Shown in pieces: positions 1 through 64,000 of a DNA stretch of 64,000 nt. Within the stretch, counting starts at the first letter, position 1; every line of letters starts with the position of its first letter. Under the pieces are notes generated by a model. The model was not told the DNA's origin and made no database searches. It saw nothing but the letters and a program-made list of their open reading frames with translations. Both the position numbers and the translations under genes were made by a program. The stretch is taken from assembly GCF_900107925.1 (NCBI RefSeq), contig NZ_FNUJ01000002.1, positions 186,001 through 250,000 of the forward strand, read 5' to 3'. The stretch comes from Amycolatopsis pretoriensis (GTDB lineage Bacteria > Actinomycetota > Actinomycetes > Mycobacteriales > Pseudonocardiaceae).

Positions 1-2
1 TC

Positions 3-53
3 GAAGCCCTCGAGCCGGGCACTTACGGCGTCGAGATCTCCGAGTACGTCTAG
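3..53 (+). CDS. 3' end of an unidentified gene
   Basis: An open frame runs in from the left edge and ends with EPGTYGVEISEYV followed by TAG. Fourteen of its sixteen sense codons end in G or C, as expected for coding DNA here. The last four bases overlap the end of the convergent gene at 50-826. Too little is present to name a family. Confidence 0.5.
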   Translation, partial: EALEPGTYGVEISEYV

Positions 54-826
54 GACGGCGGCGCGAGCTTTTCGCAGAGCGCGGCGGGAAACCGCGGTTC
101 CACGGCCAGGATCTCGCCGCAGCCGCCCCCGTTCGCCGACGCGAACGACGCCCAGCCGTTGCCCGCCCACCGGTAGGCGACCCGGTTCGCGCGCTGGCCG
201 CTGTGCCGCTGCAGGTCGTGGATCAGCCAGTCCTGGACGCACGCCCGCGTGGTCCCGGAGTACTCGGCTTCCGCGCTGAACTCCGCCTGCGCCACCCAGG
301 CCGGGTCGCAGTGGTCCGCCGGCGGTTCGCAGCCGAGGATCTTGTCGCACTTCCGCCAGCCGCCGGAAACCAGTCCCCACGTGTCCTCGGCGTTGACGAC
401 CACCGGCCGTTTCCCGATCGCGGCCGCCGCGGTCAGCGGGAAGTCGGCCGGGGCCGTTTCGCAGTGCGGGCCGCCACCGGGCCGGAAGAGGACGGCGGCG
501 TCGATCCGGGTGGCGGACTCGGTGACCTCCACGTGCGGGCCGACGGCACAGGCCGGCAGGTCGACGCGCAGGACCGCGCTGCGGTCGTCCGGCCCCGGCC
601 GGAGATCCGTGACCCACGCGGTCATGGTCCCCGGCCCGGTCGGCACGACCGGCGGCGTCGGCGAGGTGGGCGCGGACGCCGCCGTCGGCGCGAGCGGTGC
701 GGGCGACGCCTTCGGCGCGGAGACACTGCGGTACGGGATGTCCAGCGCCAGCACCAGCCCGAAGGCGAGCCCGCCCGCCGCGAGCGTCCCGAACGTCCAC
801 AACACCGGTTTGACGAATCTCCGCAC
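50..826 (-). CDS. Membrane-anchored cysteine-rich protein, unknown function
   Basis: This 258-residue protein has a short basic N-terminus (VRRFVK), one hydrophobic helix at about residues 7-28 and an Ala/Pro/Thr-rich linker to about residue 65. The extracytoplasmic C-terminal domain carries eight cysteines (in contexts such as PHCETA, KCDKILGC, DHCDPA, GGCGEIL), which suggests disulfides. The GTG at 826 is chosen because a GGGGGC ribosome-binding stretch precedes it and it puts the helix at the N-terminus; the frame stays open further upstream without such support. No family was recognised. It reads in the same direction as pdxS and may once have followed it directly, before the 31-bp repeat-bounded segment appeared between them. 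Confidence 0.7.
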   Translation of the reverse strand: MRRFVKPVLWTFGTLAAGGLAFGLVLALDIPYRSVSAPKASPAPLAPTAASAPTSPTPPVVPTGPGTMTAWVTDLRPGPDDRSAVLRVDLPACAVGPHVEVTESATRIDAAVLFRPGGGPHCETAPADFPLTAAAAIGKRPVVVNAEDTWGLVSGGWRKCDKILGCEPPADHCDPAWVAQAEFSAEAEYSGTTRACVQDWLIHDLQRHSGQRANRVAYRWAGNGWASFASANGGGCGEILAVEPRFPAALCEKLAPPS

Positions 827-866
827 CGAAGCCCCCCATGCTCGGCGCGAGCCTAGCGGGTGCCGG

Positions 867-897
867 TCACCAGCCGCGCTCGGCGAGGCGGTGCGGC
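867..897. repeat. 31-bp direct repeat, copy of the pdxS 3' end (left)
   Basis: Bases 867-897 are identical to 2148-2178, the last ten codons of pdxS including its TGA. Identity stops abruptly on both sides. The two copies bracket the gene at 971-2098, start-to-start distance 1,281 bp, like attL/attR sites left by site-specific integration into a gene 3' end. Confidence 0.9.
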
Positions 898-970
898 CTC
901 GCCGCATGCGTGCCCGCGGGTGGCTTGACGTCACGCGCGTCCGTCTCACCAGAACGACGGGCGAGACGCT

Positions 971-2098
971 TCAGGGCATAGGTATGACCTGACCTCCAAC
1001 CTGGCGGTCCTGAGCTTCGTCGAGAGCTGCGAGCACGCGGCCTGGATCGTCGATCAGCTCGAACAGGCCGCTCGTCCGGCGCGCCCACAGGATCGGATCC
1101 TCCCGCTCGGCCAATGCCGCGGCCGACGCAAACTGGCCTTGGAGGTTGACTGGCAGCCGACCAGCCAGAGCTGCCCCGAGCCGGCGACAAAGGACGGCTC
1201 GTGGCGAAGACGGCCGCACGAACCGGCTCAGTCCCCCTGTCACCGGTGCGACGGTGTCGGGAATGTCAGCGAGAGCTGCGACGGCATCGCGCACCCAGCC
1301 GCCGTCCCACGCTTCGGTGAGCGGTACGGCTACCTGCTGGACCACGGCAATCGCCCCTCGCCCCAGAGCCAGGGAAAGCCCACCGGGGTCCTCGTGGTAG
1401 TTCAGGTAGCGGGCGACATCGACTCCCGGAGGGCACACTTCGCCGAGGACCACGTCGCCGACGAAGTTGCTCGGGTCGACGAGCCAGCCCTCCCGCACCA
1501 CCACGGACGGCTTCAAATGAACTCGGTACAAATAGAACTGGGCACCATGCTCGGCCTGGTCGTCGATCCGCCTCAGCATGTTGTGGACCGCGGCCTCGTA
1601 CGTGCCGACATGGAGCGCCTTCGCCCGCTGGCCCGCAGCCCACTCGGCGACCCGCTGGTCACCACCCATCGCAATGCGGGCTTCGGCAGTGAGCAGGGCT
1701 GCGGGATCGAAGTCTTTCGTCGGCCAGTCCGGCTGCGTGCTGGTGTGATACCAAGAGAACCTGGAGACCTTGTCGTCGTCGAGCGCGGGATCGTCAGGGT
1801 CGACCGTCACCCGGGGCGAGTCCTCGTGCTCGCAGGTCATGCCGCAGCCGGGGCACATCTCCGTCGCCTGTTCCCACCGGTCGATCCAGTCAAGATCCAC
1901 CTTCCACCGATGCCCGCAGGCCCCGCACAGCATCCGCCGCTCGCGCGAGAAGTCGATCCGCCGTTCCACGGCTCCATTCTCCGTGCGCTCCGTCGCGGCG
2001 TTGGCGATGACCAGCGTCACCACCTGGTGCGGCACGATTTTCTCGGCGAACGAGTCGAGGCCTTCAGCATCCGCAGCGCCGAAACGACCCGGGCCCAC
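971..2098 (-). CDS. Zinc-ribbon protein of unknown function inside a direct-repeat-bounded insert
   Basis: The protein has 375 residues. An N-terminal zinc ribbon is formed by CGAC at about residue 58 and CPGC about 25 residues later, with a further Cys (MTC) just after. The remainder is a mixed, mainly soluble region (VSRFSWYHTSTQPDWP, HGAQFYLYRVHL) with no family I recognise. No transmembrane helix or signal peptide is seen. The GTG at 2098 has GAGG nine bases upstream; a GTG about 25 codons further in is an alternative. It is the only gene between the two copies of the 31-bp pdxS repeat, so it is probably horizontally acquired cargo. Confidence 0.7.
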   Translation of the reverse strand: MGPGRFGAADAEGLDSFAEKIVPHQVVTLVIANAATERTENGAVERRIDFSRERRMLCGACGHRWKVDLDWIDRWEQATEMCPGCGMTCEHEDSPRVTVDPDDPALDDDKVSRFSWYHTSTQPDWPTKDFDPAALLTAEARIAMGGDQRVAEWAAGQRAKALHVGTYEAAVHNMLRRIDDQAEHGAQFYLYRVHLKPSVVVREGWLVDPSNFVGDVVLGEVCPPGVDVARYLNYHEDPGGLSLALGRGAIAVVQQVAVPLTEAWDGGWVRDAVAALADIPDTVAPVTGGLSRFVRPSSPRAVLCRRLGAALAGRLPVNLQGQFASAAALAEREDPILWARRTSGLFELIDDPGRVLAALDEAQDRQVGGQVIPMP

Positions 2099-2147
2099 GC
2101 TGCCAAACCTCGGCGGCGTGAGCCCGAATCACCTCGTGTTCAAACGT

Positions 2148-2178
2148 TCACCAGCCGCGCTCGGCGAGGCGGTGCGGC
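2148..2178. repeat. 31-bp direct repeat, resident copy at the pdxS 3' end (right)
   Basis: This copy forms the authentic end of pdxS, coding for HRLAERGW and the stop. It is identical to 867-897 at all 31 positions, so insertion at this site would leave pdxS intact, the usual property of integrases that target gene 3' ends. Confidence 0.9.
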
Positions 2179-3068
2179 TCCGGGAGCTCCTCGACGTTGA
2201 TCCCCACCATCGCCTCGCCCAGGCCGCGCGACACCTTCGCCAGCACGTCCGGGTCGTCGTAGAACGTCGTCGCCTTGACGATCGCCGCCGCGCGCTGGGC
2301 CGGGTTGCCGGACTTGAAGATGCCCGAGCCGACGAACACGCCCTCGGCGCCGAGCTGCATCATCATCGCCGCGTCGGCCGGCGTCGCGATGCCGCCCGCG
2401 GTGAACAACACCACCGGCAGCTTGCCGGCCTGCGCCACCTCGCGGACCAGCTCGTACGGCGCCTGAAGCTCCTTCGCGGCCACGAACAGCTCGTCCTCCG
2501 GCAGCGACGTGAGCCGGCGGATCTCGCCGCGGATCTGACGCATGTGCGTGGTCGCGTTGGAGACGTCGCCGGTGCCGGCCTCGCCCTTGGAGCGGATCAT
2601 CGCCGCGCCCTCGGTGATCCGGCGCAGCGCCTCGCCCAGGTTGGTCGCGCCGCAGACGAAGGGCACCGTGAACGCCCACTTGTCGATGTGGTTGGCGTAG
2701 TCGGCCGGGGTGAGCACCTCGGACTCGTCCACGTAGTCGACCCCGAGGGACTGCAGCACCTGCGCCTCGACGAAGTGGCCGATGCGGGCCTTCGCCATCA
2801 CCGGGATCGAGACGGCCTCGATGATGCCGTCGATCAGGTCGGGGTCGCTCATCCGCGCGACGCCGCCCTGGGCGCGGATGTCGGCGGGCACGCGCTCCAG
2901 CGCCATGACCGCGACCGCGCCGGCGTCCTCGGCGATCTTGGCCTGCTCGGCGGTGACCACGTCCATGATCACGCCGCCCTTGAGCATCTCGGCCATGCCG
3001 CGCTTCACCTTGGCGGTGCCGGTGACGGACTGGACGGTGCCACTGGAGGTGGTCTGCTGCTCGGACAC
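2148..3068 (-). CDS. pdxS: Pyridoxal 5'-phosphate synthase, synthase subunit PdxS
   Basis: PdxS condenses ribose 5-phosphate, glyceraldehyde 3-phosphate and PdxT-supplied ammonia to PLP in the deoxyxylulose-independent B6 pathway. The 306-residue TIM barrel shows the family hallmarks: GGVIMDVV near the start, [16 protein letters not shown] with the substrate-binding lysine, [13 protein letters not shown] and [11 protein letters not shown] for phosphate binding. The GTG at 3068 is chosen over an in-frame GTG at 3086 because GAAAGG lies seven bases upstream and [10 protein letters not shown] is a typical family N-terminus. The partner pdxT, often close by in actinobacteria, is not in the window; the downstream position is occupied by the repeat-bounded insert. 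Confidence 0.97.
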
Positions 3069-3156
3069 GACGAGGCCTTTCGACACGAAAACGGGGGTTA
3101 CGCATCCGAGAGTAGGTCCGTGGTGGACCCTTCAAGCAGGCCAGTACGCGGCTATC

Positions 3157-4140
3157 TCAGGAGTCCACTTCCGGCACCCCCGCGACCAGGACTTCCGCAG
3201 CCCGGGTGCGTGCGTAGAGCACGTGACGTCCGGCACGGTGCCCGCTGACCAGGCCCGCGGCCTTCAGGACGCCCAGGTGCTGCGACACGGCCCCGGCGCT
3301 GAGCCGGGTCCGGCGGGCGAGCTCGGTCGTCGACGCCGGCGCGGTCAGCTCGGTCAGCAGCAGGGCGCGGCCGCGGCCGACGACGGCGGCCAGCGCGCCG
3401 GGCGCCGTCGCGGTGCCGGTCTCCCAGAGCGTCGCGATCCCGCGTGGCGGGTAGCGCAGCACCGGCTGCCACCGCGGGTCGGTCTTGGAGAACACCCGCG
3501 GCCAGACGAACGCCGAGGGCACGAGCACCAGGCCGCGCCCGTCGAGCGGCACGGCCGCGTGCAGGTGGCGGTGCGCGACCGTGAGCGTGCCGCCCTCCCA
3601 GCGGACCAGCGGCGTGAGGTCGTTGAACAGCTCCGCGGCCCCGCCCTGGGCCAGCATCCGCGACCGGTGCAGCACGTCGGCTTCGAGCAGCGCGCGGATG
3701 CGCGGCCAGTCGTGGGCCAGCACCAGCTCCCAGTACTGCTCCATCAACGTCGCGAGCCGCTCGAGACCGGCCTCCGGGTCGCGGTGGAAGCGGTTCACCG
3801 CGGGTGTGCGCGGCCCGGCCATCGCGTCCACCTCGCGCCGGACGACGCGGGCGGGCACGTCACGCAGGTCCGCCAGCTCGTCGGCGAGCTCCGGCAACGG
3901 CGTCGACGGCGTCGCGGCCAGGAAACCGGGCAGGTGCCGCAGCGGGACGAGCTCGCGCAGCAGCCCGATGTCCAGCCCGGCCTCGTCGAGCGCGGCGGTG
4001 GCGCGCTTGACCCACGGCAGGTGCAGCGCGTGCTCCCCCGGCTGGTTCAGGACGCGCACGCTCGCCACGATCTCCCACGCCGGGGAGAACGCGAACCGGG
4101 TGTGCGCCAGGTCCTCTGTGGAGAATGCCAGGTCGAGCAC
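3157..4140 (-). CDS. ArsR-family winged-helix regulator with N-terminal DUF5937-like domain
   Basis: The 327-residue protein has a long N-terminal domain (about 1-240) of the kind seen in large actinobacterial ArsR-type regulators. A C-terminal winged helix follows (STTELARRTRLSAGAVSQHL, then KAAGLVSGHRAGRHVLYART). No ArsR metal-binding cysteines are seen, so it is probably not a metal sensor; the effector is unknown. The GTG at 4140 has GAGAGG six bases upstream. It ends only about 90 bp from the pdxS start and is transcribed the same way, and it is followed upstream by the divergently unrelated flavin oxidase gene, so no clear target can be named. Confidence 0.85.
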   Translation of the reverse strand: MLDLAFSTEDLAHTRFAFSPAWEIVASVRVLNQPGEHALHLPWVKRATAALDEAGLDIGLLRELVPLRHLPGFLAATPSTPLPELADELADLRDVPARVVRREVDAMAGPRTPAVNRFHRDPEAGLERLATLMEQYWELVLAHDWPRIRALLEADVLHRSRMLAQGGAAELFNDLTPLVRWEGGTLTVAHRHLHAAVPLDGRGLVLVPSAFVWPRVFSKTDPRWQPVLRYPPRGIATLWETGTATAPGALAAVVGRGRALLLTELTAPASTTELARRTRLSAGAVSQHLGVLKAAGLVSGHRAGRHVLYARTRAAEVLVAGVPEVDS

Positions 4141-4171
4141 GCGCTGCCTCTCTGCCGACGTGCCGCGGAGC

Positions 4172-5614
4172 TTACGTCTCTCCGATATGGACAGTCGAGC
4201 GGGGCGCCGAAAGTCCTTGCGGGAAAGCGAAAATTCCTCGCGGGTCGTACTTCCGGGCGACCGCACGCAGCCGCGGCAGGTTGACCCCGTAGTAGGCCTC
4301 GGCCCAGTCCGGCATCTCCGGGTCGAGGTAGTTGACGTAGCCGGTGCGGCCGAACTCCGGCCCGAGCCCGTCGCGCACGGCCGCGAGCGAACGCCGTGCG
4401 CCGGCTTCGCCGCCGTCCCCCGGTGCCGCGCCGTGCAGGAACTGGAGGCTGGCGAGCGCGCTCCGGTACGGGAACGCGGTTTCCCGGGCGCCGACGCGCG
4501 CGATGGCGCCACCCGCCGAGTCGACGATCGTGCGGACACCCGGGTCGCGCGTCAGCACGCCGACGACCGCGCCGGGGTCGGCGAGCGGCCGGGTCAGCAT
4601 CCGCGACGTGCCGATGTAGGTCCCCCGGTCCGCGGCCGCCGCCGGCCGGGATTCCTGGTCGTCGAACGAGCGCATCGCGGTCAGGTGCTCCTCGACGGTC
4701 TCCTCCCACTTGGTCGGCGCGGTGCCGACGCGGCGCACGAGGTCTTCGAGCAGCGCGTGCATCCGCGCGCGCGGCCCGAGGAAGGTGCCGCCGAGGCTGG
4801 CCTCGTTCCACGCCAGGCCCATCCCCGACCACAGCTCATCCGGTGCGGCCGGCTGCCACTCCTGCCACGCGGCGAGCAGGGCGGCCCCGGCGGCGGGCGG
4901 GAACTCGAGGGCGAACGTGGCGACGTCGACGGCCGGCACCGTCCGGAAGGTGAAGCCGGTGACGATCCCGAAGTTCCCGCCCCCGCCGCCGCGCAGCGCC
5001 CAGAACAGGTCCGGCTCCGCGGTCGCCGACACCGTCCGCACCCGGCCGTCGGCCGTGACGATCCGCGCCGCCTCCAGGTGGTCGCACGTCAGCCCGTACT
5101 TCCGGTCGAGGACGCCGACCCCGCCGCCGAGGGCGAGCCCGGCGATGCCGACCGTGCCGCAGCTGCCCGCCGGCAGCACCCGGCCGGCCGCGGCGAGCGC
5201 CGTCGCGATCGGGCCCAGCCGGGCTCCGGCGCCGATCAGCGCACGGCCGTCGGGGCGCGCCTCGATCCCGGAAAACCGGCTCAGGTCCACGACGATCCCG
5301 CCGTCCACTGTGGAATAGCCGGGGTAGCTGTGCCCGCCGCTGCGCGCCGCCACCGGCAAGCGGTGCCGCGCGGCGAAGGCGACGGCCTCCTGGACGTCCT
5401 CGACGCGCGCGGCGCCGACGACGGCGGCCGGCACCCGGTCGTCGTACATCGTGAAGAAACCCTGCTTGGCCTCCGGGTAACCGGGGTCGCCCGGCCGGAA
5501 GAGCGGCCCCGAAAGCCGCTTCCGGAGCCGGTCCCAGTCGTCCGGCGGCGGCCACCCCGCCAGGCCCGCCACCGGCACCGCTCCGGAAACCCGCAAGAAA
5601 GTCCGCCTGTCCAC
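4172..5614 (-). CDS. Tat-exported FAD-linked oxidase, berberine-bridge-enzyme type
   Basis: The protein has 480 residues. It begins VDRRTFLRVSG, a twin-arginine signal (RRTFL), so export in folded form with FAD is predicted. A PP-loop FAD-binding domain follows with RSGGHSYPGYS, whose His is the usual 8-alpha-histidyl FAD attachment site, and GSCGTVGIAGLALGGG, whose Cys could give a second covalent bond. The C-terminal BBE motif (YYGVNLPRLRAVARKYDP) completes the family. Such enzymes oxidise sugars or alcohols of secondary metabolites; the substrate here cannot be read. The GTG at 5614 has AGGGGGA seven bases upstream. The 5743 gene lies divergently about 130 bp away. Confidence 0.92.
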   Translation of the reverse strand: MDRRTFLRVSGAVPVAGLAGWPPPDDWDRLRKRLSGPLFRPGDPGYPEAKQGFFTMYDDRVPAAVVGAARVEDVQEAVAFAARHRLPVAARSGGHSYPGYSTVDGGIVVDLSRFSGIEARPDGRALIGAGARLGPIATALAAAGRVLPAGSCGTVGIAGLALGGGVGVLDRKYGLTCDHLEAARIVTADGRVRTVSATAEPDLFWALRGGGGGNFGIVTGFTFRTVPAVDVATFALEFPPAAGAALLAAWQEWQPAAPDELWSGMGLAWNEASLGGTFLGPRARMHALLEDLVRRVGTAPTKWEETVEEHLTAMRSFDDQESRPAAAADRGTYIGTSRMLTRPLADPGAVVGVLTRDPGVRTIVDSAGGAIARVGARETAFPYRSALASLQFLHGAAPGDGGEAGARRSLAAVRDGLGPEFGRTGYVNYLDPEMPDWAEAYYGVNLPRLRAVARKYDPRGIFAFPQGLSAPRSTVHIGET

Positions 5615-5742
5615 GTCAGTCCCCCTGCCCCGTGTCCCCGGGCATTCGGCTGGTCCCGGGAGCCCTGCCTTGCCGTGACCAGGGTAGCGGGTGTGTGATC
5701 GAGGACACATCCCGTCCACCAGCCGTTCGCCGAGGAGTCGTC

Positions 5743-7851
5743 ATGGCAGACAAACAAGCCAAGAACGCCGACACCGGGGCCGCCGTCGCTGTGAACGACC
5801 CCGCCAAGGTCCGCAACGTCGTGCTCGTCGGCCCGTCCGGCTCGGGGAAGACCACGCTCACGGAGGCCCTGCTGGCGGCGTCCGGCACCGTCCCGCGGGC
5901 GGGCTCGGTGGTCGACGGGACGACGGTGTGCGACCACGACCCCGCGGCGGTGCGCCAGCAGCGTTCGGTCGGCCTCTCGGTCGCGCCGGTGCTGCACCAG
6001 GGCCACAAGATCAACCTGATCGACACGCCCGGGTACGCCGATTTCGTCGGGGAGCTGCGGGCCGGGCTGCGCGCGGCCGACGCGGCCTTGTTCGTCGTCT
6101 GCGCCGCCGAGGGCGTCGACGCGGCGACGGTCGCGGTGTGGGAAGAGTGCGCGGCGGTCGGGATGCCGCGCGCGGTCGTCGTCTCCCGGCTCGACCACCA
6201 CCGGGCCGACGCGATGGCCGAGATCGCCGCCTGCCAGGCCGCGTTCGGCGACGGCGTGCTGCCGCTGTACCTGCCCGCGGGCGACGGCCTGGTCGGGCTG
6301 ATCACCCAGCGGTACTTCGACTACTCCGGCGGGCACCCGCCGAAACTCGGCGAGCCCGACCCGGCCGACCTGGAACGGATGGCCGAGGCCCGCAACGAGC
6401 TGATCGAAGGGATCATCGCCGAGAGCGAGGACGAGTCCCTGATGGACCGCTACCTCGCCGGCGAGGAGATCGCCGAGGAGACCCTCATCGCCGACCTCGA
6501 AACCGCCGTCGCGCGCGGGTCGTTCCACCCGGTGATCCCGGTGTGTGCGACCAGCGGCCTCGGCCTGGCCGAGGTGCTCGACGGGATCGTGCGCGCGTTC
6601 CCCTCGCCCCTGGAGCACAACCCACCCGACGTCACCACGCCGGACGGCGCCGAGCACGCGGCCATCACCGCCGACCCCGAGGGCCCCCTCGCCGCGGAGG
6701 TCGTCCGGACGGCCGTCGACTCCTACGTCGGCCGGGTGTCCCTCGTCCGGGTGTTCTCCGGGACGCTGCGGCCGGAGCGGCCGGTGCACGTGTCCGGGCA
6801 CGGCCTCGCCGAACGCGGCCACGAGGACCACGACGCCGACGAGCGCGTCGCGCACCTCTACTCCCCGCTCGGCGCGAACCTGCGCGAAGTGCCCTACTGC
6901 GTCGCGGGTGACCTCTGCGCCCTGACGAAGGTCGGCTCGGCCGAAACCGGCGACACCGTGTCGTCGCCGGAGGAACCGTTGCTGATGGAACCGTGGGCGA
7001 TGCCCGAGCCGCTGCTGCCGGTCGCGGTGATCGCGAAGACCCGCAGCGACGAGGACACGTTGGCCCGCAACCTTTCCCGCCTGGTCGCCGGCGACCCGAC
7101 GCTGCGGCTGGACCGCAACGCCGAGACCGCCCAGCTGGTGCTGTGGTGCATGGGCGAGGCGCACGCCGACGTCGTGCTCTCGCGGCTGCGGGCCGGCGGC
7201 GCGGACGTCGAAACCGAACCGGTGAAGATCAGCCTGCGTTCGACGTTCGCCAAGCCGGCCAAGGGACACGGGCGGCACGTGAAGCAGTCCGGCGGCCACG
7301 GCCAGTTCGCCGTCTGCGACATCGAGGTCGAGCCGCTGCCGCGCGGCGGCGGGTTCCAGTTCGTCGACAAGGTCGTCGGCGGCTCGGTGCCCCACCAGTT
7401 CATCCCGAGCGTGGAGAAGGGGGTGCGGGCCCAGCTGCAGAAGGGACTGGCCGACGGGCACCCGGTGGTCGACGTGAAGGTGACGCTGGTCGACGGGAAA
7501 GCCCACAGCGTCGACTCCTCCGACGCGGCGTTCCAGACCGCGGGTGCGCTCGCCCTGCGCGAAGCGGCGGCCAACGGGCACATCACGATGCTGGAGCCCC
7601 TCGAAGAGGTGGCGATCCGGTTGCCGGACGAGCACCTCGGCACGGTGCTGGGCGACCTCTCCTCGCGCCGGGGCCGGGTGCTGGGCACCGAGGCCGGCGA
7701 CGGCGGCCGGACGGTGATCCGGGCGGAGGTCCCCGCGACGGAACTGGTGCGCTACCTGATCGACCTGCGCTCGATGACGTCGGGCACGGCGACGTTCACG
7801 CGCCGCCACGCGCGCTTCGAGCCGATGCCGGAAGGGATGGCGGTGCGCTGA
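5743..7851 (+). CDS. Elongation factor G-like translational GTPase (FusA2 type)
   Basis: The 702-residue protein follows EF-G domain order: GTPase domain to about 270, then domains II-V. G1 is GPSGSGKTTL instead of the AHVDAGKTT of true EF-G. G3 is DTPGY. The guanine-specifying NKxD motif is replaced by SRLD. Domain IV carries GHGRHVKQSGGHGQFAVCD, and the EF-G C-terminus (ITMLEPLEEV, LGDLSSRRGRVLG) is clear. These deviations match the mycobacterial EF-G-like paralogue group rather than the essential fusA. The role is unknown, and ribosome-linked quality control or hibernation is only a guess. GAGGAG sits five bases before the ATG. Confidence 0.93.
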   Translation: MADKQAKNADTGAAVAVNDPAKVRNVVLVGPSGSGKTTLTEALLAASGTVPRAGSVVDGTTVCDHDPAAVRQQRSVGLSVAPVLHQGHKINLIDTPGYADFVGELRAGLRAADAALFVVCAAEGVDAATVAVWEECAAVGMPRAVVVSRLDHHRADAMAEIAACQAAFGDGVLPLYLPAGDGLVGLITQRYFDYSGGHPPKLGEPDPADLERMAEARNELIEGIIAESEDESLMDRYLAGEEIAEETLIADLETAVARGSFHPVIPVCATSGLGLAEVLDGIVRAFPSPLEHNPPDVTTPDGAEHAAITADPEGPLAAEVVRTAVDSYVGRVSLVRVFSGTLRPERPVHVSGHGLAERGHEDHDADERVAHLYSPLGANLREVPYCVAGDLCALTKVGSAETGDTVSSPEEPLLMEPWAMPEPLLPVAVIAKTRSDEDTLARNLSRLVAGDPTLRLDRNAETAQLVLWCMGEAHADVVLSRLRAGGADVETEPVKISLRSTFAKPAKGHGRHVKQSGGHGQFAVCDIEVEPLPRGGGFQFVDKVVGGSVPHQFIPSVEKGVRAQLQKGLADGHPVVDVKVTLVDGKAHSVDSSDAAFQTAGALALREAAANGHITMLEPLEEVAIRLPDEHLGTVLGDLSSRRGRVLGTEAGDGGRTVIRAEVPATELVRYLIDLRSMTSGTATFTRRHARFEPMPEGMAVR

Positions 7852-7854
7852 GGG

Positions 7855-8358
7855 TCAGAAGTCGAAGCCGCCGGGCCGGTCGTTGCGGTCGGCCAGCAGG
7901 CCGGCGAGGGTCGCGATGGCGATCTCCGGCGGCGTGCGCGAGCCGATGTTCAGCCCGACCGGCCGGTGCACGCGGGCGATGTCGTCGTCGGTGACGCCGA
8001 GTCCGCGCAACGCGGTCACGTGCGGGCCCGGGTGCCGCGGGTTGCCCAGCACGCCGACCCAGCGCGGGTTGCCGCCGAGCGCGGCCTTCAGCACCTCGCC
8101 CAGCTCCGGCCGGTGGTGGTCGGTGACGACGACGTCCGCCGAGCCGTCCAGCGGCGGCAGCGTCGTGTCCGCCTCGATGCCGTCGGGCACGTCGGTGGCG
8201 CGCGCGGCGTCCGGCTCGAACAGCGCGACGTGGTAGCCGAGGTCGCGGGCGAACGTCAGCAGGTACCGCGAAACCGGCGACGCGAACACCGCCACCAGGG
8301 TCCGCACACCGGGGTCGGCCTCGGCTTTGCCGTGGGCGACGTCGCAGGTCTCGCTCAT
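7855..8358 (-). CDS. XdhC-like Rossmann-fold protein
   Basis: The 167-residue protein corresponds to the C-terminal Rossmann domain of the XdhC/CoxI family, which helps insert and sulfurate the molybdenum cofactor in xanthine dehydrogenase or CO dehydrogenase. Visible features are VAVFASPVSRYLLTFARDLGY, VVVTDHHRPELGEVL, the loop GVLGNPRHPG and the C-terminal RPVGLNIGSRTPPEIAIA that is highly typical of the family. The N-terminal XdhC domain is absent, so this is a short form. No molybdoenzyme gene is nearby. Its stop lies four bases from the stop of the convergent EF-G-like gene. Confidence 0.88.
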   Translation of the reverse strand: MSETCDVAHGKAEADPGVRTLVAVFASPVSRYLLTFARDLGYHVALFEPDAARATDVPDGIEADTTLPPLDGSADVVVTDHHRPELGEVLKAALGGNPRWVGVLGNPRHPGPHVTALRGLGVTDDDIARVHRPVGLNIGSRTPPEIAIATLAGLLADRNDRPGGFDF

Positions 8359-8371
8359 GCCGCCCAGTGTG

Positions 8372-8638
8372 TCAGCCGCCGCCCTGTTCGCCCACCGTCA
8401 CGCGGAACTGCCAGACGTCGGTCTTGCCCTTCACCAGCACCAGGTAGCCGTCGCCGACGCGCAGCACGACCCGGTTCTGCGGGGACGACGGCCGCGGCGG
8501 CCGGTGCTGCTTGGCGAGCAGGTACGCCTCGCCGAACGCGGTGTCGCGGTCCGGGTACCCCGCCGCGTCGGCGACGCCCCAGCCCCGCCCGTCGCCCGCG
8601 CCGCCCTGCTCTTCGATGACGACCCACCACGTACTCAT
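8372..8638 (-). CDS. Small tandem paralogue 3 of 3, unknown function
   Basis: This 88-residue protein (MSTWWVVIEEQGGAGDGRGW) shares its framework with the two genes upstream: WWVVxEEQ at the start, a GDGRxW turn, an acidic/basic central helix, RVVLRVGDGYLVLVKG and a closing beta-strand pattern (WQFRVTV). It has no signal peptide or membrane segment. The three copies lie head to tail at the end of the pimA operon; this one follows after a 32-bp gap. Family and function were not recognised. Confidence 0.75.
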   Translation of the reverse strand: MSTWWVVIEEQGGAGDGRGWGVADAAGYPDRDTAFGEAYLLAKQHRPPRPSSPQNRVVLRVGDGYLVLVKGKTDVWQFRVTVGEQGGG

Positions 8639-8670
8639 ACCCGTACGACGCAGCCGGGTGCCCCGCGGTT

Positions 8671-8928
8671 TCAGATCTCTTCGAGCACGCTCAGCCGGAA
8701 GTGGAACGTCGACGTCCGGCCCTCGACGATCACCAGGTAGCCCCCGGCGCCGCGCAGCACCTTCCGCGACTTCGGCGACCACGGGTAGACCGGCTGGTAC
8801 TCCCGCGCGAGCCGCTCGGCCTCGGCTTCGGCGGTCGCCTGGTCGTCGTAGGGGAACGTCTCGGACAGCGACCAGGCGCGGCCGTCACCCGCGCCGCGCT
8901 GCTCCTCGACGACCACCCACCAGCTCAC
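8671..8928 (-). CDS. Small tandem paralogue 2 of 3, unknown function
   Basis: The 85-residue protein starts VSWWVVVEEQRGAGDGRAW and ends with GGYLVIVEGRTSTFHFRLSV. It is clearly homologous to its two neighbours, with about half the positions shared by eye. The GTG start overlaps the preceding stop as GTGA, so the two are probably translationally coupled. The repeated pattern of strand-rich segments with conserved Trp and Gly suggests a small soluble fold, perhaps an oligomer of related subunits. Confidence 0.78.
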   Translation of the reverse strand: MSWWVVVEEQRGAGDGRAWSLSETFPYDDQATAEAEAERLAREYQPVYPWSPKSRKVLRGAGGYLVIVEGRTSTFHFRLSVLEEI

Positions 8929-9194
8929 GCCGGCTCCGCCACGGTCTCGCCGAGCGTCACGCGGAAGTGGAACGTCGCGGTCCGGCCGGTCGCGATCACC
9001 AGGTAGCCGTCACCGACCCGCAGGACCTTGCGCTCCTTCACCCCCGACGGGTGCACCGGCTGGTGCTCGAACGCGAGCCGCCGGGCCACCTCGTCGGCGT
9101 GGGCGCGGTCGCCGCCCGCCGGCTTCGTCTTCGTGACGTTCCAGGCGCGCGCGTCCCCGCCGCCGCGCTGCTCCTCGACGACCACCCACCACAT
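8925..9194 (-). CDS. Small tandem paralogue 1 of 3, unknown function
   Basis: The 89-residue protein starts MWWVVVEEQRGGGDARAW and contains KVLRVGDGYLVIATGRTATF. It is the first of three tandem paralogues. Its ATG lies one base after the stop of the gene at 9196-9678, placing it in the pgsA-patA-pimA operon. No homologous domain of known function was recognised. Confidence 0.78.
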   Translation of the reverse strand: MWWVVVEEQRGGGDARAWNVTKTKPAGGDRAHADEVARRLAFEHQPVHPSGVKERKVLRVGDGYLVIATGRTATFHFRVTLGETVAEPA

Positions 9195-9195
9195 G

Positions 9196-9678
9196 TCAGA
9201 CCTCCGGCTCGGCGAACTCGAAGTACTCCGGCAGCGGCGCCGTCCCGGCCAGCCGGAAGTACCGCACCTTCCGCCGCCGCCGCAGGCGCAGCGTGTCGCG
9301 GACGGCGTCGTTGTGGACGCGGCGGGCGATCACCACCCGGTGCTCGGCGTCGGTCAGCTCTTCGGCCAGCTCGGCGGGCAGGCCCGTCCGGTCGACGCGG
9401 CTCAGCTGCAGCGTCAGGTCGCCCTCTTCCGCCTCGCGGTCCGCCCGCGGCGCCGCTTCCGCGCGTTCGGCCGAGGTCCGCAGCTCGGCGTCGCCCAGCA
9501 CCACCGCGACCGCGCGGGCCACGACCGCGCGGCGGGCCAGCGCGGCGTCGAGGGCGGCCCAGCCCGCGTCCATCCGGACGTGCAGCCGGTCGAGCCGGTT
9601 CGCCGTCGCCACCAGGAAGAGCCCGCCCAGCACGACGACCAGCGCCAGCAGCGGGAGCAGCCAGCCGAGCACGCTCAC
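9196..9678 (-). CDS. Membrane-anchored coiled-coil protein downstream of pimA
   Basis: The 160-residue protein has one N-terminal helix (VLGWLLPLLALVVVLGGLFLVA). A LemA-like helical stretch follows (ANRLDRLHVRMDAGWAALDA), then a charged segment and an aromatic end (RKVRYFRLAGTAPLPEYFEF). Small membrane proteins of this kind commonly follow pimA in actinobacteria. The GTG overlaps the pimA stop as GTGA, which fixes the start. A role at the membrane beside PIM synthesis is inferred from position only. Confidence 0.8.
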   Translation of the reverse strand: MSVLGWLLPLLALVVVLGGLFLVATANRLDRLHVRMDAGWAALDAALARRAVVARAVAVVLGDAELRTSAERAEAAPRADREAEEGDLTLQLSRVDRTGLPAELAEELTDAEHRVVIARRVHNDAVRDTLRLRRRRKVRYFRLAGTAPLPEYFEFAEPEV

Positions 9679-10835
9679 CGGGCCGGCTCCCGCTCCGGCG
9701 CCGCGACGCGCCGGGGGTCGGCGGCCACGGCCGTCTCGTAGACCCGCAGCACCTGCGTCGCCACCACCGACCAGTCGAACATCGTGACGCGCTCCCCCGC
9801 CGCCGCGGCCAGCGACGCCCGGCGCGCCGGGTCGCCGAGCAGCTCGCGCAGCCCGTCCGCGAGGGCCGCGGGGTCGCCGGTTTCGACGAGCATCCCGGCG
9901 TGGCCGTCGTCGAGCACCCGCCGGAACGAGTCGAGGCCGCTGGCCAGCACCGGGGTGCCGGCCGCCATCGCCTCGGTGAGGATCATCCCGAAGCTCTCGC
10001 CGCCGGTGTTGGGCGCGCAGTAGACGTCGACGCTGCGCAGCGCCTGGGCCTTCACGACGTCGTCGGCCTGCCCGAGCAGCTCCAGGTGCGGCGCCAGCGC
10101 GGGGCCGGCGTCGCGGCGCAGCTGGTCTTCGTCCCCGCGACCGACCACGACCAGCCGCAGGTCCTCGAACTCCGGCAGGATCCGCCGCAGCGCCTCCAGC
10201 AGCACGCCCATGCCCTTGCGCGGCTCCCCGAACCGGCCGACGAACCCGACCGTGCCCCCGGCCCGCGGGTAGCCCGGCAGCGGGGTGGCCGAGGAGAAGA
10301 ACTCGACGTCGACGCCGTTGGGGATCTCCACGGCGTCGCCGCCCGCGTGCTCGACCTGGACCCGGCGGGCCAGGGCGGACACCGCGATCCGCGCGGTGAT
10401 CTTCTCCAAGAGGGGCCGCAGCACCGGCTGGAACGCCGACAGCGTGCGCGAACGCGTGGTCGCGGTGTGGAACGTCGCCACGATGGGGCCGTCGGCGATC
10501 AGCAGCGCCAGCAGCGACAGGCTCGGCGCGGCCGGCTCGTGCAGGTGCAGGACGTCGAAGTCGCCGTCGCGGATCCAGCGGCGGACGCGCGCGTAGGACA
10601 CCGGCCCGAACTGCAGCCGCGCGACCGAGCCGTTGTACGGGATGCCGAGCGCCTTGCCCGCCGGGTGCACGAACTCCGGGAGCTCGGCGTCTTCGTCGGC
10701 CGGCGCCAGGACGGACACCCGGTGACCGCGGGCGAGCAGCGCCTTCGTCAGGTCGATCACGTGCCCCTGGACCCCGCCGGGCACGTCGAACGAGTAGGGG
10801 CAGACGATCCCGATCCGCATCGGGCGCGCGGCCAC
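9675..10835 (-). CDS. pimA: Phosphatidyl-myo-inositol mannosyltransferase PimA
   Basis: PimA transfers the first mannose from GDP-mannose to the 2-position of phosphatidyl-myo-inositol on the inner leaflet, the first committed step to PIMs and related lipoglycans. The 386-residue GT4 protein shows the glycine loop CPYSFDVPGGVQGH, the acceptor-site segment LHLHEP, FHTATTRS and the donor-binding motif GESFGMILTEAMAAG with the paired glutamates of the EX7E motif. The gene lies between patA (3-base gap) and the small membrane gene (GTGA overlap), in the same order as the mycobacterial PIM operon. An ATG five codons inside is an alternative start. Confidence 0.96.
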   Translation of the reverse strand: MAARPMRIGIVCPYSFDVPGGVQGHVIDLTKALLARGHRVSVLAPADEDAELPEFVHPAGKALGIPYNGSVARLQFGPVSYARVRRWIRDGDFDVLHLHEPAAPSLSLLALLIADGPIVATFHTATTRSRTLSAFQPVLRPLLEKITARIAVSALARRVQVEHAGGDAVEIPNGVDVEFFSSATPLPGYPRAGGTVGFVGRFGEPRKGMGVLLEALRRILPEFEDLRLVVVGRGDEDQLRRDAGPALAPHLELLGQADDVVKAQALRSVDVYCAPNTGGESFGMILTEAMAAGTPVLASGLDSFRRVLDDGHAGMLVETGDPAALADGLRELLGDPARRASLAAAAGERVTMFDWSVVATQVLRVYETAVAADPRRVAAPEREPAR

Positions 10836-10838
10836 GCC

Positions 10839-11756
10839 TCAGCTCGCTTCTTCGAGGCTGACCCGCTCGCCGGCCTCGAGGTCGGCGGGCCAGAACTTCT
10901 GCAGCATGTGCCAGTCGGCCGGGTGCGCGGCGATGTCGCCGGCGAAGATGTCGGCCAGCGCCTGGGTGGCGGCCGCGACCTCGGCGCGCGCGGTGACGCG
11001 GATGCGCGGGTGCAGCCGGATCTGCCAGCCGTCCTCGGTGAACCAGCAGCCGGCCGGGATGAGCGCGGCACCGGTCGTGGCCGCCAGCCGCGCCGGGCCG
11101 CCGGGGAAGCGGGCCTGCTCGCCGAAGAACTTCACCGGGATGCCGCTGGTGGTCAGGTCGCGGTCGCCGACCAGGCAGACGGCCTTGTTCTCGCGCAACC
11201 GCTTCAGCAGCACGCGCATCGCCGAGCTGTCGCCGGTCAGCGGCACGATCTCGAAGCCGAGCGACTCGCGGTACTCGACGAACCGGCGGTAGAGCGACTC
11301 GGGCTTCAGCCGCTCGGCCACGGTCGTGAAGCCGCCGAGGTAGTCGGCGAGCCAGACGCCGGCGATGTCCCAGTTCCCGCTGTGCGGCAGCGCCATCACC
11401 GCGCCGTTGCCCTCGGCGAGCGCGGCGTCGAGGTTCTCGACGCCGGTGATGGAGGCCGCGACCTTGCCGCTGACCTCCTTCTGGTCCATCGACGGCAGCC
11501 GGAACGTCTCGTGCCAGTACCGGGCGTACGAGCGCATCGCCCGCCGCGTCAGCTCGTCCATCTCGACCTCGTCCGCCTGCGGGACGACGCGGCCGAGGTT
11601 GGCGCGCAGCTGCCGCACACCCCCGCCGTCGCGCTTCACGGCGAGGTCCGCGCCGAGGGAGAACACCGTGCCGCCGAAGCCGGGGGGCAGCCAGCCGGCC
11701 AGCTTCCACCCGGCCGCGTAGCCGAAGGCGCTCAGCCGCTCCGCCAGCGTGCTCAT
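10839..11756 (-). CDS. patA: PIM acyltransferase PatA
   Basis: PatA acylates the mannose added by PimA, using acyl-CoA at the cytoplasmic membrane face. The 305-residue LpxL/HtrB-type acyltransferase carries the catalytic HX4D motif in PHSGNWD, the ARYWHETFRLP segment near residue 80 and the closing HPADWHMLQKFW block typical of the family. Its ATG overlaps the pgsA stop as ATGA, fixing the start and indicating coupled translation. Gene order pgsA-patA-pimA makes the assignment to the PIM enzyme rather than a lipid A-type homologue secure. Confidence 0.94.
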   Translation of the reverse strand: MSTLAERLSAFGYAAGWKLAGWLPPGFGGTVFSLGADLAVKRDGGGVRQLRANLGRVVPQADEVEMDELTRRAMRSYARYWHETFRLPSMDQKEVSGKVAASITGVENLDAALAEGNGAVMALPHSGNWDIAGVWLADYLGGFTTVAERLKPESLYRRFVEYRESLGFEIVPLTGDSSAMRVLLKRLRENKAVCLVGDRDLTTSGIPVKFFGEQARFPGGPARLAATTGAALIPAGCWFTEDGWQIRLHPRIRVTARAEVAAATQALADIFAGDIAAHPADWHMLQKFWPADLEAGERVSLEEAS

Positions 11757-12379
11757 GCCGGCTGCTCCCCAGCGGCCTTCTCGCGAGCCGCCTTCGCGAC
11801 GCCGGCGAAGCGCTGCATCAGGGTGATGACCGACAGCACGGCGAGCAGCCAGAGCGTCACGTCCACGGTGTACGGGATGCCGAAGCCGTGCAGGCCGGTG
11901 CCGACGAGGGCGATGATCAGCCGCTCGGCGCGCTCGACGAGCCCGCCGTCCACCGGCAGGCCGGAGGCGTCGGCGCGGGCCTTGACGTAGGAGATGACCT
12001 GGGCGAGCACCAGGCACAGCAGGGCCGCGGCGGCGGCCGGGTGGTTGTCGTCGACGACGAAGCACCACCAGGCGATCGCGGCGAACAGGGCGCCGTCGAC
12101 CAGCCGGTCGCAGGTGGCGTCGAGCACCGCGCCGAACGGGGTGCCGTAGCCGCGGGCGCGGGCCATCGCGCCGTCGAGGAGGTCGAGCATGGCGAAGCCC
12201 CACACCGTGAAGGTGCCCCAGAGGAGGTAGCCGTTCGGGAAGAAGGCCAGGGCGCAGACGACGGCGCCGGCGGTGCCGAGCACGGTCATCGCGTTCGGGG
12301 TCAGCCCGACGCGGACCAGCGCCTGGCCGATCGGATCGGTGACGCGGGAAACGGAGGCACGCGCGAAGATATTGAGCAT
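11753..12379 (-). CDS. pgsA: Phosphatidylinositol phosphate synthase PgsA
   Basis: This 208-residue polytopic enzyme joins CDP-diacylglycerol to inositol 1-phosphate, giving PI-phosphate, the precursor of PI and PIMs. The CDP-alcohol phosphatidyltransferase signature is complete: DLLDGAMARARGYG and then GAVLDATCDR, giving the D-x2-D-G-x2-A-R-x8-G-x3-D-x3-D metal and substrate site. About six hydrophobic segments are visible. It is first in the operon pgsA-patA-pimA. The start MLNIFARASVSRVTDPIG is typical for the actinobacterial enzyme. Confidence 0.95.
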   Translation of the reverse strand: MLNIFARASVSRVTDPIGQALVRVGLTPNAMTVLGTAGAVVCALAFFPNGYLLWGTFTVWGFAMLDLLDGAMARARGYGTPFGAVLDATCDRLVDGALFAAIAWWCFVVDDNHPAAAAALLCLVLAQVISYVKARADASGLPVDGGLVERAERLIIALVGTGLHGFGIPYTVDVTLWLLAVLSVITLMQRFAGVAKAAREKAAGEQPA

Positions 12380-12468
12380 CGGTTCGTCTGAGGCACCTGG
12401 CTACGAGGGTCGGGTGGGCGATTGCAGCCTATCCACCCGCCCCGGCGAACCCGACGCGCCGCCCCGGC

Positions 12469-12999
12469 TCAGCCCGATTTCGGCAGCGCGACGACGTCGG
12501 CGCGGTACTCGCGCGCCTCTTCGGCGGCCTGCGCGGCGGCGCACTTCGGCGACAACCGCTGCCGGATCGCGGCGCTGATTTCCCCGAGCGCGGTGACCTG
12601 CTCCGGCGTCAGGGGGTCGAAAAGGCTCTCGCGGACGGCCTCGACGTGGCCGGGCGCGGCCGCTTCGAGCGCGGCGAAGCCTTCCTTGGTGAGGACGGCC
12701 CAGGCCCCGCGCTTGTCGGTCGGGCAGGCCTCGCGGCGCACCCAGCCGTTGGCTTCCAGCCGCGCGACGGCGTGCGAGAGCCGGCTTCGCGACGCCTGGC
12801 GGGCGTCGGCGAGCTCGCTCATCCGCAGCCGGCGGCCTTCGGCTTCGGAGAGCGCGACGAGGACTTCGTAATAGGTGTGCGGCATGCCCGAGTCGTGCTG
12901 CAGCTGGCCTTCGAGGTGCGCGCTGAGCATGCGGGTGGCCGCGTTGAACTCACGCCAGACGCGCTGCTCGTCGTCGCTGAGCCATCGGGTTTCGGACAT
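12469..12999 (-). CDS. MarR-family transcriptional regulator
   Basis: The 176-residue winged-helix protein has the MarR core: LRMSELADARQASRSRLSHA as HTH, then RLEANGWVRREACPTDKRGA as wing. A TATGAT hexamer lies nine bases before the ATG at 12999 with no Shine-Dalgarno sequence, so translation from a leaderless mRNA is likely. A TTGAACACTCAA palindrome at 13019-13030 sits just upstream and its GTTGAAC half-site recurs before the nitroreductase at 15773-16387, suggesting autoregulation and a shared regulon. Its position between HIT and pgsA interrupts the otherwise conserved mycobacterial order. Confidence 0.9.
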   Translation of the reverse strand: MSETRWLSDDEQRVWREFNAATRMLSAHLEGQLQHDSGMPHTYYEVLVALSEAEGRRLRMSELADARQASRSRLSHAVARLEANGWVRREACPTDKRGAWAVLTKEGFAALEAAAPGHVEAVRESLFDPLTPEQVTALGEISAAIRQRLSPKCAAAQAAEEAREYRADVVALPKSG

Positions 13000-13017
13000 A
13001 CCCCCATCATACCCTCG

Positions 13018-13030
13018 GTTGAACACTCAA
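13018..13030. promoter_or_regulatory. Candidate MarR operator (autoregulatory site)
   Basis: GTTGAACACTCAA contains the palindrome TTGA-N4-TCAA about 20 bp before the marR start and just upstream of its TATGAT -10-like element, where a bound repressor would block transcription. The GTTGAAC half-site recurs at 16438-16444. Confidence 0.5.
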
Positions 13031-13071
13031 TTAGGATTTGCCGGTTACGGCATCCGAGCGTTTCCGAATGG

Positions 13072-13614
13072 TCACCAAGCGTCGGAAAGCATGTCCCGCG
13101 TCTCGCCCAGCAATTGCGGCAGCACCTTCGTCTGGCCGATGATCGGCATGAAGTTCGCGTCGCCACCCCACCGCGGCACCAGGTGCTGGTGCAGGTGCGC
13201 CGCGATGCCCGCGCCCGCGATCACGCCCTGGTTCAGGCCGATGTTGAACCCGTGCGCGCCCGACACCGCGCGGATCACCTTCATCGCGTGCTGGGTGAAC
13301 TCCGCGACTTCGCGCGTCTCCTCGACGGTCAGCTCGGTGTAGTCCGCGACGTGCCGGTACGGGACCACCATCAGGTGCCCCGGGTTGTACGGGTACAGGT
13401 TCAGCACCGCGTACACCGTCTCGCCGCGCGCGACGATCAGGCCCGTCTTGTCGTCCAGGGACGGGATGCGGCAGAACGGGCAGCCGGTGTCCTCGTCGTT
13501 CTCCGGCTTGTCCTGGCCCTTGATGTAGGCCATCCGGTGCGGGGTCCAGAGGCGCTGGAACGCGTCCTGGACCCCGACGCCCTGCTGCTCGACGAGCTCG
13601 GGACCGTCACTCAC
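13072..13614 (-). CDS. HIT-family diadenosine tetraphosphate phosphorylase-like protein
   Basis: The 180-residue protein carries the histidine triad [10 protein letters not shown], whose central His is the nucleotidyl acceptor, and an upstream zinc-type CPFCRI motif. [17 protein letters not shown] is the usual second family block. Its mycobacterial counterpart next to thrS (Rv2613c) degrades Ap4A, a by-product of aminoacyl-tRNA synthetases, which suits coupling to ThrRS here. The GTG overlaps the thrS stop as GTGA. Confidence 0.94.
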
Positions 13615-15638
13615 CGAACGATCGTCTCCAGCGCGTCGGCCGACGGCGACGCGTTTTCGCGCCGCTCGACCCACGCCGCGATCGCCTCGACCGCCTTCGC
13701 CACCGGCACGCCGTTGATCTGGCCGCCGTCGCGGAAGCGGAACGACACCGCGCCCGCCTCGACGTCCTTCGCGCCGGCCAGCAGCATGAAGGGCACCTTC
13801 TGCGTGGTGTGCGTGCGGATCTTCTTCTGCATGCGGTCGTCGCTCGCGTCGACCTCCGCGCGGATCCCCTTGGCGCGCAACGCCTTCTCGACGTCCTGCA
13901 GGTACTCCACCTGGTCGGCGGTGATCGGGATGCCGACCACCTGCACCGGCGACAGCCAGGCCGGGAACGCGCCCGCGTAGTGCTCGGTCAGCACGCCGAA
14001 GAAGCGTTCGATCGAGCCGAAGAGCGCGCGGTGGATCATCACCGGCGTCTGGCGGCTGCCGTCCGGCGCTGTGTACTCGAGCTCGAACCGCTTGTTCTGG
14101 TTGAAGTCCAGCTGGATCGTCGACATCTGCCAGGTGCGGCCGATCGCGTCCTTCGCCTGCACCGAGATCTTGGGGCCGTAGAAGGCCGCGCCGCCCGGGT
14201 CCGGGACCAGCTCGAGGCCGGAGTCGACGGCGGCCTGCCGCAGCGTCTCGGTGGCCTCCTCCCACTCCCAGTCCTCGCCGATGAACTTGTCGGAGTCACC
14301 GCGGGTGGACAGCTCGAGGTAGAAGTCGGAGAGGCCGTAGTCGGCGAGCAGGTCGAGGACGAACTTGAGCAGCGACCGCAGCTCGCCCGGCATCTGCTCC
14401 TTGGTGCAGTAGATGTGCGAGTCGTCCATCGTCAGGCCGCGCACGCGGGTGAGGCCGTGCACCACGCCGGACTTCTCGTAGCGGTAGACGGTGCCGAACT
14501 CGAACAGCCGCAGCGGCAGCTCGCGGTAGGACCGCCCGCGCGAGCGGAAGATCAGGTTGTGCATCGGGCAGTTCATGGCCTTGAGGTAGTAGTTCTCCTC
14601 GTCGAACTGCACCGGCGGGAACATCGTGTCCGCGTAGTACGGCAGGTGGCCGGAGGTGTGGAACAGCTCGCCCTTGCTGATGTGCGGCGTGTTCACGAAC
14701 TCGTAGCCGGCCTCCTCGTGGCGGCGGCGCGAGTAGTTCTCCAGCTCGCGGCGGATGATGCCGCCCTTGGGGTGGAACACCGGCAGGCCGGAGCCGATCT
14801 CCTCGGGGAAGGAGAACAGGTCGAGCTCGGCGCCGAGCTTGCGGTGGTCGCGGCGCTCGGCCTCGGCGATGCGCTCGAGGTGGGCTTCCTGGGCCTCGGT
14901 GGATTCCCAGGCGGTGCCGTAGATCCGCTGCAGCTGCGGGTTCTTCTCGCTCCCCCGCCAGTACGCCGCGGCGACGCGGGTCAGCTTGAACGCCGGGATG
15001 AACTTCGTGGTCGGCACGTGCGGGCCGCGGCAGAGGTCACTCCAGACACGTTCCTTGGTGCGCGGGTCGAGGTTGTCGTAGATCGTGAGCTCGCCCTCGC
15101 CCACCTCCATGACCTCATCGGTGTCCACTTCGGACTTCAGGTCGACCAGCTCGAGCTTGAACGGCTCGTCCGCCAGTTCCTTCTTCGCCTCGTCCACGGA
15201 GTCGAATACGCGCCGTGAGAACTGCTGGGCGCCCTTCACGATCTGCTTCATGCGCTTTTCGAGCGCCTGCAGGTCTTCGGGGGTGAACGGCTTTTCGACG
15301 GCGAAGTCGTAGTAGAAACCGTCCTTCACCGGCGGGCCGATGCCGAGCTTGGCGTCCGGGAACTGCTGCTGCACGGCCTGGGCGAGCACGTGCGCGGCCG
15401 AATGCCGGATGACGCTGCGGCCGTCCTCGGTGTTCGCGGCGACCGGCTCGACCTCGGCGTCGGCCTCGGGCGCCCAGGCGAGGTCGCGTAGCTTCCCCTC
15501 GGCGTCGCGAACGACGACGATCGTGTCCTCGCCCTTGGTCGGCAGACCGGCTTCGCGGACCGCCGCGCCCGCCGTAGTGCCCGCCGGTACCACCACGCGG
15601 GAGGCGGCCACGGGGGAAACGGGGGGCGACTGCGACAC
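13611..15638 (-). CDS. thrS: Threonine-tRNA ligase
   Basis: ThrRS charges tRNA-Thr. The 675-residue protein has an N-terminal TGS domain (about 1-65), the N2 editing domain with HSAAH and CRGPH, both pairs needed for zinc-dependent hydrolysis of Ser-tRNA, and then the class II core. Motif 2 is visible at [12 protein letters not shown], the zinc ligand Cys in MNCPMHN and motif 3 near [14 protein letters not shown]. The C-terminal anticodon-binding domain starts near [11 protein letters not shown] at 15638 is chosen for GAGGAG six bases upstream. No T-box leader was found in the ~130 bp upstream. Confidence 0.97.
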
Positions 15639-15728
15639 GATCGGCTCCTCAAGCTGGAGTGACAAAGACGACGCCGTCGATGCTAGTCGGCGGCCCGCGC
15701 GCGCCTCACGCGCGTGGCGCCGAACGCC

Positions 15729-15764
15729 GGACGGGCCGCCCCCGGTTCCGGGGACGGCCCGTCC
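15729..15764 (-). terminator. Hairpin terminator after the nitroreductase gene
   Basis: The outer arms ggacgggccg and cggcccgtcc pair perfectly over 10 bp and enclose an inner ccccgg/ccgggg stem. It lies nine bases beyond the nitroreductase stop. There is no T-tract, as is common in high-GC genomes. Confidence 0.75.
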
Positions 15765-15772
15765 GATCGAGG

Positions 15773-16387
15773 TCAGAGGGTTTCGACGACCTGCTCGAAG
15801 TCCAGCCGCGGCAGGCGGTCGAACCAGGGGTTCTCGCCCGGCTTGCCGACGTTGACGACGACCAGCGAGCGCCACTTCTTGTCCGCGAAGAACTCGTCGT
15901 CGACGCCCTGGGCGTCGAAGCCGGTCATCGGGCCGGCGGCCAGCCCGGCGGCGCGGACGCCGATGATGAAGTAGCCGACCTGCAGCAGCGAGTTCAGCTT
16001 GGAGAACTCGACGCGGCCCTGCTCGTCGGAGAAGTTGTCCTTCACCTGCGGGGCGTGTGGGAAGACCTGCGGGATGTTCTCGTGGAAGTCGACGTCCGCG
16101 GCGAGCACCACGGTCAGCGGCGCGGCTTCGGTCTTGTCCCGGTTGCCCGGGGCCATGTGCGGCAGCAGGCGGGCCTTCGCCTCGGCGGTCCGGAGCACCA
16201 GCGCCCGCAGCGGCTGGGTGTTCATCGACGTCGGGGCCCACTTGACGAGGTCGTAGATCGCGCGGACCTGCTCCTCGGTCACCGGCTCGGAGCTGAAACT
16301 GTTGGCCGTGCGCGCCTCGCGGAACAGGAGGTTCTGGACGTCCGCGGGAAGCTCGAGGGCCTCGGTCTGCTCGGCAAAGGTGGTCAT
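15773..16387 (-). CDS. Nitroreductase-family FMN protein (RutE/malonic semialdehyde reductase-like)
   Basis: The 204-residue protein matches the RutE/HadB branch of the nitroreductase family. Visible features are [20 protein letters not shown] at the N-terminus, the FMN-contacting [43 protein letters not shown] and the closing [21 protein letters not shown]. These enzymes reduce semialdehydes or quinone- and nitro-type compounds with NAD(P)H. The ATG at 16387 has GGAAGGAA eight bases upstream. The promoter region contains a GTTGAAC-N8-GTTCAAC repeat that resembles the site before the MarR gene at 12469, so induction through that MarR is plausible. Confidence 0.9.
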
Positions 16388-16430
16388 GGGCGGGGTTCCT
16401 TCCATTGGGTCGGGTACCCGCTGCAACGAG

Positions 16431-16459
16431 GTTGAGCGTTGAACTATTTCGCGTTCAAC
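16431..16459. promoter_or_regulatory. Candidate MarR operator before the nitroreductase
   Basis: GTTGAAC (16438-16444) and GTTCAAC (16453-16459) form a perfect 7-bp inverted repeat with an 8-bp spacer. A further GTTGAG half-site begins at 16431. The block lies about 50 bp upstream of the start codon, and its half-site is that of the MarR promoter palindrome at 13018. Confidence 0.55.
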
Positions 16460-16553
16460 CAGTTGCCTGGATCACAAGCGGCACCGCGCCCCACGACGCG
16501 CTAGCGGCTCTCACCCGACCGGGTTACCGGCGGAACCTTCCCCCGGACGCGCA

Positions 16554-16592
16554 CACGGCCGCCGACCCCCTCCAGCGGGGTCGGCGGCCGTG
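16554..16592 (-). terminator. Hairpin terminator after the glycosylphosphotransferase gene
   Basis: A perfect 16-bp stem (cacggccgccgacccc / ggggtcggcggccgtg) surrounds a 7-base loop. It lies about 25 bp past the stop of the 16616-18142 gene on its strand. Confidence 0.8.
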
Positions 16593-16615
16593 GTGCGCAG
16601 TACGCGGGAGACGAG

Positions 16616-18142
16616 TCAGTAGGCGCCCTGCCCGCCCATCACCGCGCGGAACGTCTTCCAGAGGATGACCAGGTCGAGCGCCAGCGACCAGTCCTCGACG
16701 TAGCGCAGGTCGAGCCGGATGCTCTCCGCCCACGTCAGGTCGCTGCGGCCGCTCACCTGCCAGAGCCCGGTCAGGCCCGGCTTCACCAGCAGCCGGCGGC
16801 GGGCGTCGGGGGCGTACTGCGCCGTTTCCTCCGGCAGCGGCGGCCGCGGGCCGACGAGCGACATCTTCCCCGAGACCACGTTGAACAGCTGCGGCACTTC
16901 GTCGAGCGAATACCGGCGCAGAAAACCACCCACGCGGGTGATCCGCGGATCGCGCTTCATCTTGAAAAGCGGGCCCGCTCCCTCGTTGTCCTGCTCGAGC
17001 GTTTTCCGGATTTCGTCGGCGTTCGTGACCATGGTGCGGAACTTGAGCATCGTGAACGTGGCGCCGTCGCGGCCGACGCGGCGCTGGCGGTAGATCACCG
17101 GGCCGCCGTCGTTGAGCTTGATCGCCAGCGCGATCACCAGCAGCAGCGGGGAAAGGAGCGTCAGCAGGAACGCCGAGCCGGCGCGGTCCACGATCTCCTT
17201 CACCACGCGGCGCCCGCCGGTGAACATCGGCGCCGTGACGCGCAGCAGGGGCATCCCCAGCACGCCGGTGACGTTGAGCCGGGGCCCCGCGACCTCCATC
17301 AGCACGGGCGCCACGACCATCTCCGCGCCGGTGCCCTCCATGTCCCAGGCCAGCCGCTGCAACCGCTTCGGCGTCCAGTACTGGTCCGCGGTGATGGCCA
17401 CGACGCGGTAGCCGCCCCGGCGCACGTAGCGGGACAGTTCTTCGAGCCGCCCGACGACCGGGACGCCGTCGATCTCACCGCTGTCGCGGTCGGCGCCGTG
17501 GCCCGTGAACGTGCACGCCGCCTCGACGCGCCACCCGACGTGGACCTCGGACTTGGTGCGCGCGATGAGGTCGGCGACGGTTTGCGGGCTGCCCGCCGCC
17601 ATCACCGGCAGCAGGCAGAGTCCCTTGGCGCGCTTGCGGTGCAGCACCTGGCGCAGCAAGTACCGCTGCGGGAAGGCGACGAGCGCGATGGCCGGCACGA
17701 CGACGAAGACCCAGATCTGGACCTCGAGCGCACCGAACAACAGGCCGCCCAGCGCGACCAGGACGGCGGCGGTGATGAAGCCGCGTCCCAGCGTGCGGTA
17801 CTCCTCGGCGCCTTCGCCGAGGACGCGCGAGCTCCACGCGCGGCTGGCGGGCAGCGACACGAAGACGGCGAGGATGGTGCCGAAGGCGTGCATGTCGTGC
17901 GGGGCAACGCGATCGATGACGAACGCGCTGATCGCGATCACCAGCAGCGTGATGAACACATCGCTGCCGATGACCCAGGCTCTGTACCTCGCCTCCCAGG
18001 CCGCCGGGAGTGCTCTGGGGGACGGCGTGGCGGCCGGTTCGGCCTGCTGCTCGTCCCGCGGGGCGGGGCGGGGAATGGCCTGGAGGTCGATGTGCGGCGG
18101 TGGCTGGCTCACCGTGTACGACGGCCGCACCGACTCTTCCAT
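16616..18142 (-). CDS. Polyprenyl glycosylphosphotransferase (WbaP/CpsE type)
   Basis: The 508-residue membrane enzyme would transfer a sugar 1-phosphate from its nucleotide to undecaprenyl phosphate, starting a repeat unit of a surface polysaccharide. A Pro-rich cytoplasmic tail (about 1-50) precedes four hydrophobic helices (about 55-150). A Rossmann-like middle domain follows and then another helix (VDRAGSAFLLTLLSPLLLVI). The catalytic domain shows VIYRQRRVGRDGATFTMLKF, RRYSLDEVPQLFNVVSGKMS, LVGPRPPLPEE and KPGLTGLWQVSGRS. The ATG at 18142 has GGGAGG close upstream. It is monocistronic with its own strong terminator, so no other glycosyltransferase genes accompany it. Confidence 0.93.
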   Translation of the reverse strand: MEESVRPSYTVSQPPPHIDLQAIPRPAPRDEQQAEPAATPSPRALPAAWEARYRAWVIGSDVFITLLVIAISAFVIDRVAPHDMHAFGTILAVFVSLPASRAWSSRVLGEGAEEYRTLGRGFITAAVLVALGGLLFGALEVQIWVFVVVPAIALVAFPQRYLLRQVLHRKRAKGLCLLPVMAAGSPQTVADLIARTKSEVHVGWRVEAACTFTGHGADRDSGEIDGVPVVGRLEELSRYVRRGGYRVVAITADQYWTPKRLQRLAWDMEGTGAEMVVAPVLMEVAGPRLNVTGVLGMPLLRVTAPMFTGGRRVVKEIVDRAGSAFLLTLLSPLLLVIALAIKLNDGGPVIYRQRRVGRDGATFTMLKFRTMVTNADEIRKTLEQDNEGAGPLFKMKRDPRITRVGGFLRRYSLDEVPQLFNVVSGKMSLVGPRPPLPEETAQYAPDARRRLLVKPGLTGLWQVSGRSDLTWAESIRLDLRYVEDWSLALDLVILWKTFRAVMGGQGAY

Positions 18143-18776
18143 CTGACCTCCCGGGACCAGGGATCGGGTTGGGTCCGCACGCACGCTGCGTCACCGGGAG
18201 TGATTTCGTACAGTCACCACTACTGGATCTCGCGCTGTGCCCGCGGACGGGCTTCACACGGCAAGGTATCGGCGACCCTCTCAGCATCGTTACAAGGATT
18301 TCCAGCCACATGCCGCGCGTCTTTTCCGCCAGAAAATGGCCGCAAGATAACAAGATGATGACGATGGGTAATAGGGCGTATCCCCGGAAAAACTACGGAA
18401 TGTAGTCAAAAGTGCGGTACCCGCACCCGGGTGGACCCACGCTCTTCCGAACGGCCGAACGAGCCTCTCGGCTCTACTGTGGACACTGCGCGCACGTCGG
18501 GTCCACAGTGGACCTGGACGGCTCGCTCGTGACGATCGCCACCGAACCGTCACAGGGCCGGTTCGTTCCACAGAAGATCGCCGTCACGACAGACCTCAGA
18601 GGTGGTTCCGAGGGGCCCGCGCGGCGGGGCCGGGAACCGCTCTCGTGAACACATACGCAGGATCCGAACGGATCGTTCACTCCGCTTCGCGGTGGCGAGC
18701 GCCACAGTCGTGGCCAACCTCACACCTGGACCACGACGAAGGTCTCGGGGTGCGCCCCGCCCCCGACAAGACGGAA
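18143..18776. other. Long gene-poor leader region with GTGGAC/GTCCAC repeats
   Basis: No convincing gene is seen in these ~630 bp upstream of the glycosylphosphotransferase. Several GTGGAC/GTCCAC half-sites cluster near 18431-18513, including CTGTGGAC (18477-18484) facing GTCCACAG (18501-18508) and the palindrome GTCCACAGTGGAC (18501-18513). Some resemble the DnaA box TTGTCCACA with one or two changes. I did not find a recognisable riboswitch. Confidence 0.45.
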
Positions 18777-18809
18777 AGCCCCTATTCGCGCATCCGGCGA
18801 ACAGGGGCT
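18777..18809 (-). terminator. Terminator downstream of tRNA-Val(CAC)
   Basis: A 13-bp stem with a single mismatch (agcccctattcgc / gcgaacaggggct) and a 7-base loop is followed by TTT in the minus direction, immediately beyond the tRNA 3' end. Confidence 0.8.
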
Positions 18810-18824
18810 CTCTCTGCGAACTCG

Positions 18825-18896
18825 TGGGCGATACTGGGATCGAACCAGTGACCTCTTCGGTGTGAACGAAGCGCTCTCCCGCTGAGCTAATCGCCC
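18825..18896 (-). tRNA. tRNA-Val (anticodon CAC)
   Basis: A full cloverleaf is visible on the minus strand: acceptor GGGCGAT/ATCGCCC with discriminator A, D-arm TAGCTCAGCGGGAGAGC, anticodon stem cttcg/cgaag around TTCACAC (CAC) and T-loop GGTTCGATCCC. CCA is not encoded. A factor-independent terminator follows. Confidence 0.95.
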
Positions 18897-19289
18897 GCTC
18901 GCGGTGTTGGAGGAAACACTAGCCTACGACTTCCGGGCGCCTGCAAACGGGTGGTCTCGACCGACCACACTCCGCTTACCGGCGAGTACGGAACGAACAA
19001 CCCCGAGCTAGCCGGGGTCGTGGCCGGTGGGGGCCGCCCGACACGACGTTCGACATCCGTGCGACGGTGCTATCGCCCGGCGGTCAAACCGCGCAGTATG
19101 GAGTGGTGGGCCCACACGGGGCGCGCCGGTCGATCGCGCGCCGTGCGAGTCGACACGGGCGCAAACGGGGGCTGATGGGCCCGTACGGGTGAAGTGCGGC
19201 GCACCTGCGACGGAATCGGCCTCCCGATGCGTCCCAGTGGTGACGCCCTCGGCCGGGCCGGGCCGGGAAGGGAGACGAAGGGTAGGACG
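18897..19289. other. Intergenic region between tRNA-Val and ssgB
   Basis: About 390 bp without a supported gene. It must hold the divergent promoters of the tRNA and ssgB, but I see no clear -35/-10 pair, operator or hairpin. Open frames here lack the third-position bias of the real genes. Confidence 0.4.
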
Positions 19290-19715
19290 ATGCGCAACGA
19301 TCACGTGACGCTCCGCTCGACGGCGGTCTTCGACCTGCTGGCGCCGCGGACGCCCGCGGTTCCGGTCAAGGTGGAGCTGCGCTACGACACACGCGACCCG
19401 TACGCGGTCGTCGCCGCCTTCCGCACCGGCCGCGCCGGCTGGGTCGAGTGGGTGTACGCGCGTGACCTCCTCGCGGACGGCCTCCTGGCCGACGCGGGCG
19501 ACGGGGACGTCCGCATCCGCCCTTCGGTCGAGGACCCCGAGTCCGTGCTGATCGAGCTGAACTCGCCGTCCGGGCACGCCATGTTCGAGGCGTCCGCCCA
19601 GGAACTGGCCGACTTCCTCGACCGCACGTACGACGTGGTGCTCCCGGGCAACGAGCACCTGTGGGTCGACGTGGACGACGCGCTCACGCACCTGATCCCC
19701 CACGATCTGGCCTGA
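19290..19715 (+). CDS. SsgA-like sporulation/cell-division protein (SsgB type)
   Basis: The 141-residue SALP protein shows family features: V--ELRYDTRDPYAVVAAF, then GWVEWVYARDLLADGL, GDVRIRP and FEASAQELADFLDRTYDVVLPG. In Streptomyces, SsgB positions FtsZ at sporulation septa. Single-copy versions of this type occur across morphologically complex actinobacteria, including Pseudonocardiaceae, where it supports septation of aerial hyphae. The ATG follows GGTAGGA. It stands alone, upstream of the tRNA-Gly-Cys-Val cluster. Confidence 0.93.
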   Translation: MRNDHVTLRSTAVFDLLAPRTPAVPVKVELRYDTRDPYAVVAAFRTGRAGWVEWVYARDLLADGLLADAGDGDVRIRPSVEDPESVLIELNSPSGHAMFEASAQELADFLDRTYDVVLPGNEHLWVDVDDALTHLIPHDLA

Positions 19716-19827
19716 TGACGGGCTCGCAACGGCTCAGTGACACCCCGGTGTCGGAGCCGTTCCCGGGGTCCGATATGGTTTTCCCACACCACGGCGACGA
19801 GGGTTCAGGCCCCCGGAGCTGCGGAGT

Positions 19828-19900
19828 GCGGATGTAGCGCAGCTGGTAGCGCATCACCTTGCCAAGGTGAGGGTCGCGGGTTCGAATCCCGTCATCCGCT
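19828..19900 (+). tRNA. tRNA-Gly (anticodon GCC)
   Basis: The acceptor GCGGATG pairs with CATCCGC, followed by discriminator T. The anticodon loop TTGCCAA gives GCC, and the T-arm is GCGGGTTCGAATCCCGT. It is first of three tRNA genes in a row, 21 bp before tRNA-Cys. Confidence 0.96.
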
Positions 19901-19921
19901 CGATAGGCTCTCGAGCCTTGC

Positions 19922-19992
19922 GGTGGAGTGGCCGAGAGGCGAGGCAACGGCCTGCAAAGCCGTGTACACGGGTTCGAATCCCGTCTCCACCT
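19922..19992 (+). tRNA. tRNA-Cys (anticodon GCA)
   Basis: Acceptor GGTGGAG/CTCCACC with discriminator T, anticodon stem acggc/gccgt around CTGCAAA (GCA) and T-arm ACGGGTTCGAATCCCGT. It lies a single base before tRNA-Val. Confidence 0.96.
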
Positions 19993-19993
19993 C

Positions 19994-20065
19994 GCGCGAT
20001 TAGCTCAGCGGGAGAGCGCTTCCCTGACACGGAAGAGGTCACTGGTTCAATCCCAGTATCGCGCA
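19994..20065 (+). tRNA. tRNA-Val (anticodon GAC), likely island attachment locus
   Basis: Acceptor GCGCGAT/ATCGCGC with discriminator A, anticodon stem cttcc/ggaag around CTGACAC (GAC) and T-loop GGTTCAATCCC. The 3' end faces the integrase remnant that starts about 100 bp downstream, the arrangement expected for integration into a tRNA 3' end. I found no second copy of the tRNA tail to define the far attachment site. Confidence 0.96.
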
Positions 20066-20077
20066 CTCGATCGCAGG

Positions 20078-20112
20078 AGAGCCCTGTTTGCGGAACACGC
20101 AGACAGGGCTCT
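20078..20112 (+). terminator. Terminator after the tRNA-Gly-Cys-Val cluster
   Basis: A 15-bp stem (agagccctgtttgcg / cgcagacagggctct, one G-U pair) with a 5-base loop lies 13 bp past tRNA-Val. It is followed by CTTCGTCG, not a T-tract. Confidence 0.8.
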
Positions 20113-20170
20113 CTTCGTCGTGTCCTGTGGGGCCCCCCGCCGGGGGCACGCCTCCGACCCCCGCGGTTGG

Positions 20171-20776
20171 TCACCTCCCGGAGCGTCCTCGGCAAACGTG
20201 CAGCCGGTCCGCGCGTGCGTCGATTCGACTCACCACCGCCGAAGCCCATGTGATCGAAGACCGCGCGACGCCCTTCATCTTCTGCCCCAGCTGTGCGCAG
20301 CGAGCGACCTCCGGTATCCCGTCTTCGGTCAGCCACGTGCTGTGGGTGTGGCGGCCCTCGTGGAAGGTGGACGTCGGCAGGATCGGTGGCCGCCGCTCCC
20401 CCGCCCCGGCCTCGTCCAGATCGATCCCGTCCCACGCCGGCCGCCAGAACCGGATCCGGAAGTTCGACCGCCGCCACGGATGCCCCTCCGGCGTAAACAG
20501 CACGAAGGGTTCACGGTGGCTGTCCATCAGCTCCTCGTAGAGCACCGCGATCCCCGGCGGCAACGCCACGAATCTCGTACCAGCAGGAGTTTTCGTCCGC
20601 CCCTTCTCCGGGCGAGAGTTCCCCCGCCTCGTCGGCGGCCGCCGACGAGGCGGGGGCCGCCGACGGCCATCTGCGTGGTGATCAAGCACAGCACAAACCC
20701 TGACTTTCCCAGCCCGAGCTCGTACAGCCGCATCGCAGCGCCTGCGCCGGCGTCGCCACCAACCGCTCCGTGTCAA
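20171..20776 (-). pseudogene. Decayed tyrosine-type site-specific integrase, C-terminal part
   Basis: Integrase-type sequence is readable: GTRFVALPPGIAVLYEELMD, FRIRFWRPAWDGIDLD and the catalytic-box region TFHEGRHTHSTWLTEDGIPE with HxxR, then LGQKMKGVA. Normally a Tyr-containing segment follows. Here the frame shifts and the matching stretch (VFDHMG) is in another frame with Phe in place of Tyr. The N-terminal arm- and core-binding domains are missing or scrambled, and a 36-bp perfect palindrome interrupts the upstream part. It therefore cannot be active. Its 3' end points to tRNA-Val(GAC), the classical position of an AICE or prophage integrase. A related remnant lies at 38506-39060. Confidence 0.8.
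20621..20656. repeat. 36-bp perfect palindrome inside the integrase remnant
   Basis: The two 18-base halves, cccccgcctcgtcggcgg and ccgccgacgaggcggggg, are exact reverse complements with no spacer. It would form a cruciform or a very stable hairpin on either strand. Confidence 0.9.
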
Positions 20777-20877
20777 ACCATCGGGACGCTTGTACCGGGC
20801 ACGCCACTCACCCCTGCCCGGGCTCTTCCTGGCCGTGGGCCATCCTTCAGCTCCTCTTCTCTATTGATCCGCCCGCC

Positions 20878-21162
20878 TCACGCGGCACGGAAGTCCTGGG
20901 CAACGTCCGCAACGGGCACCCGCCGCCGCGGCTGCCTCGCCGGCGCGGCGCTGAGCCGCACGATCTCGGCGACATCGCCACGGGTGAACCGGTAGTGCTT
21001 GCCGAACCGGTGGTGCGGCAGCACGCCGGCCGCGGCCTGGTCCTTCAGCTGCGCATCCGGATCCGCCGGCGGCTCCGGCACGCTCGCGCGGACCACTGCG
21101 GCAAGTTCCCGGATCGCGTCCGCAACGCCATCGATGCACTCGAAGCACGTTTCAGTTCCCAT
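20878..21162 (-). CDS. Excisionase-like small DNA-binding protein
   Basis: The 94-residue protein has an N-terminal helical part (CFECIDGVADAIRELAAVV). A compact winged-helix stretch follows, GVLPHHRFGKHYRFTRGDVA, which is the pattern of Xis/MerR-type helix-turn-helix proteins that accompany integrases. A basic tail follows (ARQPRRRVPV). The ATG at 21162 is chosen for AGGAG seven bases upstream. Its place directly upstream of the integrase remnant on the same strand gives the xis-int order of AICEs. It looks intact, but without an active integrase it may be only a relic or a regulator. Confidence 0.65.
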   Translation of the reverse strand: MGTETCFECIDGVADAIRELAAVVRASVPEPPADPDAQLKDQAAAGVLPHHRFGKHYRFTRGDVAEIVRLSAAPARQPRRRVPVADVAQDFRAA

Positions 21163-21390
21163 CACGTCTCTCCTTTCGTCCTTCGACAGCCGTACGACTC
21201 GATTTCAGGGGAAGTCTTCGCCGCCGTACACAGACATCTACGCCGACACGGGTACGGACAGCCAACAGCCCTGCGCAGGAAATACAAAGAGCCTCGTCAG
21301 CGAACATACCCGTCAACCGCACACGATCACACGACGCCACTATTCGACGAATCCAGTGGATTTACACCAACTCGAAGAAGGATTACAACA

Positions 21391-21540
21391 ATGGCTGGGC
21401 GAGTCTCCATCGAGATCTCCGACGACACAGACGGCAGCCGTGCCGACCGGACTGTCCTCTTCGGACTTGACGGCGTGCCCTACGAGATCGCCCTGTCCAA
21501 AGCAAACGCTGCCGCGTTGCGCACGGCGATGGAGTCCTAA
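21391..21540 (+). CDS. Stand-alone Lsr2 N-terminal (oligomerisation) domain
   Basis: The 49-residue protein MAGRVSIEISDDTDGSRADR... continues with TVLFGLDGVPYEIALSKANAAALRTAM, matching the N-terminal dimerisation domain of Lsr2, the actinobacterial H-NS-like xenogeneic silencer. The C-terminal DNA-binding domain with its AT-hook-like RGR core is absent; the frame ends TCC TAA. GAAGGA lies eight bases before the ATG, so it is likely translated. It could bind full-length Lsr2 and weaken silencing of the neighbouring acquired cluster, or it may be a truncated relic. Local GC content is visibly lower than in the flanks. Confidence 0.7.
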   Translation: MAGRVSIEISDDTDGSRADRTVLFGLDGVPYEIALSKANAAALRTAMES

Positions 21541-22788
21541 GTGACAAAGCCGAACCGACGAGCCCAACGGAGCAAATAAAATGAGACGTACCTCAGGCTC
21601 ACACATGGACCGCGCCCCTCCGGCACGTCGGCGCCACGCTGCTTATGCCTGGCACATGCCGAAGCGGTCAACTCCTTTCCAGGCGATCATGTACCTGGCG
21701 CGTCAGCAGCTTGCGACTCAGGGAGTGACGGTCACGAAGTTCAAGCCCACTGCTCGTCTTGAAGGAAGGCTTCAGCCGGTCAGCCACCATCGCCGTCGAC
21801 CGCCAGGCGGGCGGGTCCAAGCGTGACCCCCGAATTACCGGCCGACTTGATCTGGCTGCGCTGCGCGTGTCGCGACGGCACGATCACTGGCGTCCGGTTC
21901 GTCAAACAGCCCGCGTTCGCCAACCACCTGGACCGCCGGCCGAGGTCGACGACCGCGCGTTCTGGCCGTGCGACGCCCCGCCACTGAAAGCGGCGCTGTC
22001 CGGTTTACCAGGAGTGCTGGCGGTTGTTGCCTCGCGCCGCGGCGCCCACCACCTGGCGCCCGTCGCAATCATAGTGACGGAAGCTGACACCATCAGCTGA
22101 ATCACCCTGCCCACCACCCCCTCCCCACCCGACCCAACGCCGCCAGAAAATCGCCCACGGGGTATCGGACGTCTCCACTCAAGCGCAATTCTTTGGGGTC
22201 GTAGTTTCCCGCAGCTGCCCGCGGCGGCGTGGGACGCGCCAGGCACCTCGCCGACGGATGTCCGAGCGTGCATAGTTACATTCAGTAACAGCACGATCAC
22301 TCCTGCGCGCACCGGATTACCTGGTCGGCCAGTTGTCCTCACCGCGCCCTCCTGCGACGTTGATTTGTGTGGCCAGTGACTTGCAGCAGAAGAAGATCCT
22401 CGTTGTGTTCGCCGCTATGGACGTCGACGGTGACGGTTTCCTGGAGCACAGGGACGTCGAGGTGCTCAGCGACCGCGGTGGGTGAGGATGCGGGGAAAGG
22501 CCGGTTGCGCGTGATCATGATGGGGTGACAGGAGGCGCTACACGCGGATTCCGGGCAGCACCGTGACAAAGGATCACGGTACCGAGGATCCTCACTTCGA
22601 CGACATGCCTGGGACGGCGAGCGCTGGTCCGGGAACATGTCAGCCAACTGTGCTTGGAGGAGCAAAAACGACCGTGAAACTCGCCTTCGTTTCCCAGAGG
22701 CGTGGCACCAAGTCGCTCGCCTCTCGTACCCGGCACCCAGCGGCACGACTGAATCCACTGCTTGCCGCTTACCTCTAGGGATGACTCG
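21541..22788. other. Gene debris and leader region upstream of the biosynthetic operon
   Basis: No intact gene is supported in these ~1.25 kb. At 21657-21830 a stretch beginning MPKRSTPFQAIMYLARQQLA resembles the N-terminus of a restriction-endonuclease-like protein and soon loses its frame. A 54-codon open frame at 21823-21987 has weak codon bias. GTTACATTCAGTAAC at 22275-22289 is a small inverted repeat. The promoter of the 22789 operon should lie near 22500-22780, but I see no convincing -35/-10 pair. Confidence 0.45.
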
Positions 22789-23835
22789 ATGGACCGCGCC
22801 ACCACCGAAGCATTGTTCGCCCCGCTCGACCTGGAGCAGGCCCTGCACCTCCTCGATTCGCTGACCTGGTTTCCGGAGAGCGAAGAAAACCGCTGGCCAC
22901 GAGTAGCCGACTACGTGGCTCGCAACGTCACGACGGTGCCCCGGCCGGATCCCGGTGACTGCCGGTCCGTGGCGGATCGCGCCATGGCCCTCGCCGGCTC
23001 GCCGGCCGGTCACGGAAACCCCTCGGAGCGAACGGGCCGCTGGCGTGACGTGCCGGACGCCAAGGCGCTGTACCAGGTCAAGTACGACCTGATGTCGTTG
23101 CTCTACCCTGATGACTGGTTCACCTACATGAACATGGGTTACCAGGCCACGGAGAACGAAGCCGTGGCACCCGCAGCTGATGAGCCCATCCAGACCTCGA
23201 TCTGGCGCTACGCGCAGCAGCTGTATGACTTGGTCGCGGCGCAGGCACCGCTCGAGGGTAAAGACCTGCTCGAGGTGGGCAGTGGCCGCGGCGGCGGCGC
23301 GGCCTTCGTCACCACAACGCACTCACCCCGGTCGGTGGTCGGTCTCGACTACTCGCCGAACAACGTCGAGTTCTGCAGCCGGGTGCACCGCATTCCCGGG
23401 CTCGACTTCCGGCATGGCGACGCCGAGGATTTGCCGTTCGCCGATCACACCTTCGACGCCGTGCTCAACATCGAGTCGGCGCACTGCTATCCGGATGTCG
23501 ATCGCTTCTTCTCCGAAGTCCGCCGTGTGCTGAAGCCGGGCGGGCACCTCCTGTTCGCCGACGAATGGTGGACGATCCGCAAGAACGAGCTCGCGGAAAA
23601 GGTCTCGGCCGCGGGCCTGCGTGTCGTCGCCGAAGAAGACATCACCGACGGTGTCATCCGCGCGTTGGACGAGTTGCCGAACTATGTCGAGAAGCTGCTG
23701 GTCGACCTGGAGGATGGCGCACAGAAACGAGCCTACGCACGGTTCTTCAACGAACGCGTCTGCCGCGAGTCGGCGCACTCGTACCGATCCGGCCGATTCG
23801 TATTCCTGCGCCAACTGGCGGTCCGTGATGCCTGA
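22789..23835 (+). CDS. SAM-dependent methyltransferase of the YcaO-TfuA cluster
   Basis: The 348-residue protein has an unusual N-terminal extension of about 105 residues before a class I methyltransferase domain. Visible are YMNMGYQ, typical of lipid/sterol-type methyltransferases, the SAM motif LLEVGSGRGGG, GLDYSPNNVEF, GDAEDLPFADHTFDAVLNIE and RRVLKPGGHLLFADEW. As first gene of the operon it probably methylates the peptide or a building block. By analogy with thioviridamide, where a methyltransferase and a PhyH-type hydroxylase act on the core His, the His of the candidate precursor is one possible target (inference). The ATG at 22789 is taken as start; its ribosome-binding site is weak (TAGGGA). 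Confidence 0.88.
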   Translation: MDRATTEALFAPLDLEQALHLLDSLTWFPESEENRWPRVADYVARNVTTVPRPDPGDCRSVADRAMALAGSPAGHGNPSERTGRWRDVPDAKALYQVKYDLMSLLYPDDWFTYMNMGYQATENEAVAPAADEPIQTSIWRYAQQLYDLVAAQAPLEGKDLLEVGSGRGGGAAFVTTTHSPRSVVGLDYSPNNVEFCSRVHRIPGLDFRHGDAEDLPFADHTFDAVLNIESAHCYPDVDRFFSEVRRVLKPGGHLLFADEWWTIRKNELAEKVSAAGLRVVAEEDITDGVIRALDELPNYVEKLLVDLEDGAQKRAYARFFNERVCRESAHSYRSGRFVFLRQLAVRDA

Positions 23836-23875
23836 TCCTTCTGACAACGCTCGAGCGCGAACCCCGGAGGCACTT

Positions 23876-24034
23876 GTGACAGATGACAAAGAACGTGAGC
23901 CCGACGAACAGCGGACCACGGAAACTCCACCGCCGCACGGAGATGGCGGCACCGAAGACGATCGACAGGAGTACTTCGAGCAGCTGGCCGCAGTCCGCAA
24001 CAGCATTCTCGAAGGTGTCATCACCCATTGGTGA
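23876..24034 (+). CDS. Candidate RiPP precursor peptide, C-terminus ITHW
   Basis: This 52-residue peptide starts at GTG with GGAGG five bases upstream. A start at ATG 23828, overlapping the methyltransferase stop, would give 68 residues. The first 30 residues are very acidic and disordered-looking (DDKEREPDEQRTTETPPP). A helix-like stretch follows (QEYFEQLAAVRNSILEG), then the short hydrophobic end VITHW. An acidic leader with a helical recognition segment and a short tail, placed between a methyltransferase, a PhyH oxygenase and a protease and upstream of YcaO-TfuA, fits a RiPP precursor. It could instead be a carrier or scaffold peptide. No homologue is known to me. Confidence 0.6.
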   Translation: MTDDKEREPDEQRTTETPPPHGDGGTEDDRQEYFEQLAAVRNSILEGVITHW

Positions 24035-24067
24035 TTCGACGGCTCCTCGAAGGAAGGTCGGGAACGC

Positions 24068-24901
24068 GTGACTCGCACCGAACCCAACACGTCCCCTGAA
24101 ATCGGATCCCCACAGTTCGCGGAGTTCCGCGAGCAGGGATTCGCCGGGCCGATGACACTCATGGAGCCGGCCGAGATGGCCGCGCTTCGGCCGGCCGTCG
24201 ACGAAGTGCTCGCCACACGCGGCCTCGCGCCCGAGCCGTCGACCGAGCAGTCGTCGGGGAGGCTGTCGGCCTTGGTCGCCCAGCACCGCAGCGGGAGTCC
24301 GGTGCCCTTCATCGAATGCCGGCATCTCGACTCCCCCGTCGTACACCGCTTGTGCACGCACCCGCGGCTGCTGGCCGTAGCCCGCGCTCTGTACGGGGCA
24401 GACCTGCTGCTCTGGCGGTCGACGTTCATTGCGAAGGCGTCCGGCGGACCGGAGTTCCACTGGCACCAGGACTGGGGTGGTGTGCATGCCCCGGGCGACG
24501 AGTACGGCCTGGAACCCCCGATGTCCTTCACGTTCTGGATAGCGCTGACCGAAGCCACCGAGGAGAACGGTTGCCTGCGGTTCATCCCCGGCGTTCGCGC
24601 GGTGCTCCCGTCCCGGCCGGCGAACGCCGGGCAACGGGCGACGATGCTCGTCGACGACCAGGATGTGGACACCTCCGAAGTCCGGTCGTTGCCGCTGCAA
24701 CCAGGCCAGTTCGCGGTCTTCACCGATCGGGCTCTGCACGCGTCGGGTCCCAACACCTCGGGGGCCGAACGACTCGGCCTGGCGGTCAGGTACACGGTCC
24801 CTGCCGTCCGGGTCCGCGGGCATTTCCCCGGCCACGCCTGCCTGGTGGCATCCGGAGCGGATCGCGCCGGGTTGAACGTCATCGCCGCACCGCCCACCTG
24901 A
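24068..24901 (+). CDS. PhyH-family Fe(II)/2-oxoglutarate dioxygenase
   Basis: The 277-residue protein belongs to the phytanoyl-CoA dioxygenase family. The iron ligands are visible as the HxD pair in FHWHQDWGG near residue 138 and the distal His in DRALHASGPNTSG, with the 2-oxoglutarate-binding Arg in ERLGLAVRY. SFTFWIALTEATEENGCLRF is the typical central strand block. Hydroxylation of the precursor or of a building block is expected; in thioamitide pathways a related enzyme beta-hydroxylates a core histidine. GTG is the start, with AAGGAAGG about 11 bases upstream, 33 bp after the precursor stop. Confidence 0.92.
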   Translation: MTRTEPNTSPEIGSPQFAEFREQGFAGPMTLMEPAEMAALRPAVDEVLATRGLAPEPSTEQSSGRLSALVAQHRSGSPVPFIECRHLDSPVVHRLCTHPRLLAVARALYGADLLLWRSTFIAKASGGPEFHWHQDWGGVHAPGDEYGLEPPMSFTFWIALTEATEENGCLRFIPGVRAVLPSRPANAGQRATMLVDDQDVDTSEVRSLPLQPGQFAVFTDRALHASGPNTSGAERLGLAVRYTVPAVRVRGHFPGHACLVASGADRAGLNVIAAPPT

Positions 24902-24914
24902 AGGACGCTGAAGC

Positions 24915-25919
24915 ATGATGACCGACCCCAGCCACCGGCCACCGCGGATCGAAGGCGATGCCGGCGGTGTGCCGAGGACCACCGGCAAAGGTCTGGTGGT
25001 GGCGTGGACGGGTGTGGAAGGAACGGGCCGCGAATACGCGGTGGCGTTGTCCCGCCCGTTCAGCACCGTGGCTGACCGCACACAGTGGTCCCGGTCCGTC
25101 GAGGGCATCGCCGCCGCCCACGACTCCGCGCTCGTCCTGCTACCCGAGGACGAGTTCGACTTCTCCACGGCCAACGCACTGATGCGCGACGGCGTGACCT
25201 ACCGGCTCCCGATCGGCGTGCTGCCCGTGCCCGGAGAAAGCCGGGCGGCCCGCGACCTCACCACCCGCGCTGTCGAACACTGGAGAAGACCGGACCACTC
25301 GGCGCACCGGTTGGCGCTGTACTGCGATTTTCGCTCGGAGCCGCCGACCCGGACGGCGTGGGCCTTCGGGTCCGCCGGTTCCGACGAGTTCGTCGAACGG
25401 CTCCGTACCGGAGTCGAGGCGGTCGTACTCCACAGTCACGGCAACGGTGCCGATTTCCGCGTGGGGAAACACGTGCTCTGCCATCAGGCCGACAGCTCCC
25501 GGCCGGCGCGCGGCCGCTCCGGCGAGCGGTTCCTGCCGTGCCAGGGCGGCGGCCCGTGCCGTCTCGAACACCGGACCGAATTCACGGCTTTCCACGGCGT
25601 AGGTGCCGTGCGGGCTCGCCTCGTGGTCGTGCTGTCGTGCTCGGCCTTCCAGCCGGCCGACGGTATGTTGCAGCCGCGGTTCCAGTTCGCCGGCGGGATG
25701 CTGTCACGGGCCGGCCACGCGGCCGGGCTCGTCGCTTCGACGAGGATCAACCACCAGACCCCGCGGCTCGGGGTGGCGGTCGCCCGCCTGCTCGACGACG
25801 GCGCGCCGCTCGGCGAGGTGGCCATGCGGATCAACCTCCTGTCTTCGGCGCCACCGTCATACCTCTGCGTCGGTGATCCCGATCTGAGCCTGACCGCAGT
25901 CGAGCCGGAACCGTCGTGA
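24915..25919 (+). CDS. Caspase/C25-like cysteine protease, probable leader peptidase
   Basis: The 334-residue protein shows a caspase-clan His-Cys dyad: VVLHSHGNGADF near residue 175 and VVVLSCSAFQ near residue 242, each ending a hydrophobic strand as in gingipain- or CHAT-type folds. GLVASTRINHQTPRLG and SYLCVGDPDLSL complete the C-terminal half; the last resembles the GDP-L end of C25 peptidases. No signal peptide is seen, so it acts in the cytoplasm, where cleavage of a RiPP leader is the natural role. The ATG follows the PhyH stop by 13 bp. The next gene starts at the overlapping GTGA of its stop. Confidence 0.75.
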   Translation: MMTDPSHRPPRIEGDAGGVPRTTGKGLVVAWTGVEGTGREYAVALSRPFSTVADRTQWSRSVEGIAAAHDSALVLLPEDEFDFSTANALMRDGVTYRLPIGVLPVPGESRAARDLTTRAVEHWRRPDHSAHRLALYCDFRSEPPTRTAWAFGSAGSDEFVERLRTGVEAVVLHSHGNGADFRVGKHVLCHQADSSRPARGRSGERFLPCQGGGPCRLEHRTEFTAFHGVGAVRARLVVVLSCSAFQPADGMLQPRFQFAGGMLSRAGHAAGLVASTRINHQTPRLGVAVARLLDDGAPLGEVAMRINLLSSAPPSYLCVGDPDLSLTAVEPEPS

Positions 25920-26536
25920 ACCAAGTCACCGCCGCTCAGCTCCGGCTGGCCAGGGCCGCCGTCGCAGCCGGCGACTACCCGGCTTCGCTCGGCGCGAATC
26001 TGGTCGAGGCGCTGGCCGGATCGACGACCGACGCCGATCGCCTGCTCGCACACTTCCTCGGCGTGGTGTTGAGTGTGCGCGGACCGGACGTGCACGGCTA
26101 CTTCGGTTCCGCCCTCGGCTACAGCCCCGAACGAGCGGTGCGGGAGCGCCACCACTGCGGACGTCACCAGCTGGTTTTCCGGATGGTCCTCCACGATCTC
26201 CCGGAGGCGTCGCGCGATCTTCACGTGTGCGAACGGTGCGGTCCGGCGTCCGCCACCCCCACCGGGATACCACCCGCGCGAGTCGAGATCGAGGGACCGG
26301 CCACGGCTCGGGTCGCCTTGCCCGGTCCGCTCCGCACGTCCGGGTGGGTCGCGGCCGGCCTGCAGCCGATCGGTGGTCACGTCGAAGCGCATGACCACCT
26401 CCGCCCCCTGGCTCCCGGTACCTCCGAATTGGAGTTCCGGCTGTCGAGGGGCAATACCGCCGGTTTGCGCAGGTTCGCTGCCGCAGTGGTGAACGGCGGC
26501 GAGTTCGCCATCGTCCAATTCCCCCTGGAAGGCTGA
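25916..26536 (+). CDS. Unknown Cys/His-containing cluster protein
   Basis: The 206-residue protein starts at a GTG overlapping the protease stop. The N-terminal half is helical (TAAQLRLARAAVAAGDYPAS). A possible metal site is formed by RHHCGRHQ near residue 80 and HVCERCG about 27 residues later. The C-terminal half looks like a small beta domain. I recognise no family. The strict overlap with the protease and the 11-bp gap to YcaO suggest a part in peptide processing, perhaps as the leader-binding or scaffold protein, since no separate recognition domain is otherwise visible. Confidence 0.6.
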   Translation: MNQVTAAQLRLARAAVAAGDYPASLGANLVEALAGSTTDADRLLAHFLGVVLSVRGPDVHGYFGSALGYSPERAVRERHHCGRHQLVFRMVLHDLPEASRDLHVCERCGPASATPTGIPPARVEIEGPATARVALPGPLRTSGWVAAGLQPIGGHVEAHDHLRPLAPGTSELEFRLSRGNTAGLRRFAAAVVNGGEFAIVQFPLEG

Positions 26537-26547
26537 GAGGCGTCCCC

Positions 26548-27840
26548 GTGCTGGACCTGAACACCCGTTACCCAAAGGAACACCGCACCGGCACCCACCG
26601 GTCCCGGACCCCGGCCGAGACACTGACCGACTTCGGAACCCGCATGGAGCGCATCGGGATCACCAGACTGGCCAACATGACCGGCCTGGACTGGATCGGG
26701 ATCCCGGTCTACAACGCGATCCGGCCGAACTCGCGTTCCTTGTCGGTGTCACAAGGCAAAGGTGTCGACCACGACGCCGCGAAGGTCTCCGCCATGATGG
26801 AATCAATCGAATACTGGCACGCGGAGGTGTTCGACGGCCCGCTGCGGCACGACTCCTACCGCGAGCTCAGCGTCCGCGAGCCGGTGATCGACGTCCACCA
26901 GCTACCCCTGCGCGGTGGCTTGGACACCATCGGCGCCGCCCGCCAAACCCCCGCACGCGCCCAGCTGCGGACGGACCTGCCGACGCTGTGGGCACGGGGC
27001 TACGACCTCCTGCGGCAAAGCCCGATGTGGGTGCCGCACGAAACGGTCCGGCTGAACAAGGTGGGCCTGGACTACGCCGCCACGACGTTCCGGGTCGGTT
27101 CCAACGGCCTCGCCTCCGGGAACAGCCTGCCCGAAGCGATCGTGCACGGCATCTGTGAACTGGCGGAGCGCGATGCCCTCACCATGTGGTGGAACGGCCT
27201 GCAGGACCGGGATCACGTCGAGGCGACCAAGCTCGGCCTGGACACAGTCACCGACCCCGTGTGCACGGGCCTGCTGGAGCAGTTCGACGCGGCCGGCATC
27301 GACGTGGTGGCCTGGGATGTCACCTGTGACACCGAGATCCCGGCCTACCAAGTGTGCGTCGCCGAGCGTGAGCAGCGCGCCTCGTGGCGGTCGTTCGGGG
27401 CGTGCTGGGGCTACGGTGCCCACACCAGCCCGGCCGTCGCGCTGTCCCGGGCGCTGACCGAGGCCGCGCAGAGCCGGGTGACCGTCATCGCGGCGAGCCG
27501 GGACGAAAACTTCCGGACGATGTACCACGCGCAGAACGACGCCGAGACGCTGCGCCGCACCCGAGAAGCCTTTTTCTCCCAAGCCGGCACCCACCGGTTC
27601 GACAGCACCCGGGGCGTCGACAACCCGACGGTCAACGAGGACCTCGACGATCTGCTGACCCGGTTGCGCAATGCCGGTATCGACCAGGTGGTGGCGGTGG
27701 ACCTCACCCGACCGGACATCGGCATCCCGACCGCGAAAGTCATCATCCCCGGTCTGGAGTACTACTCGTTGTTCGTCGGCTACGCCCCCGGCCCGCGGGC
27801 GCGCCGACGTCAGCCGCGGCCGTCGGAGGCGATTTCATGA
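26548..27840 (+). CDS. YcaO-domain enzyme, TfuA-associated (probable thioamide synthetase)
   Basis: YcaO proteins phosphorylate a backbone amide with ATP so that a nucleophile can replace its oxygen. The 430-residue protein has the Mg-ATP motifs SAMMESIEYWHAE, then SGNSLPEAIVHGICELAERD and SRALTEAAQSR. It lacks a fused E1/ocin-ThiF partner and a clear C-terminal PxPxP. The next gene, overlapping as ATGA, is a TfuA, the partner found with thioamide-forming YcaOs in thioviridamide-type RiPPs and in methyl-coenzyme M reductase. Thioamidation of the precursor is therefore the best reading. The GTG has GAGAGG upstream. Confidence 0.94.
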   Translation: MLDLNTRYPKEHRTGTHRSRTPAETLTDFGTRMERIGITRLANMTGLDWIGIPVYNAIRPNSRSLSVSQGKGVDHDAAKVSAMMESIEYWHAEVFDGPLRHDSYRELSVREPVIDVHQLPLRGGLDTIGAARQTPARAQLRTDLPTLWARGYDLLRQSPMWVPHETVRLNKVGLDYAATTFRVGSNGLASGNSLPEAIVHGICELAERDALTMWWNGLQDRDHVEATKLGLDTVTDPVCTGLLEQFDAAGIDVVAWDVTCDTEIPAYQVCVAEREQRASWRSFGACWGYGAHTSPAVALSRALTEAAQSRVTVIAASRDENFRTMYHAQNDAETLRRTREAFFSQAGTHRFDSTRGVDNPTVNEDLDDLLTRLRNAGIDQVVAVDLTRPDIGIPTAKVIIPGLEYYSLFVGYAPGPRARRRQPRPSEAIS

Positions 27841-28955
27841 GCGAAGTCGCCCGGGGGCGGGAAGCCTACGTGTTCCTGGGGCCGAGTCTGCCGGTTTCCC
27901 GGGCACGAGAGCTGCTGCCCGCCCGCTACCTGCCGCCGGTCGCCTGTGGTGACATCACCGAACTGGTCCTCGACCGGGAACCTCCGGCCGCGATCGGCAT
28001 CGTCGACGGCTTCTTCGAACAGGTACCGACCGTCTGGCACAAGGAGATCCTGTTCGCCATCAGCCGGGGGGTGCACGTCTACGGCTCGTCCAGCATGGGG
28101 GCGTTGCGTGCCGCGGAGCTGCACAGCTTCGGCATGCACGGCGTGGGGACGGTGTTCGGGAAGTTCCGGTCGGGCGAGTACACCGATGACGACGAGGTGA
28201 CCATCGTGCACGCCGCGGCCGAGGACGGGTACCGGCCGCTCTCCGACGCCATGGTGAACATCCGCGCGGGTCTGGCCGCGGCGGCCGGCACCGGAGTCAT
28301 CGGCGCGGACACCCGGAGGCAGTTGGTGGAGCTGGCCAAGGGGACCTACTACCCCGACCGGTCCTGGTCGCGCCTGCTCGCTGACGGCCTGGCGCGCGGA
28401 CTCCCGGAAACCGAGCTGACCGCGCTCCGGGAGTACGTTCGTGCCGGCCGACCGGACGTCAAGCGTGATGATGCGCTGGCGTTGGTCAAGCGCATGCGCG
28501 ACGACTTGGCCGCCGGCCTGCCGCCGATCGTCGCCTCCTTCGCACTGGAGCCGACGTTCTACTGGGAGAAGCTACTGGCCATCGTCCGCCAGGACCGGGT
28601 GCGGCGAGACGTGGAAGCGCGGTTCGGCGCGACCGCCGGCGCGCTGCACCGATATCTGGCCACCCAGCACCCCGAGGTGCTCGACAAGGCGCTGAGCCGG
28701 GTGCTGGCCGAGCGTGAAGCACGCCGGCTGGGCCTGGTGGACGAGTCCGGCACGCCACTGGCGAGCGATGACCCGGCGGTTCGCCGGGTCCTTCTCCAGC
28801 GGCTGGCGGGCGAGCTGACCGGCCCCGCGTCCGCCGAACTCCAGCGCCTCGGCCTGACCGAAGCCACCCGTTCGGCCTTACGGGTGTCCGGCACGTCGGA
28901 CGGGCGCGCCCTCCCACCGGCTTCCCTGCCTCTCCCGGGAGGCCGTCACGAGTAA
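27837..28955 (+). CDS. TfuA-like protein, YcaO partner
   Basis: TfuA proteins are thought to deliver sulfide for YcaO-dependent thioamide formation, probably by hydrolysing a thiocarboxylated carrier. The N-terminal ~215 residues are diagnostic: YVFLGPSLP, AIGIVDGFFEQVPTVWHKEI, SRGVHVYGSSSMGALRAAEL and GVGTVFGKFRSGEYTDDDEV. The C-terminal ~150 residues are an extra helical extension of uncertain role, ending in a Pro-rich tail. The ATG overlaps the YcaO stop. A 49-bp gap to the cupin gene is the longest within this part of the operon. Confidence 0.94.
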   Translation: MSEVARGREAYVFLGPSLPVSRARELLPARYLPPVACGDITELVLDREPPAAIGIVDGFFEQVPTVWHKEILFAISRGVHVYGSSSMGALRAAELHSFGMHGVGTVFGKFRSGEYTDDDEVTIVHAAAEDGYRPLSDAMVNIRAGLAAAAGTGVIGADTRRQLVELAKGTYYPDRSWSRLLADGLARGLPETELTALREYVRAGRPDVKRDDALALVKRMRDDLAAGLPPIVASFALEPTFYWEKLLAIVRQDRVRRDVEARFGATAGALHRYLATQHPEVLDKALSRVLAEREARRLGLVDESGTPLASDDPAVRRVLLQRLAGELTGPASAELQRLGLTEATRSALRVSGTSDGRALPPASLPLPGGRHE

Positions 28956-29004
28956 CCGGAAGGAGCGTTTTTCCGAGTCGTAGGAATCGAGAGGGGCATT
29001 GAAC

Positions 29005-29442
29005 GTGGAAACAAAGTTCTCACCCGAGGACCACATTCACAATCTGCTCGACGGTGTGCGCCGCGCCATGTACGACGACGCCGGCGTCGAACTCGAAGAC
29101 ATCTTCGGGGTGTCCGGGTCCCGTGCCGAAGCGCTGCCGGACCTCACCATCGGCCTGGACCGCATAGTCATGCTGCCAGGCACGGCGTTCCCGCTGCACG
29201 TGCACCCGGGCGCCCACCTGCTCTACGTCCTCGACGGCCGGGGCGGCCTGCGGGTCGACGGCCAGGACTACGTGCTGGAACGAGGGGACTCCATCTACGT
29301 CCCCGCGGACTATCCGCACGGCGTGCAGGGGCCGGTGGACGACCGGCCGCTGGAATTCCTCGCCTTCGGAGTCCCGCACCACGAGGTCGATTCCACCACG
29401 CGCATGGTGCTGGTCCGCGACGACGAAACCGTCACGTCGTGA
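29005..29442 (+). CDS. Small cupin protein
   Basis: The 145-residue single-domain cupin carries FPLHVHPGAHLLYVLDGRGG (first motif, with the usual Glu replaced by His) and GDSIYVPADYPHGVQG (second motif). Three or four His could hold one metal. Cupins in such clusters act as epimerases, isomerases or dioxygenases, or merely bind. The GTG at 29005 is preferred to TTG 28999 because GAGAGGGG lies eight bases ahead. Its stop overlaps the start of the GTP cyclohydrolase II-like gene. Confidence 0.8.
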   Translation: METKFSPEDHIHNLLDGVRRAMYDDAGVELEDIFGVSGSRAEALPDLTIGLDRIVMLPGTAFPLHVHPGAHLLYVLDGRGGLRVDGQDYVLERGDSIYVPADYPHGVQGPVDDRPLEFLAFGVPHHEVDSTTRMVLVRDDETVTS

Positions 29443-30626
29443 CGGCCCCGGCGATTTCCGGCCCAGCCGTTGTCCCACTGCGTTTCGACGGCGTCGAGAC
29501 GACTTTCGAAGTGTGGCACTTCGACTTCGGCGGTGACCGGTGGATCGCGGCCTGGACCGGTGATCTGCACGACGGCCCCGTTCCCTTGCGCATCGAGTCC
29601 GCCTGTGTTTTCGGGCACGTGCTGCGCTCGGCGCAGTGCGATTGCGGGTTCCAGCTCGAGACCGCGATGACCACCTTCGCCCGTCGCGGACGCGGATTGC
29701 TCCTCTACGCCGTCGACCAGGACGCGCGCGGCCTGGGCATCGCCGCCCACTTCGCCATCTACGCCCTGCGTCAGCAGGAAAAGCTGGACACGGACGCTGT
29801 GTACGCCCGGCTCGGCGCGCCCGTGGACGCTCGCACCTACGACGCCGCGCTGGCAATTCTGCGGCATCTTCAGGTCAGCTCGGTGCGCCTGCTCAGCAAC
29901 AACTCCGGCCGCGACCGGTTCCTGCGGCAGGCCGGGCTCGCCGTCGAGAACGAGCCCCTGGCCGAACCGCTCAACGCGCACAACATGAGCACGCTCATGC
30001 TGGAGAAAGAAGATCTCGGTTACGACTGGTCGTTCGAAACGCACGCCGATTGGCTGGAACCCATGCAAGCCTCCGTGGCCGGCGACGCGGAGCGCAGCCT
30101 GGCCACCTTGGCCGTGCCCGGCAGTGGCAGTACGGCAAACCCGTTGGCGATGGCCGAGGACCTCGGCAGCTGGGAAGTCGCGGCGGCCTTGCGCGCCGGC
30201 GAGCCGCCCGCCGTACCGGACGGGCACCCGGCAGTCGTCTACCTGACCGATCTGCCCCGGGCCGACGAGCTGCCGGTCTACGCCGACTTGGGCGCTTATG
30301 CCGTGGTGGTGCCTTTCGCCGACATTCCGCCGCTGCTGCACCAGGCCGGCCTCCGGGCAGGCATCCGTATCGTGGACTGGGCGCGCCGCAACGCCTACGA
30401 CCCACCACGGCCACAGTGGACGCTCGTGCACGATACCGCCGGCCGGCAGGTCTACGCCCGTGCCGGACGCCTGCGCTACGTCGCCCCTTCCGCGGACCTC
30501 GCCACCGTCCGGAGTTCGAACCTCGCCGACGCCGTCGTCCGGGCCGAGGCGCGCTGGCTCGAACTGGACCCCGGGGCGGCCTCACTCGCCCAGGATGGCG
30601 CGCTGACCGCATTGACCGTGACATGA
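29439..30626 (+). CDS. Divergent GTP cyclohydrolase II-like protein
   Basis: The 395-residue protein has an N-terminal RibA domain (about 1-200) and a C-terminal extension of ~190 residues without a clear family. RibA features are ESACVFGHVLRSAQCDCGFQ with the three zinc cysteines, DQDARGLGIAAHFAIYALR and RLLSNNSGRDRF. Key positions differ from riboflavin RibA: GHVLRSAQ replaces GDALFSLR, and DQDARG replaces RQEGRG. It may act on GTP or another nucleotide and open the ring to a diaminopyrimidine, or on a new substrate. The GTG overlaps the cupin stop, and the next start overlaps its own stop, so it is locked into the cluster. Confidence 0.82.
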   Translation: MTAPAISGPAVVPLRFDGVETTFEVWHFDFGGDRWIAAWTGDLHDGPVPLRIESACVFGHVLRSAQCDCGFQLETAMTTFARRGRGLLLYAVDQDARGLGIAAHFAIYALRQQEKLDTDAVYARLGAPVDARTYDAALAILRHLQVSSVRLLSNNSGRDRFLRQAGLAVENEPLAEPLNAHNMSTLMLEKEDLGYDWSFETHADWLEPMQASVAGDAERSLATLAVPGSGSTANPLAMAEDLGSWEVAAALRAGEPPAVPDGHPAVVYLTDLPRADELPVYADLGAYAVVVPFADIPPLLHQAGLRAGIRIVDWARRNAYDPPRPQWTLVHDTAGRQVYARAGRLRYVAPSADLATVRSSNLADAVVRAEARWLELDPGAASLAQDGALTALTVT

Positions 30627-31288
30627 CCGCGCGCGGACAGGCCCGCGCGGTGACGCGGCAGCAGGGCGAGTCCATCCCGGTCGGTGCGGGGCTGGCAGTG
30701 GACACGGCAAACGCCGCACCGGAGGCGATGCGGCGGTTCCGCTGCCTCAACCCCTTCACCTTCGCGTCGGGCTGGCGCATCCCGGTGCCCGGTGCCGATG
30801 CCTTCGCCCACTCGGTCGAAGGCATCTGGCAGGGGCTGAAGCTGGTCGACGGCCAGACCGATCTCGCGATGCTGCACAGTCCCGCCCGGAAACGGCCGCC
30901 GGAGCACGAGCGCGTGAACGGGTACGACTACGCCGGGTCGGTGTTCAGCTTCGGCAGCCGCACGATCGGCTTGGTGGCGGCTCGCTACCTGATCTACCTG
31001 CCGGCCTACCTCCACCTGCTGGACCGGTTGGCCCCCGAGAGCGTCATCCGGGAGATAGCGGGCCGGCTGCAGCACGGTCACGATGTCCACTTCTACGACT
31101 GGGACGCCAATTTCGACATCGAAGACGACCACAGCTCGTTCAGCCACTCGGCCGTGCTGGCGGCCTGGTTCGGGGGCCACCTCGACTCGCTGCTGGTTCG
31201 CCGGGACCGGTGGTTGACCGAGAACGACGCCACCGCCCAGAGCGCCCCTCTCGCGCTGACGCGCTACCACGGCCTCCACGCTCGCTGA
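30623..31288 (+). CDS. NADAR/YbiA-like protein (tentative)
   Basis: The 221-residue protein has NPFTFASGWRIPVPGADAFA followed by HSVEGIWQGLKLVDGQTD. This layout recalls NADAR/YbiA N-glycosidases, where a Trp/Phe strand is followed by a catalytic VEHxxQxxK-like helix. NADAR enzymes cleave the N-glycosidic bond of the GTP cyclohydrolase II product in riboflavin synthesis. The gene directly follows a RibA-like gene with an ATGA overlap, which is why I propose it. The C-terminal half (YLIYLPAYLHLLDRLAPESV, FYDWDANFDIEDDHSSFSHS) is not part of the minimal NADAR fold, and the assignment needs structural confirmation. Confidence 0.5.
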   Translation: MTARGQARAVTRQQGESIPVGAGLAVDTANAAPEAMRRFRCLNPFTFASGWRIPVPGADAFAHSVEGIWQGLKLVDGQTDLAMLHSPARKRPPEHERVNGYDYAGSVFSFGSRTIGLVAARYLIYLPAYLHLLDRLAPESVIREIAGRLQHGHDVHFYDWDANFDIEDDHSSFSHSAVLAAWFGGHLDSLLVRRDRWLTENDATAQSAPLALTRYHGLHAR

Positions 31289-31302
31289 AAGGCAGGTTCA
31301 CC

Positions 31303-32682
31303 GTGCACGTACCCCGGAAGCTCGCCAGCCGCGCCTATTGGCAGAGCCAGCGCATGCGGGGCCGGTCAGCAGTTCACCGGCGCCTGGAGGAGTTACGGGC
31401 CAATCAGCACCTGCCGGCCGAGGTCGTCGACGCCCGGCAGTTCGAAAAGCTGCAGTCCGTTGTGGCGCACGCCTACCGCACCGTGCCGTACTACCGGCAA
31501 GTGATGGACAAGAGAGGCATGCGCGAGATCACCTCCCCGAGCGACCTCCGCGAGCTCCCCTTGCTGACTCGTGACGTGCTGGCCCGCGAGCAGGCCGGGC
31601 TGCTGTCCGAGACGGCCGACCGGGCGACCCTCCAGGCCAACTACTCGAGCGGGTCGACGGGGCGTCGTGCCGAGTTTCGCCAGGACCTCGACTTCCGCAT
31701 GTGGATGCGCGCCCACCAGCTGCGCACCTACGAATGGTGCGCCGGCTGGCAGCTCGGTGACCCGTTCGTCCTGCTGTGGGGGTCGGAGATCTACTGGTCG
31801 TTCAAGCAGACGATGGATCGGCTGGAGAACCTGGCGACCAACCGGCGCGAGTTCAACACTTTCCGGTTGTCCCCGGAGCTGATCACCACGTTCCTGAACA
31901 AGCTCGTCGAGTTCGAACCCGCCTTGATCAGCACCTATTCCAACGCCATGCACCTGATCGCCAAGGGCGCCGAACGGCTGGGCCGGACCATTCCCGGACT
32001 CCAGGCGGTCCAAGGTACGTCCGAGCCGCTGCCGCCCGCCCTGCGCGCCCGGATCGGCGATGTCCTGGGTTGCCAGGTCTACGACAAGTACGGCATGCGT
32101 GAGACCAACATCATCGCCCACGAACAGCCGGGTGGCGGCCCCATGCTGATCCAGTCCGAAAACGTCTACGTGGAATTCCTCGACGACGACGGCGAGCCGT
32201 GTGCGCCCGGGCAGACCGGGCGGATCGTCGTGACCACGTTGAACAACCGCTCGATGCCGCTGTTGCGCTACGAAACCAGCGACTTGGCCGCGCCGCTCCT
32301 CCGCGACCCGGCCGCGCCTCTGCCGTACCCGGCGATGACCACGGTGGCCGGCCGGCTGCAGGACCTCATCCTGACGCCCTCCGGTGACCACGTCGACGCC
32401 TACCTCTTTTCCTACCTGTTCATGCGGTTCCCCGAAGTGGACTGGTTCCAGGTCGTGCAGCGGGAACCCGACCGCCTCGACATCCGGATCTACGCGCCCG
32501 GCGGTCTCGGCAACCGCACCACGGCCGAGCTGGTCGACCGGATCCAGCACCACACCGGCTATCCGTTCGACATCGCGTTCGAGCCACTGGAACGGATGCC
32601 GGAATCCAGCACCGGCAAGTTCCGGCTCTGTGTGTCCGAACTGGACCCGGCCACGCGGAAAGGACTGCTGACCCGTGACTGA
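31303..32682 (+). CDS. PaaK/CapK-type adenylate-forming enzyme
   Basis: The 459-residue protein belongs to the phenylacetate-CoA ligase/coenzyme F390 synthetase branch of the ANL superfamily. The AMP-binding motif is YSSGSTGRRAEF, the adenine/acid motif DKYGMRETN, and the hinge and C-terminal lysine region appears as GRLQDLILTPSG and ESSTGKFRL. Such enzymes activate a carboxylate as acyl-AMP for transfer to CoA, a carrier or an amine. No carrier protein is encoded nearby, so a direct amide or CoA ligase role is likely. The GTG has AAAGGCAGG six bases upstream. The next gene starts within its last codons. Confidence 0.9.
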   Translation: MHVPRKLASRAYWQSQRMRGRSAVHRRLEELRANQHLPAEVVDARQFEKLQSVVAHAYRTVPYYRQVMDKRGMREITSPSDLRELPLLTRDVLAREQAGLLSETADRATLQANYSSGSTGRRAEFRQDLDFRMWMRAHQLRTYEWCAGWQLGDPFVLLWGSEIYWSFKQTMDRLENLATNRREFNTFRLSPELITTFLNKLVEFEPALISTYSNAMHLIAKGAERLGRTIPGLQAVQGTSEPLPPALRARIGDVLGCQVYDKYGMRETNIIAHEQPGGGPMLIQSENVYVEFLDDDGEPCAPGQTGRIVVTTLNNRSMPLLRYETSDLAAPLLRDPAAPLPYPAMTTVAGRLQDLILTPSGDHVDAYLFSYLFMRFPEVDWFQVVQREPDRLDIRIYAPGGLGNRTTAELVDRIQHHTGYPFDIAFEPLERMPESSTGKFRLCVSELDPATRKGLLTRD

Positions 32683-34234
32683 ACTGGATTCATCCCTGTT
32701 GCTCTCGTTCGACGACGGAGCACCACCACCGCCGCCGGCGCCGTTGCCGGCTGCCCTGGATTGGCGGCCACCGCCGCCGGATGCAGCGCCGGTCACGGCG
32801 CTCGTCGACTCCGCTGCCGCCGGCGATTTCGACCTCGGCGACTTCACCACATCGCTGCTCCAGGCCGACGTGCTGGACACGACCGCCATCGACCTTCCCG
32901 GCGCCACGGTCACCCTGCCCTACGGCATGCGGTTGCTCCGCCGGATGGAACCGATCTTGCGGTCGATCTACGAACAGCACGGCTACGAGGAGTACGACTA
33001 CCCCCTTCTGGTGCCGGCGGCGTCGCTGGAGCCGACCCGGACGCTGATGCCGCTGCGGAACTCCCTCGTCATCGCCGGTGACGACAACGACTGGGCCGCC
33101 GGACGCAAGCGCATGGTGCTGACCCCGACCGGGGAAGCCGCCGTCTACACCCATTGGGCGCGCACCGTGCGCAGCCGGACCGACCTGCCCATCCGGGGCT
33201 ATCGGCGCACCCGCTACTACCGACCGGCCCGCGCCGGGCGCAGCGTGTTCCGGGCCATCGAAGCCCTCGACGTGTTCGAGTTCCAGTCTTGTTTCGCCGA
33301 AGAACGCGAAGCTCGCGAGGGCTTCGCCGACGCACTGAAGATGTCCCGTGAAGTATCCACCGCCCTGCACGTGCCGGCGCTGTGGGCGACCCGGCCACCG
33401 TGGACGAACAATGACGCGGTCTCCGATCTGACGGTCGGTGCCGATGTGCCGCTCCCGCAAGGCTCGACGATCCAAGTGGGCAGCGTGTACCAGCAAGGGC
33501 AGCGCTTCTCACGAGCTTACGGAGTGGCCTATCGCGAGAGCGGCGAGCGGATCAACACGTGGCACGTGACCGGCGCGCTGACTCGCCGGTTGCTGCTCAT
33601 GCACCTCATGTTGGGCATGGACTCCCAGGGCGAACTGCTGGTGCACCCGGATCTCGCGCCGGTGCAGATCGGGCTCACGATGTCCACCGCCGACCCGGCC
33701 CAGCGCGCCGAGGCGCGGGAGCTCACCGATCTCCTCGCCGTCCGGGGCGTTCGCTGTGAGCTGCAATTCCCCGAGAATCGCAATCGGGTGAGCCGGCTCC
33801 AGCGGGTGTGGCGCCGGCAGGGCGTACCCCTGCGGATCTACCTGCAACCGGCCCGCAAACCAGGCGAACGGATCAAAGTCGTCGTCGTGCGGGCGGATAC
33901 GCGCGACGAGGCGGTGTTGCTCCCCGGCCGGCTTGCCGGCCTGGCCCAGGGCCTCGTTCGCGCCCTCGACGAAGTCGGTGTCGGCTACCTGCGCCGGACG
34001 CTGGGCTTCGTGGCCCGCCGCTGCCGGCCGGCCGACCGCCACACCGCCAAGGAGGTCCTGGCCGACCGTGCCGTCGCGGTCTTCCCGCTCACCGCGGGCC
34101 GTCTTGAGGTCGAGGAAGTGGCGTCCTGGGGGCTGGGTGAAGTGCTCGGGCTGCGCCGGGTCGCCGAGCCTCGCCCTTGCGTCGTGACCGGGAAGCCCAC
34201 CCGTGCCGTCGCTTTCGTTTCGGCCCGGCGGTGA
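32675..34234 (+). CDS. Archaeal-type prolyl-tRNA synthetase paralogue with altered motifs
   Basis: The 519-residue protein aligns by eye along the whole archaeal/eukaryal-type ProRS. It has a Pro-rich lead (1-75), LPYGMRLLRRMEPILRSIYE, then MVLTPTGEAAVYTHWAR with the amino-acid-binding TxE. A changed motif 2 (FRAIEALDVFEFQS in place of LRTREFLWQEGHT) follows, and a motif 3 region GALTRRLLLMHL. The anticodon-like domain starts at APVQIGLTMS, followed by PLRIYLQPARKPGERIKVVV. The C-terminal zinc domain is degenerate (CVVTGKPTRAV for CxxCGKPA). It has no editing domain. Loss of the zinc site and motif 2 changes suggest it no longer charges tRNA-Pro normally but activates Pro or an analogue for the pathway. 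Confidence 0.85.
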   Translation: MTELDSSLLLSFDDGAPPPPPAPLPAALDWRPPPPDAAPVTALVDSAAAGDFDLGDFTTSLLQADVLDTTAIDLPGATVTLPYGMRLLRRMEPILRSIYEQHGYEEYDYPLLVPAASLEPTRTLMPLRNSLVIAGDDNDWAAGRKRMVLTPTGEAAVYTHWARTVRSRTDLPIRGYRRTRYYRPARAGRSVFRAIEALDVFEFQSCFAEEREAREGFADALKMSREVSTALHVPALWATRPPWTNNDAVSDLTVGADVPLPQGSTIQVGSVYQQGQRFSRAYGVAYRESGERINTWHVTGALTRRLLLMHLMLGMDSQGELLVHPDLAPVQIGLTMSTADPAQRAEARELTDLLAVRGVRCELQFPENRNRVSRLQRVWRRQGVPLRIYLQPARKPGERIKVVVVRADTRDEAVLLPGRLAGLAQGLVRALDEVGVGYLRRTLGFVARRCRPADRHTAKEVLADRAVAVFPLTAGRLEVEEVASWGLGEVLGLRRVAEPRPCVVTGKPTRAVAFVSARR

Positions 34235-35805
34235 CCGTGCCCGCCGTCCGGATAGTCGTCCTGACCGGCGCCCCCGGCGTGGGGAAGAGCGAGGTCGCCC
34301 GCCGTCTGGTACGCCGCTACCGGGTACCGGCCGCGCTCATCGACACCGACATGATGGCCGACATCTACCCGTGGGTCGCGGAACCTCGGACCTACGAACT
34401 CATCGCCCGGAACGTACGCGCGTGTCTGGCCGCATACCGGGAGTGGGGCGCCCGGGTCGTCGTGATCGCCGGGGTACTGCTCCCCGGCCGCGCGCTGGAC
34501 GCCCTCGGCGACCTGCCGGCCGACCCCGGCACCACCTGGATCTTCTACGGCCTCCGGGCGCCGGCCTCGGAAATCGCGGCGCGCATCCACGCCGACACGA
34601 AGGTGCAGGAGCCGGACGGCCGGCTCAGCTGGAGCTTCGTCGACGCCGAGGTACCGGACGTGCCCGGGGTCCGGCTGGTGGACACCGGCGGCGTCCCGCT
34701 GGTGGAGGTCGTGGACCGCCTGGCCGGCGCCGAGTCCCGGGACCTGCCACCCGGCAGCATCCGGCGGCCTGTCCCGCCCCCGGTCGGCGAGTCGGTCCGG
34801 GTGGACGTGGCGCAGGCGGAAGCCGCCTGCCGGGAAGCCCTCGCCGGGGCCGGCATGCCGGCCCCGGCGGCCGCCGCCACCGCCGCCGACCTCGTCGACG
34901 CCGAGCGGCGCGGCCAGCGGTCGCACGGGTTGCTGCGGCTCCCGGAGTACCTGGCGGCGATCTCGGCCGGTGAGCTCGATCCGAGGGCCACACCGATCGC
35001 CCGCCGAACCGGGCCGTCGGCGGTGGTGATCGACGGACGGCGAGCACCCGGCGTGCTGGTGCGGGCGAAGGTCGTGGCCGAGTTCGCGGCCGGCGCCGGT
35101 ACCGTCGCGGTGCGCTCTTCCGGACACCTGGGCCGGCTGGGGCCGCTGGGCCGCGAGGTGGCGGAGCGGGGGCTGGTGCTGCTCGGGTTCGTGAACTACG
35201 CCGGGCACGGCACCAAGGTCGCTCCGGCCGGTGCGTCGGTGGGCCGGTGGGCCACGAACCCGCTCCTCCTGGCGTGCCCCGGCGGGAACGGACGTCCACT
35301 GGTGGTGGACATGAGCACGAGCTCGGTAGCCGAAGGGCGGATCCGCGCGGCCCTGACCGCGGGGAAAAGCCTTCCCCCGGGATTGCTCACCGACCCGGCC
35401 GGCCGGCCCGTCACCGACGCGGCCCTGCTGTACACCGATCCGCCGCGCGCGGCGATCACGCCGCTGGGCGGGCCGGCTCCGCACAAGGGACACGCCCTGG
35501 CCGCCTTCGTGGAGGCGATGGCGGGCGCGGTCGGTGGCGGAGGGCACGTCGGGCAGCCCGGCCCGCCGGGCAACGGCGGGCTGTTCGTGGCCTTCCCGGT
35601 CACCGCCTTCGGCCGGTCGGCGAGCGATGTCGAAGACGCGCTCGCGCGAATCGAACAGCACCTGCGTTCCGTGGCACCCGGTCCGGACGCGCCGCGGCTG
35701 CCCGGTCGTGCCCCGGCGAGCGAGGACTTGCCCGACGCCGTTTCCGTGCCGGTCGCCCTGTGGCGGTCGATCGGTGAAGCGATACCACACAGGAGTGCAC
35801 CATGA
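34231..35805 (+). CDS. Fusion of P-loop kinase and LDH2/malate-dehydrogenase-type reductase
   Basis: The 524-residue protein has an N-terminal P-loop domain (about 1-175) with LTGAPGVGKSEVARRLVRRY and a DTD after strand 2, like small-molecule kinases. From about residue 190 to the end lies an NAD(P)-dependent LDH2/MDH2/YlbC-type reductase: RRGQRSHGLLRLPEYLAAI, AVRSSGHLGRLG, NYAGHGTKVAPAG, GRWATNPLLLACP, VVDMSTSSVAEGRI and HKGHALAAFVEAMAGA. This family includes Delta1-piperideine/pyrroline-2-carboxylate reductases, which make cyclic imino acids. A proline analogue is therefore an attractive product, given the ProRS genes alongside. I know of no such fusion elsewhere. The GTG overlaps the previous stop as GTGA. 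Confidence 0.85.
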   Translation: MTVPAVRIVVLTGAPGVGKSEVARRLVRRYRVPAALIDTDMMADIYPWVAEPRTYELIARNVRACLAAYREWGARVVVIAGVLLPGRALDALGDLPADPGTTWIFYGLRAPASEIAARIHADTKVQEPDGRLSWSFVDAEVPDVPGVRLVDTGGVPLVEVVDRLAGAESRDLPPGSIRRPVPPPVGESVRVDVAQAEAACREALAGAGMPAPAAAATAADLVDAERRGQRSHGLLRLPEYLAAISAGELDPRATPIARRTGPSAVVIDGRRAPGVLVRAKVVAEFAAGAGTVAVRSSGHLGRLGPLGREVAERGLVLLGFVNYAGHGTKVAPAGASVGRWATNPLLLACPGGNGRPLVVDMSTSSVAEGRIRAALTAGKSLPPGLLTDPAGRPVTDAALLYTDPPRAAITPLGGPAPHKGHALAAFVEAMAGAVGGGGHVGQPGPPGNGGLFVAFPVTAFGRSASDVEDALARIEQHLRSVAPGPDAPRLPGRAPASEDLPDAVSVPVALWRSIGEAIPHRSAP

Positions 35806-36590
35806 CAGATCAGGCAGAACCCCTGCTGCACCGCACACCGGCATTGCACCCCGGCTCCGGACGATTCGGTCCGGCCATCGGGATCTTCCTGCTCAGCAGC
35901 GACAGCATGTTCGCCGAGGCCTGCGCGGGTGAACTCGACTGGGTGGTACTGGACATGGAGGCCGCTCCGATGTCCAAACGCGAAGCCGTCCACCTCATGC
36001 AGGCGCTCCGCGGCTCCGGATGCGCACCCGTGGTGCGGGTGCCGTGGGGACAGCAGCACCTCATCGAGCACGCCTTGGACATGGGGGCGTCCGGTGTGAT
36101 GGTGCCCAAGGTGAGTTCGGCCGACGATGCCGCCGCGGCCGCCCTCGCCTGCCGGTTCCCGCCGGCGGGCAGGCGGGGGATCAACCCGGTGCGGGCTTCC
36201 GGCTACTTCACCGACGTGCCCGGGTACTTGGCGAAAGCCAACGACCACATCGCCTGTGTGGTGCAGATCGAGTCGCCCGAAGCGGTGAGCAACGCCGACG
36301 AGATCGCGGCCACGCCGGGCGTCGACGGACTGTTCATCGGAATGGGTGATCTTTCGTCCGGATATGGGCAGCCCGGCGTGATGGAAGGACCGGTCATCGA
36401 CAAGGCACGAGCGGCGGTCCTGGCCGCCGCCGCCCGCCACGGCAAACGAGCCGGCATCTTCGCCTACAGTCGCGAGCTGGCCCGGCGCTATGCCGAAGAG
36501 GGTTTCGGGTTCATCGCGGTCGGCAACGACATCAAGCTCTTCCGCGAAGGGCTCACCGACACCTTGGCCGCTGTCCGGACACCTGTGTAG
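35802..36590 (+). CDS. HpcH/HpaI-family aldolase homologue lacking the catalytic His
   Basis: The 262-residue protein is a class II 2-oxo-acid aldolase homologue. The family carboxylates VQIESPEAV (Glu) and GMGDLSSGYG (Asp) for the metal, VVRVPWG (Arg) and GASGVMVPKV are present. In HpaI the first active-site loop reads DGEHAPN with His as acid/base. Here it is DMEAAPMS, so the His is Ala. Catalysis may be changed (for example decarboxylation or a lyase on another acyl group), or a different residue may serve. The ATG overlaps the preceding stop, with CAGGAG upstream. Making a 4-hydroxy-2-oxo acid for the adjacent reductase is a reasonable but unproved link. Confidence 0.9.
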   Translation: MTDQAEPLLHRTPALHPGSGRFGPAIGIFLLSSDSMFAEACAGELDWVVLDMEAAPMSKREAVHLMQALRGSGCAPVVRVPWGQQHLIEHALDMGASGVMVPKVSSADDAAAAALACRFPPAGRRGINPVRASGYFTDVPGYLAKANDHIACVVQIESPEAVSNADEIAATPGVDGLFIGMGDLSSGYGQPGVMEGPVIDKARAAVLAAAARHGKRAGIFAYSRELARRYAEEGFGFIAVGNDIKLFREGLTDTLAAVRTPV

Positions 36591-36662
36591 GACCGCGAAT
36601 GACGGCCGCCGGTAGAATGCCCCACGCTGTCGGTCGACACTGAAAGTGAAACGAGCTGCCTG

Positions 36663-38351
36663 ATGCGCTGGACACGACTCCACGTCCCGACCCTTCGACA
36701 CGACTCCGCCGACGTGACGTCGCCCAGTCACCGGTTGCTGCTGCGAGGGGGCTTCATCCGTCAGCTCATGGCCGGCCACTATTCGCTTCTGCCACTCGCC
36801 GTCCGGGTGCGCTCGAAGATCGTCGAAGTGATCCGCCAGGAGATGAACCGGATCGGGGCACAGGAATTCCTGCTGCCCGGAATGCACCCGGCAGAGATCT
36901 GGCGGCGTTCGGGGCGCTGGGAAATCATGGGCCAGGAGATGTTCCGGCTGACCGACCGCCGGGGCGCCGACCTCGCCCTGGGTATGACGCACGAAGAGAT
37001 CTTCACGCTGCTCGCCGCGGAAATTTCCACCTACAAGGCCCTACCGCAGGCCTGGTACCAGTTCCAGACGAAATTCCGCGACGAACCGCGCCCGAAAGCC
37101 GGCCTCCTCCGCACCCGCGAGTTCACGATGAAGGACTCGTACAGCTTCGACCTCACCGACGCCGGATTGGACGAGTCGTTCGAACGACACCGCGGCGCCT
37201 ACCAGCGGATCTTCACCAGGCTCGGAATTTCCGCAATCCCCGTCGACGCCTCCAGCGGGTCGATGGGCGGTTCGAACTCGACGGAGTTCATGTCCCCGAC
37301 GGAATCCGGTGAGGACTTCGTCGTGCACTGCGCCGCGTGCGGCTACGCCGCGAACATCGAAAAGGCCGTCTCGGTACCGGCCGCGGCGGCCGAGGCGACC
37401 GGCCCCGGTGAAGTCGAACACTTCGCCACCCCCGACGTGCACAGCATCGACGACCTGGCGTCCGCTTTCGGGATCCCGGCCGATCAGCAGATCAAGACTC
37501 TGGTCTACGTGCTGGACGACCAGCTCACCATCATCTTGCTTCGCGGCGACCACCAGCTGAGTGAACAGAAACTGCTCGACCTCACCGGCACCCTGGCCGC
37601 CCGGCCCGCTCACGCCGACGAGGTCGCCGCCGCGCTGGGGGCCGCTCCCGGCTCCCTGGGCGCGGTCGGCGTAACGGGCGTCCCCGTTCTCGCGGACGAG
37701 GTGCTGCGGGGCCGGGCCCACCTGGTCACCGGTGCCAACCGGGATGGCTACCACCTGCGCGGGGTCGACATCGCACGGGACATCGTCGTGGACCGCTGGG
37801 CTGACCTCCGCGAAGCGGCCGACGGCGAAGGGTGTGTTCGCTGCGGGCAACCCCTCGGGCTGCTCAAGGCGGTCGAGGTCGGGCACATCTTCAAGCTCGG
37901 CCGCAGGTACACCGAATTGCTGGACGCCACCGTGCTCGACGCGGAGGGGCAGCGGGTGCCGATCGTCATGGGCAGCTACGGCATCGGCGTGGAACGGGCC
38001 CTGGCCGCCATCGTCGAGGCCCACCACGACGAAAAGGGCATCGTGTGGCCGCGAGTCGTGGCCCCCTTCGAGATCTGCATCGTGATGACGGCCATGAATG
38101 ATCCCGAAGTCGTCAAGACCGGGGAACGCCTGTACGAAGAACTGCTGGAAGCCGGGGTCGATGTCATACTCGACGACCGCGACGAACGCGCCGGCGTCAA
38201 GTTCTCCGACGCTGAACTAGTAGGCTTTCCGCTGAGGATCACCGTAGGAAAACGGCGCTTGGCCGACGGTGAAGTCGAGATCACGGAGCGAGCTTCGGGC
38301 GACACCCGCGCAGTCAAACTGGCCGACGTTCTCGCTGCGGTCACGGCCTGA
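36663..38351 (+). CDS. proS: Bacterial-type prolyl-tRNA synthetase, likely self-resistance copy
   Basis: The 562-residue enzyme is a full bacterial-type ProRS. The start (PTLRHDSADVTSPSHRLLLR), the MTHEE block, motif 2 LLRTREFTMKDSYSF, the INS editing domain (about 225-400, with DQQIKTLVYVLDDQLTIILL) and motif 3 GSYGIGVERALAAI are present, as are the anticodon domain and the closing GVKFSDAELVGFPLRITVGK. A complete ProRS at the end of a biosynthetic operon that also has a ProRS-like enzyme suggests protection against a product that mimics Pro or Pro-AMP. The start lies 72 bp after the aldolase; TAGAAT at 36613 could be a -10 element for separate expression. The housekeeping proS should be elsewhere in the genome. 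Confidence 0.95.
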   Translation: MRWTRLHVPTLRHDSADVTSPSHRLLLRGGFIRQLMAGHYSLLPLAVRVRSKIVEVIRQEMNRIGAQEFLLPGMHPAEIWRRSGRWEIMGQEMFRLTDRRGADLALGMTHEEIFTLLAAEISTYKALPQAWYQFQTKFRDEPRPKAGLLRTREFTMKDSYSFDLTDAGLDESFERHRGAYQRIFTRLGISAIPVDASSGSMGGSNSTEFMSPTESGEDFVVHCAACGYAANIEKAVSVPAAAAEATGPGEVEHFATPDVHSIDDLASAFGIPADQQIKTLVYVLDDQLTIILLRGDHQLSEQKLLDLTGTLAARPAHADEVAAALGAAPGSLGAVGVTGVPVLADEVLRGRAHLVTGANRDGYHLRGVDIARDIVVDRWADLREAADGEGCVRCGQPLGLLKAVEVGHIFKLGRRYTELLDATVLDAEGQRVPIVMGSYGIGVERALAAIVEAHHDEKGIVWPRVVAPFEICIVMTAMNDPEVVKTGERLYEELLEAGVDVILDDRDERAGVKFSDAELVGFPLRITVGKRRLADGEVEITERASGDTRAVKLADVLAAVTA

Positions 38352-38362
38352 TCCGCGACCAT

Positions 38363-38396
38363 AGTCCGCTCCTGCGTACCTGACGCGGAGCGGGCT
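38363..38396 (+). terminator. Hairpin terminator after proS
   Basis: Arms agtccgctcc and ggagcgggct (one mismatch) enclose an inner gcgt/acgc stem, starting 12 bp after the stop. It ends the 22.8-38.35 kb operon. A second palindrome, gtgcccgcggcgggcac, follows just beyond. Confidence 0.7.
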
Positions 38397-38505
38397 CCAC
38401 ATCGTGCCCGCGGCGGGCACGTTCCTCGTCGCCCCGGGACAGGGGCTCGTGACGAGGCAGGCACCTGCCCGCCGCGGCGCCGTTGTCCGACGTCGGCGGG
38501 CTCGG

Positions 38506-39060
38506 TCAGCTCCCCCGGTCAAGCCGCTGCTCCAGGGCGTCCAGGATCTGCTTCACCATCGCCGGCGTCACGCCCGGCGCGCGTCCTTCGGAATCCCGTT
38601 CTCAGTCAGCCAAGTGGCATGGCGTGTGCCGTCCTTCGTGAATGTGAACGTCGGCAGGATCGGCGGCCTCCGCTCCCCCACCCCGGACTCATCAAGATCG
38701 ATGCCTTCCGGCCTCCTTTGTGGACCTTCCCGCCGACCTCCTTCAGCACGCTGTTACAGAAATCCATCAAGCACAACAAGAACCCCGACATGGACACCCG
38801 AACGCCGTTGCACGGGTTCGCCGGGATCATCCGTGCCCGCAAAGCTCCGTTCAGGATGGTGGAGAACAACGCGAGGTCCAACGACTCGGCATAGTCCTCA
38901 TGCAGCTCCGACAGCCACCGCTCGATCTCGACATACCCGTTGAAGATCGCGCGGAGCCACCGCGCCGAGCCACTGCTCGGCGAAGTCCTCGAACTGGGTC
39001 TCGCCGTCACGCGGGTTCACCCACAGGTTCCGCCGGATCGACGCCTGGACTCAACCGCCG
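38506..39060 (-). pseudogene. Second decayed tyrosine integrase at the right edge of the island
   Basis: Pieces of one integrase are spread over several frames. RRNLWVNPRDGETQFEDFAE is the N-terminal arm region, then GYVEIERWLSELHEDYAESL is the core-binding domain with MIPANPCNGVRV. Next come IDLDESGVGERRPPILPTFT and TRHATWLTENGIPKDARRA, interrupted by TGA, and in another frame VTPAMVKQILDALEQRLD. At least three frameshifts or stops are present. Over 38648-38702 it shares 49 of 55 bases with 20371-20425 of the left remnant, in the same orientation. Both ends of the island therefore carry copies of one integrase family. Confidence 0.8.
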
Positions 39061-39269
39061 GCGGGCTTCGTGCGTGAAGGGAGCAGCCAGGCCGTCACAT
39101 GGTGATTGTCTGGTGAATTCTGATCTGTTCCGTTTGTCCGTGTTCCGTGTTACGTTCGGTTGACGGGCCCGCGGTAGTGCTCCGGGCTCGGCGTGCCTGC
39201 CCGCCCGGAGTGCTTCGCCGTCCCCGCCAGGCCGGTGCGCGGTTCCGTGCGCGTCCGAAGGGGAGTCCG

Positions 39270-42083
39270 ATGCGCCGTCTCTTCGTCCTGGTTTTCGCAC
39301 TGCTGTGCACGATCGTTCCCGTGGTGCCCGCGGCCGACGCCGCCGTCGCACCCAAGCCACCGCCGTTGTCCACGCCGTGGACCTCGCAGGTCAGCACCAC
39401 GAACCCGCTGCCCGAGTACCCGCGGCCACAGCTGACGCGGCCCGACTGGCAGTCGCTCAACGGTGAGTGGGAGTTCCTCAACCCCGCCACCGGCGCGAAC
39501 GGCAGCGTCGACCGCTACGCCGCGCCGCCGCTCGGGCAGACCCTGCCCGAGCGCATCCTGGTCCCCTACCCGGTCGAATCCGCGTTGTCGGGCATCATGC
39601 GCAACGACAACCGCGACCTGATGTTCTACCGCCGCACCTTCACCGTGCCGGCGGCCTGGGCCGGGCGGCACGTGCAGCTGCACTTCGGCGCCGTCGACTA
39701 CGAAGCCACCGTGTGGGTCAACGGTGTCCAGGTCGCTTCGCACAAGGGCGGCTACGACCGGTTCGAAGCCGACATCACCGCCCGGCTGAACGGCGGCGCG
39801 AACGAGATCGTCGTGCGCGTCTACGACCCGACCAACGGCCGCGACGAGAAGCAGCCGGTCGGCAAGCAGGCCACCACCCCGTCGGACATCTTCTACACAC
39901 CGACTTCGGGCATCTGGCAGACCGTCTGGCTCGAGCCGACCGCGCCGACGTCGATCTACTCCGTCGACATCCGCCCGAACCTGGCCGACAACACCGCACG
40001 CGTGCGGGTGTTCGGCCGCGGAGACGTCAGCGGCTACTCCGTGCTCGCCGAGGCGGTGACCGGTGGCGCCGTCGCCGGCAGCGCGACCGGCGGCTTCACC
40101 GAGTTCTCGGTGCCGGTGCCGAACGCGCGGCGGTGGTCACCCGACGACCCCTTCCTCTACGACCTGCGCGTGTCGCTGCGCGACGCCGCGGGCACGACGG
40201 TCGACCAGGTCGTCAGCTACTTCGGCATGCGCGAGGTCGGCACGAAGAACGTCAACGGCGTGCTGCGCCCGACGCTCAACGGCGAGTTCGTGTTCCAGGT
40301 CGGCACGCTGGACCAGGGCTTCTGGCCCGACGGCCTGTACACCGCGCCGACCGACGCCGCACTGGCCTCGGACCTGCAGAAGCACAAGGACCTGGGCTTC
40401 AACATGGTCCGCAAGCACATCAAGGTCGAGCCGGCCCGCTGGTACTACTGGGCCGACAAGCTGGGGCTGCTGGTGTGGCAGGACATACCGTCGACCACGA
40501 ACGCGAACGCCGACCGCACACCAGCGCAGATCGCCGAGTTCGAGACCGAAGCACGCGAGATCGTCGACGAGCACCGCTTCTCCCCCGCCGTCATCACCTA
40601 CGTGCCGTTCAACGAAGGCTGGGGCGAGTGGAACCTCGCCGAGACCAGGCGCGTCACCACGAACATCAAGAACCAGGACCCGACGCGGCTGGTCGACGCG
40701 CACAGCGGGTTCAACTGCTGCGTGTCGAAGGGCGATCCGGGCACCGGGGACATCATCGACTGGCACGTGTACACCGGGCCCGACGCGCCCCGGCCGGCCG
40801 GGGCGCGGGTGTCGGTGCTGGGCGAGTTCGGCGGGCTCGGCCTGCGCAACCCCGGGCACGAGTACAGCCCCACCGGAAAGTTCTTCGCCTACGAGCAGAT
40901 GGCGAGCGCGGCGCAGCTGAACGACCGCTACACCGGCATGGTCCGGGACGCGCGTCAGCTGATGACCACCAAGGGCCTGTCGGCGTTCGTCTACACCGAG
41001 ATCACCGACGTCGAAGGCGAGTACAACGGGCTGCTCACCTACGACCGGCGGGTGCAGAAGGTCGACACCGCGCAGGTCCGCGCGGCACACACCGACCTGA
41101 TCAACGCCTCGAAGAACCTGAACGCCGCGGTGCCGCTGACGCTCGGGCACATCCGGTCGTTCCGGGTGACCACGCCCGGGTACACCGACCGGTACCTGCG
41201 GCACGCGGACTCGTTCGCCCGCACCGACGTGCTGACCACGGGCAGCGCCGACGGGCCGCGGCAGGACGGCTCGTTCCGGACCGTCGCGGGCCTCGCGAAC
41301 CCGCGGTGCTTCTCGTTCGAATCGGTCAACTTCCCCGGGAAGTTCCTACGGCACGCCGACAACCGCGTCCGCATCGACAGCGACACCGGCGGCACGTTCG
41401 CCGCCGACGCCACCTGGTGCGACCGGCCGGGCCTCGCCGCCGGCGGGACGTCCTTCGAGTCGCTGAACCTGCCGGGCCGGTACCTTCGGCACTACGACGA
41501 AACCGTGTACCTGGCCGTGAGCGGCGGCCCGAACCCGTGGGACACCGCGACGAGCTTCGCCGCCGACGCGACCTGGGACGTCTCGGCGCCGGCGCTGTGG
41601 CGCAGTTCGGTGCCCCTGGCGGTGAACGCGCGGCAGTCGCTGCGGGTGACGACGTGGGGCTACACCGACCGCTACCTGCGGCACGCGGGCGGCCTCGCCT
41701 ACACCGAGGTCGTGAACAGCGGCAGCAGCGCGTTGCTCAAGCAGGACGCGACGTACACGGTGCGGCGCGGGCTCGGCGAGTCGTCGTGCTACTCGTTCGA
41801 GTCGGTGAACTACCCCGGGCAGTTCCTGCGGCACCAGGACGGGCGCGTCCGCAACTCGGTCAACGACGGATCGGCCCTGATGCACGCGGACGCGACGTTC
41901 TGCACGCGGCCAGGGCTGAGCGGAACCGGCGTGACGTTCGAGTCGCTCAACATCCCGGGCGCGTTCCTGCGCCACTTCGATTCCGCCGTCTACATCGCTT
42001 CCGGTGGCGGAACGGGTTCCGACCGTCCCCAGACGGTGACGGCGGACAGCAGCTGGACCGTCGCGGCCCCCTGGGCCCCGTGA
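39270..42083 (+). CDS. Secreted glycoside hydrolase family 2 protein with tandem AbfB domains
   Basis: The 937-residue protein has a signal peptide (RRLFVLVFALLCTIVPVVPA, cleavage near ADA). The GH2 sugar-binding, immunoglobulin-like and TIM-barrel domains follow (about 40-640). VPFNEGWGEWN holds the general acid/base Glu and VLGEFGGLGL the likely nucleophile. Residues ~650-930 contain two repeats of an AbfB (CBM42-like) pair, each with YTDRYLRHA, SFESVN and SFESLN/TFESLN blocks, for binding arabinose-rich polysaccharide. Plant cell-wall or arabinogalactan side chains are the likely substrate. The ATG has AAGGGGAG four bases ahead. Transcription starts just outside the island's right integrase remnant. 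Confidence 0.93.
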   Translation: MRRLFVLVFALLCTIVPVVPAADAAVAPKPPPLSTPWTSQVSTTNPLPEYPRPQLTRPDWQSLNGEWEFLNPATGANGSVDRYAAPPLGQTLPERILVPYPVESALSGIMRNDNRDLMFYRRTFTVPAAWAGRHVQLHFGAVDYEATVWVNGVQVASHKGGYDRFEADITARLNGGANEIVVRVYDPTNGRDEKQPVGKQATTPSDIFYTPTSGIWQTVWLEPTAPTSIYSVDIRPNLADNTARVRVFGRGDVSGYSVLAEAVTGGAVAGSATGGFTEFSVPVPNARRWSPDDPFLYDLRVSLRDAAGTTVDQVVSYFGMREVGTKNVNGVLRPTLNGEFVFQVGTLDQGFWPDGLYTAPTDAALASDLQKHKDLGFNMVRKHIKVEPARWYYWADKLGLLVWQDIPSTTNANADRTPAQIAEFETEAREIVDEHRFSPAVITYVPFNEGWGEWNLAETRRVTTNIKNQDPTRLVDAHSGFNCCVSKGDPGTGDIIDWHVYTGPDAPRPAGARVSVLGEFGGLGLRNPGHEYSPTGKFFAYEQMASAAQLNDRYTGMVRDARQLMTTKGLSAFVYTEITDVEGEYNGLLTYDRRVQKVDTAQVRAAHTDLINASKNLNAAVPLTLGHIRSFRVTTPGYTDRYLRHADSFARTDVLTTGSADGPRQDGSFRTVAGLANPRCFSFESVNFPGKFLRHADNRVRIDSDTGGTFAADATWCDRPGLAAGGTSFESLNLPGRYLRHYDETVYLAVSGGPNPWDTATSFAADATWDVSAPALWRSSVPLAVNARQSLRVTTWGYTDRYLRHAGGLAYTEVVNSGSSALLKQDATYTVRRGLGESSCYSFESVNYPGQFLRHQDGRVRNSVNDGSALMHADATFCTRPGLSGTGVTFESLNIPGAFLRHFDSAVYIASGGGTGSDRPQTVTADSSWTVAAPWAP

Positions 42084-42124
42084 GCGGAGCCGGTCCGGTG
42101 TGGACACTCCACACCGGACCGGGT

Positions 42125-42253
42125 TCAGAGCCGCTCGGGCACCGCTTCGACCTCGGGCTCCGCGGGCGGCGCCCCGCGACGCAGGTCCGCTTCGGTCCGC
42201 ACCTGGATGCGGTTCGGGTTCGCGACGAGCCGGGGCGTGGGGTTCTCGTTCAC
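42125..42253 (-). CDS. Small basic/acidic peptide, 42 residues, unknown
   Basis: The frame from GTG 42253 has AAAGGA five bases upstream and gives NENPTPRLVANPNRIQVRTE followed by an acidic Pro-rich tail (PPAEPEVEAVPERL). It has no Cys and no signal peptide. It lies between the convergent GH2 gene end and the catC end. The ribosome-binding site and codon bias make it a plausible small gene, but no family is recognised and no maturation genes lie beside it. Confidence 0.45.
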   Translation of the reverse strand: MNENPTPRLVANPNRIQVRTEADLRRGAPPAEPEVEAVPERL

Positions 42254-42395
42254 GTCGGTCCTTTCGACTGCTTCCAGTCTCGCGAATACCCCGGCGCCGG
42301 CGCTTTGAACAGTGGCCAAGAGCACTCCCGGCAGACGCCTCGGCCGGACACCGATGATCACGCTGGACCATGCCACCGAGGGCGAGCAGCGGAGC

Positions 42396-42671
42396 CTACT
42401 GGGCGGCCAAGTCCGAAGGGTGCGTGGCCAGCGGCGTGACGTCGATCGTCATGAACGGGTACAGCGGCAGGCCCGACAGGATCCCGTGCAGCTCGTCGTT
42501 CGAAGCGACGTCGAAGACGCTGAAGTTGCTGTAGCGCCCCACGATCCGCCACAGGTGCACCCACACGCCCGCGCGCTGGAGCTCCAGCGCGCGGGCCTTC
42601 TCGGCGGCCACCCGGTCGGTGACGTCCAGGCCGGGCGGCACGACGACGTCCATCCGTACGTGGAACAGCAC
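42396..42671 (-). CDS. catC: Muconolactone isomerase
   Basis: CatC converts muconolactone to 3-oxoadipate enol-lactone in the catechol branch of the beta-ketoadipate pathway. The 91-residue protein matches the family in length and sequence: MDVVVPPGLD, ELQRAGVWVHLWRIVGRYSN, FDVASNDELHGIL and LPLYPFMTIDVTPLA. It is last in the catA-catB-catC order, two bases after catB. Confidence 0.95.
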   Translation of the reverse strand: MLFHVRMDVVVPPGLDVTDRVAAEKARALELQRAGVWVHLWRIVGRYSNFSVFDVASNDELHGILSGLPLYPFMTIDVTPLATHPSDLAAQ

Positions 42672-42673
42672 GG

Positions 42674-43792
42674 TCAGCGCCTTTCCCAGCGGCGCACGGC
42701 CGCCCGGTCGAGGTCGACGCCCAGACCTGGGCCCTCCGGCAGGTGCAGCTCACCCTCGGCGTAGCGCAACGGCGTCGTCAACAGCTCTTCGCTCATCAGC
42801 AGCGGCCCGAACAGTTCACTCCCCCACGTCACCGCCGGGGTGGTGCAGGCCAGCTGGAGCGACGCCGCCGTGCCGATCGGGCTTTCGATCGACGTGCCCG
42901 CGTGGCACGGGATCCCGGCCGCGGCGGCGACCTCCGCGATCGCCCGGGTCGCGCGCAGCCCGCCGGACTTCGTCGTCTTCAGGGAGAACACGTCGGCCGC
43001 GCGGGCCTTGGCCAGCCGGAGCGCGTCGCCCGGGGTGCGGAGGCTTTCGTCGGCCATCACCGGGATGGGCAGCGCTCGGTTGATCTCCGCGAGGGCCTCG
43101 ACCTCCGCGCCCGGCACCGGCTGCTCGACGAGGTCGACACCCGCGTCCGCCAGCCGCGGCAGGTGCTTCAGCGACGTCAGCAGGTCCCAGCGCGCGTTGA
43201 GGTCCACCCGCACGCTCGCCACCCCGACGAGCTTCTCCGCCACCGCGCACACCCGCGCGACGTCTTCGACCGGGTCGAGGGCACCCATCTTGAGCTTGAA
43301 GCTGCGGTGGCCGGCGTCCAGCTTCGCGAGCGCTTCATCGGCCACGACGGGTGCCGGTTCGGTGCCCAGCGCCCAGGTCACCGGCACCGACCGCCGGGCG
43401 AGGCCGCCCAGCAGCGTGTGGACCGGCACGCCGAGCGCGCGGGCCCAGGCGTCGTGCAGGGCCACCTCGACCGCAGCCTTGGCGTAGAGGTTGGCCGCGA
43501 CGACGTCGCCGAGATCGCGCAGGATCCCGGCGACGTCGTCCACCCGGCGGCCGAGCAGGACCGGCGTGAAGTACCGCTCCACGACGAGCCGCATGGTCTC
43601 CACGGACTCGCCGCCCCACCACGGACCGCCCGGCACCACGCCCTCGCCGACGCCGACGGCGCCGCCGCGGGTGTGCACGAACACCAGCAACACCGGCTGC
43701 GCGTCCATGCCGGCGCGGGCGAAGCGGTGCGGACGGCGCAACGGGACGTCCAGCAGGACCGTCTCGACGCGCTCGATCCCCAGGTCGGTCAT
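42674..43792 (-). CDS. catB: Muconate cycloisomerase
   Basis: CatB cyclises cis,cis-muconate to muconolactone. The 372-residue enolase-superfamily protein has the catalytic KxK pair in SFKLKMG, the metal ligands in VRVDLNARWD, VEQPVPG and MADES, and the second lysine region SLKTTKSGGL. Substrate-lid residues lie in the N-terminal capping domain. The ATG has GAGGA three bases ahead. It lies between catA and catC in a single transcription unit. Confidence 0.95.
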   Translation of the reverse strand: MTDLGIERVETVLLDVPLRRPHRFARAGMDAQPVLLVFVHTRGGAVGVGEGVVPGGPWWGGESVETMRLVVERYFTPVLLGRRVDDVAGILRDLGDVVAANLYAKAAVEVALHDAWARALGVPVHTLLGGLARRSVPVTWALGTEPAPVVADEALAKLDAGHRSFKLKMGALDPVEDVARVCAVAEKLVGVASVRVDLNARWDLLTSLKHLPRLADAGVDLVEQPVPGAEVEALAEINRALPIPVMADESLRTPGDALRLAKARAADVFSLKTTKSGGLRATRAIAEVAAAAGIPCHAGTSIESPIGTAASLQLACTTPAVTWGSELFGPLLMSEELLTTPLRYAEGELHLPEGPGLGVDLDRAAVRRWERR

Positions 43793-43826
43793 GAATCCTC
43801 GTTTCGGTGGTGGGGGAAGCGGGACG

Positions 43827-44687
<861 letters not shown>

Positions 44688-46244
44688 TCAGCGGGAAAGG
44701 GAGGTGGCGCCGGGGTTGTAGAGGTCGGGCACGGTCCAGCCGTCGAGGTCGTACTCCGCCATGCACTGCTCGGCGAAGCCCTTCATCGCCTCGGCCGAGC
44801 CGGACTGCTGGGCGGCGAAGAGCAGCTCGGCGCGCACGCCTTCGTGGTTGCCGGAGTAGTTGCGCTCGTAGAGCTCGTGGCGGCCGCCGAACTCGCTGCC
44901 GATCGAGTCCCAGATCAGCTTCATCAGCTTCACGCGCTCGACGGAGTCGTACCCGTTGGAGCCGCGGACGTACTGGTCGAGGTAGGGCCGGATCTCCGGC
45001 GAGCCGAAGTCCTTCGCCGACGACGGCAGGTAGATCAGCGCGGAACCCAGGTCCTGCATGATGATTTCGCGGATGCGCGGGTAGCCGAGCGTCATGAACC
45101 AGCGGTAGGCGAGGCCGTAGTCCAGGTGCGGCAGCACGGCGCCGTTCTTCCACTCGTCCGGGTTGGCGGCCATCGCGTCCGAGAGCGCCCAGAAGAGGTT
45201 GCGCCAGCCGATGACCTCGCCGACGCGGGTCTGGATGCCGCGGAAGTCCTTGGTGCCGGTGACTTCCACGCCCTTCATCAACAGCCCGGCGATGAAGTCG
45301 AGCTTGACGGCCAGCCGCGCGACGCCGTGGAAGGTGAAGCGGTGCAGGAAGCCCGAGCCCGGGAAGAAGGTGCTCGCCTTTTCGGCGTCACCGTAGATGA
45401 AGACGTTCTCCCAGGGGATCTTCACCTTGTCGAGGATGAAGATCGTGTCGTTCTCGTCGAACCGGCTCGAGAGCGGGTAGTCGAACGGGCTCGCCGTCTT
45501 GTCCGCGACGTTCGAATAGGAGTTGCGGCAGATCAGCTTCATGCCGGGCGCGCCCATCGGCACCGTGCAGACGAGCGCGAACTCGCGCTTCTTGATCGGC
45601 AGGCCGTAGTGGGCGATGAAGTTGTAGTTGGTGATGGCCGAGCCGGTCGCGACGACCTTGGCGCCGGAGACGATCAGGCCGTCGTCGCGCTCCTCTTCGA
45701 CGTGGATGAACAGGTCCTTGACGTCGTCGGGGTTGCGGTCGCGGTCCACCGGCGGGTTGATGATCGCGTGGTTCCAGTACAGGACCTTTTCCTGCGACTC
45801 GGCGTACCAGCGCCGGGCGTTGTCGGCGAAAGGTTCGTAGAAGTCGGAGTTCGCGCCGAGGGTGCCGAGGAACGCGGCCTTGTAGTCCGGGCTGCGGCCC
45901 ATCCAGCCGTAGGTCATCCGCGCCCAGGCGACGATCGCGTCGCGGTCGGCGAACAAGTCCTCTTTGGACTTCGGGGTGCGGAAGAACGGGTGGGTGAAGC
46001 CGCTGCTGCCGGTGTCGGTCGGCGCCGTGAGCACGGACTGCCGGTCGGGGTCGTGCAGCGCGTCGTAGAGCCGCGCGGTCATCCGGACCGAATTGCGGAA
46101 GGCGGGGTGCGTGGTGACGTCGTCGACCTTGTCCCCGTAGATGAAGACCTCCCGGCCGTCGCGAATGGACTCGACGTACTCGTCGCCGGTCATCGGCCGG
46201 GTCGTGCGCACCTTCGCCGGCGCGTCGTGCTCTTGGATGGTCAT
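44688..46244 (-). CDS. Two-component flavin monooxygenase, HpaB/PheA1 family (phenol or 4-hydroxyphenylacetate hydroxylase)
   Basis: The 518-residue large component uses reduced FAD from a partner to hydroxylate a phenol. Family blocks are [80 protein letters not shown] and [20 protein letters not shown]. Position just before catA points to catechol as product, so phenol 2-hydroxylase is a better guess than 4-hydroxyphenylacetate 3-hydroxylase. The ATG follows AAGGGT. The flavin reductase gene lies 22 bp upstream. Confidence 0.93.
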
Positions 46245-46266
46245 CGGGCAAACCCTTCGTCGGTTG

Positions 46267-46821
46267 CTAAGAAGCGGCGTTGAGCGGGGCGAAGTCGGCG
46301 GAGCCGAACCAGCCGAGGTCGGGGCAGTCGACCGAGGCCGACCAGTGGGCGTGGCCGCGCGGGCCGAGTTCGCGGAACCCGCCGGCGAAGAACAGCAACG
46401 GGTCGGCGTCGCTGGTTTCGAGGTGCTCGACCTCGCCGACGACGATGAGGTGGTCACCGCCGTCGTAGATCCGCCACGGGCGGCAGGAAATGGTGGCCGC
46501 GGTGCCGGTCAGCACCGGGGCGGTGGCGCCTTCGGCCCACTCCGGCGCCCGGTCCTGGGGGCGGCCGGCGAAGTGCCAGGCCGTGTCGAGCTGATCCGCC
46601 GCGAGGACGTTGACGGCGAACGGCGCGCCGTCGAGGTAGCCGCAGGCCTTCGACCGCCGGGTCAGCGTGACCTGGCACAGCGCCGGTTCGAGCGAGACGG
46701 CGGTGAAGGCGTTCACCGTCGCGCCGTGGGGCTCACCGTCGTGGTTGCGGCAGGTCACCACCGTGACGCCGGTGGCGAAGCGGCCGAAGGCGGTGCGGAC
46801 TTGGCGTTGGTCGAGCGACAT
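46267..46821 (-). CDS. Flavin reductase (small component of the hydroxylase)
   Basis: The 184-residue FMN/FAD-binding split-barrel protein reduces free flavin with NAD(P)H for the HpaB-type oxygenase next to it. Visible blocks are [51 protein letters not shown] and [14 protein letters not shown]. The ATG at 46821 has AGGAGG eight bases ahead. It is the first gene of the operon, and its promoter faces the IclR gene across the double palindrome at 46836-46870. Confidence 0.93.
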
Positions 46822-46835
46822 TGCTCCCACCTCCT

Positions 46836-46870
46836 GTACGCTGTGCGTACAACATGAACGCTATGCGGAC
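46836..46870. promoter_or_regulatory. Twin palindromic operator between the phenol operon and iclR
   Basis: GTACGC-TGT-GCGTAC (46836-46850) is a perfect inverted repeat. GAACGC-TAT-GCGGAC (46856-46870) repeats the design imperfectly. The centres are 20 bp apart, two helical turns, so two regulator dimers could bind the same DNA face. It lies just upstream of the flavin reductase gene, in the divergent promoter region. Confidence 0.65.
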
Positions 46871-46945
46871 ACGCTAAGGAGAGTCCCCCGGCGGGTCGGC
46901 ATTGTCAAGGCGGAGCCGCCCGACGGGGTACGGGAGGATGTCCGG

Positions 46946-47740
46946 ATGGAGACCGACCGCGACTTCATCCAGAGCATCGAGCGGGGCTTCGCCGTACTGA
47001 TGGCGTTCGACGCCGAGCGCGCGAACCCGACGCTCGCCGAGCTGGCGTCCGCGACCGGCCTGTCGCGCCCGGCCGTCCGGCGGATCCTCCTGACGCTGCA
47101 ACGGCTCGGGTACGTCCGCGGCGACGGCCCGCGGTGGACGCTGACCCCGCGGGTGCTGAGCATCGGCCAGCACTACTCGGCGTCGCACGGCATGATCGAG
47201 ACCGCCCAGCCGCGGCTGCTGAGCCTCGCCGAGGAGACGGGCGAGTCGGCGTCGCTGGCCGCGCTCGACGGCTCCGAAGTCGTCTACGTCGCCCGCGTAC
47301 CGGTGCGGCGGATCATGAGCATCAACGTCTCGATCGGCACGCGCGTGCCGGCGCACGCGACGTCGATGGGCCGGGTGCTGCTGGCCTGGGCCCCGACGGC
47401 TTTGGTCGACGAAGTCGTCGCGGCCGGGCTGCCCCGGTTCACGGCGCGGACGATCACCGACGAAGGCGACTTCCGGAAGGCGCTGCGGACGGTGCAGGAC
47501 CAAGGCTGGTCACTCGTCGCCGAGGAGCTCGAGGAAGGTCTGCTTTCGGTGTCGGCGCCGGTGCGCGACGCGAGCGGGTCGGTGGTGGCCGCGCTCGCGT
47601 CATCGACGTCGAGCGGGCGCTCGGACGTCGGGAAGCTGCGCCAGGAGATCGCGCCGCTGGTGGTCCGGACGGCCGCGCGGATCAGCGCCGACCTAGGGCA
47701 CCGAGCCGTGCCCGGCACCGGCCGCGAGGGGTTTTTCTAA
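46946..47740 (+). CDS. IclR-family regulator of the phenol/catechol operon
   Basis: The 264-residue protein has an N-terminal winged helix (NPTLAELASATGLSRPAVRR, then LTLQRLGYVRGDG). The IclR effector domain follows with LLSLAEETGESASLAALDGS, GTRVPAHATSMGRVLLAW and APVRDASGSVVAALA. It resembles the PcaR/CatR type that senses aromatic-acid intermediates. The ATG at 46946 has GGGAGG eight bases ahead. The gene diverges from the hydroxylase-cat operon, and the twin palindromes in between are the likely binding sites. Confidence 0.92.
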   Translation: METDRDFIQSIERGFAVLMAFDAERANPTLAELASATGLSRPAVRRILLTLQRLGYVRGDGPRWTLTPRVLSIGQHYSASHGMIETAQPRLLSLAEETGESASLAALDGSEVVYVARVPVRRIMSINVSIGTRVPAHATSMGRVLLAWAPTALVDEVVAAGLPRFTARTITDEGDFRKALRTVQDQGWSLVAEELEEGLLSVSAPVRDASGSVVAALASSTSSGRSDVGKLRQEIAPLVVRTAARISADLGHRAVPGTGREGFF

Positions 47741-47997
47741 CCCTCAGCCCTCGGCTGCCGGGTCGGAGGGGTGGTCAGCTCTTCCCGAAGGATCGCACCG
47801 CACTGGCGATCGGCGCGTCGCAGCGCCGCTCTCGCGGTCCCGACCAGCGCGATCACCGCGGTACCGGCGATTCCGGTGGCAGGAGACATCGACCAGGCCA
47901 GCAGCAGCGTGCCCGAGGCGGCCAAGATCGCGGGGGGCGCGAAGGGCCGGGGCCCGACACGAACGGGCAAGGCGCGATAGAGCGATGACGAGCCCAT
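47737..47997 (-). CDS. Small membrane protein, unknown
   Basis: The 86-residue protein begins MGSSSLYRALPVRVGP. It has two hydrophobic stretches (ILAASGTLLLAWSMS and IAGTAVIALVGTA) and a charged C-terminal tail. AAGGTGG lies upstream of the ATG. Its stop overlaps the iclR stop tail to tail. No function can be assigned. Confidence 0.55.
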   Translation of the reverse strand: MGSSSLYRALPVRVGPRPFAPPAILAASGTLLLAWSMSPATGIAGTAVIALVGTARAALRRADRQCGAILREELTTPPTRQPRAEG

Positions 47998-48202
47998 CGG
48001 CAACCACCTTCGAACGAGCACGGCGTGCGGGGTCACGCCGCGCTACTAGCCCAGTCGCCGATGCGCTGCCTCCCGTTACGCGCAAGCGGGTGCCGCAGCA
48101 AGCAGACCGCACCGATCCGCGACGCCGTCAAGGCGGGCAGCCGCGCCCGCGCCCTCCCGCCGGAAGCACGGCACCCGCCAAGGACAACCGCGGGAGGTTC
48201 TC

Positions 48203-48430
48203 TCACGACCCCGACGGCGGACGGTCCTCGACGACCACTTTCTCGGCGCCGCGCTTGGCGAACGCCGCCCATAGGCTGAAGCCCACAACGCCCACCGCGA
48301 CCGCCAGCCAGAGCCACACGAACGGCTCACGCAGCGGAAACCGCACCAGGACAACGACGATCATCGCGAGTCCGACGATCGCGCCGAACACGGCGGAGGG
48401 TTTGGACGGCTTGATCCGGTACACGAGCAT
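48203..48430 (-). CDS. Small membrane protein, unknown
   Basis: The 75-residue protein (MLVYRIKPSKPSAVFGAIVG) has two predicted helices around VGLAMIVVVLVRF and VWLWLAVAVGVVGFSLWAAF. The tail is short and charged (EKVVVEDRPPSG). GGGGAG lies just before the start. It diverges from the marR gene at 48536. Function unknown. Confidence 0.6.
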   Translation of the reverse strand: MLVYRIKPSKPSAVFGAIVGLAMIVVVLVRFPLREPFVWLWLAVAVGVVGFSLWAAFAKRGAEKVVVEDRPPSGS

Positions 48431-48535
48431 CACTCCCCAGACTGCGGTTCCGTGGCGTTCGATTACCCGTTGGTCACTCTGCCGAACCGCGACAGCTTCC
48501 ATAGACGATGAATATAAATTTGCTATGCTTTGAGC

Positions 48536-48994
48536 GTGAGCCGTCGAGACACCGCCCCTGAAGCGTCCGCCGCCATCGGGGCCGCCCTCTACGGCCTGGC
48601 CACCAGGGCCACCAGACGCCTGCCCCGGGACATGAGCCTGACCTCCGCCGCCACCCTGGCCACCCTGGACCGGACCGGCCCGCGGCGCATCACCGATCTG
48701 GCCGCGGTCGAGGGCGTCACCCAGCCCGCGATGACCACCCTGGTCCGGGTGATGGAGCAGTCCGGCCTGGTCGAGCGGCGGGGCGACACGTCCGACAAAC
48801 GCGTCACGCTCGTGTGCCTGACCGAGGCCGGCGCCTCCTACGTCCGGACGCGGCGCCAGGCGGGCGTCCACGCGTTCGAGCGGCTGATCGGCGAACTCAC
48901 CGGCGACGAGGTCGAGGCGCTGGTGGCGGCCCTTCCGGCGCTGAAGCATCTGGCCGAGCTCGAAAGCCAGGACCGCGAAGGGCCCAATCGGTGA
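48536..48994 (+). CDS. MarR-family regulator of the adjacent MFS exporter
   Basis: The 152-residue protein has the MarR winged helix: ITDLAAVEGVTQPAMTTLVR, then VMEQSGLVERRGDTSDKRVT. An unusually AT-rich promoter (AATATAAATTTGCTATGCTT) lies directly before the GTG, and TATGCT sits a few bases from it, so a leaderless transcript is likely. The MFS gene starts at an overlapping GTGA, so the regulator and exporter are co-transcribed, the usual arrangement for drug-responsive MarR-efflux pairs. Confidence 0.9.
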   Translation: MSRRDTAPEASAAIGAALYGLATRATRRLPRDMSLTSAATLATLDRTGPRRITDLAAVEGVTQPAMTTLVRVMEQSGLVERRGDTSDKRVTLVCLTEAGASYVRTRRQAGVHAFERLIGELTGDEVEALVAALPALKHLAELESQDREGPNR

Positions 48995-50379
48995 CCGGCA
49001 GCCGGACAACGGGACTGGTCCCCGCCCTCATCTTCATCGCTCTGGTCGTCGCGGCGGTCGCCAGCCTCGGGACGCCGCTGATCACCAGCGTCGCGACCTC
49101 GTTCCACGTCTCCCTCGGCAGCGCGCAGTGGACGCTGACCGTCGCGCTGCTCAGCGGCGCCGTCGCCACGCCGGTCCTGGGCCGGCTCGGCGCCGGACCG
49201 CACCGGCGGGCCACGATCCTCGCCACGCTGGCGATCGTCGTCGCCGGCAGTGCGCTCACCGTGCTGCCGCTGCCGTTCGCGTGGCTGCTGGCCGGCCGGG
49301 CGGCCCAGGGCGTCGGGCTCGGGCTGACGGCGCTGATGATGGGCGTGGCCCGGGACCACCTCCCCGAGGAACGCGGCGCGGCCGTGATCGCCCTGATCTC
49401 GGTGGTCTCGATCATCGGGGCCGGTGTCGGCTACCCGCTGGCCGCACTGCTCGCCGAGCTCGGCGGGGTACGGGCCGCCTACGGCCTCGGCCTGGTCGTC
49501 ACCGCCGCCGCCCTGCTGACCGCGTGGCGCTCCATGCCCGAAGCTCCCGAAGGCCGCTCGGCCCGCGTGGACGTGGCAGGGGCGGTCGTCCTGGCCGCCG
49601 CGCTGCTCCTGGTGCTGTTCCTCGCCGGTGAACGGGAGCTGTGGAGCCGGCACCTCGCCGTGGCCGTGGGCCTCGCCGTCGTCGCGGTGGTGCTGCTCTG
49701 CGTCTGGGCCGTCATCGAGCTGCGCAGCGCGACGCCGCTGGTCGACGTGCGGGCGGTGCGGCACCCGGCGGTCGCGGGGGCGAACCTCGCCATGTTCGCC
49801 GGCGGGATCGGCATGTACCTGCTGCTCACGCTCATCACCCGGTACGCGCAGACGCCGCCCGGCGCCGGCTACGGCTTCGGGCTGACGACCTTCGTCGCCG
49901 GGCTGGTCCTCATCCCGTTCTCGGTGCTGGGGTTCGTCGCCGGCAAGCTGACACCGCGGGTCCGGGCGCGGGTCTCCGCTCCCCTGCTCCTGGCCGGCAG
50001 CGCCGTCGTGGTCGGCGGCGGGTTCGGCTTGTTCGCGGCGAGGCGGTCGGACCTGGCCGAACTGTTCGTCGCGATGGGCGTGCTCGGCTTCGGCGTCGGC
50101 GGCTTCTCGGCCGCGATGCCCGGTGTCATCCTGGCCGTCACCCCCAAGAGCGAGACGTCGAGCGCCATGAGCTTCAACTACGTCGTCCGCAGCGTCGGGT
50201 ACTCCCTCGGCAGCGCCCTCGGCGGCCTGATCCTCGCCACGGGCACCGCCCCGGGCCACCTCTTCCCCGACGACAGCGCCTACACCACCGCGGCGCTGGC
50301 CGGCATCGGCGCCATGGCGATCACGACGCTGACCAGCCTCGCGCTCGCCCGCCGGCACACGTCCGAGACCACCCCGTAA
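48991..50379 (+). CDS. MFS transporter, 14-TM drug exporter type
   Basis: The 462-residue membrane protein has about 14 hydrophobic segments. Motif A-like residues follow TM2 (GRLGAGPHRRATI). TM4-5 contain GRAAQGVGLGLTALMMGVAR and IGAGVGYPLAALLAE, the antiporter motif C form. Homology to the QacA/EmrB drug:H+ antiporters is clear. Co-transcription with a MarR regulator suggests efflux of an aromatic or antibiotic inducer. Start at GTG 48991, overlapping the marR stop. Confidence 0.92.
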   Translation: MTGSRTTGLVPALIFIALVVAAVASLGTPLITSVATSFHVSLGSAQWTLTVALLSGAVATPVLGRLGAGPHRRATILATLAIVVAGSALTVLPLPFAWLLAGRAAQGVGLGLTALMMGVARDHLPEERGAAVIALISVVSIIGAGVGYPLAALLAELGGVRAAYGLGLVVTAAALLTAWRSMPEAPEGRSARVDVAGAVVLAAALLLVLFLAGERELWSRHLAVAVGLAVVAVVLLCVWAVIELRSATPLVDVRAVRHPAVAGANLAMFAGGIGMYLLLTLITRYAQTPPGAGYGFGLTTFVAGLVLIPFSVLGFVAGKLTPRVRARVSAPLLLAGSAVVVGGGFGLFAARRSDLAELFVAMGVLGFGVGGFSAAMPGVILAVTPKSETSSAMSFNYVVRSVGYSLGSALGGLILATGTAPGHLFPDDSAYTTAALAGIGAMAITTLTSLALARRHTSETTP

Positions 50380-50402
50380 GTCGGCACAACACTGGAGGTT
50401 CC

Positions 50403-50696
50403 ATGCCCAAGGGCTACTGGGTCAGCGTCTACCGCACCATTTCCGACCCCGGGAAGCTGGCCGCGTACAACAAGCTGGCCGGTCCGGCCGTCAAGGCCGG
50501 AGGCGGCCGGACCTTCGTCCGCGGCGGTCGGGTCGAGGCGTATGACGCCGGAATCGCCGAGCGAACGATCCTGATCGAGTTCGACAGCTTCGAGCAGGCC
50601 GTCGCGGCACGCGAGAGCGCGGCCTACCAGGAGGCGCTGGCCGTCCTCGGCGACGGCGTCGAGCGCGACTTCCGCATCGTCGAAGGCATCGACTGA
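50403..50696 (+). CDS. DUF1330-family protein
   Basis: The 97-residue ferredoxin-like (dimeric alpha-beta barrel) protein shows GYWVSVYRTISDPGKLAAYN, GGRTFVRGGRVEAYDAG and RTILIEFDSFEQAVAARESA, the DUF1330 pattern. Biochemical roles are not established for most members. GGAGG precedes the ATG by five bases. It follows the MFS gene by 23 bp and probably belongs to that operon. Confidence 0.92.
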   Translation: MPKGYWVSVYRTISDPGKLAAYNKLAGPAVKAGGGRTFVRGGRVEAYDAGIAERTILIEFDSFEQAVAARESAAYQEALAVLGDGVERDFRIVEGID

Positions 50697-50710
50697 CCGA
50701 GGGCGGCCGA

Positions 50711-51589
50711 TCAGGGACGCAGCTCCGAGCCGGTCGTCTCGGTCGCCCACGACGCCAACACGGCCAGACCGTCCGCGGCCGCCGTGCCGGCCGGTGCGGT
50801 GTAGACGTTCAGGAGCAGGCCGGGCTCGGCGGGCAGTTCCATCGACTCGACGTCCAGGTCGAGCCGGCCCACCACCGGATGGTGCACCCGCTTGCGTCCG
50901 GACCGGTGGAGCCGGACGTCCTGGGACGCCCACCGCTGCCGGAACAGTTCACTGCGGGTCGACAGTTCCCCGACCAGGGCGATCAAATCCTCGTCGTGGG
51001 GATTGCGGCCCGCTTCCATGCGCAGCTTCGCGGCCACATCGCGGGCGATCCGGTCGTAGTCGACGAAGAACGTTCTTGCCGCTTCGGGTTCCAAATAGAC
51101 GAACCGCGCGGTGTTCGCCGGCCGTCGCGGGTCGGCGAGCACCGGGGAATACAGCGCGCGGGCGAGGTGATTCATGGCCAGCACGTCATAACGGCCGTTG
51201 CAGATCCACGCCGGCGCGTCGGTGATGGCGTCGAGCACCTGCCGCAGCGCCGGACGCACCGTCGCGGCGGGTCGGCGGCGGCGTGGACCGCCGGGTGCCC
51301 TGGACCGCCGCGCGAGCTGGAACAGGTGCTCGCGCTCGGCCTCGTCGAGGTGCAAGGCGGAGGCCACCGCGTCGAGCACCCCGTCGGAGGCGCCGGCGAG
51401 GCTGCCGCGCTCCATCCGGACGTAGTAGTCGACCGATACCCCCGCCAGCAGAGCCACCTCTTCGCGACGCAGACCTTTGACCCGGCGGTTGCCGCCGTAG
51501 GCGGGCAGCCCGGCCCGCTCGGGCGTGATCCGCGCGCGACGCGAGCTCAGGAATTCCTTGATCTCGGTGCGCGGATCGATCTTGGTCAC
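50711..51589 (-). CDS. XRE-family regulator with MmyB-like ligand domain
   Basis: The 292-residue protein has an N-terminal HTH_31 domain (KGLRREEVALLAGVSVDYYV, RMERGSLAGASDGVLDAVA) and an MmyB-like C-terminal domain (DAPAWICNGRYDVLAMNHLA, ARALYSP, LNVYTAP) that binds fatty-acid-like ligands in some members. Such regulators commonly sit next to SDR genes, which they control; here the SDR at 51648-52451 lies about 60 bp upstream on the same strand. Start is GTG 51589. Confidence 0.92.
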   Translation of the reverse strand: MTKIDPRTEIKEFLSSRRARITPERAGLPAYGGNRRVKGLRREEVALLAGVSVDYYVRMERGSLAGASDGVLDAVASALHLDEAEREHLFQLARRSRAPGGPRRRRPAATVRPALRQVLDAITDAPAWICNGRYDVLAMNHLARALYSPVLADPRRPANTARFVYLEPEAARTFFVDYDRIARDVAAKLRMEAGRNPHDEDLIALVGELSTRSELFRQRWASQDVRLHRSGRKRVHHPVVGRLDLDVESMELPAEPGLLLNVYTAPAGTAAADGLAVLASWATETTGSELRP

Positions 51590-51647
51590 CCCCTCACCCT
51601 AGGTCCTGTCCGCGGGCGGAGGGAGGTACTGCGCGTACCCCCGACGC

Positions 51648-52451
51648 CTAGGTGCCGGTTGCCGTGGTGGCGATGCCGCCGTCGCTCGGGATGATGGTGC
51701 CCGTGAGGTAGGACCCGGCCCGGCTGGCGAGGAACACGGCGATGCCCGCCATGTCGTCGTCGCGGCCGAGCCGGCGCAGGGGTGCCTTCGCCGCGATCGT
51801 GTCGCCGACGGCCTCGAGCGTGGCCGCCATCATCTGAGACGGGAACGGTCCCGGAGCCACCGCGTTCACCGTGACGTGCTGGGGGCCCAGTTCCCGGGCG
51901 AGCACCCTGGTGAGCTGGTGGAGTGCCGCTTTGCTGCCGGCGTAGGAATAGTTGGGCGACTCGGCGACGTGGATGGCGGCGATGCTGCCGATGTTGATGA
52001 TCCGCGCCGGATCGTCGGCGGTGCCCGCCCGGCGAAGTGCCGGGAGCAGCGCCTGCACCAGCCGGAACGGTGCCTTGAGGTTGAGGTCGAGCACCGTGTC
52101 CCACGCCTCTTCCGGGAACGTCTCCAGCGGCTCGCGCCACATCGCTCCCGCATTGTTGACGAGGATGTCGAGGCGTTCCGAGCCGGCTTTGACCAGATCT
52201 GCGAGGCGCTGACATTCGTCGTAGCTGGACAGGTCGGCGGGAATCGCCCGGACGTCGCCGAATCCGGCCAGCGATCGCTGTGCCTGCGCGCACGTGTCCG
52301 CGTCGCGTGAGCTGATGACGACGCGGGCACCCGCCTGCAGCAAGCCGCGCGCGATCATCATCCCGATTCCCTTGGTACCACCGGTGACAAGTGCGTACTT
52401 CCCCCTCAGATCGAAAAGGTCCGCGTGGGTGGTGAACTGGTTTTCCGCCAT
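51648..52451 (-). CDS. Short-chain dehydrogenase/reductase
   Basis: The 267-residue classical SDR has the cofactor loop VTGGTKGIG, NNAG, the catalytic Ser in INIGSIAAIH and YSYAGSK (Tyr-x3-Lys), and the C-terminal TGTIIPSDGGIA. SSRDAD after strand 2 suggests NADP(H). The substrate is unknown. The ATG at 52451 follows GAAGG closely. The frame stays open upstream for about 75 codons, but that part overlaps the gene fragment at 52452-52824 and lacks typical SDR sequence. Confidence 0.93.
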   Translation of the reverse strand: MAENQFTTHADLFDLRGKYALVTGGTKGIGMMIARGLLQAGARVVISSRDADTCAQAQRSLAGFGDVRAIPADLSSYDECQRLADLVKAGSERLDILVNNAGAMWREPLETFPEEAWDTVLDLNLKAPFRLVQALLPALRRAGTADDPARIINIGSIAAIHVAESPNYSYAGSKAALHQLTRVLARELGPQHVTVNAVAPGPFPSQMMAATLEAVGDTIAAKAPLRRLGRDDDMAGIAVFLASRAGSYLTGTIIPSDGGIATTATGT

Positions 52452-52824
52452 TGGCCTTCGTCTCTTTTGTAGCCGGGAGCCGACTCGAAAAGGTTGACAG
52501 GCCTTCAGGACGTCTGGGAGCCCCTGGCGATACAGGTACCGCGAGACCCCCTCGCCCTGCTCGGCGGCGAGCGCGTCCGGCGGGGGGGGTGGCCGCTTCG
52601 GCCGCCAGCGCCGGCAGAACTCCACCAGGTCGGCGCGGACTGGCTCCATTCCGCGGTCCGGCGGCGACATTCGGTCCGGAGGCGCGGTTCACCCGGCACC
52701 TCGGCGTCCACGCCGCGATCGCGGACCTGCCCGCGGAAGTGGGCACGCGGACCTCGTGGTGCCCGCGACGTGGGCCGACATCACGGCGCGCAACGACCGG
52801 ATCCGCTCGACGGCGAGCTGAGGC
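52452..52824. pseudogene. Intergenic stretch with the broken 3' part of a plus-strand gene
   Basis: No intact gene is seen. Plus-strand fragments in two frames (RFTRHLGVHAAIADLPAEVG near 52690-52750, then HADLVVPATWADITARNDRI to a TGA at about 52821) read like one protein broken by a frameshift. I do not recognise the family. The rest of the stretch should hold the SDR promoter. Confidence 0.4.
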
Positions 52825-53430
52825 TCAAAGCCAGCCGTTGGTTTCCGCGAGACGGGCCGCCTCCGCGCGGGTGCGGGCTTCGGTCTTGCCGATGGCCGAG
52901 GACAAGTGGTTGCGCACCGTTCCCGAGGTCAGGTCGAGGGCCCGCGCGATGTCGGCGACCGTGCCGCCTTCGGCCGCCGCGCGGAGTACGTCGGCTTCGC
53001 GGTCGGTCAGCGGGCTGGTGCCCGTCGCCAGGGACTCCGCCGCCAGGGCCGGGTCGATGAACCGCAGTCCCGCGTGGACCCGGCGGATCGCGTTGAGCAG
53101 CTGCTCGGGCCGGGAATCCTTGACCACGAACCCGGCCGCGCCCGCGGACATCGCGCGGGCGAGGTAGCCGGGGCGGCTGAACGTCGTGCAGATCAGCACG
53201 CGGCACTCCGGCAGCGCGTGCCGCAGTTCCGCGGTGACGGCCAGTCCGTCGCGGCCGGGCATCTGCACGTCCAGGAGCGCGACGTCGGGGTTCGTCCGCC
53301 GGGCCGCCGGACCGACGTCGAGGCCCGACCCGACCTCGGCCACGACGTCCATGTCGGCTTCGAGGCGCAGCATCGACGCCAGCGCGCCGCGGACGAGGGC
53401 CTGGTCGTCGGCCAGCAGGACGCGGATCAC
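52825..53430 (-). CDS. NarL/LuxR-type response regulator (DesR-like)
   Basis: The 201-residue protein has a receiver domain (IRVLLADDQALVRGALASML, phospho-acceptor Asp in DVALLDVQMPG, FVVKDSRPEQLL) and a C-terminal LuxR HTH (LTDREADVLRAAAEGGTVAD, then SGTVRNHLSSAIGKTEARTR). GTG 53430 overlaps the kinase stop as GTGA, so the pair is co-translated. Confidence 0.95.
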   Translation of the reverse strand: MIRVLLADDQALVRGALASMLRLEADMDVVAEVGSGLDVGPAARRTNPDVALLDVQMPGRDGLAVTAELRHALPECRVLICTTFSRPGYLARAMSAGAAGFVVKDSRPEQLLNAIRRVHAGLRFIDPALAAESLATGTSPLTDREADVLRAAAEGGTVADIARALDLTSGTVRNHLSSAIGKTEARTRAEAARLAETNGWL

Positions 53431-54569
53431 GCCGGGACCGCCTCGGCGCGCGCGAACACCCGGTAGCCGCCGCGGGGGCCGCGGCCGTGCTCAAGACGGC
53501 CCGAGACCGCGGCCAGCCGCTCGGCCAGTCCGGTCAGGCCGTGCCCCGGCGCCGGTTCGCCGGTGACCGTCCCGTCGTCGGTGACCTCCACCCAGCCGGG
53601 ACCGACGCGGACCCGGCACTGGCCCGCGTCGGAGTGCCGGAGCACGTTGGTCACCGCTTCCCTGACGACGTAACCGAAAACGCCCTGCAACCCGGGTTCG
53701 ACCTCGTCCACCGAAGCCGGCAGCTCGACCTGGACCCCCGCGGCGCGCAACGCCAGCCGGGCACCCGAAAGCTCCGTCGCCAGCGACACCTCGCGGTACC
53801 CCGAAACGGTGGCGCGGACGTCGGAAAGCGACTGGTGGCACAGGGTTTCCAGGTCGCGGACCTCGGCCAGGGCGAGGCCGGGGTCCGCGGCCGACTCCAG
53901 GACCCGCCGGGCGAGCCCGAGCTTGACGGCCATCGTCGAAAGGTTGTGGCCGAGGATGTCGTGGAGCTCGCGGGCGACCCGTTCGCGTTCGGCGTCCACG
54001 GCCATCCGCCGGATCTGGGCACGGGCGGCCTCCAGGTGCCCGACGGTGAACGTCAACGCGAAGACGACCCCCACCGCCGCGGTGACGCCGCCGAGCGCGG
54101 CCACCTGGCTCCAGCTCACGTGCCCGGTGCCGGCCTTCATCCACGCGAGCTGCCCGGCGGCCGTGGCGAACCCGAGCGGGACGGAGTAGCGCAGCGGCAG
54201 CAGCATCAGCCCGATCGCGATCGCGAAGGTCAGATCGGTCAGGTAGTCCGGCGAGCCGAACAGAAGCGCCGGCGTGACGCCGAAGGCGAACAACGCCGCC
54301 ACGATGACCACCCGCTGCCGCCGGGGCGCGGGCGGCGCGAACCACAGCGCGAAGAGGTAACAGCCCGCGTAGAGGCCGATGGCCGTGAGGGCGACGACCG
54401 TGAGGGCGGTGCCGTGCCCGCCGTGGCCGATCGTGGTGATCCGGGGCAGCAGGACCAGCAGCGCGAGGCCGTTGACGACGATCGGCGCCACCCGGCGCCG
54501 GCGGTTTTCCCAGAAGCTCCAGTCCGGCCACTGCCGGACGGAGAACCGGCTGGGATCACGCTCGCTCAC
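53427..54569 (-). CDS. Membrane histidine kinase, DesK/HisKA_3 type
   Basis: The 380-residue protein has a cytoplasmic lead, about five helices (35-170), then the dimerisation/phosphorylation motif ERERVARELHDILGHNLST with the phospho-acceptor His. The ATPase domain shows VVREAVTNVLRHS and PGHGLTGLAERLAA. The signal is unknown; there is no large extracellular sensor, so it may sense the membrane itself, as DesK does. Starts at GTG with AAGGTGAG ahead. Partner regulator at 52825-53430. Confidence 0.94.
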   Translation of the reverse strand: MSERDPSRFSVRQWPDWSFWENRRRRVAPIVVNGLALLVLLPRITTIGHGGHGTALTVVALTAIGLYAGCYLFALWFAPPAPRRQRVVIVAALFAFGVTPALLFGSPDYLTDLTFAIAIGLMLLPLRYSVPLGFATAAGQLAWMKAGTGHVSWSQVAALGGVTAAVGVVFALTFTVGHLEAARAQIRRMAVDAERERVARELHDILGHNLSTMAVKLGLARRVLESAADPGLALAEVRDLETLCHQSLSDVRATVSGYREVSLATELSGARLALRAAGVQVELPASVDEVEPGLQGVFGYVVREAVTNVLRHSDAGQCRVRVGPGWVEVTDDGTVTGEPAPGHGLTGLAERLAAVSGRLEHGRGPRGGYRVFARAEAVPA

Positions 54570-54655
54570 CAGCTCACCTTAGGCACGGGGTGCGCGAGCC
54601 GCCCCATGACAGATGGCAGGGGTCGTCCCGGCGCGCCGGTGGTGCGGTGAATGCC

Positions 54656-56113
54656 ATGGAACCGATGAAGAGGATCTTGCCGGCGGCGCTCGCCGCGGCG
54701 GCGATGGTGTCGGGAGTGTCCGCGGCGGACGCCACCGAGGGGACACCGGTGACCTGGGGACCGTGCCCGGCCGACGTCGCCAAGCCCGGCCTGCGGTGCT
54801 CGACGCTCGACGTACCGCTGGACTACCGCCACCCGGACGGGCCGAAGATCAGCGTCGCGCTGTCTCGGCTGGCGAGCGCGAAGCCGGCGCAGCGCCGCGG
54901 CGTCCTGCTGGTCAACCAGGGCGGCCCGGGCCTGACCGGCCTCGGCTTCCCGGCGTCGCTGGTGGAGGCGGGACTGCCGCAGCCGGTGCGTGACGCCTAC
55001 GACGTGATCGGGTTCGACCCGCGCGGGATCGGCCACAGCGCCCCGGTGACGTGTGACCTGACGCCGAAGCAGACCGTGGAGAGCGTGAACCCGCCCTTCC
55101 CGTACCGGCCGGCGGACGTGACGAAGGCGGCCGAGGCCGCGAAGACCGTCGCGCAGCAGTGCCTGACGTCGAAGACGGCGTCGGCGCTGCCGTTCATCAC
55201 CACCGCGAACACCGCACGCGACATGGACCGGATCCGGGTGGCCCTGGGCGAGCCGAAGCTGTCGTACTACGGTGATTCCTACGGGACCTACCTCGGCGCG
55301 GTGTACACGACGCTCTTCCCGCAGCGCAGCGACCGGATCGTGCTGGACAGCAGCCTCGGACCGGAGGGCTACGACGCCGAGGCGTTGCGCAGCCAGGGTC
55401 TGGGCTTCGAAATCCGGTTCCCCGACTTCGCGAAGCTGGCCGCGGCCGACCCGGCGCGGTACGGCCTGGGCGCCACTCCGGCGGCGGTACGGGCGAAGTA
55501 CTTCGAGCTGGCCGAGCGGCTGGACCGGGTTCCGGCGCAGGGTTACGACGGCACGACGTTCCGCACCATCACCGCGGCGCTCCTCCGCGCGGACGTCGCC
55601 CTGCCCGCCCTCGCGAAGCTGTGGCACCAGCTCGACGTCGGCGAGCCGGTGGCCGCGGCTGCCGGCACCGACGCGGGCTCCGACAACTTCGCGGCCGGCT
55701 ACCTCGCCGTGGTGTGCGGCGATTCCCGGTGGCCGCAAGCGGTGGCGACCTACCAGCGCACCGTCGCGGTCGATCGCGTCCGCTACCCCATGTACGGGCC
55801 TTACGCGGCCAACATCCGGCCGTGCGCGTTCTGGCCGTCCCCCGTCGAGCCGCCGGTGCGGATCACCGGCCGCGGCCCGGCGAACGTGCTGATGCTGCAG
55901 AACCTCCGCGACCCGGCCACGCCGATGCCCGGAGCCCTCCGCCTGCGCGCGGCGTTCGGCGACCGCGCCCGGCTCGTGACGGCCGACCAGGGTGGTCACG
56001 TCGCCTACCTCAACGGCTCGAACCAGTGCGGCAACGACGCCGTGAGCGATTACCTCGCCACCGGTCACCGCCCGGCGCACGACGTCTTCTGCCGGGTCAC
56101 GCCGGGTGGATGA
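54656..56113 (+). CDS. Secreted alpha/beta hydrolase, SlpD/SlpE-type tripeptidyl aminopeptidase
   Basis: The 485-residue protein has a signal peptide (MKRILPAALAAAAMVSGVSA, cleavage near ADA). The alpha/beta-hydrolase domain shows the oxyanion loop LLVNQGGPGLTG, nucleophile elbow YYGDSYGTYLG, DPRGIGHS, the acid in DPATPM and the His in TADQGGHVAYL. The C-terminal TAP-like domain contains Cys pairs (QCGNDAV, VFCRV). Actinobacterial relatives remove tripeptides from secreted proteins. Start ATG 54656 or 54665 (MKR); the signal peptide fits either. Its last 17 bases overlap the convergent regulator gene. Confidence 0.93.
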   Translation: MEPMKRILPAALAAAAMVSGVSAADATEGTPVTWGPCPADVAKPGLRCSTLDVPLDYRHPDGPKISVALSRLASAKPAQRRGVLLVNQGGPGLTGLGFPASLVEAGLPQPVRDAYDVIGFDPRGIGHSAPVTCDLTPKQTVESVNPPFPYRPADVTKAAEAAKTVAQQCLTSKTASALPFITTANTARDMDRIRVALGEPKLSYYGDSYGTYLGAVYTTLFPQRSDRIVLDSSLGPEGYDAEALRSQGLGFEIRFPDFAKLAAADPARYGLGATPAAVRAKYFELAERLDRVPAQGYDGTTFRTITAALLRADVALPALAKLWHQLDVGEPVAAAAGTDAGSDNFAAGYLAVVCGDSRWPQAVATYQRTVAVDRVRYPMYGPYAANIRPCAFWPSPVEPPVRITGRGPANVLMLQNLRDPATPMPGALRLRAAFGDRARLVTADQGGHVAYLNGSNQCGNDAVSDYLATGHRPAHDVFCRVTPGG

Positions 56114-56756
56114 GGCGGCTCTCGTAGGCGAAGATCACGGCCTGGATCCGGTCGCGGAGCTCGAGTTTCTGCAGGATCCGCCCCAGGTGCGACTTCACGG
56201 TCGCCTCCGCGAGGTACAGGGTGGCCGCGATCTCGGAGTTGGACAGGCCGGCGCCCACCTGGACGAGCACCTCGTGCTCACGCGCGCTGAGCCGGCTCAG
56301 CCGCTCGTCGTGTCCGGCGCTGCCGTCGGGCAGGTGCGGGCGGAACGTCTCCAGCAGCCGGCGGGTGATCCGCGGGGAGACCACCGCGTCCCCCGCGGCC
56401 ACGTGGCGGATCGCGGCGAGCAGTTCCTCGGGCCTGGTGTTCTTCAGCAGGAACCCCGAGGCTCCGGCCTTGAGCCCGGCGAAGGCGTATTCGTCCAGGT
56501 CGAAGGTGGTGAGGATGAGCACCCGGGTCTGCGGGCAGGTCCCGATGACCTGCCGGGTCGCCTCGATCCCGTCGGTCCCGGGCATCCGGACGTCCATGAG
56601 GACGACGTCGGGGCGCAGTTCCCGGGCGAGGCGGACGGCCTGGGCGCCGTCTTCGGCTTCGCCGACCGGTGCCATGTCGGGCTGGGCCTCCAGAACCGTG
56701 CCGAAAGCCATGCGCAGCAGCGCTTCGTCGTCGGCGATCAGGACGCGGATCGTCAT
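56097..56756 (-). CDS. NarL/LuxR-type response regulator
   Basis: The 219-residue protein has a receiver (IRVLIADDEALLRMAFGTVL, acceptor Asp in DVVLMDVRMPGTDGIEATRQ, FLLKNTRPEELLAAI) and a LuxR HTH (LSAREHEVLVQVGAGLSNSE, ATVKSHLGRILQKLELRDRI). The ATG overlaps the kinase stop as ATGA. Its 3' end overlaps the convergent peptidase gene by 17 bp. Confidence 0.95.
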   Translation of the reverse strand: MTIRVLIADDEALLRMAFGTVLEAQPDMAPVGEAEDGAQAVRLARELRPDVVLMDVRMPGTDGIEATRQVIGTCPQTRVLILTTFDLDEYAFAGLKAGASGFLLKNTRPEELLAAIRHVAAGDAVVSPRITRRLLETFRPHLPDGSAGHDERLSRLSAREHEVLVQVGAGLSNSEIAATLYLAEATVKSHLGRILQKLELRDRIQAVIFAYESRLIHPA

Positions 56757-57934
56757 GCGGGCACAACTCCGCCGCCGGCGAGGAACAGGCGGGTGTGGAC
56801 GCCCCAGCCGCCGCCCGGCAGCGGTCCGGCCCGCACTGTCCCCCCATAGGCGGCAGCGCGCTCGCGCATGCCGGTGATGCCGTGGCCGGACCCGGGGGCA
56901 GGCGGGCGAGGGCCGCTGTCGGTGACGTCCACGGTGACGGTCCCGGTCGTGCACTCGACCCGGACCTCGGCGCGGGTGCCGGCCGGGGTGTGCTTGAGCG
57001 TGTTGGTCAAGGCTTCCTGGACCAGGCGGTGGACGGTCAGCTGCGCGGTGGCGGGTACGTGGGTGTGGCCGCCGCGGACCTCGATCCGGGTCGGCAGCCC
57101 GGCGGCGCGCATCCGGTCGGCGAGGGTGCTCAGCTGGGCGATCCCGGGCAGCGGGTGGCGCAGCGCGTCCGGTTCGCCGGTGCGCAGGACACCCAGGGAC
57201 CGCCGCATGTCGGTCAGGGCCTGGCGGCCCGTCTCGGCGGTCCGCAGCATCGCGGTGGTGGCCTTGCCGGGCGAGCGGTGCTGCGCGTAGACGGCGGCGT
57301 CGGTGAGCGCGACCATGACGGACAGGTTGTGGGTGACGATGTCGTGCATCTCCCGGGTGATCCGCGTCCGCTCTTCGGCGACGGCCACCCGCGCCTGCTG
57401 GTCTTGTTCCCGCTCCAGGCGCACGGCCCGGTCCTCGACGACCGCGAGGTAGGCGCGGTGGGTCCGCACGTGCACGCCGAGGACGCCGACGGCGACGATC
57501 ATCGCGGTGACGGCGACGAACGGGGTGAGGAACGCGCCGTCGGTGGCCCAGCGCAGGCAGGCCAGCAGGCCTCCGGTCTCGAGGACGGCCCCGGCGACCA
57601 GGGTGTCACGCAGGCCCGCGTGCACGGCCACCGTGTAGAGCGCCACCAGCAAGGCGATGTCGGCCGGCAGCTGGACGTCCAGCAGCCAGTGGACCAAGGC
57701 CACCGCCGCCACGGCGCCGAACACCGTGCGCGGGGCGCGGTGCCGCCACACCAGGGGCAGCACGAGGGCGACGGTGAAGAGCACGGCCACCGGCAGTTCG
57801 CGCGGCGGCCGGGTGGTCACGACGTTGAGCAGCAGGAGCGCCGGCAGCAGCGCACCCCGCACGACCGGCGGCAGCCGGAAAGCCTTGCGCGCCAACCGTT
57901 TCAGAACCGGTCCGCCGGCCGCCACCTCGGTCAT
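56753..57934 (-). CDS. Membrane histidine kinase, HisKA_3 type
   Basis: The 393-residue protein has about five to six N-terminal helices (25-155), a short coiled linker (VVEDRAVRLEREQDQQARVA), the phosphorylation motif ERTRITREMHDIVTHNLSV with the acceptor His, and the ATPase elements LVQEALTNTLKHT and GSGHGITGMRERAAAYGG. It pairs with the regulator at 56097-56756. The ATG at 57934 follows AGGAA by six bases. It is a second kinase/regulator pair of the same kind within 5 kb, separated from the first by the secreted peptidase. Confidence 0.94.
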   Translation of the reverse strand: MTEVAAGGPVLKRLARKAFRLPPVVRGALLPALLLLNVVTTRPPRELPVAVLFTVALVLPLVWRHRAPRTVFGAVAAVALVHWLLDVQLPADIALLVALYTVAVHAGLRDTLVAGAVLETGGLLACLRWATDGAFLTPFVAVTAMIVAVGVLGVHVRTHRAYLAVVEDRAVRLEREQDQQARVAVAEERTRITREMHDIVTHNLSVMVALTDAAVYAQHRSPGKATTAMLRTAETGRQALTDMRRSLGVLRTGEPDALRHPLPGIAQLSTLADRMRAAGLPTRIEVRGGHTHVPATAQLTVHRLVQEALTNTLKHTPAGTRAEVRVECTTGTVTVDVTDSGPRPPAPGSGHGITGMRERAAAYGGTVRAGPLPGGGWGVHTRLFLAGGGVVPA

Positions 57935-58196
57935 CGCACGTTCCTGCCGTTCCAGCCCCGGAGCCGGGGACACGGCGTGTACCCGGTCTCGCCATGCTAG
58001 GCCGTGGGCACCGCCCCGCACATGAGCCCGGCGTCTGATCGCGTCCGGCCGGGATGCGACCTGAGGAGGAGTTCCACCACCTCCCACGGTCGCAACCCGG
58101 CCGCCGATCCGGCCGGCTCGGTTGCCACCGCCGTCGCACCGGGAAGCCGACCGCGGAGCGATGTGGCCGGGCCTCCCCCGCGCCGAGGATGGCCGG

Positions 58197-59630
58197 GTGA
58201 CCGAGATCATCACGGGGCTGAACCTGTCCCTCCTGGAAATCCTGGCGTTGCTCGGCGCCGTCGCGCTGGTGGCGGCGCGCTGGCTCCCGCCCGCCGCCCG
58301 CTCACGCGCCACGATCGCGGCGGGGGCCGTTCTCCTGGCGTCCGCGATCGTGCTGTCGGTGACGGGGCTCCGCTGGCAGCTGCTGCCGGTACTGGCGGGT
58401 GCCGCCCTCGCCGCGCCGTTCGTTTTCGCCCCGGTGCTGCGACGTCGTCCCGGCCGACGGGCCCGCTGGTGGCTCGCGTTGCCGGGAACGGTGGCCTGCG
58501 CCGGGCTGATCACCACGGGTGCCGTGGCCGCCTGGGCCTTCCCCGTTCCCGTGTTCCCCGAACCCTCGGGCACCTTCGCGGTGGGCACCCGCGTGCTGCA
58601 GTGGACCGACCCGCTGCGCCCCGAGACCTTCACCGCCGATCCCGACGACCGGCGCACGGTCGTGGTCCAGCTCTGGTACCCCGCGCAGAGCAGCCCCGCG
58701 GACGCACCGCGGGCGCCCTACCTCGGGCGTACGGAGGGCGAAGCACGCACCGTCTCCGAAGCCCTCGCCGCCGGAACCGGCCTGCCGGGGTTCCTGCTGG
58801 ACGACGTCCCGCGCGCTCGCAGCCGGTCGGTCTTCGACGCCCCGGTGGCCCGCGGAAGGTTTCCGATCGTCTTGTTCTCCCCCGGGTCCGGCGGAGTGCG
58901 CACCCAGAACACCGCGTGGGCGGAGGAACTGGCCAGCCATGGCTACGTGGTCGCCGCCCTCGACCACCCGTACGACTCGGCCGCCGTCGTCCTCGCCGAC
59001 GGCCGGACGATCACCACCGAGACCGTCTCCAGCGGCGACCGGGACAAGGACGAGGAGCTGGCGGCCGGCTGGACCGCGGTCCGCGCTGCCGACCTCGGCT
59101 TCGTCCTCACCCGGCTGACGGAGCTGGACCGGGGTGACGACCCGCTGACCGGACGCTTGGACACCGCCCGGGTCGCCGCGACCGGGCACTCCCTGGGTGG
59201 CGCGGCCGCCCTGCAGGCCGTCCGGCGGGACCACCGGTTCGCGGCCGTCATCGACCTGGACGGCTACCCGCACGGCCCGGTGTCGCCCGCCCTCGACCGG
59301 CCGGCGCTCGTGCTCACCCAGGCCATCACCCCGGCGACCGACCCGCGCTACCTGCCCCGCCTCACCGAGGTCCTCGACCGCGGCACCGCGCCGGGCTACC
59401 GGCTCACCATCCCCGGCGCGGCCCACCTCACGTTCACCGACGGCCCGCTGTACCTGCCACCGGTGCCTTCGATCGTCGGGTCGCTGGGCCGCACCGAGAG
59501 CCCGCGGGTCGTCGCCGCGGCCACTCTCGCCTTCCTGGACACCGTTCTCCGAGGTGCCTCCACCGACCTGACCCGGGCGCTGCCGGCCTACGGCGAGCTC
59601 AGCGTCCACCACCCGGCCACCACCCGCTGA
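58197..59630 (+). CDS. Membrane-anchored alpha/beta hydrolase, PAF-acetylhydrolase II-like
   Basis: The 477-residue protein has four N-terminal helices (about 8-135). An extracellular hydrolase domain follows of the PAF-acetylhydrolase isoform II type: VVQLWYPAQ, GRFPIVLFSPGSGG, GYVVAALDHPYDSAAVV, nucleophile elbow ATGHSLGGAAAL and the Asp in VIDLDGYPHG. The catalytic His is likely in PGAAHLTFTD. Lipid or polyester ester hydrolysis is plausible. GTG start with GAGGA ahead. About 260 bp separate it from the divergent kinase gene. Confidence 0.9.
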   Translation: MTEIITGLNLSLLEILALLGAVALVAARWLPPAARSRATIAAGAVLLASAIVLSVTGLRWQLLPVLAGAALAAPFVFAPVLRRRPGRRARWWLALPGTVACAGLITTGAVAAWAFPVPVFPEPSGTFAVGTRVLQWTDPLRPETFTADPDDRRTVVVQLWYPAQSSPADAPRAPYLGRTEGEARTVSEALAAGTGLPGFLLDDVPRARSRSVFDAPVARGRFPIVLFSPGSGGVRTQNTAWAEELASHGYVVAALDHPYDSAAVVLADGRTITTETVSSGDRDKDEELAAGWTAVRAADLGFVLTRLTELDRGDDPLTGRLDTARVAATGHSLGGAAALQAVRRDHRFAAVIDLDGYPHGPVSPALDRPALVLTQAITPATDPRYLPRLTEVLDRGTAPGYRLTIPGAAHLTFTDGPLYLPPVPSIVGSLGRTESPRVVAAATLAFLDTVLRGASTDLTRALPAYGELSVHHPATTR

Positions 59631-59705
59631 CCGGCGAGCTGCGGGCCGAGCATGACCCTCCGTGTCAGATAGGATGCACGGTGTCATCGTCCAGGGGGTG
59701 AGTGC

Positions 59706-60017
59706 GTGCGCGGGTGGCTGCGGGTGTTTCTCGCGGTGTCGGGCGTGGTGCTGATGGCAGCGGCGGGCCTGGTGTGGTGGTCGGCCGAGCGCGCGCTGGG
59801 CGCGGCGCCGGAAGTCGTCTCCTCGCCCCGAGGTGGATTGTCCTGGTGCGCGTACGAGCGTGTCGGACAGCTCACCTGCGATCCGCCGCAGCTGACCGGT
59901 GGCACGGTGACGGTGATCGTCGCGTTCGGCGGGCTGGGTGCGGCGTCGGCGGCAGCCGCCGCGGCGAGTCTGCTGCGGCGGAGGCGGTCGGCGTCCGAGG
60001 ACGGGCACCGGCACTAA
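59706..60017 (+). CDS. Small two-helix membrane protein
   Basis: The 103-residue protein has a first helix (LRVFLAVSGVVLMAAAGLVWW), an extracytoplasmic loop with two cysteines (SWCAYERV, LTCDPP) and a second helix (TVTVIVAFGGLGAASAAAAA), then a short basic and His-rich tail. It directly precedes the WXG-like gene and may be its partner. No family was recognised. Confidence 0.65.
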   Translation: MRGWLRVFLAVSGVVLMAAAGLVWWSAERALGAAPEVVSSPRGGLSWCAYERVGQLTCDPPQLTGGTVTVIVAFGGLGAASAAAAAASLLRRRRSASEDGHRH

Positions 60018-60076
60018 ACCGCCCCAGCCACTCGAGCGTGCACCCCCGCCCGAACACGCGACCCGGAGGAACGACC

Positions 60077-61198
60077 ATCAGCACCGATTTCCAGGCCGAC
60101 CCGGACGCGATCCGGAAGCTCGGCGCGCTCGCCGGGCGGGTGGGCTCCGCGGCCGGCCTCTACGCGGCCGCGGCCACCGATGGCCCGAACGAGCTGGGCG
60201 AAGGGCTGCTGGTCAACCTCCTCGCCCAGCCGCTCGACCAGTGGCAGGCGCTCTGCCTCGCCAACGACCGCAAGGCCGAGTCGCTGGCCGACGCCTTCGA
60301 CACCGCGCTCGTCGCCGTGGCCAAGCTGTACCGCGAGACCGACCACGAGGCCGCGGCGAAGGCCGACCGGTCCTATCCGGACGCGCACTCCGAGCGGATC
60401 GCCGCCGACGACGTCGTCTCCCCGGAAACCGCCGCAGCCTTCACCGACTTCGACAACGCGTCCCTCAACCCCCGGACCCTCGAGCCGTACCCGGGGTCGC
60501 TCAACCCGGCCGAGGACGCGTTCGGCGGCTGGAACATCGAGCTCCAGCGCATCGCGGACAAGATCGCGGGCGGGGCGGCGATCTCCGGGCCGGTGCGCGG
60601 GCTGCTGACGAAGATCATCGGAACCGACCTGCTGACGGTGGTCGAGAAGCTGGTGACCGGCGACTGGGACCTGCTGCTGCGCCAGGGCATGGTGTTCGAG
60701 GACACCGGGCTCGCGTTCGGCAAGATCAAGCAGAACGTCGACCGCGGCCGGCTCGGCATCCAGGACCGCTGGACCGGGCACGCCGGGGAAGCGGCGCGCG
60801 CCTGGCTCACGGACTTCTCGTACGCCTGCGCCGCGCACGCCAAGTTCTGCACCGAAGCCGGCTGGAAGATCAAGAACTTCGCCCGCGCGGCCTACGACGC
60901 CATGCAGGCACTCGACTTCGCCCTCGAGTCCTTGTTGGACTCGGCGCTCAGCAAGGTGCTGAAGATCGGGAAGGCGCTGGAGCTGGCGCTGCTCGGCATC
61001 GTCGGCCTCAGCGACGGCGAGTCCGTGCGCCAGGCCATCGCCGGCATCCTGGCCGAGGCCAGCCCGTTGCGCGCCGCCATCGACACGCTCACCACGCTGG
61101 CGCACACGGTCGCGTCGGTGTCCGAGCTGGTGGCGGGCAACGGCGAAATCGCCGCCCAGGCCTGGCCCGGCGAGCCCTACAAGCACCCGGGGGTCTGA
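60077..61198 (+). CDS. WXG100/ESX-like helical protein with apparent ATC start
   Basis: The 373-residue, largely helical protein resembles actinobacterial WXG100/ESX-substrate-like proteins. Its beginning STDFQADPDAIRKLGALAGR is of the ESX type. WTGHAGEAARAWL near residue 235 gives a WxG turn between helices. The centre has amphipathic stretches (ISGPVRGLLTKIIG, LLDSALSKVLKIGKALELAL). A strong ribosome-binding site (GGAGGA, 60065-60070) stands six bases before ATC AGC ACC, where ATG would be expected. The only in-frame conventional alternative close by is GTG 60038, which has no ribosome-binding site. The protein is probably secreted or surface-associated through a type VII route; no ESX machinery gene is in the window. 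Confidence 0.75.
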   Translation: MSTDFQADPDAIRKLGALAGRVGSAAGLYAAAATDGPNELGEGLLVNLLAQPLDQWQALCLANDRKAESLADAFDTALVAVAKLYRETDHEAAAKADRSYPDAHSERIAADDVVSPETAAAFTDFDNASLNPRTLEPYPGSLNPAEDAFGGWNIELQRIADKIAGGAAISGPVRGLLTKIIGTDLLTVVEKLVTGDWDLLLRQGMVFEDTGLAFGKIKQNVDRGRLGIQDRWTGHAGEAARAWLTDFSYACAAHAKFCTEAGWKIKNFARAAYDAMQALDFALESLLDSALSKVLKIGKALELALLGIVGLSDGESVRQAIAGILAEASPLRAAIDTLTTLAHTVASVSELVAGNGEIAAQAWPGEPYKHPGV

Positions 61199-61199
61199 C

Positions 61200-61568
61200 G
61201 TGGAAATCTCACCGTGGCGCACCGAGCAGGGCCGGCGTGCGAGGCACAACCAGCTGGCCCTGCTGGCGCGCGGCGACGGCGACCTGGCCGACTTCGCCCG
61301 TGACGTGCTGGCCGGCCGGGCGAAGCCGGAGGACCTGCTCTACCGGTCGTACCTGAGCGAGAAGACCCTCCACACGGCACACGCGGAGATCGACGCGTGG
61401 AACGCCCTCCCCGAAGCCGACCGGCAGGCGGCCGTCGAAGAGGCCGAAGGCAGGACGCGGGCGGAGATCGCCGCACTCGCGGCGCTCGACCTGTCGCAGC
61501 CGCCCCCGGACGACGACGATGACGACGACCACGACTTCGGCGCGGATTTCCTGAATTCGTTGCGGTGA
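61200..61568 (+). CDS. Acidic-tailed protein co-transcribed with the WXG-like gene
   Basis: The 122-residue protein (EISPWRTEQGRRARHNQLAL) is helical and ends in a run of seven Asp (PPPDDDDDDDHDFGADFL). The GTG follows the previous stop by one base. Small acidic partners of this sort may be chaperones or immunity-like proteins for ESX-type substrates; that is inference from position only. Confidence 0.7.
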   Translation: MEISPWRTEQGRRARHNQLALLARGDGDLADFARDVLAGRAKPEDLLYRSYLSEKTLHTAHAEIDAWNALPEADRQAAVEEAEGRTRAEIAALAALDLSQPPPDDDDDDDHDFGADFLNSLR

Positions 61569-61656
61569 AAGGGGTTCACCGACCCGGTCACCGGTAGCGG
61601 CCCGAGCCGGCCGGGCCGAGCGAACGCGGACCGGAACCGCCGGGGATCATCTGTCC

Positions 61657-62835
61657 ATGCCGACCTCCTCGCCCCGGGCTCGGGTCCAGCGGACCGAACG
61701 CTGGTTCCTGCGGCGCGGGACCCCGACGATGATCGCCGGGTACGGCTTCGCCGAGCACGTCCTGCCCCGGATGCTGCCCGCTCTCGCCTTCGTCATGCTT
61801 GCCAGCCTCGCGTGGCTCGTCCCGCTGAAGACCGCCGGCTCGGGGCGGTGGGTGCTGCTCGGCGTCGTCGTCGCCGTGACGATCGCCGCCTGGGTGACGA
61901 TCTCGCTGTTCGTGCGGCGTCTCCCCCGCTTCTCGCGGCCCGCGACCATCGCCATCCTGGCCGCCTACGCCGTGATGCCGATCGCCGTGCCGCTGCTGCA
62001 GCTCGCCGTCGACGGGGACATCACCCTGCCGGGTGCCCGCGCGCTGGGCGTTCTCGCGTTCCTCGTGTTCTTCGCCGCCGTCTTCGCGGCCACCTACCTC
62101 GCCACCACCTACGGCTTCGGCACGCTGCTGCGCCAAGCCATCCGGCAGGCGATCACCGACCTCCGCAACAGCGTCCAGGTGCTCGGCCGGGCGCTGCCGG
62201 TGCTGTTGTTCGTCACCCTGTTCCTCTTCTTCACCGGCGAGCTGTGGCAGCTGATGAACCAGCTCGCCTGGTGGCGCCTCGCCCTGGTCGTCGCCCTCTT
62301 CGGCGCGGTCACGGTCCTGGCCGCGGCCGCTCGCCTGCGCGAGGAGATCGGCCGCGTCGAACAGGACTTCAGTCCGCCGATGCTGACCGCCGCGTGCGCC
62401 GGCACGCCGCTGGCCGCCGTCACCATCGACGCACCCGTCCGCGCGGTCAGCCTCAACGGGCGGCAGAAGCGCAACCTGCTGCTCATGCTCGCCACCCGCC
62501 AGCTCGTCCAAGCCGCGGTCATCGGCCTCGCCCTGTTCGCCTTCTTCGTCCTGCTCGGCGTGATCATCGTGACGCCGGCCGCGGCCGAGCAGTGGATCGG
62601 CGCGAAGCCGGCGATCTCGCCGCTGCTGCCCGGCGTTCCGGTCGCCCTGCTGCGCAACGCCACCCTGCTCGCCGGGTTCGGCAGCATGTACTTCGCGGTC
62701 ACGTCGATGAGCGACACCGAGCACCGCAAGCAGTTCTTCGCGCCGATCATCGACGAGATCGAACGCACCCTGGCGGTCCGCGCCGTCTACCTCTCCCTCC
62801 ACGAGGACCCCGGCGCGCGGCTCAAGTCACCTTGA
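61657..62835 (+). CDS. Polytopic membrane protein, unknown
   Basis: The 392-residue protein has about seven hydrophobic helices, for example LPALAFVMLASLAWLVPL, WVLLGVVVAVTIAAWVTISL, LGVLAFLVFFAAVFAATYLA and AAVIGLALFAFFVLLGVIIV. A cytoplasmic loop in the middle contains REEIGRVEQDFSPPML. No transporter or enzyme motif is recognised. Its last 14 bases overlap the convergent oxidoreductase gene. Confidence 0.8.
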   Translation: MPTSSPRARVQRTERWFLRRGTPTMIAGYGFAEHVLPRMLPALAFVMLASLAWLVPLKTAGSGRWVLLGVVVAVTIAAWVTISLFVRRLPRFSRPATIAILAAYAVMPIAVPLLQLAVDGDITLPGARALGVLAFLVFFAAVFAATYLATTYGFGTLLRQAIRQAITDLRNSVQVLGRALPVLLFVTLFLFFTGELWQLMNQLAWWRLALVVALFGAVTVLAAAARLREEIGRVEQDFSPPMLTAACAGTPLAAVTIDAPVRAVSLNGRQKRNLLLMLATRQLVQAAVIGLALFAFFVLLGVIIVTPAAAEQWIGAKPAISPLLPGVPVALLRNATLLAGFGSMYFAVTSMSDTEHRKQFFAPIIDEIERTLAVRAVYLSLHEDPGARLKSP

Positions 62836-63745
62836 TGACGACCTTGCCCGCGGGGTGTCCGTTCTCGACCGTCGCGAGCGCGGCCGGGGCATCGGACAAC
62901 GGGTGGACCGCGGTGATCACCGGGGCGAGCACCCCGTCGAGCGCCAGCCGGGCGGCACGCTCCAGGTTGGCGCGGTCGAGGCGCCGCTCGACAGACCGGC
63001 CACCGACTTCGGTCACCGACGGGTCCCCCACGGCGATGACGGTGTGCGGCTCGCGCGCCAGCGGGGCGACCGCCCGCACGGACGCGCCACCGACCAGGTC
63101 GACGATCCCGTCGAAGCCGCCCGGAACCAGGTCACGAGCCGCGGCGACGACGTCCTCGGCGGTGTAGTCCAGGAACCGCGCCCCGGCGGCTTCGGCGTGC
63201 TCGCGCTTGGCCGCACTGCCGGTGCCGAGCACCCGCAACCCGCGCGCGGCGGCCAAGCGGGCGACCGCGAGGCCGACCCCGCCGCCGACTCCGTTGACCA
63301 GGATCGTGGCGCCGGCCGGCAGGCCGAGCTGGTCGAGCGCGTCCACCGCGGTCGTCCCCGCGACCGGCAGCGTCGCCGCCGCGGTGGCCGACAGGCCCGC
63401 CGGGACGCGAGCGGTGTTCGGGGCCGAGAGCAGCGTCGTCTCGGCGTAGGTGCCGCCGCCGGTGAGCGCGAAGCCGAAGACCGCGTCGCCGACGTCGAGC
63501 CCGTCGACGTCCTCTCCCAGCGCGAGCACGGTCCCCGCGGCCTCCATGCCGAGCACGCGGGGGAACGGACGCCCGCCGTCGAGCCCGGGGACCAGGCCCG
63601 CGCGCAGGAGGTGGTCGAGGGGGTTGACCCCGGCGACGTCGACCCGGATCAGCACCTCGCCGGCCGCGGGGGCGGGATCGGGGCGATCGAAGAACTCCTG
63701 CACCTCGGGTCCGCCGTGCCGGCCGAAACCCCATGCCTGTCCCAT
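62822..63745 (-). CDS. Zinc-independent MDR-family oxidoreductase (quinone oxidoreductase-like)
   Basis: The 307-residue protein has the GroES-like N-terminal fold (GEVLIRVDVAGVNPLDHLLR), FPRVLGMEAAGTVLALGEDV and the Rossmann loop NGVGGGVGLAVARLAA. The catalytic zinc ligands of alcohol dehydrogenases are absent. It likely reduces quinones or enones with NADPH. ATG 63745 has GGAGG nine bases ahead. Confidence 0.93.
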   Translation of the reverse strand: MGQAWGFGRHGGPEVQEFFDRPDPAPAAGEVLIRVDVAGVNPLDHLLRAGLVPGLDGGRPFPRVLGMEAAGTVLALGEDVDGLDVGDAVFGFALTGGGTYAETTLLSAPNTARVPAGLSATAAATLPVAGTTAVDALDQLGLPAGATILVNGVGGGVGLAVARLAAARGLRVLGTGSAAKREHAEAAGARFLDYTAEDVVAAARDLVPGGFDGIVDLVGGASVRAVAPLAREPHTVIAVGDPSVTEVGGRSVERRLDRANLERAARLALDGVLAPVITAVHPLSDAPAALATVENGHPAGKVVIKVT

Positions 63746-63851
63746 TTTCCGCTGCCTCCCGGGTGACCGGCCCGGCGTTTCCGGGCCCCGCGGCCATCTT
63801 CACCGTTCACACCGGTGTCAGGGGCAACCCGCTGAGGCACGGGTCACAGCG

Positions 63852-64000
63852 TCAGGCAGGCCCGGCCACCAGCTCCTCCTGGTGCCGCCGGTTGGCCGCC
63901 ATCACGACGTCGAGTGCGTTCCGCGCCGCCATCAGACGGGCGATGTCGGCGTCGATCCGATCGCGCTCGCGCGCCATCGTCGCGAACGCCGATTCGACGA
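63852..64000 (-). CDS. C-terminal end of a probable MerR-family regulator (cut by the window edge)
   Basis: The visible 48 codons form a long amphipathic helix (ERDRIDADIARLMAARNALD, then VVMAANRRHQEELVAG) before the TGA, the antiparallel coiled coil that closes MerR-family dimers. The DNA-binding part lies beyond the window, so the assignment is tentative. Confidence 0.55.
   Translation of the reverse strand, partial: VESAFATMARERDRIDADIARLMAARNALDVVMAANRRHQEELVAGPA

Follow-up and report, generated by a model that had tools for sequence, protein, structure and literature searches.

Why would one operon encode YcaO and TfuA proteins, a small acidic peptide and two relatives of prolyl-tRNA synthetase (ProRS)? 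This question is raised by positions 22789–38351 of the window, the 64,000-nucleotide stretch of Amycolatopsis pretoriensis DNA analyzed here. We lean, at a little better than even chances, towards the answer that the operon makes an antibiotic inhibiting ProRS and that an altered ProRS, ProS, is predicted to protect the producer. A published description of the gene set was not found in the literature searched.

Composition and recurrence of the gene set

Gene calls and coordinates were re-checked, and all fifteen plus-strand genes of an earlier sequence-only reading were recovered at their positions. That reading had named 14 of the 15, omitting the 206-aa gene at 25916–26536 (hereafter U206). 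Pfam named the methyltransferase, PhyH, YcaO, TfuA, cupin, GTP cyclohydrolase II-like, AMP-binding, Ldh_2, HpaI and complete ProRS genes. With the starts at 27837 (TfuA) and 31303 (PaaK), neighboring genes overlap by 4–8 bases at 7 of the 14 gene junctions and are separated by gaps of 11–72 bases at the other 7; hence half of the junctions, and not most as had been claimed, overlap. A strong hairpin (38363..38396, plus strand, −24.4 kcal/mol) follows the last stop codon, as described before. It lacks a T run, and a terminator pattern that requires T residues gave no match there.

We compared eight loci, namely the window locus and seven relatives (L004–L009 and L075). Four of the seven carry 14 or 15 of the operon's 15 genes in rearranged order, which rules out a chance assembly of unrelated genes. 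Both observations that could have undone the sequence-only reading turned out in its favor: the genes co-occur in other genomes, and the precursor is kept together with YcaO (peptide in 5/5 YcaO-containing clusters and 0/3 clusters lacking YcaO). Most of the genes recur as a group in a few scattered actinobacteria, with a very patchy distribution, and the number of its members per locus forms a graded series of 6, 9 and 14–15. The minimal form of the cluster consists of six window genes and a kinase.

The ProRS paralogue ProX, the HpaI aldolase, the LDH2 reductase, the PaaK ligase and ProS were present in 8/8 loci. The peptide, the caspase-like protein, U206, YcaO and TfuA were all present in five loci and all absent in three (L008, L009 and L075), which shows that some members of the family do without the peptide. 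The constant core is therefore ProX/HpaI/LDH2/PaaK/ProS, and the RiPP genes are a variable block. In the genomes of the three relatives without the block, the best YcaO matches were 30–36% identical, compared with 71–73% for cluster YcaO. Overall, the interpretation offered earlier is partly supported: its conserved gene set, its ProX and its immunity-like ProS hold. The RiPP, however, is not the constant part, since the core stands without the peptide block in three relatives, and the assignment of a NADAR protein found no support (see below).

Two relatives of prolyl-tRNA synthetase

ProS (36663..38351, plus strand; NF006625, 694.6 bits) is a complete bacterial ProRS with its editing domain and is the predicted self-protection copy. 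Another ProRS was encoded elsewhere in 7/7 genomes tested, a count that excludes G625, the genome of L075. A branch with 100/100 support separates the eight full cluster ProS sequences from three non-cluster bacterial ProRS. Cluster-type ProS reads LGMT[HY]EE in 9/9 sequences, where other bacterial ProRS (n = 7) have P (six) or A (one) instead of M. On the motif 2 strand, Q and W stand for V/L and L (9/9), and one residue is missing ahead of the strand; in motif 3, GVER takes the place of G[VI]SR in 8/8 full copies. The substituted residues of the window's ProS are M108, Q129, W131 and E444. Some of these changes adjoin the TXE loop, and the one in motif 3 also implicates the ATP side. Taken together, the second ProRS in each genome tested, the separate clade and the shared active-site substitutions point to ProRS as the target of the product, and they fit the immunity role proposed earlier for the intact ProS.

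ProX (32675..34234, plus strand; in 7/7 relatives) is a remodelled archaeal-type ProRS paralogue and a predicted amino-acid activating enzyme. Its family profile matches the solved archaeal ProRS 1nj1 (E 2.8e-58) and it aligns with archaeal-type ProRS over most of its length, which, with the core catalytic residues kept, supports the original assignment. In contrast to that family, it scores far below the curated cut-off (TIGR00408, 113.3 bits versus 437) and is also sub-threshold in Pfam (25.0 versus 29.3). The alignment was kept small, at 33 of the 43 proteins found, and the ten omitted ones (P0004, P0013, P0020, P0022, P0028, P0032, P0037, P0039, P0042 and P0043) were chosen blind to their residues. 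T152, E154, R183, E202 and R305 are invariant among the 33. We take the TXE loop, the Arg and Glu of motif 2 and the Arg of motif 3 to be functional ProRS residues: the loop and both Arg are retained in 33/33 sequences, whereas the motif 2 Glu is lost, with P184 in its place in 33/33. The pocket is also changed, with V or I at the Trp/Phe position and Q (26) or H (7) at the His position. Because the C-terminal domains still align with ProRS, ProX might still charge a tRNA.

Peptide block and accompanying enzymes

The acidic peptide (23876..24034, plus strand; 52 residues, 14 D/E versus 5 K/R) begins with a GTG start preceded by GGAGG and ends in GVITHW. The C-terminus GVIT-[H/P/Y]-W is conserved in 4/7 relative loci and in P0044, and the gene shows silent codon changes. 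This pattern marks the peptide as the product of a genuine, conserved gene, and we predict it to be a RiPP precursor. The neighboring caspase-like protein (24915..25919, plus strand), a predicted leader peptidase, owes its name solely to HGNGADFRVG and LSCSA motifs with conserved His and Cys, invariant in 5/5 sequences; no Pfam hit accompanies them, so the label carried over from the sequence-only reading is backed by motifs but not by a family match. A fold search gave no match at E ≤ 0.001, its weaker listed matches being a xylosyltransferase and numerous domains of Ig or fibronectin type; it is uninformative on the caspase fold, as most of the relevant part was modelled below pLDDT 50.

U206 (plus strand) contains a stretch rich in Cys and His and is known solely from the vicinity of this cluster type, which it adjoins in 5/5 loci examined. 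Its family comprises eight proteins in all, including the window's own; three named strains beyond the compared loci encode both U206 and ProX, and in L004 and L007 U206 is fused to the caspase-like protein. The adjacent, overlapping genes for YcaO (26548..27840, plus strand; Pfam 272 bits) and TfuA (27837..28955, plus strand; 154.1 bits, start checked) occur together in all five of the eight loci that have either. The best solved match of YcaO is Methanocaldococcus jannaschii MJ1094 (E 8.9e-36). For both proteins the best NCBIfam models are those of McrA-glycine thioamidation proteins, with scores below cut-off (236.4 versus 365 for YcaO and 209.6 versus 235.2 for TfuA).

Roles of the operon's enzymes are predicted from family membership. 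In the core, the PaaK-like adenylating ligase (31303..32682, plus strand; Pfam AMP-binding, 38.4 bits; in 7/7 relatives) matches a PaaK structure (E 4e-17). A P-loop kinase is fused to an LDH2-family reductase (34231..35805, plus strand; Ldh_2, 213.9 bits), whose best solved match is a piperideine-2-carboxylate reductase of the piperideine/pyrroline-2-carboxylate type (E 4.3e-29). The HpaI/GarL-type pyruvate aldolase (35802..36590, plus strand; Pfam 137.9 bits) has its best solved match at E 5.6e-45.

Outside the core, a SAM methyltransferase (Methyltransf_11; 22789..23835, plus strand; 84.6 bits) and a PhyH-type Fe/2-oxoglutarate oxygenase (24068..24901, plus strand; 92.6 bits) are each found in 4/7 relatives. 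The cupin (28999..29442, plus strand; 67.6 bits) occurs in 5/7 relatives and thus in 6/8 loci with the window included; L006 and L008 instead have a gene for a Rieske oxygenase, located upstream of the RibA gene. The GTP cyclohydrolase II-like (RibA-like) protein (29439..30626, plus strand; 106.8 bits) is absent from L009 and L075; its zinc cysteines are retained in 6/6 sequences, and it scores 99.9 bits against a TIGR00505 cut-off of 205.85. The gene at 30623..31288 (plus strand) encodes a DUF6939 protein (70.7 bits), for which the NADAR-like label suggested earlier found no support: it gave no Pfam NADAR hit, and hhalign against 30 NADAR domains returned Prob 0.1, within the range of four unrelated controls (0.1–0.8). 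With just six sequences in the DUF6939 alignment, this comparison may have missed a remote tie to NADAR. A fold search with its model (mean pLDDT 70) found no match at E ≤ 0.001.

Proposed product and competing explanations

Based on these features, the product is most likely a ProRS inhibitor with a proline-like unit at its center, to which this variant adds a thioamidated peptide piece. HpaI would catalyze the aldol addition of pyruvate to an amino-aldehyde, and ring closure of the resulting 4-hydroxy-2-oxo acid would yield a cyclic imine. Reduction of this imine by the LDH2 enzyme would produce a proline- or pipecolate-like acid bearing a hydroxyl group; the kinase may phosphorylate this acid. 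ProX would then activate the acid as an adenylate and transfer it to an amine in place of tRNA, and PaaK would activate a second acid. Confined to this variant would be thioamidation of the peptide close to its C-terminus by YcaO-TfuA, removal of the leader by the caspase-like protein and U206, and attachment of a short, Trp-terminated C-terminal fragment to the core, perhaps for entry into target cells; the product would be further tailored by the RibA-like, DUF6939, PhyH and methyltransferase enzymes. Target and immunity are better supported than any step of this chemistry. No known natural product could be matched to the cluster. PEARL-type tRNA-dependent peptide extension was also considered and rejected, as Pfam revealed no LanB-like gene when run on the 14 larger genes.

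A bolder version, which we hold only tentatively and regard as possible rather than probable, has the ProRS fold used twice, with ProX building the drug and ProS shielding against it. The warhead would be a proline mimic made by aldol addition and imine reduction, carried in one branch on a thioamidated, Trp-ended ribosomal carrier, and the passage from the minimal to the fifteen-gene form would be one from a free to a peptide-borne warhead.

The pairing of HpaI with a pyrroline-2-carboxylate-reductase-like enzyme would equally suit an amino acid product. The cluster might then make a toxic proline analogue that ordinary ProRS charges onto tRNA for incorporation into protein, that ProS rejects and that ProX links to a carrier; the ProS changes beside the TXE loop and the kept editing domain agree with this. 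We nevertheless consider it unlikely, as a free amino acid would require neither PaaK nor the RibA-like enzyme (although the latter is missing in L009 and L075) and the motif 3 change in ProS implicates the ATP side too. Somewhat less likely still is that the transcript serves two separate pathways with no joint product, one leading to a thioamidated RiPP and the other, through the core, to a small molecule unrelated to it. The block does come and go as a unit independently of the core (5/8 loci), and its orientation relative to the core varies among L004–L007. However, the confinement of so small a family as U206 to this cluster type, with ProX again present in the three further strains, speaks for a connection, as does the interleaving of block genes with PhyH and cupin in the close-packed window operon.

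That ProX retains ProRS architecture and core catalytic residues, and that ProS is complete, could also suit a non-antibiotic function, such as a modified aminoacyl-tRNA or a stress housekeeping cofactor, with ProS as an alternative translation enzyme. This we regard as improbable given the very patchy distribution, the YcaO-TfuA, oxygenases and ligases alongside, and the cluster-specific active-site changes of ProS. As a complete ProRS with editing domain, ProS could serve translation under special conditions; this weighs against the preferred antibiotic reading, as do the possible tRNA charging by ProX, the members without a peptide block and the lack of a regulator or transporter in the window.

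Clusters for mupirocin, indolmycin, agrocin 84 and borrelidin carry a resistant aminoacyl-tRNA synthetase. They resemble the present operon in that the cluster holds a divergent second synthetase and the genome encodes another outside it, and differ in the enzyme guarded, which here is ProRS. We know of no bacterial cluster that guards ProRS by a resistant copy, and none was found in the literature searched. Phosmidosine is a prolyl phosphoramidate nucleotide without thioamide or peptide part; combining proline and a nucleotide, it is a conceivable ProRS ligand. Its occurrence in S. durhameusis has been described (PMC6429109). Its biosynthesis genes were not found in the literature searched, and it was set aside as the product because nothing found ties it to this gene set. 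Microcin C is described as a peptide-nucleotide inhibitor of AspRS (PMC7136475), and in the proposed reading both systems have a ribosomal peptide carrying a tRNA synthetase inhibitor. Unlike microcin C, the operon has no MccB-like E1 adenylyltransferase among its Pfam hits, and has YcaO-TfuA and a ProRS-like activator instead. The YcaO-TfuA thioamidated RiPPs (thioviridamide-like compounds and thiovarsolins) likewise have adjacent YcaO and TfuA with a small peptide gene in an operon; in contrast to these, the present peptide varies at one residue before the terminal Trp and the cluster is built on a ProRS-like core. The main texts of two YcaO-TfuA surveys (PMC6511847, PMC8120280) contain no mention of tRNA, aldolase or cyclohydrolase.

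If true, the proposal would describe the first bacterial pathway known to us for a ProRS inhibitor; for this target a review names the plant compound febrifugine (PMC7916415). It would also supply a ready-made tolerant ProS whose substitutions would show where the drug binds, a tRNA synthetase turned biosynthetic activator, and a kind of thioamide RiPP whose variable portion is very short. The natural variants with 6, 9 and 14–15 window genes would then let each module be tested.

Megablast gave no match to the operon in 72,556 plasmid records. Plasmid carriage was rejected, as matches to ProX in these records were at most 26% identical (two records) and those to ProS and YcaO below 60%. No exact repeat shared by the flanks exceeds 16 bases, and 5/255 random segment pairs reached this length as well, and an insertion flanked by a perfect repeat was therefore rejected too. 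The 16-base repeat sits inside a 134-column, 80.6% repeat, for which two overlapping frames gave 0 Pfam families. The window lacks the types of regulator and transporter that accompany the cluster in relatives, in line with the earlier remark that both were missing. This is a trait of this copy, however, as an HTH-TPR regulator adjoins the cluster in 5/7 relatives and an ABC-transporter ATPase gene in 3/7.

Layout and conservation of the gene set

The operon under study (22789–38351) comprised fifteen plus-strand genes in the order methyltransferase, 52-aa acidic peptide, PhyH oxygenase, caspase-like protein, U206 (a 206-aa protein, 25916–26536), YcaO, TfuA, cupin, GTP cyclohydrolase II-like (RibA-like) enzyme, DUF6939 protein, PaaK-like ligase, ProX (a remodelled archaeal-type prolyl-tRNA synthetase [ProRS] paralogue), kinase–LDH2 fusion, HpaI aldolase and ProS (a complete bacterial-type ProRS). 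Seven of the 14 junctions overlapped by 4–8 bases and the other seven had gaps of 11–72 bases; a hairpin of −24.4 kcal/mol, without a T run, lay 3′ of the operon. Judged from sequence, the cluster product is most likely an inhibitor of ProRS, made alongside the producer's own protected synthetase, and the form in the window most likely includes a thioamide-RiPP module. No paper describing this gene set was found in the parts of the literature searched, and the supplements of TfuA surveys may list the peptide family.

A protein search with ProX gave 43 ProX proteins, counting that of the window, within the best 7,989 candidates; 33 of the 43 were aligned. When 84,980 species genomes were scanned for exact patterns from this alignment, 12 stretches were obtained, six of which encode relatives (L004–L009); as the scan required exact matches, more may exist. 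A seventh (L075) was found through whole-genome searches. Gene presence was scored by tblastn (E ≤ 1e-5), with flanks extended for L005, L006 and L008. ProX, LDH2, HpaI, PaaK and ProS were present in all seven relatives, the RibA-like enzyme, DUF6939 and cupin in five, and the methyltransferase and PhyH in four. The peptide, caspase-like protein, U206, YcaO and TfuA were likewise present in four, each time L004–L007. L007 had all 15 window genes, L004, L005 and L006 had 14 each, L008 had 9, and L009 and L075 had 6. The kinase domain was detected in 5/7 relatives and was visibly fused in four, one relative having a masked stretch in this region that also conceals most of its LDH2; the L009 and L075 clusters carried another, separate P-loop kinase gene. 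Gene orders were distinguished among loci by inversions. The ProS copies of L004 and L007 were nearly identical, and by sequence these loci are close relatives representing little more than one event. The cluster is real, conserved and rare.

Further genes were observed at several loci. Both the L006 and L008 clusters contained a Rieske oxygenase (5441–6652 and 5398–6531, respectively), a further PaaK-like gene (14139–15545 and 15858–17225) and a JmjC-type protein (15581–16564 and 17318–18229). An HTH-TPR regulator adjoined the cluster in five relatives (L004, 2057–3397, with matches in L005, L007, L008/L076 and L079), and ABC-transporter ATPase genes were close to the cluster in L006, L008 and L005 (40% identity).

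The two synthetase lineages and predicted chemistry

Several lines of sequence evidence support ProRS as the probable target. The window's genome encodes another bacterial ProRS, 42% identical to ProS, and all six relatives' genomes searched (those of L004–L009) had a further ProRS outside the cluster, either a full bacterial ProRS or an archaeal-type ProRS above the curated cut-off. In an 11-sequence tree, a 100/100 branch split the eight cluster copies from three non-cluster bacterial copies, and 36 positions were fixed differently in the two groups. The comparison was then extended with four bacterial ProRS drawn from plasmid-collection records, at the head of a 78-entry list, and with a second cluster-type ProRS of the L007 genome, a 205-residue piece sharing 73% identity with ProS, for a total of nine cluster-type sequences and seven others. 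The motif LGMT[HY]EE occurred in 9/9 cluster-type sequences; at its M, the seven others had P in six cases and A in B. velezensis, and two solved ProRS structures had P. LPQ.WYQFQ was also found in 9/9, preceded by the loss of one residue; the other sequences carried V or L in place of Q, and L in place of W. Motif 3 read GVER in all eight full cluster copies versus G[VI]SR in 7/7 others. Proline is held in ProRS by the TXE loop and ATP by motifs 2 and 3, which places the ProS changes at the active site. Such a pattern would be expected of a target copy that had come under selection by an inhibitor acting there.

The second cluster-type ProRS piece in the L007 genome (G203:C89:4445-5059) lay away from the cluster. 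Separately, on a plasmid of Paenibacillus polymyxa (CP097774.1, 248 kb), a gene for a proline--tRNA ligase adjoined a fused MFS/spermidine synthase gene.

ProX scored 113.3 bits against the curated ProRS family, far below the cut-off of 437, and its family profile matched a solved archaeal ProRS over positions 39–516 of 519. T152, E154, R183, E202 and R305 were retained in 33/33 aligned sequences. The Glu that in ProRS follows the motif 2 Arg was replaced by P184 in all 33, the Trp/Phe position was V in 21 and I in 12, and the His position was Q in 26 and H in 7. ProX is thus a predicted adenylating enzyme with an altered pocket. The closest solved structure to the LDH2 part was piperideine-2-carboxylate reductase (E 4.3e-29), and those closest to HpaI were pyruvate aldolases (E 5.6e-45). 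HpaI and LDH2 could convert pyruvate and an amino-aldehyde to a hydroxylated cyclic amino acid, which ProX would activate. The RibA-like enzyme, with its zinc cysteines retained in 6/6, may open a purine nucleotide.

A separable peptide block

Three forms of the cluster were observed: minimal (L009, L075), intermediate (L008) and full (the window and L004–L007). Genome-wide, the best YcaO matches for L008, L009 and L075 had only 30%, 36% and 30% identity, respectively; therefore, as far as these assemblies show, the cluster-type YcaO appears to be missing from them, not just relocated. The closest solved match to the window's YcaO was MJ1094 from a methanogen, and its best NCBIfam model was the McrA-glycine thioamidation protein, with a score under the cut-off.

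Six copies of the peptide are known (window, L004–L007 and P0044, from a Saccharothrix record), all ending in GVIT-x-W, with x being P in four, H in one and Y in one. A database search with the peptide returned one relative only, as expected for short genes, which are rarely annotated. Pairwise comparison of the five DNA copies over their 23 C-terminal codons (ten pairs) gave 4–10 silent and 0–7 replacing changes per pair (70 and 43 in sum), window versus L005 being the sole pair with more replacing than silent changes. Because silent changes outnumber replacing ones, the reading frame looks to be under selection, chiefly in its C-terminal part.

Searching with U206 gave 8 proteins, one being that of the window; three strains, Saccharothrix NPDC042600, Streptomyces NPDC051569 and Streptomyces NPDC005402, were hit by the U206 and ProX searches alike. 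In L004 (18036–19817) and L007 (18352–20127), a single open frame encoded the caspase-like protein together with U206, a fusion that suggests joint function. The caspase-like proteins of L005 (736–2715) and L006 (499–2247) had a long unidentified C-terminal extension. A peptidase family M16 gene adjoined the cluster in L007 (20696–21457), L004 (20385–21146) and L005 (20602–21555). M16 enzymes have a peptide-releasing role in PQQ synthesis, and by analogy this one might take part in peptide release.

Distribution and possible mobility

In the window's family, 56 of 200 genomes had a match, only the window's own genome being of this kind; the remaining matches had 23–45% identity, and many were short. 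The cluster was found in 1/392 genomes of the genus of L005 (three candidates scored per genome) and in 1/250 of the family of L009 (at most six per genome), each time the locus's own genome, and in 4/70 of the genus of L006, three being known loci. Because the cluster is rare and patchy across the genera and families searched, horizontal spread is suggested. In the window, the operon is preceded by three tRNA genes (a tRNA-Gly/Cys/Val array, 19828–20066) and flanked by a repeat (20300–20432 and 38577–38709; 134 columns, 80.6% identity). Pfam named no family at this repeat, which perhaps represents the remains of an inserted element.
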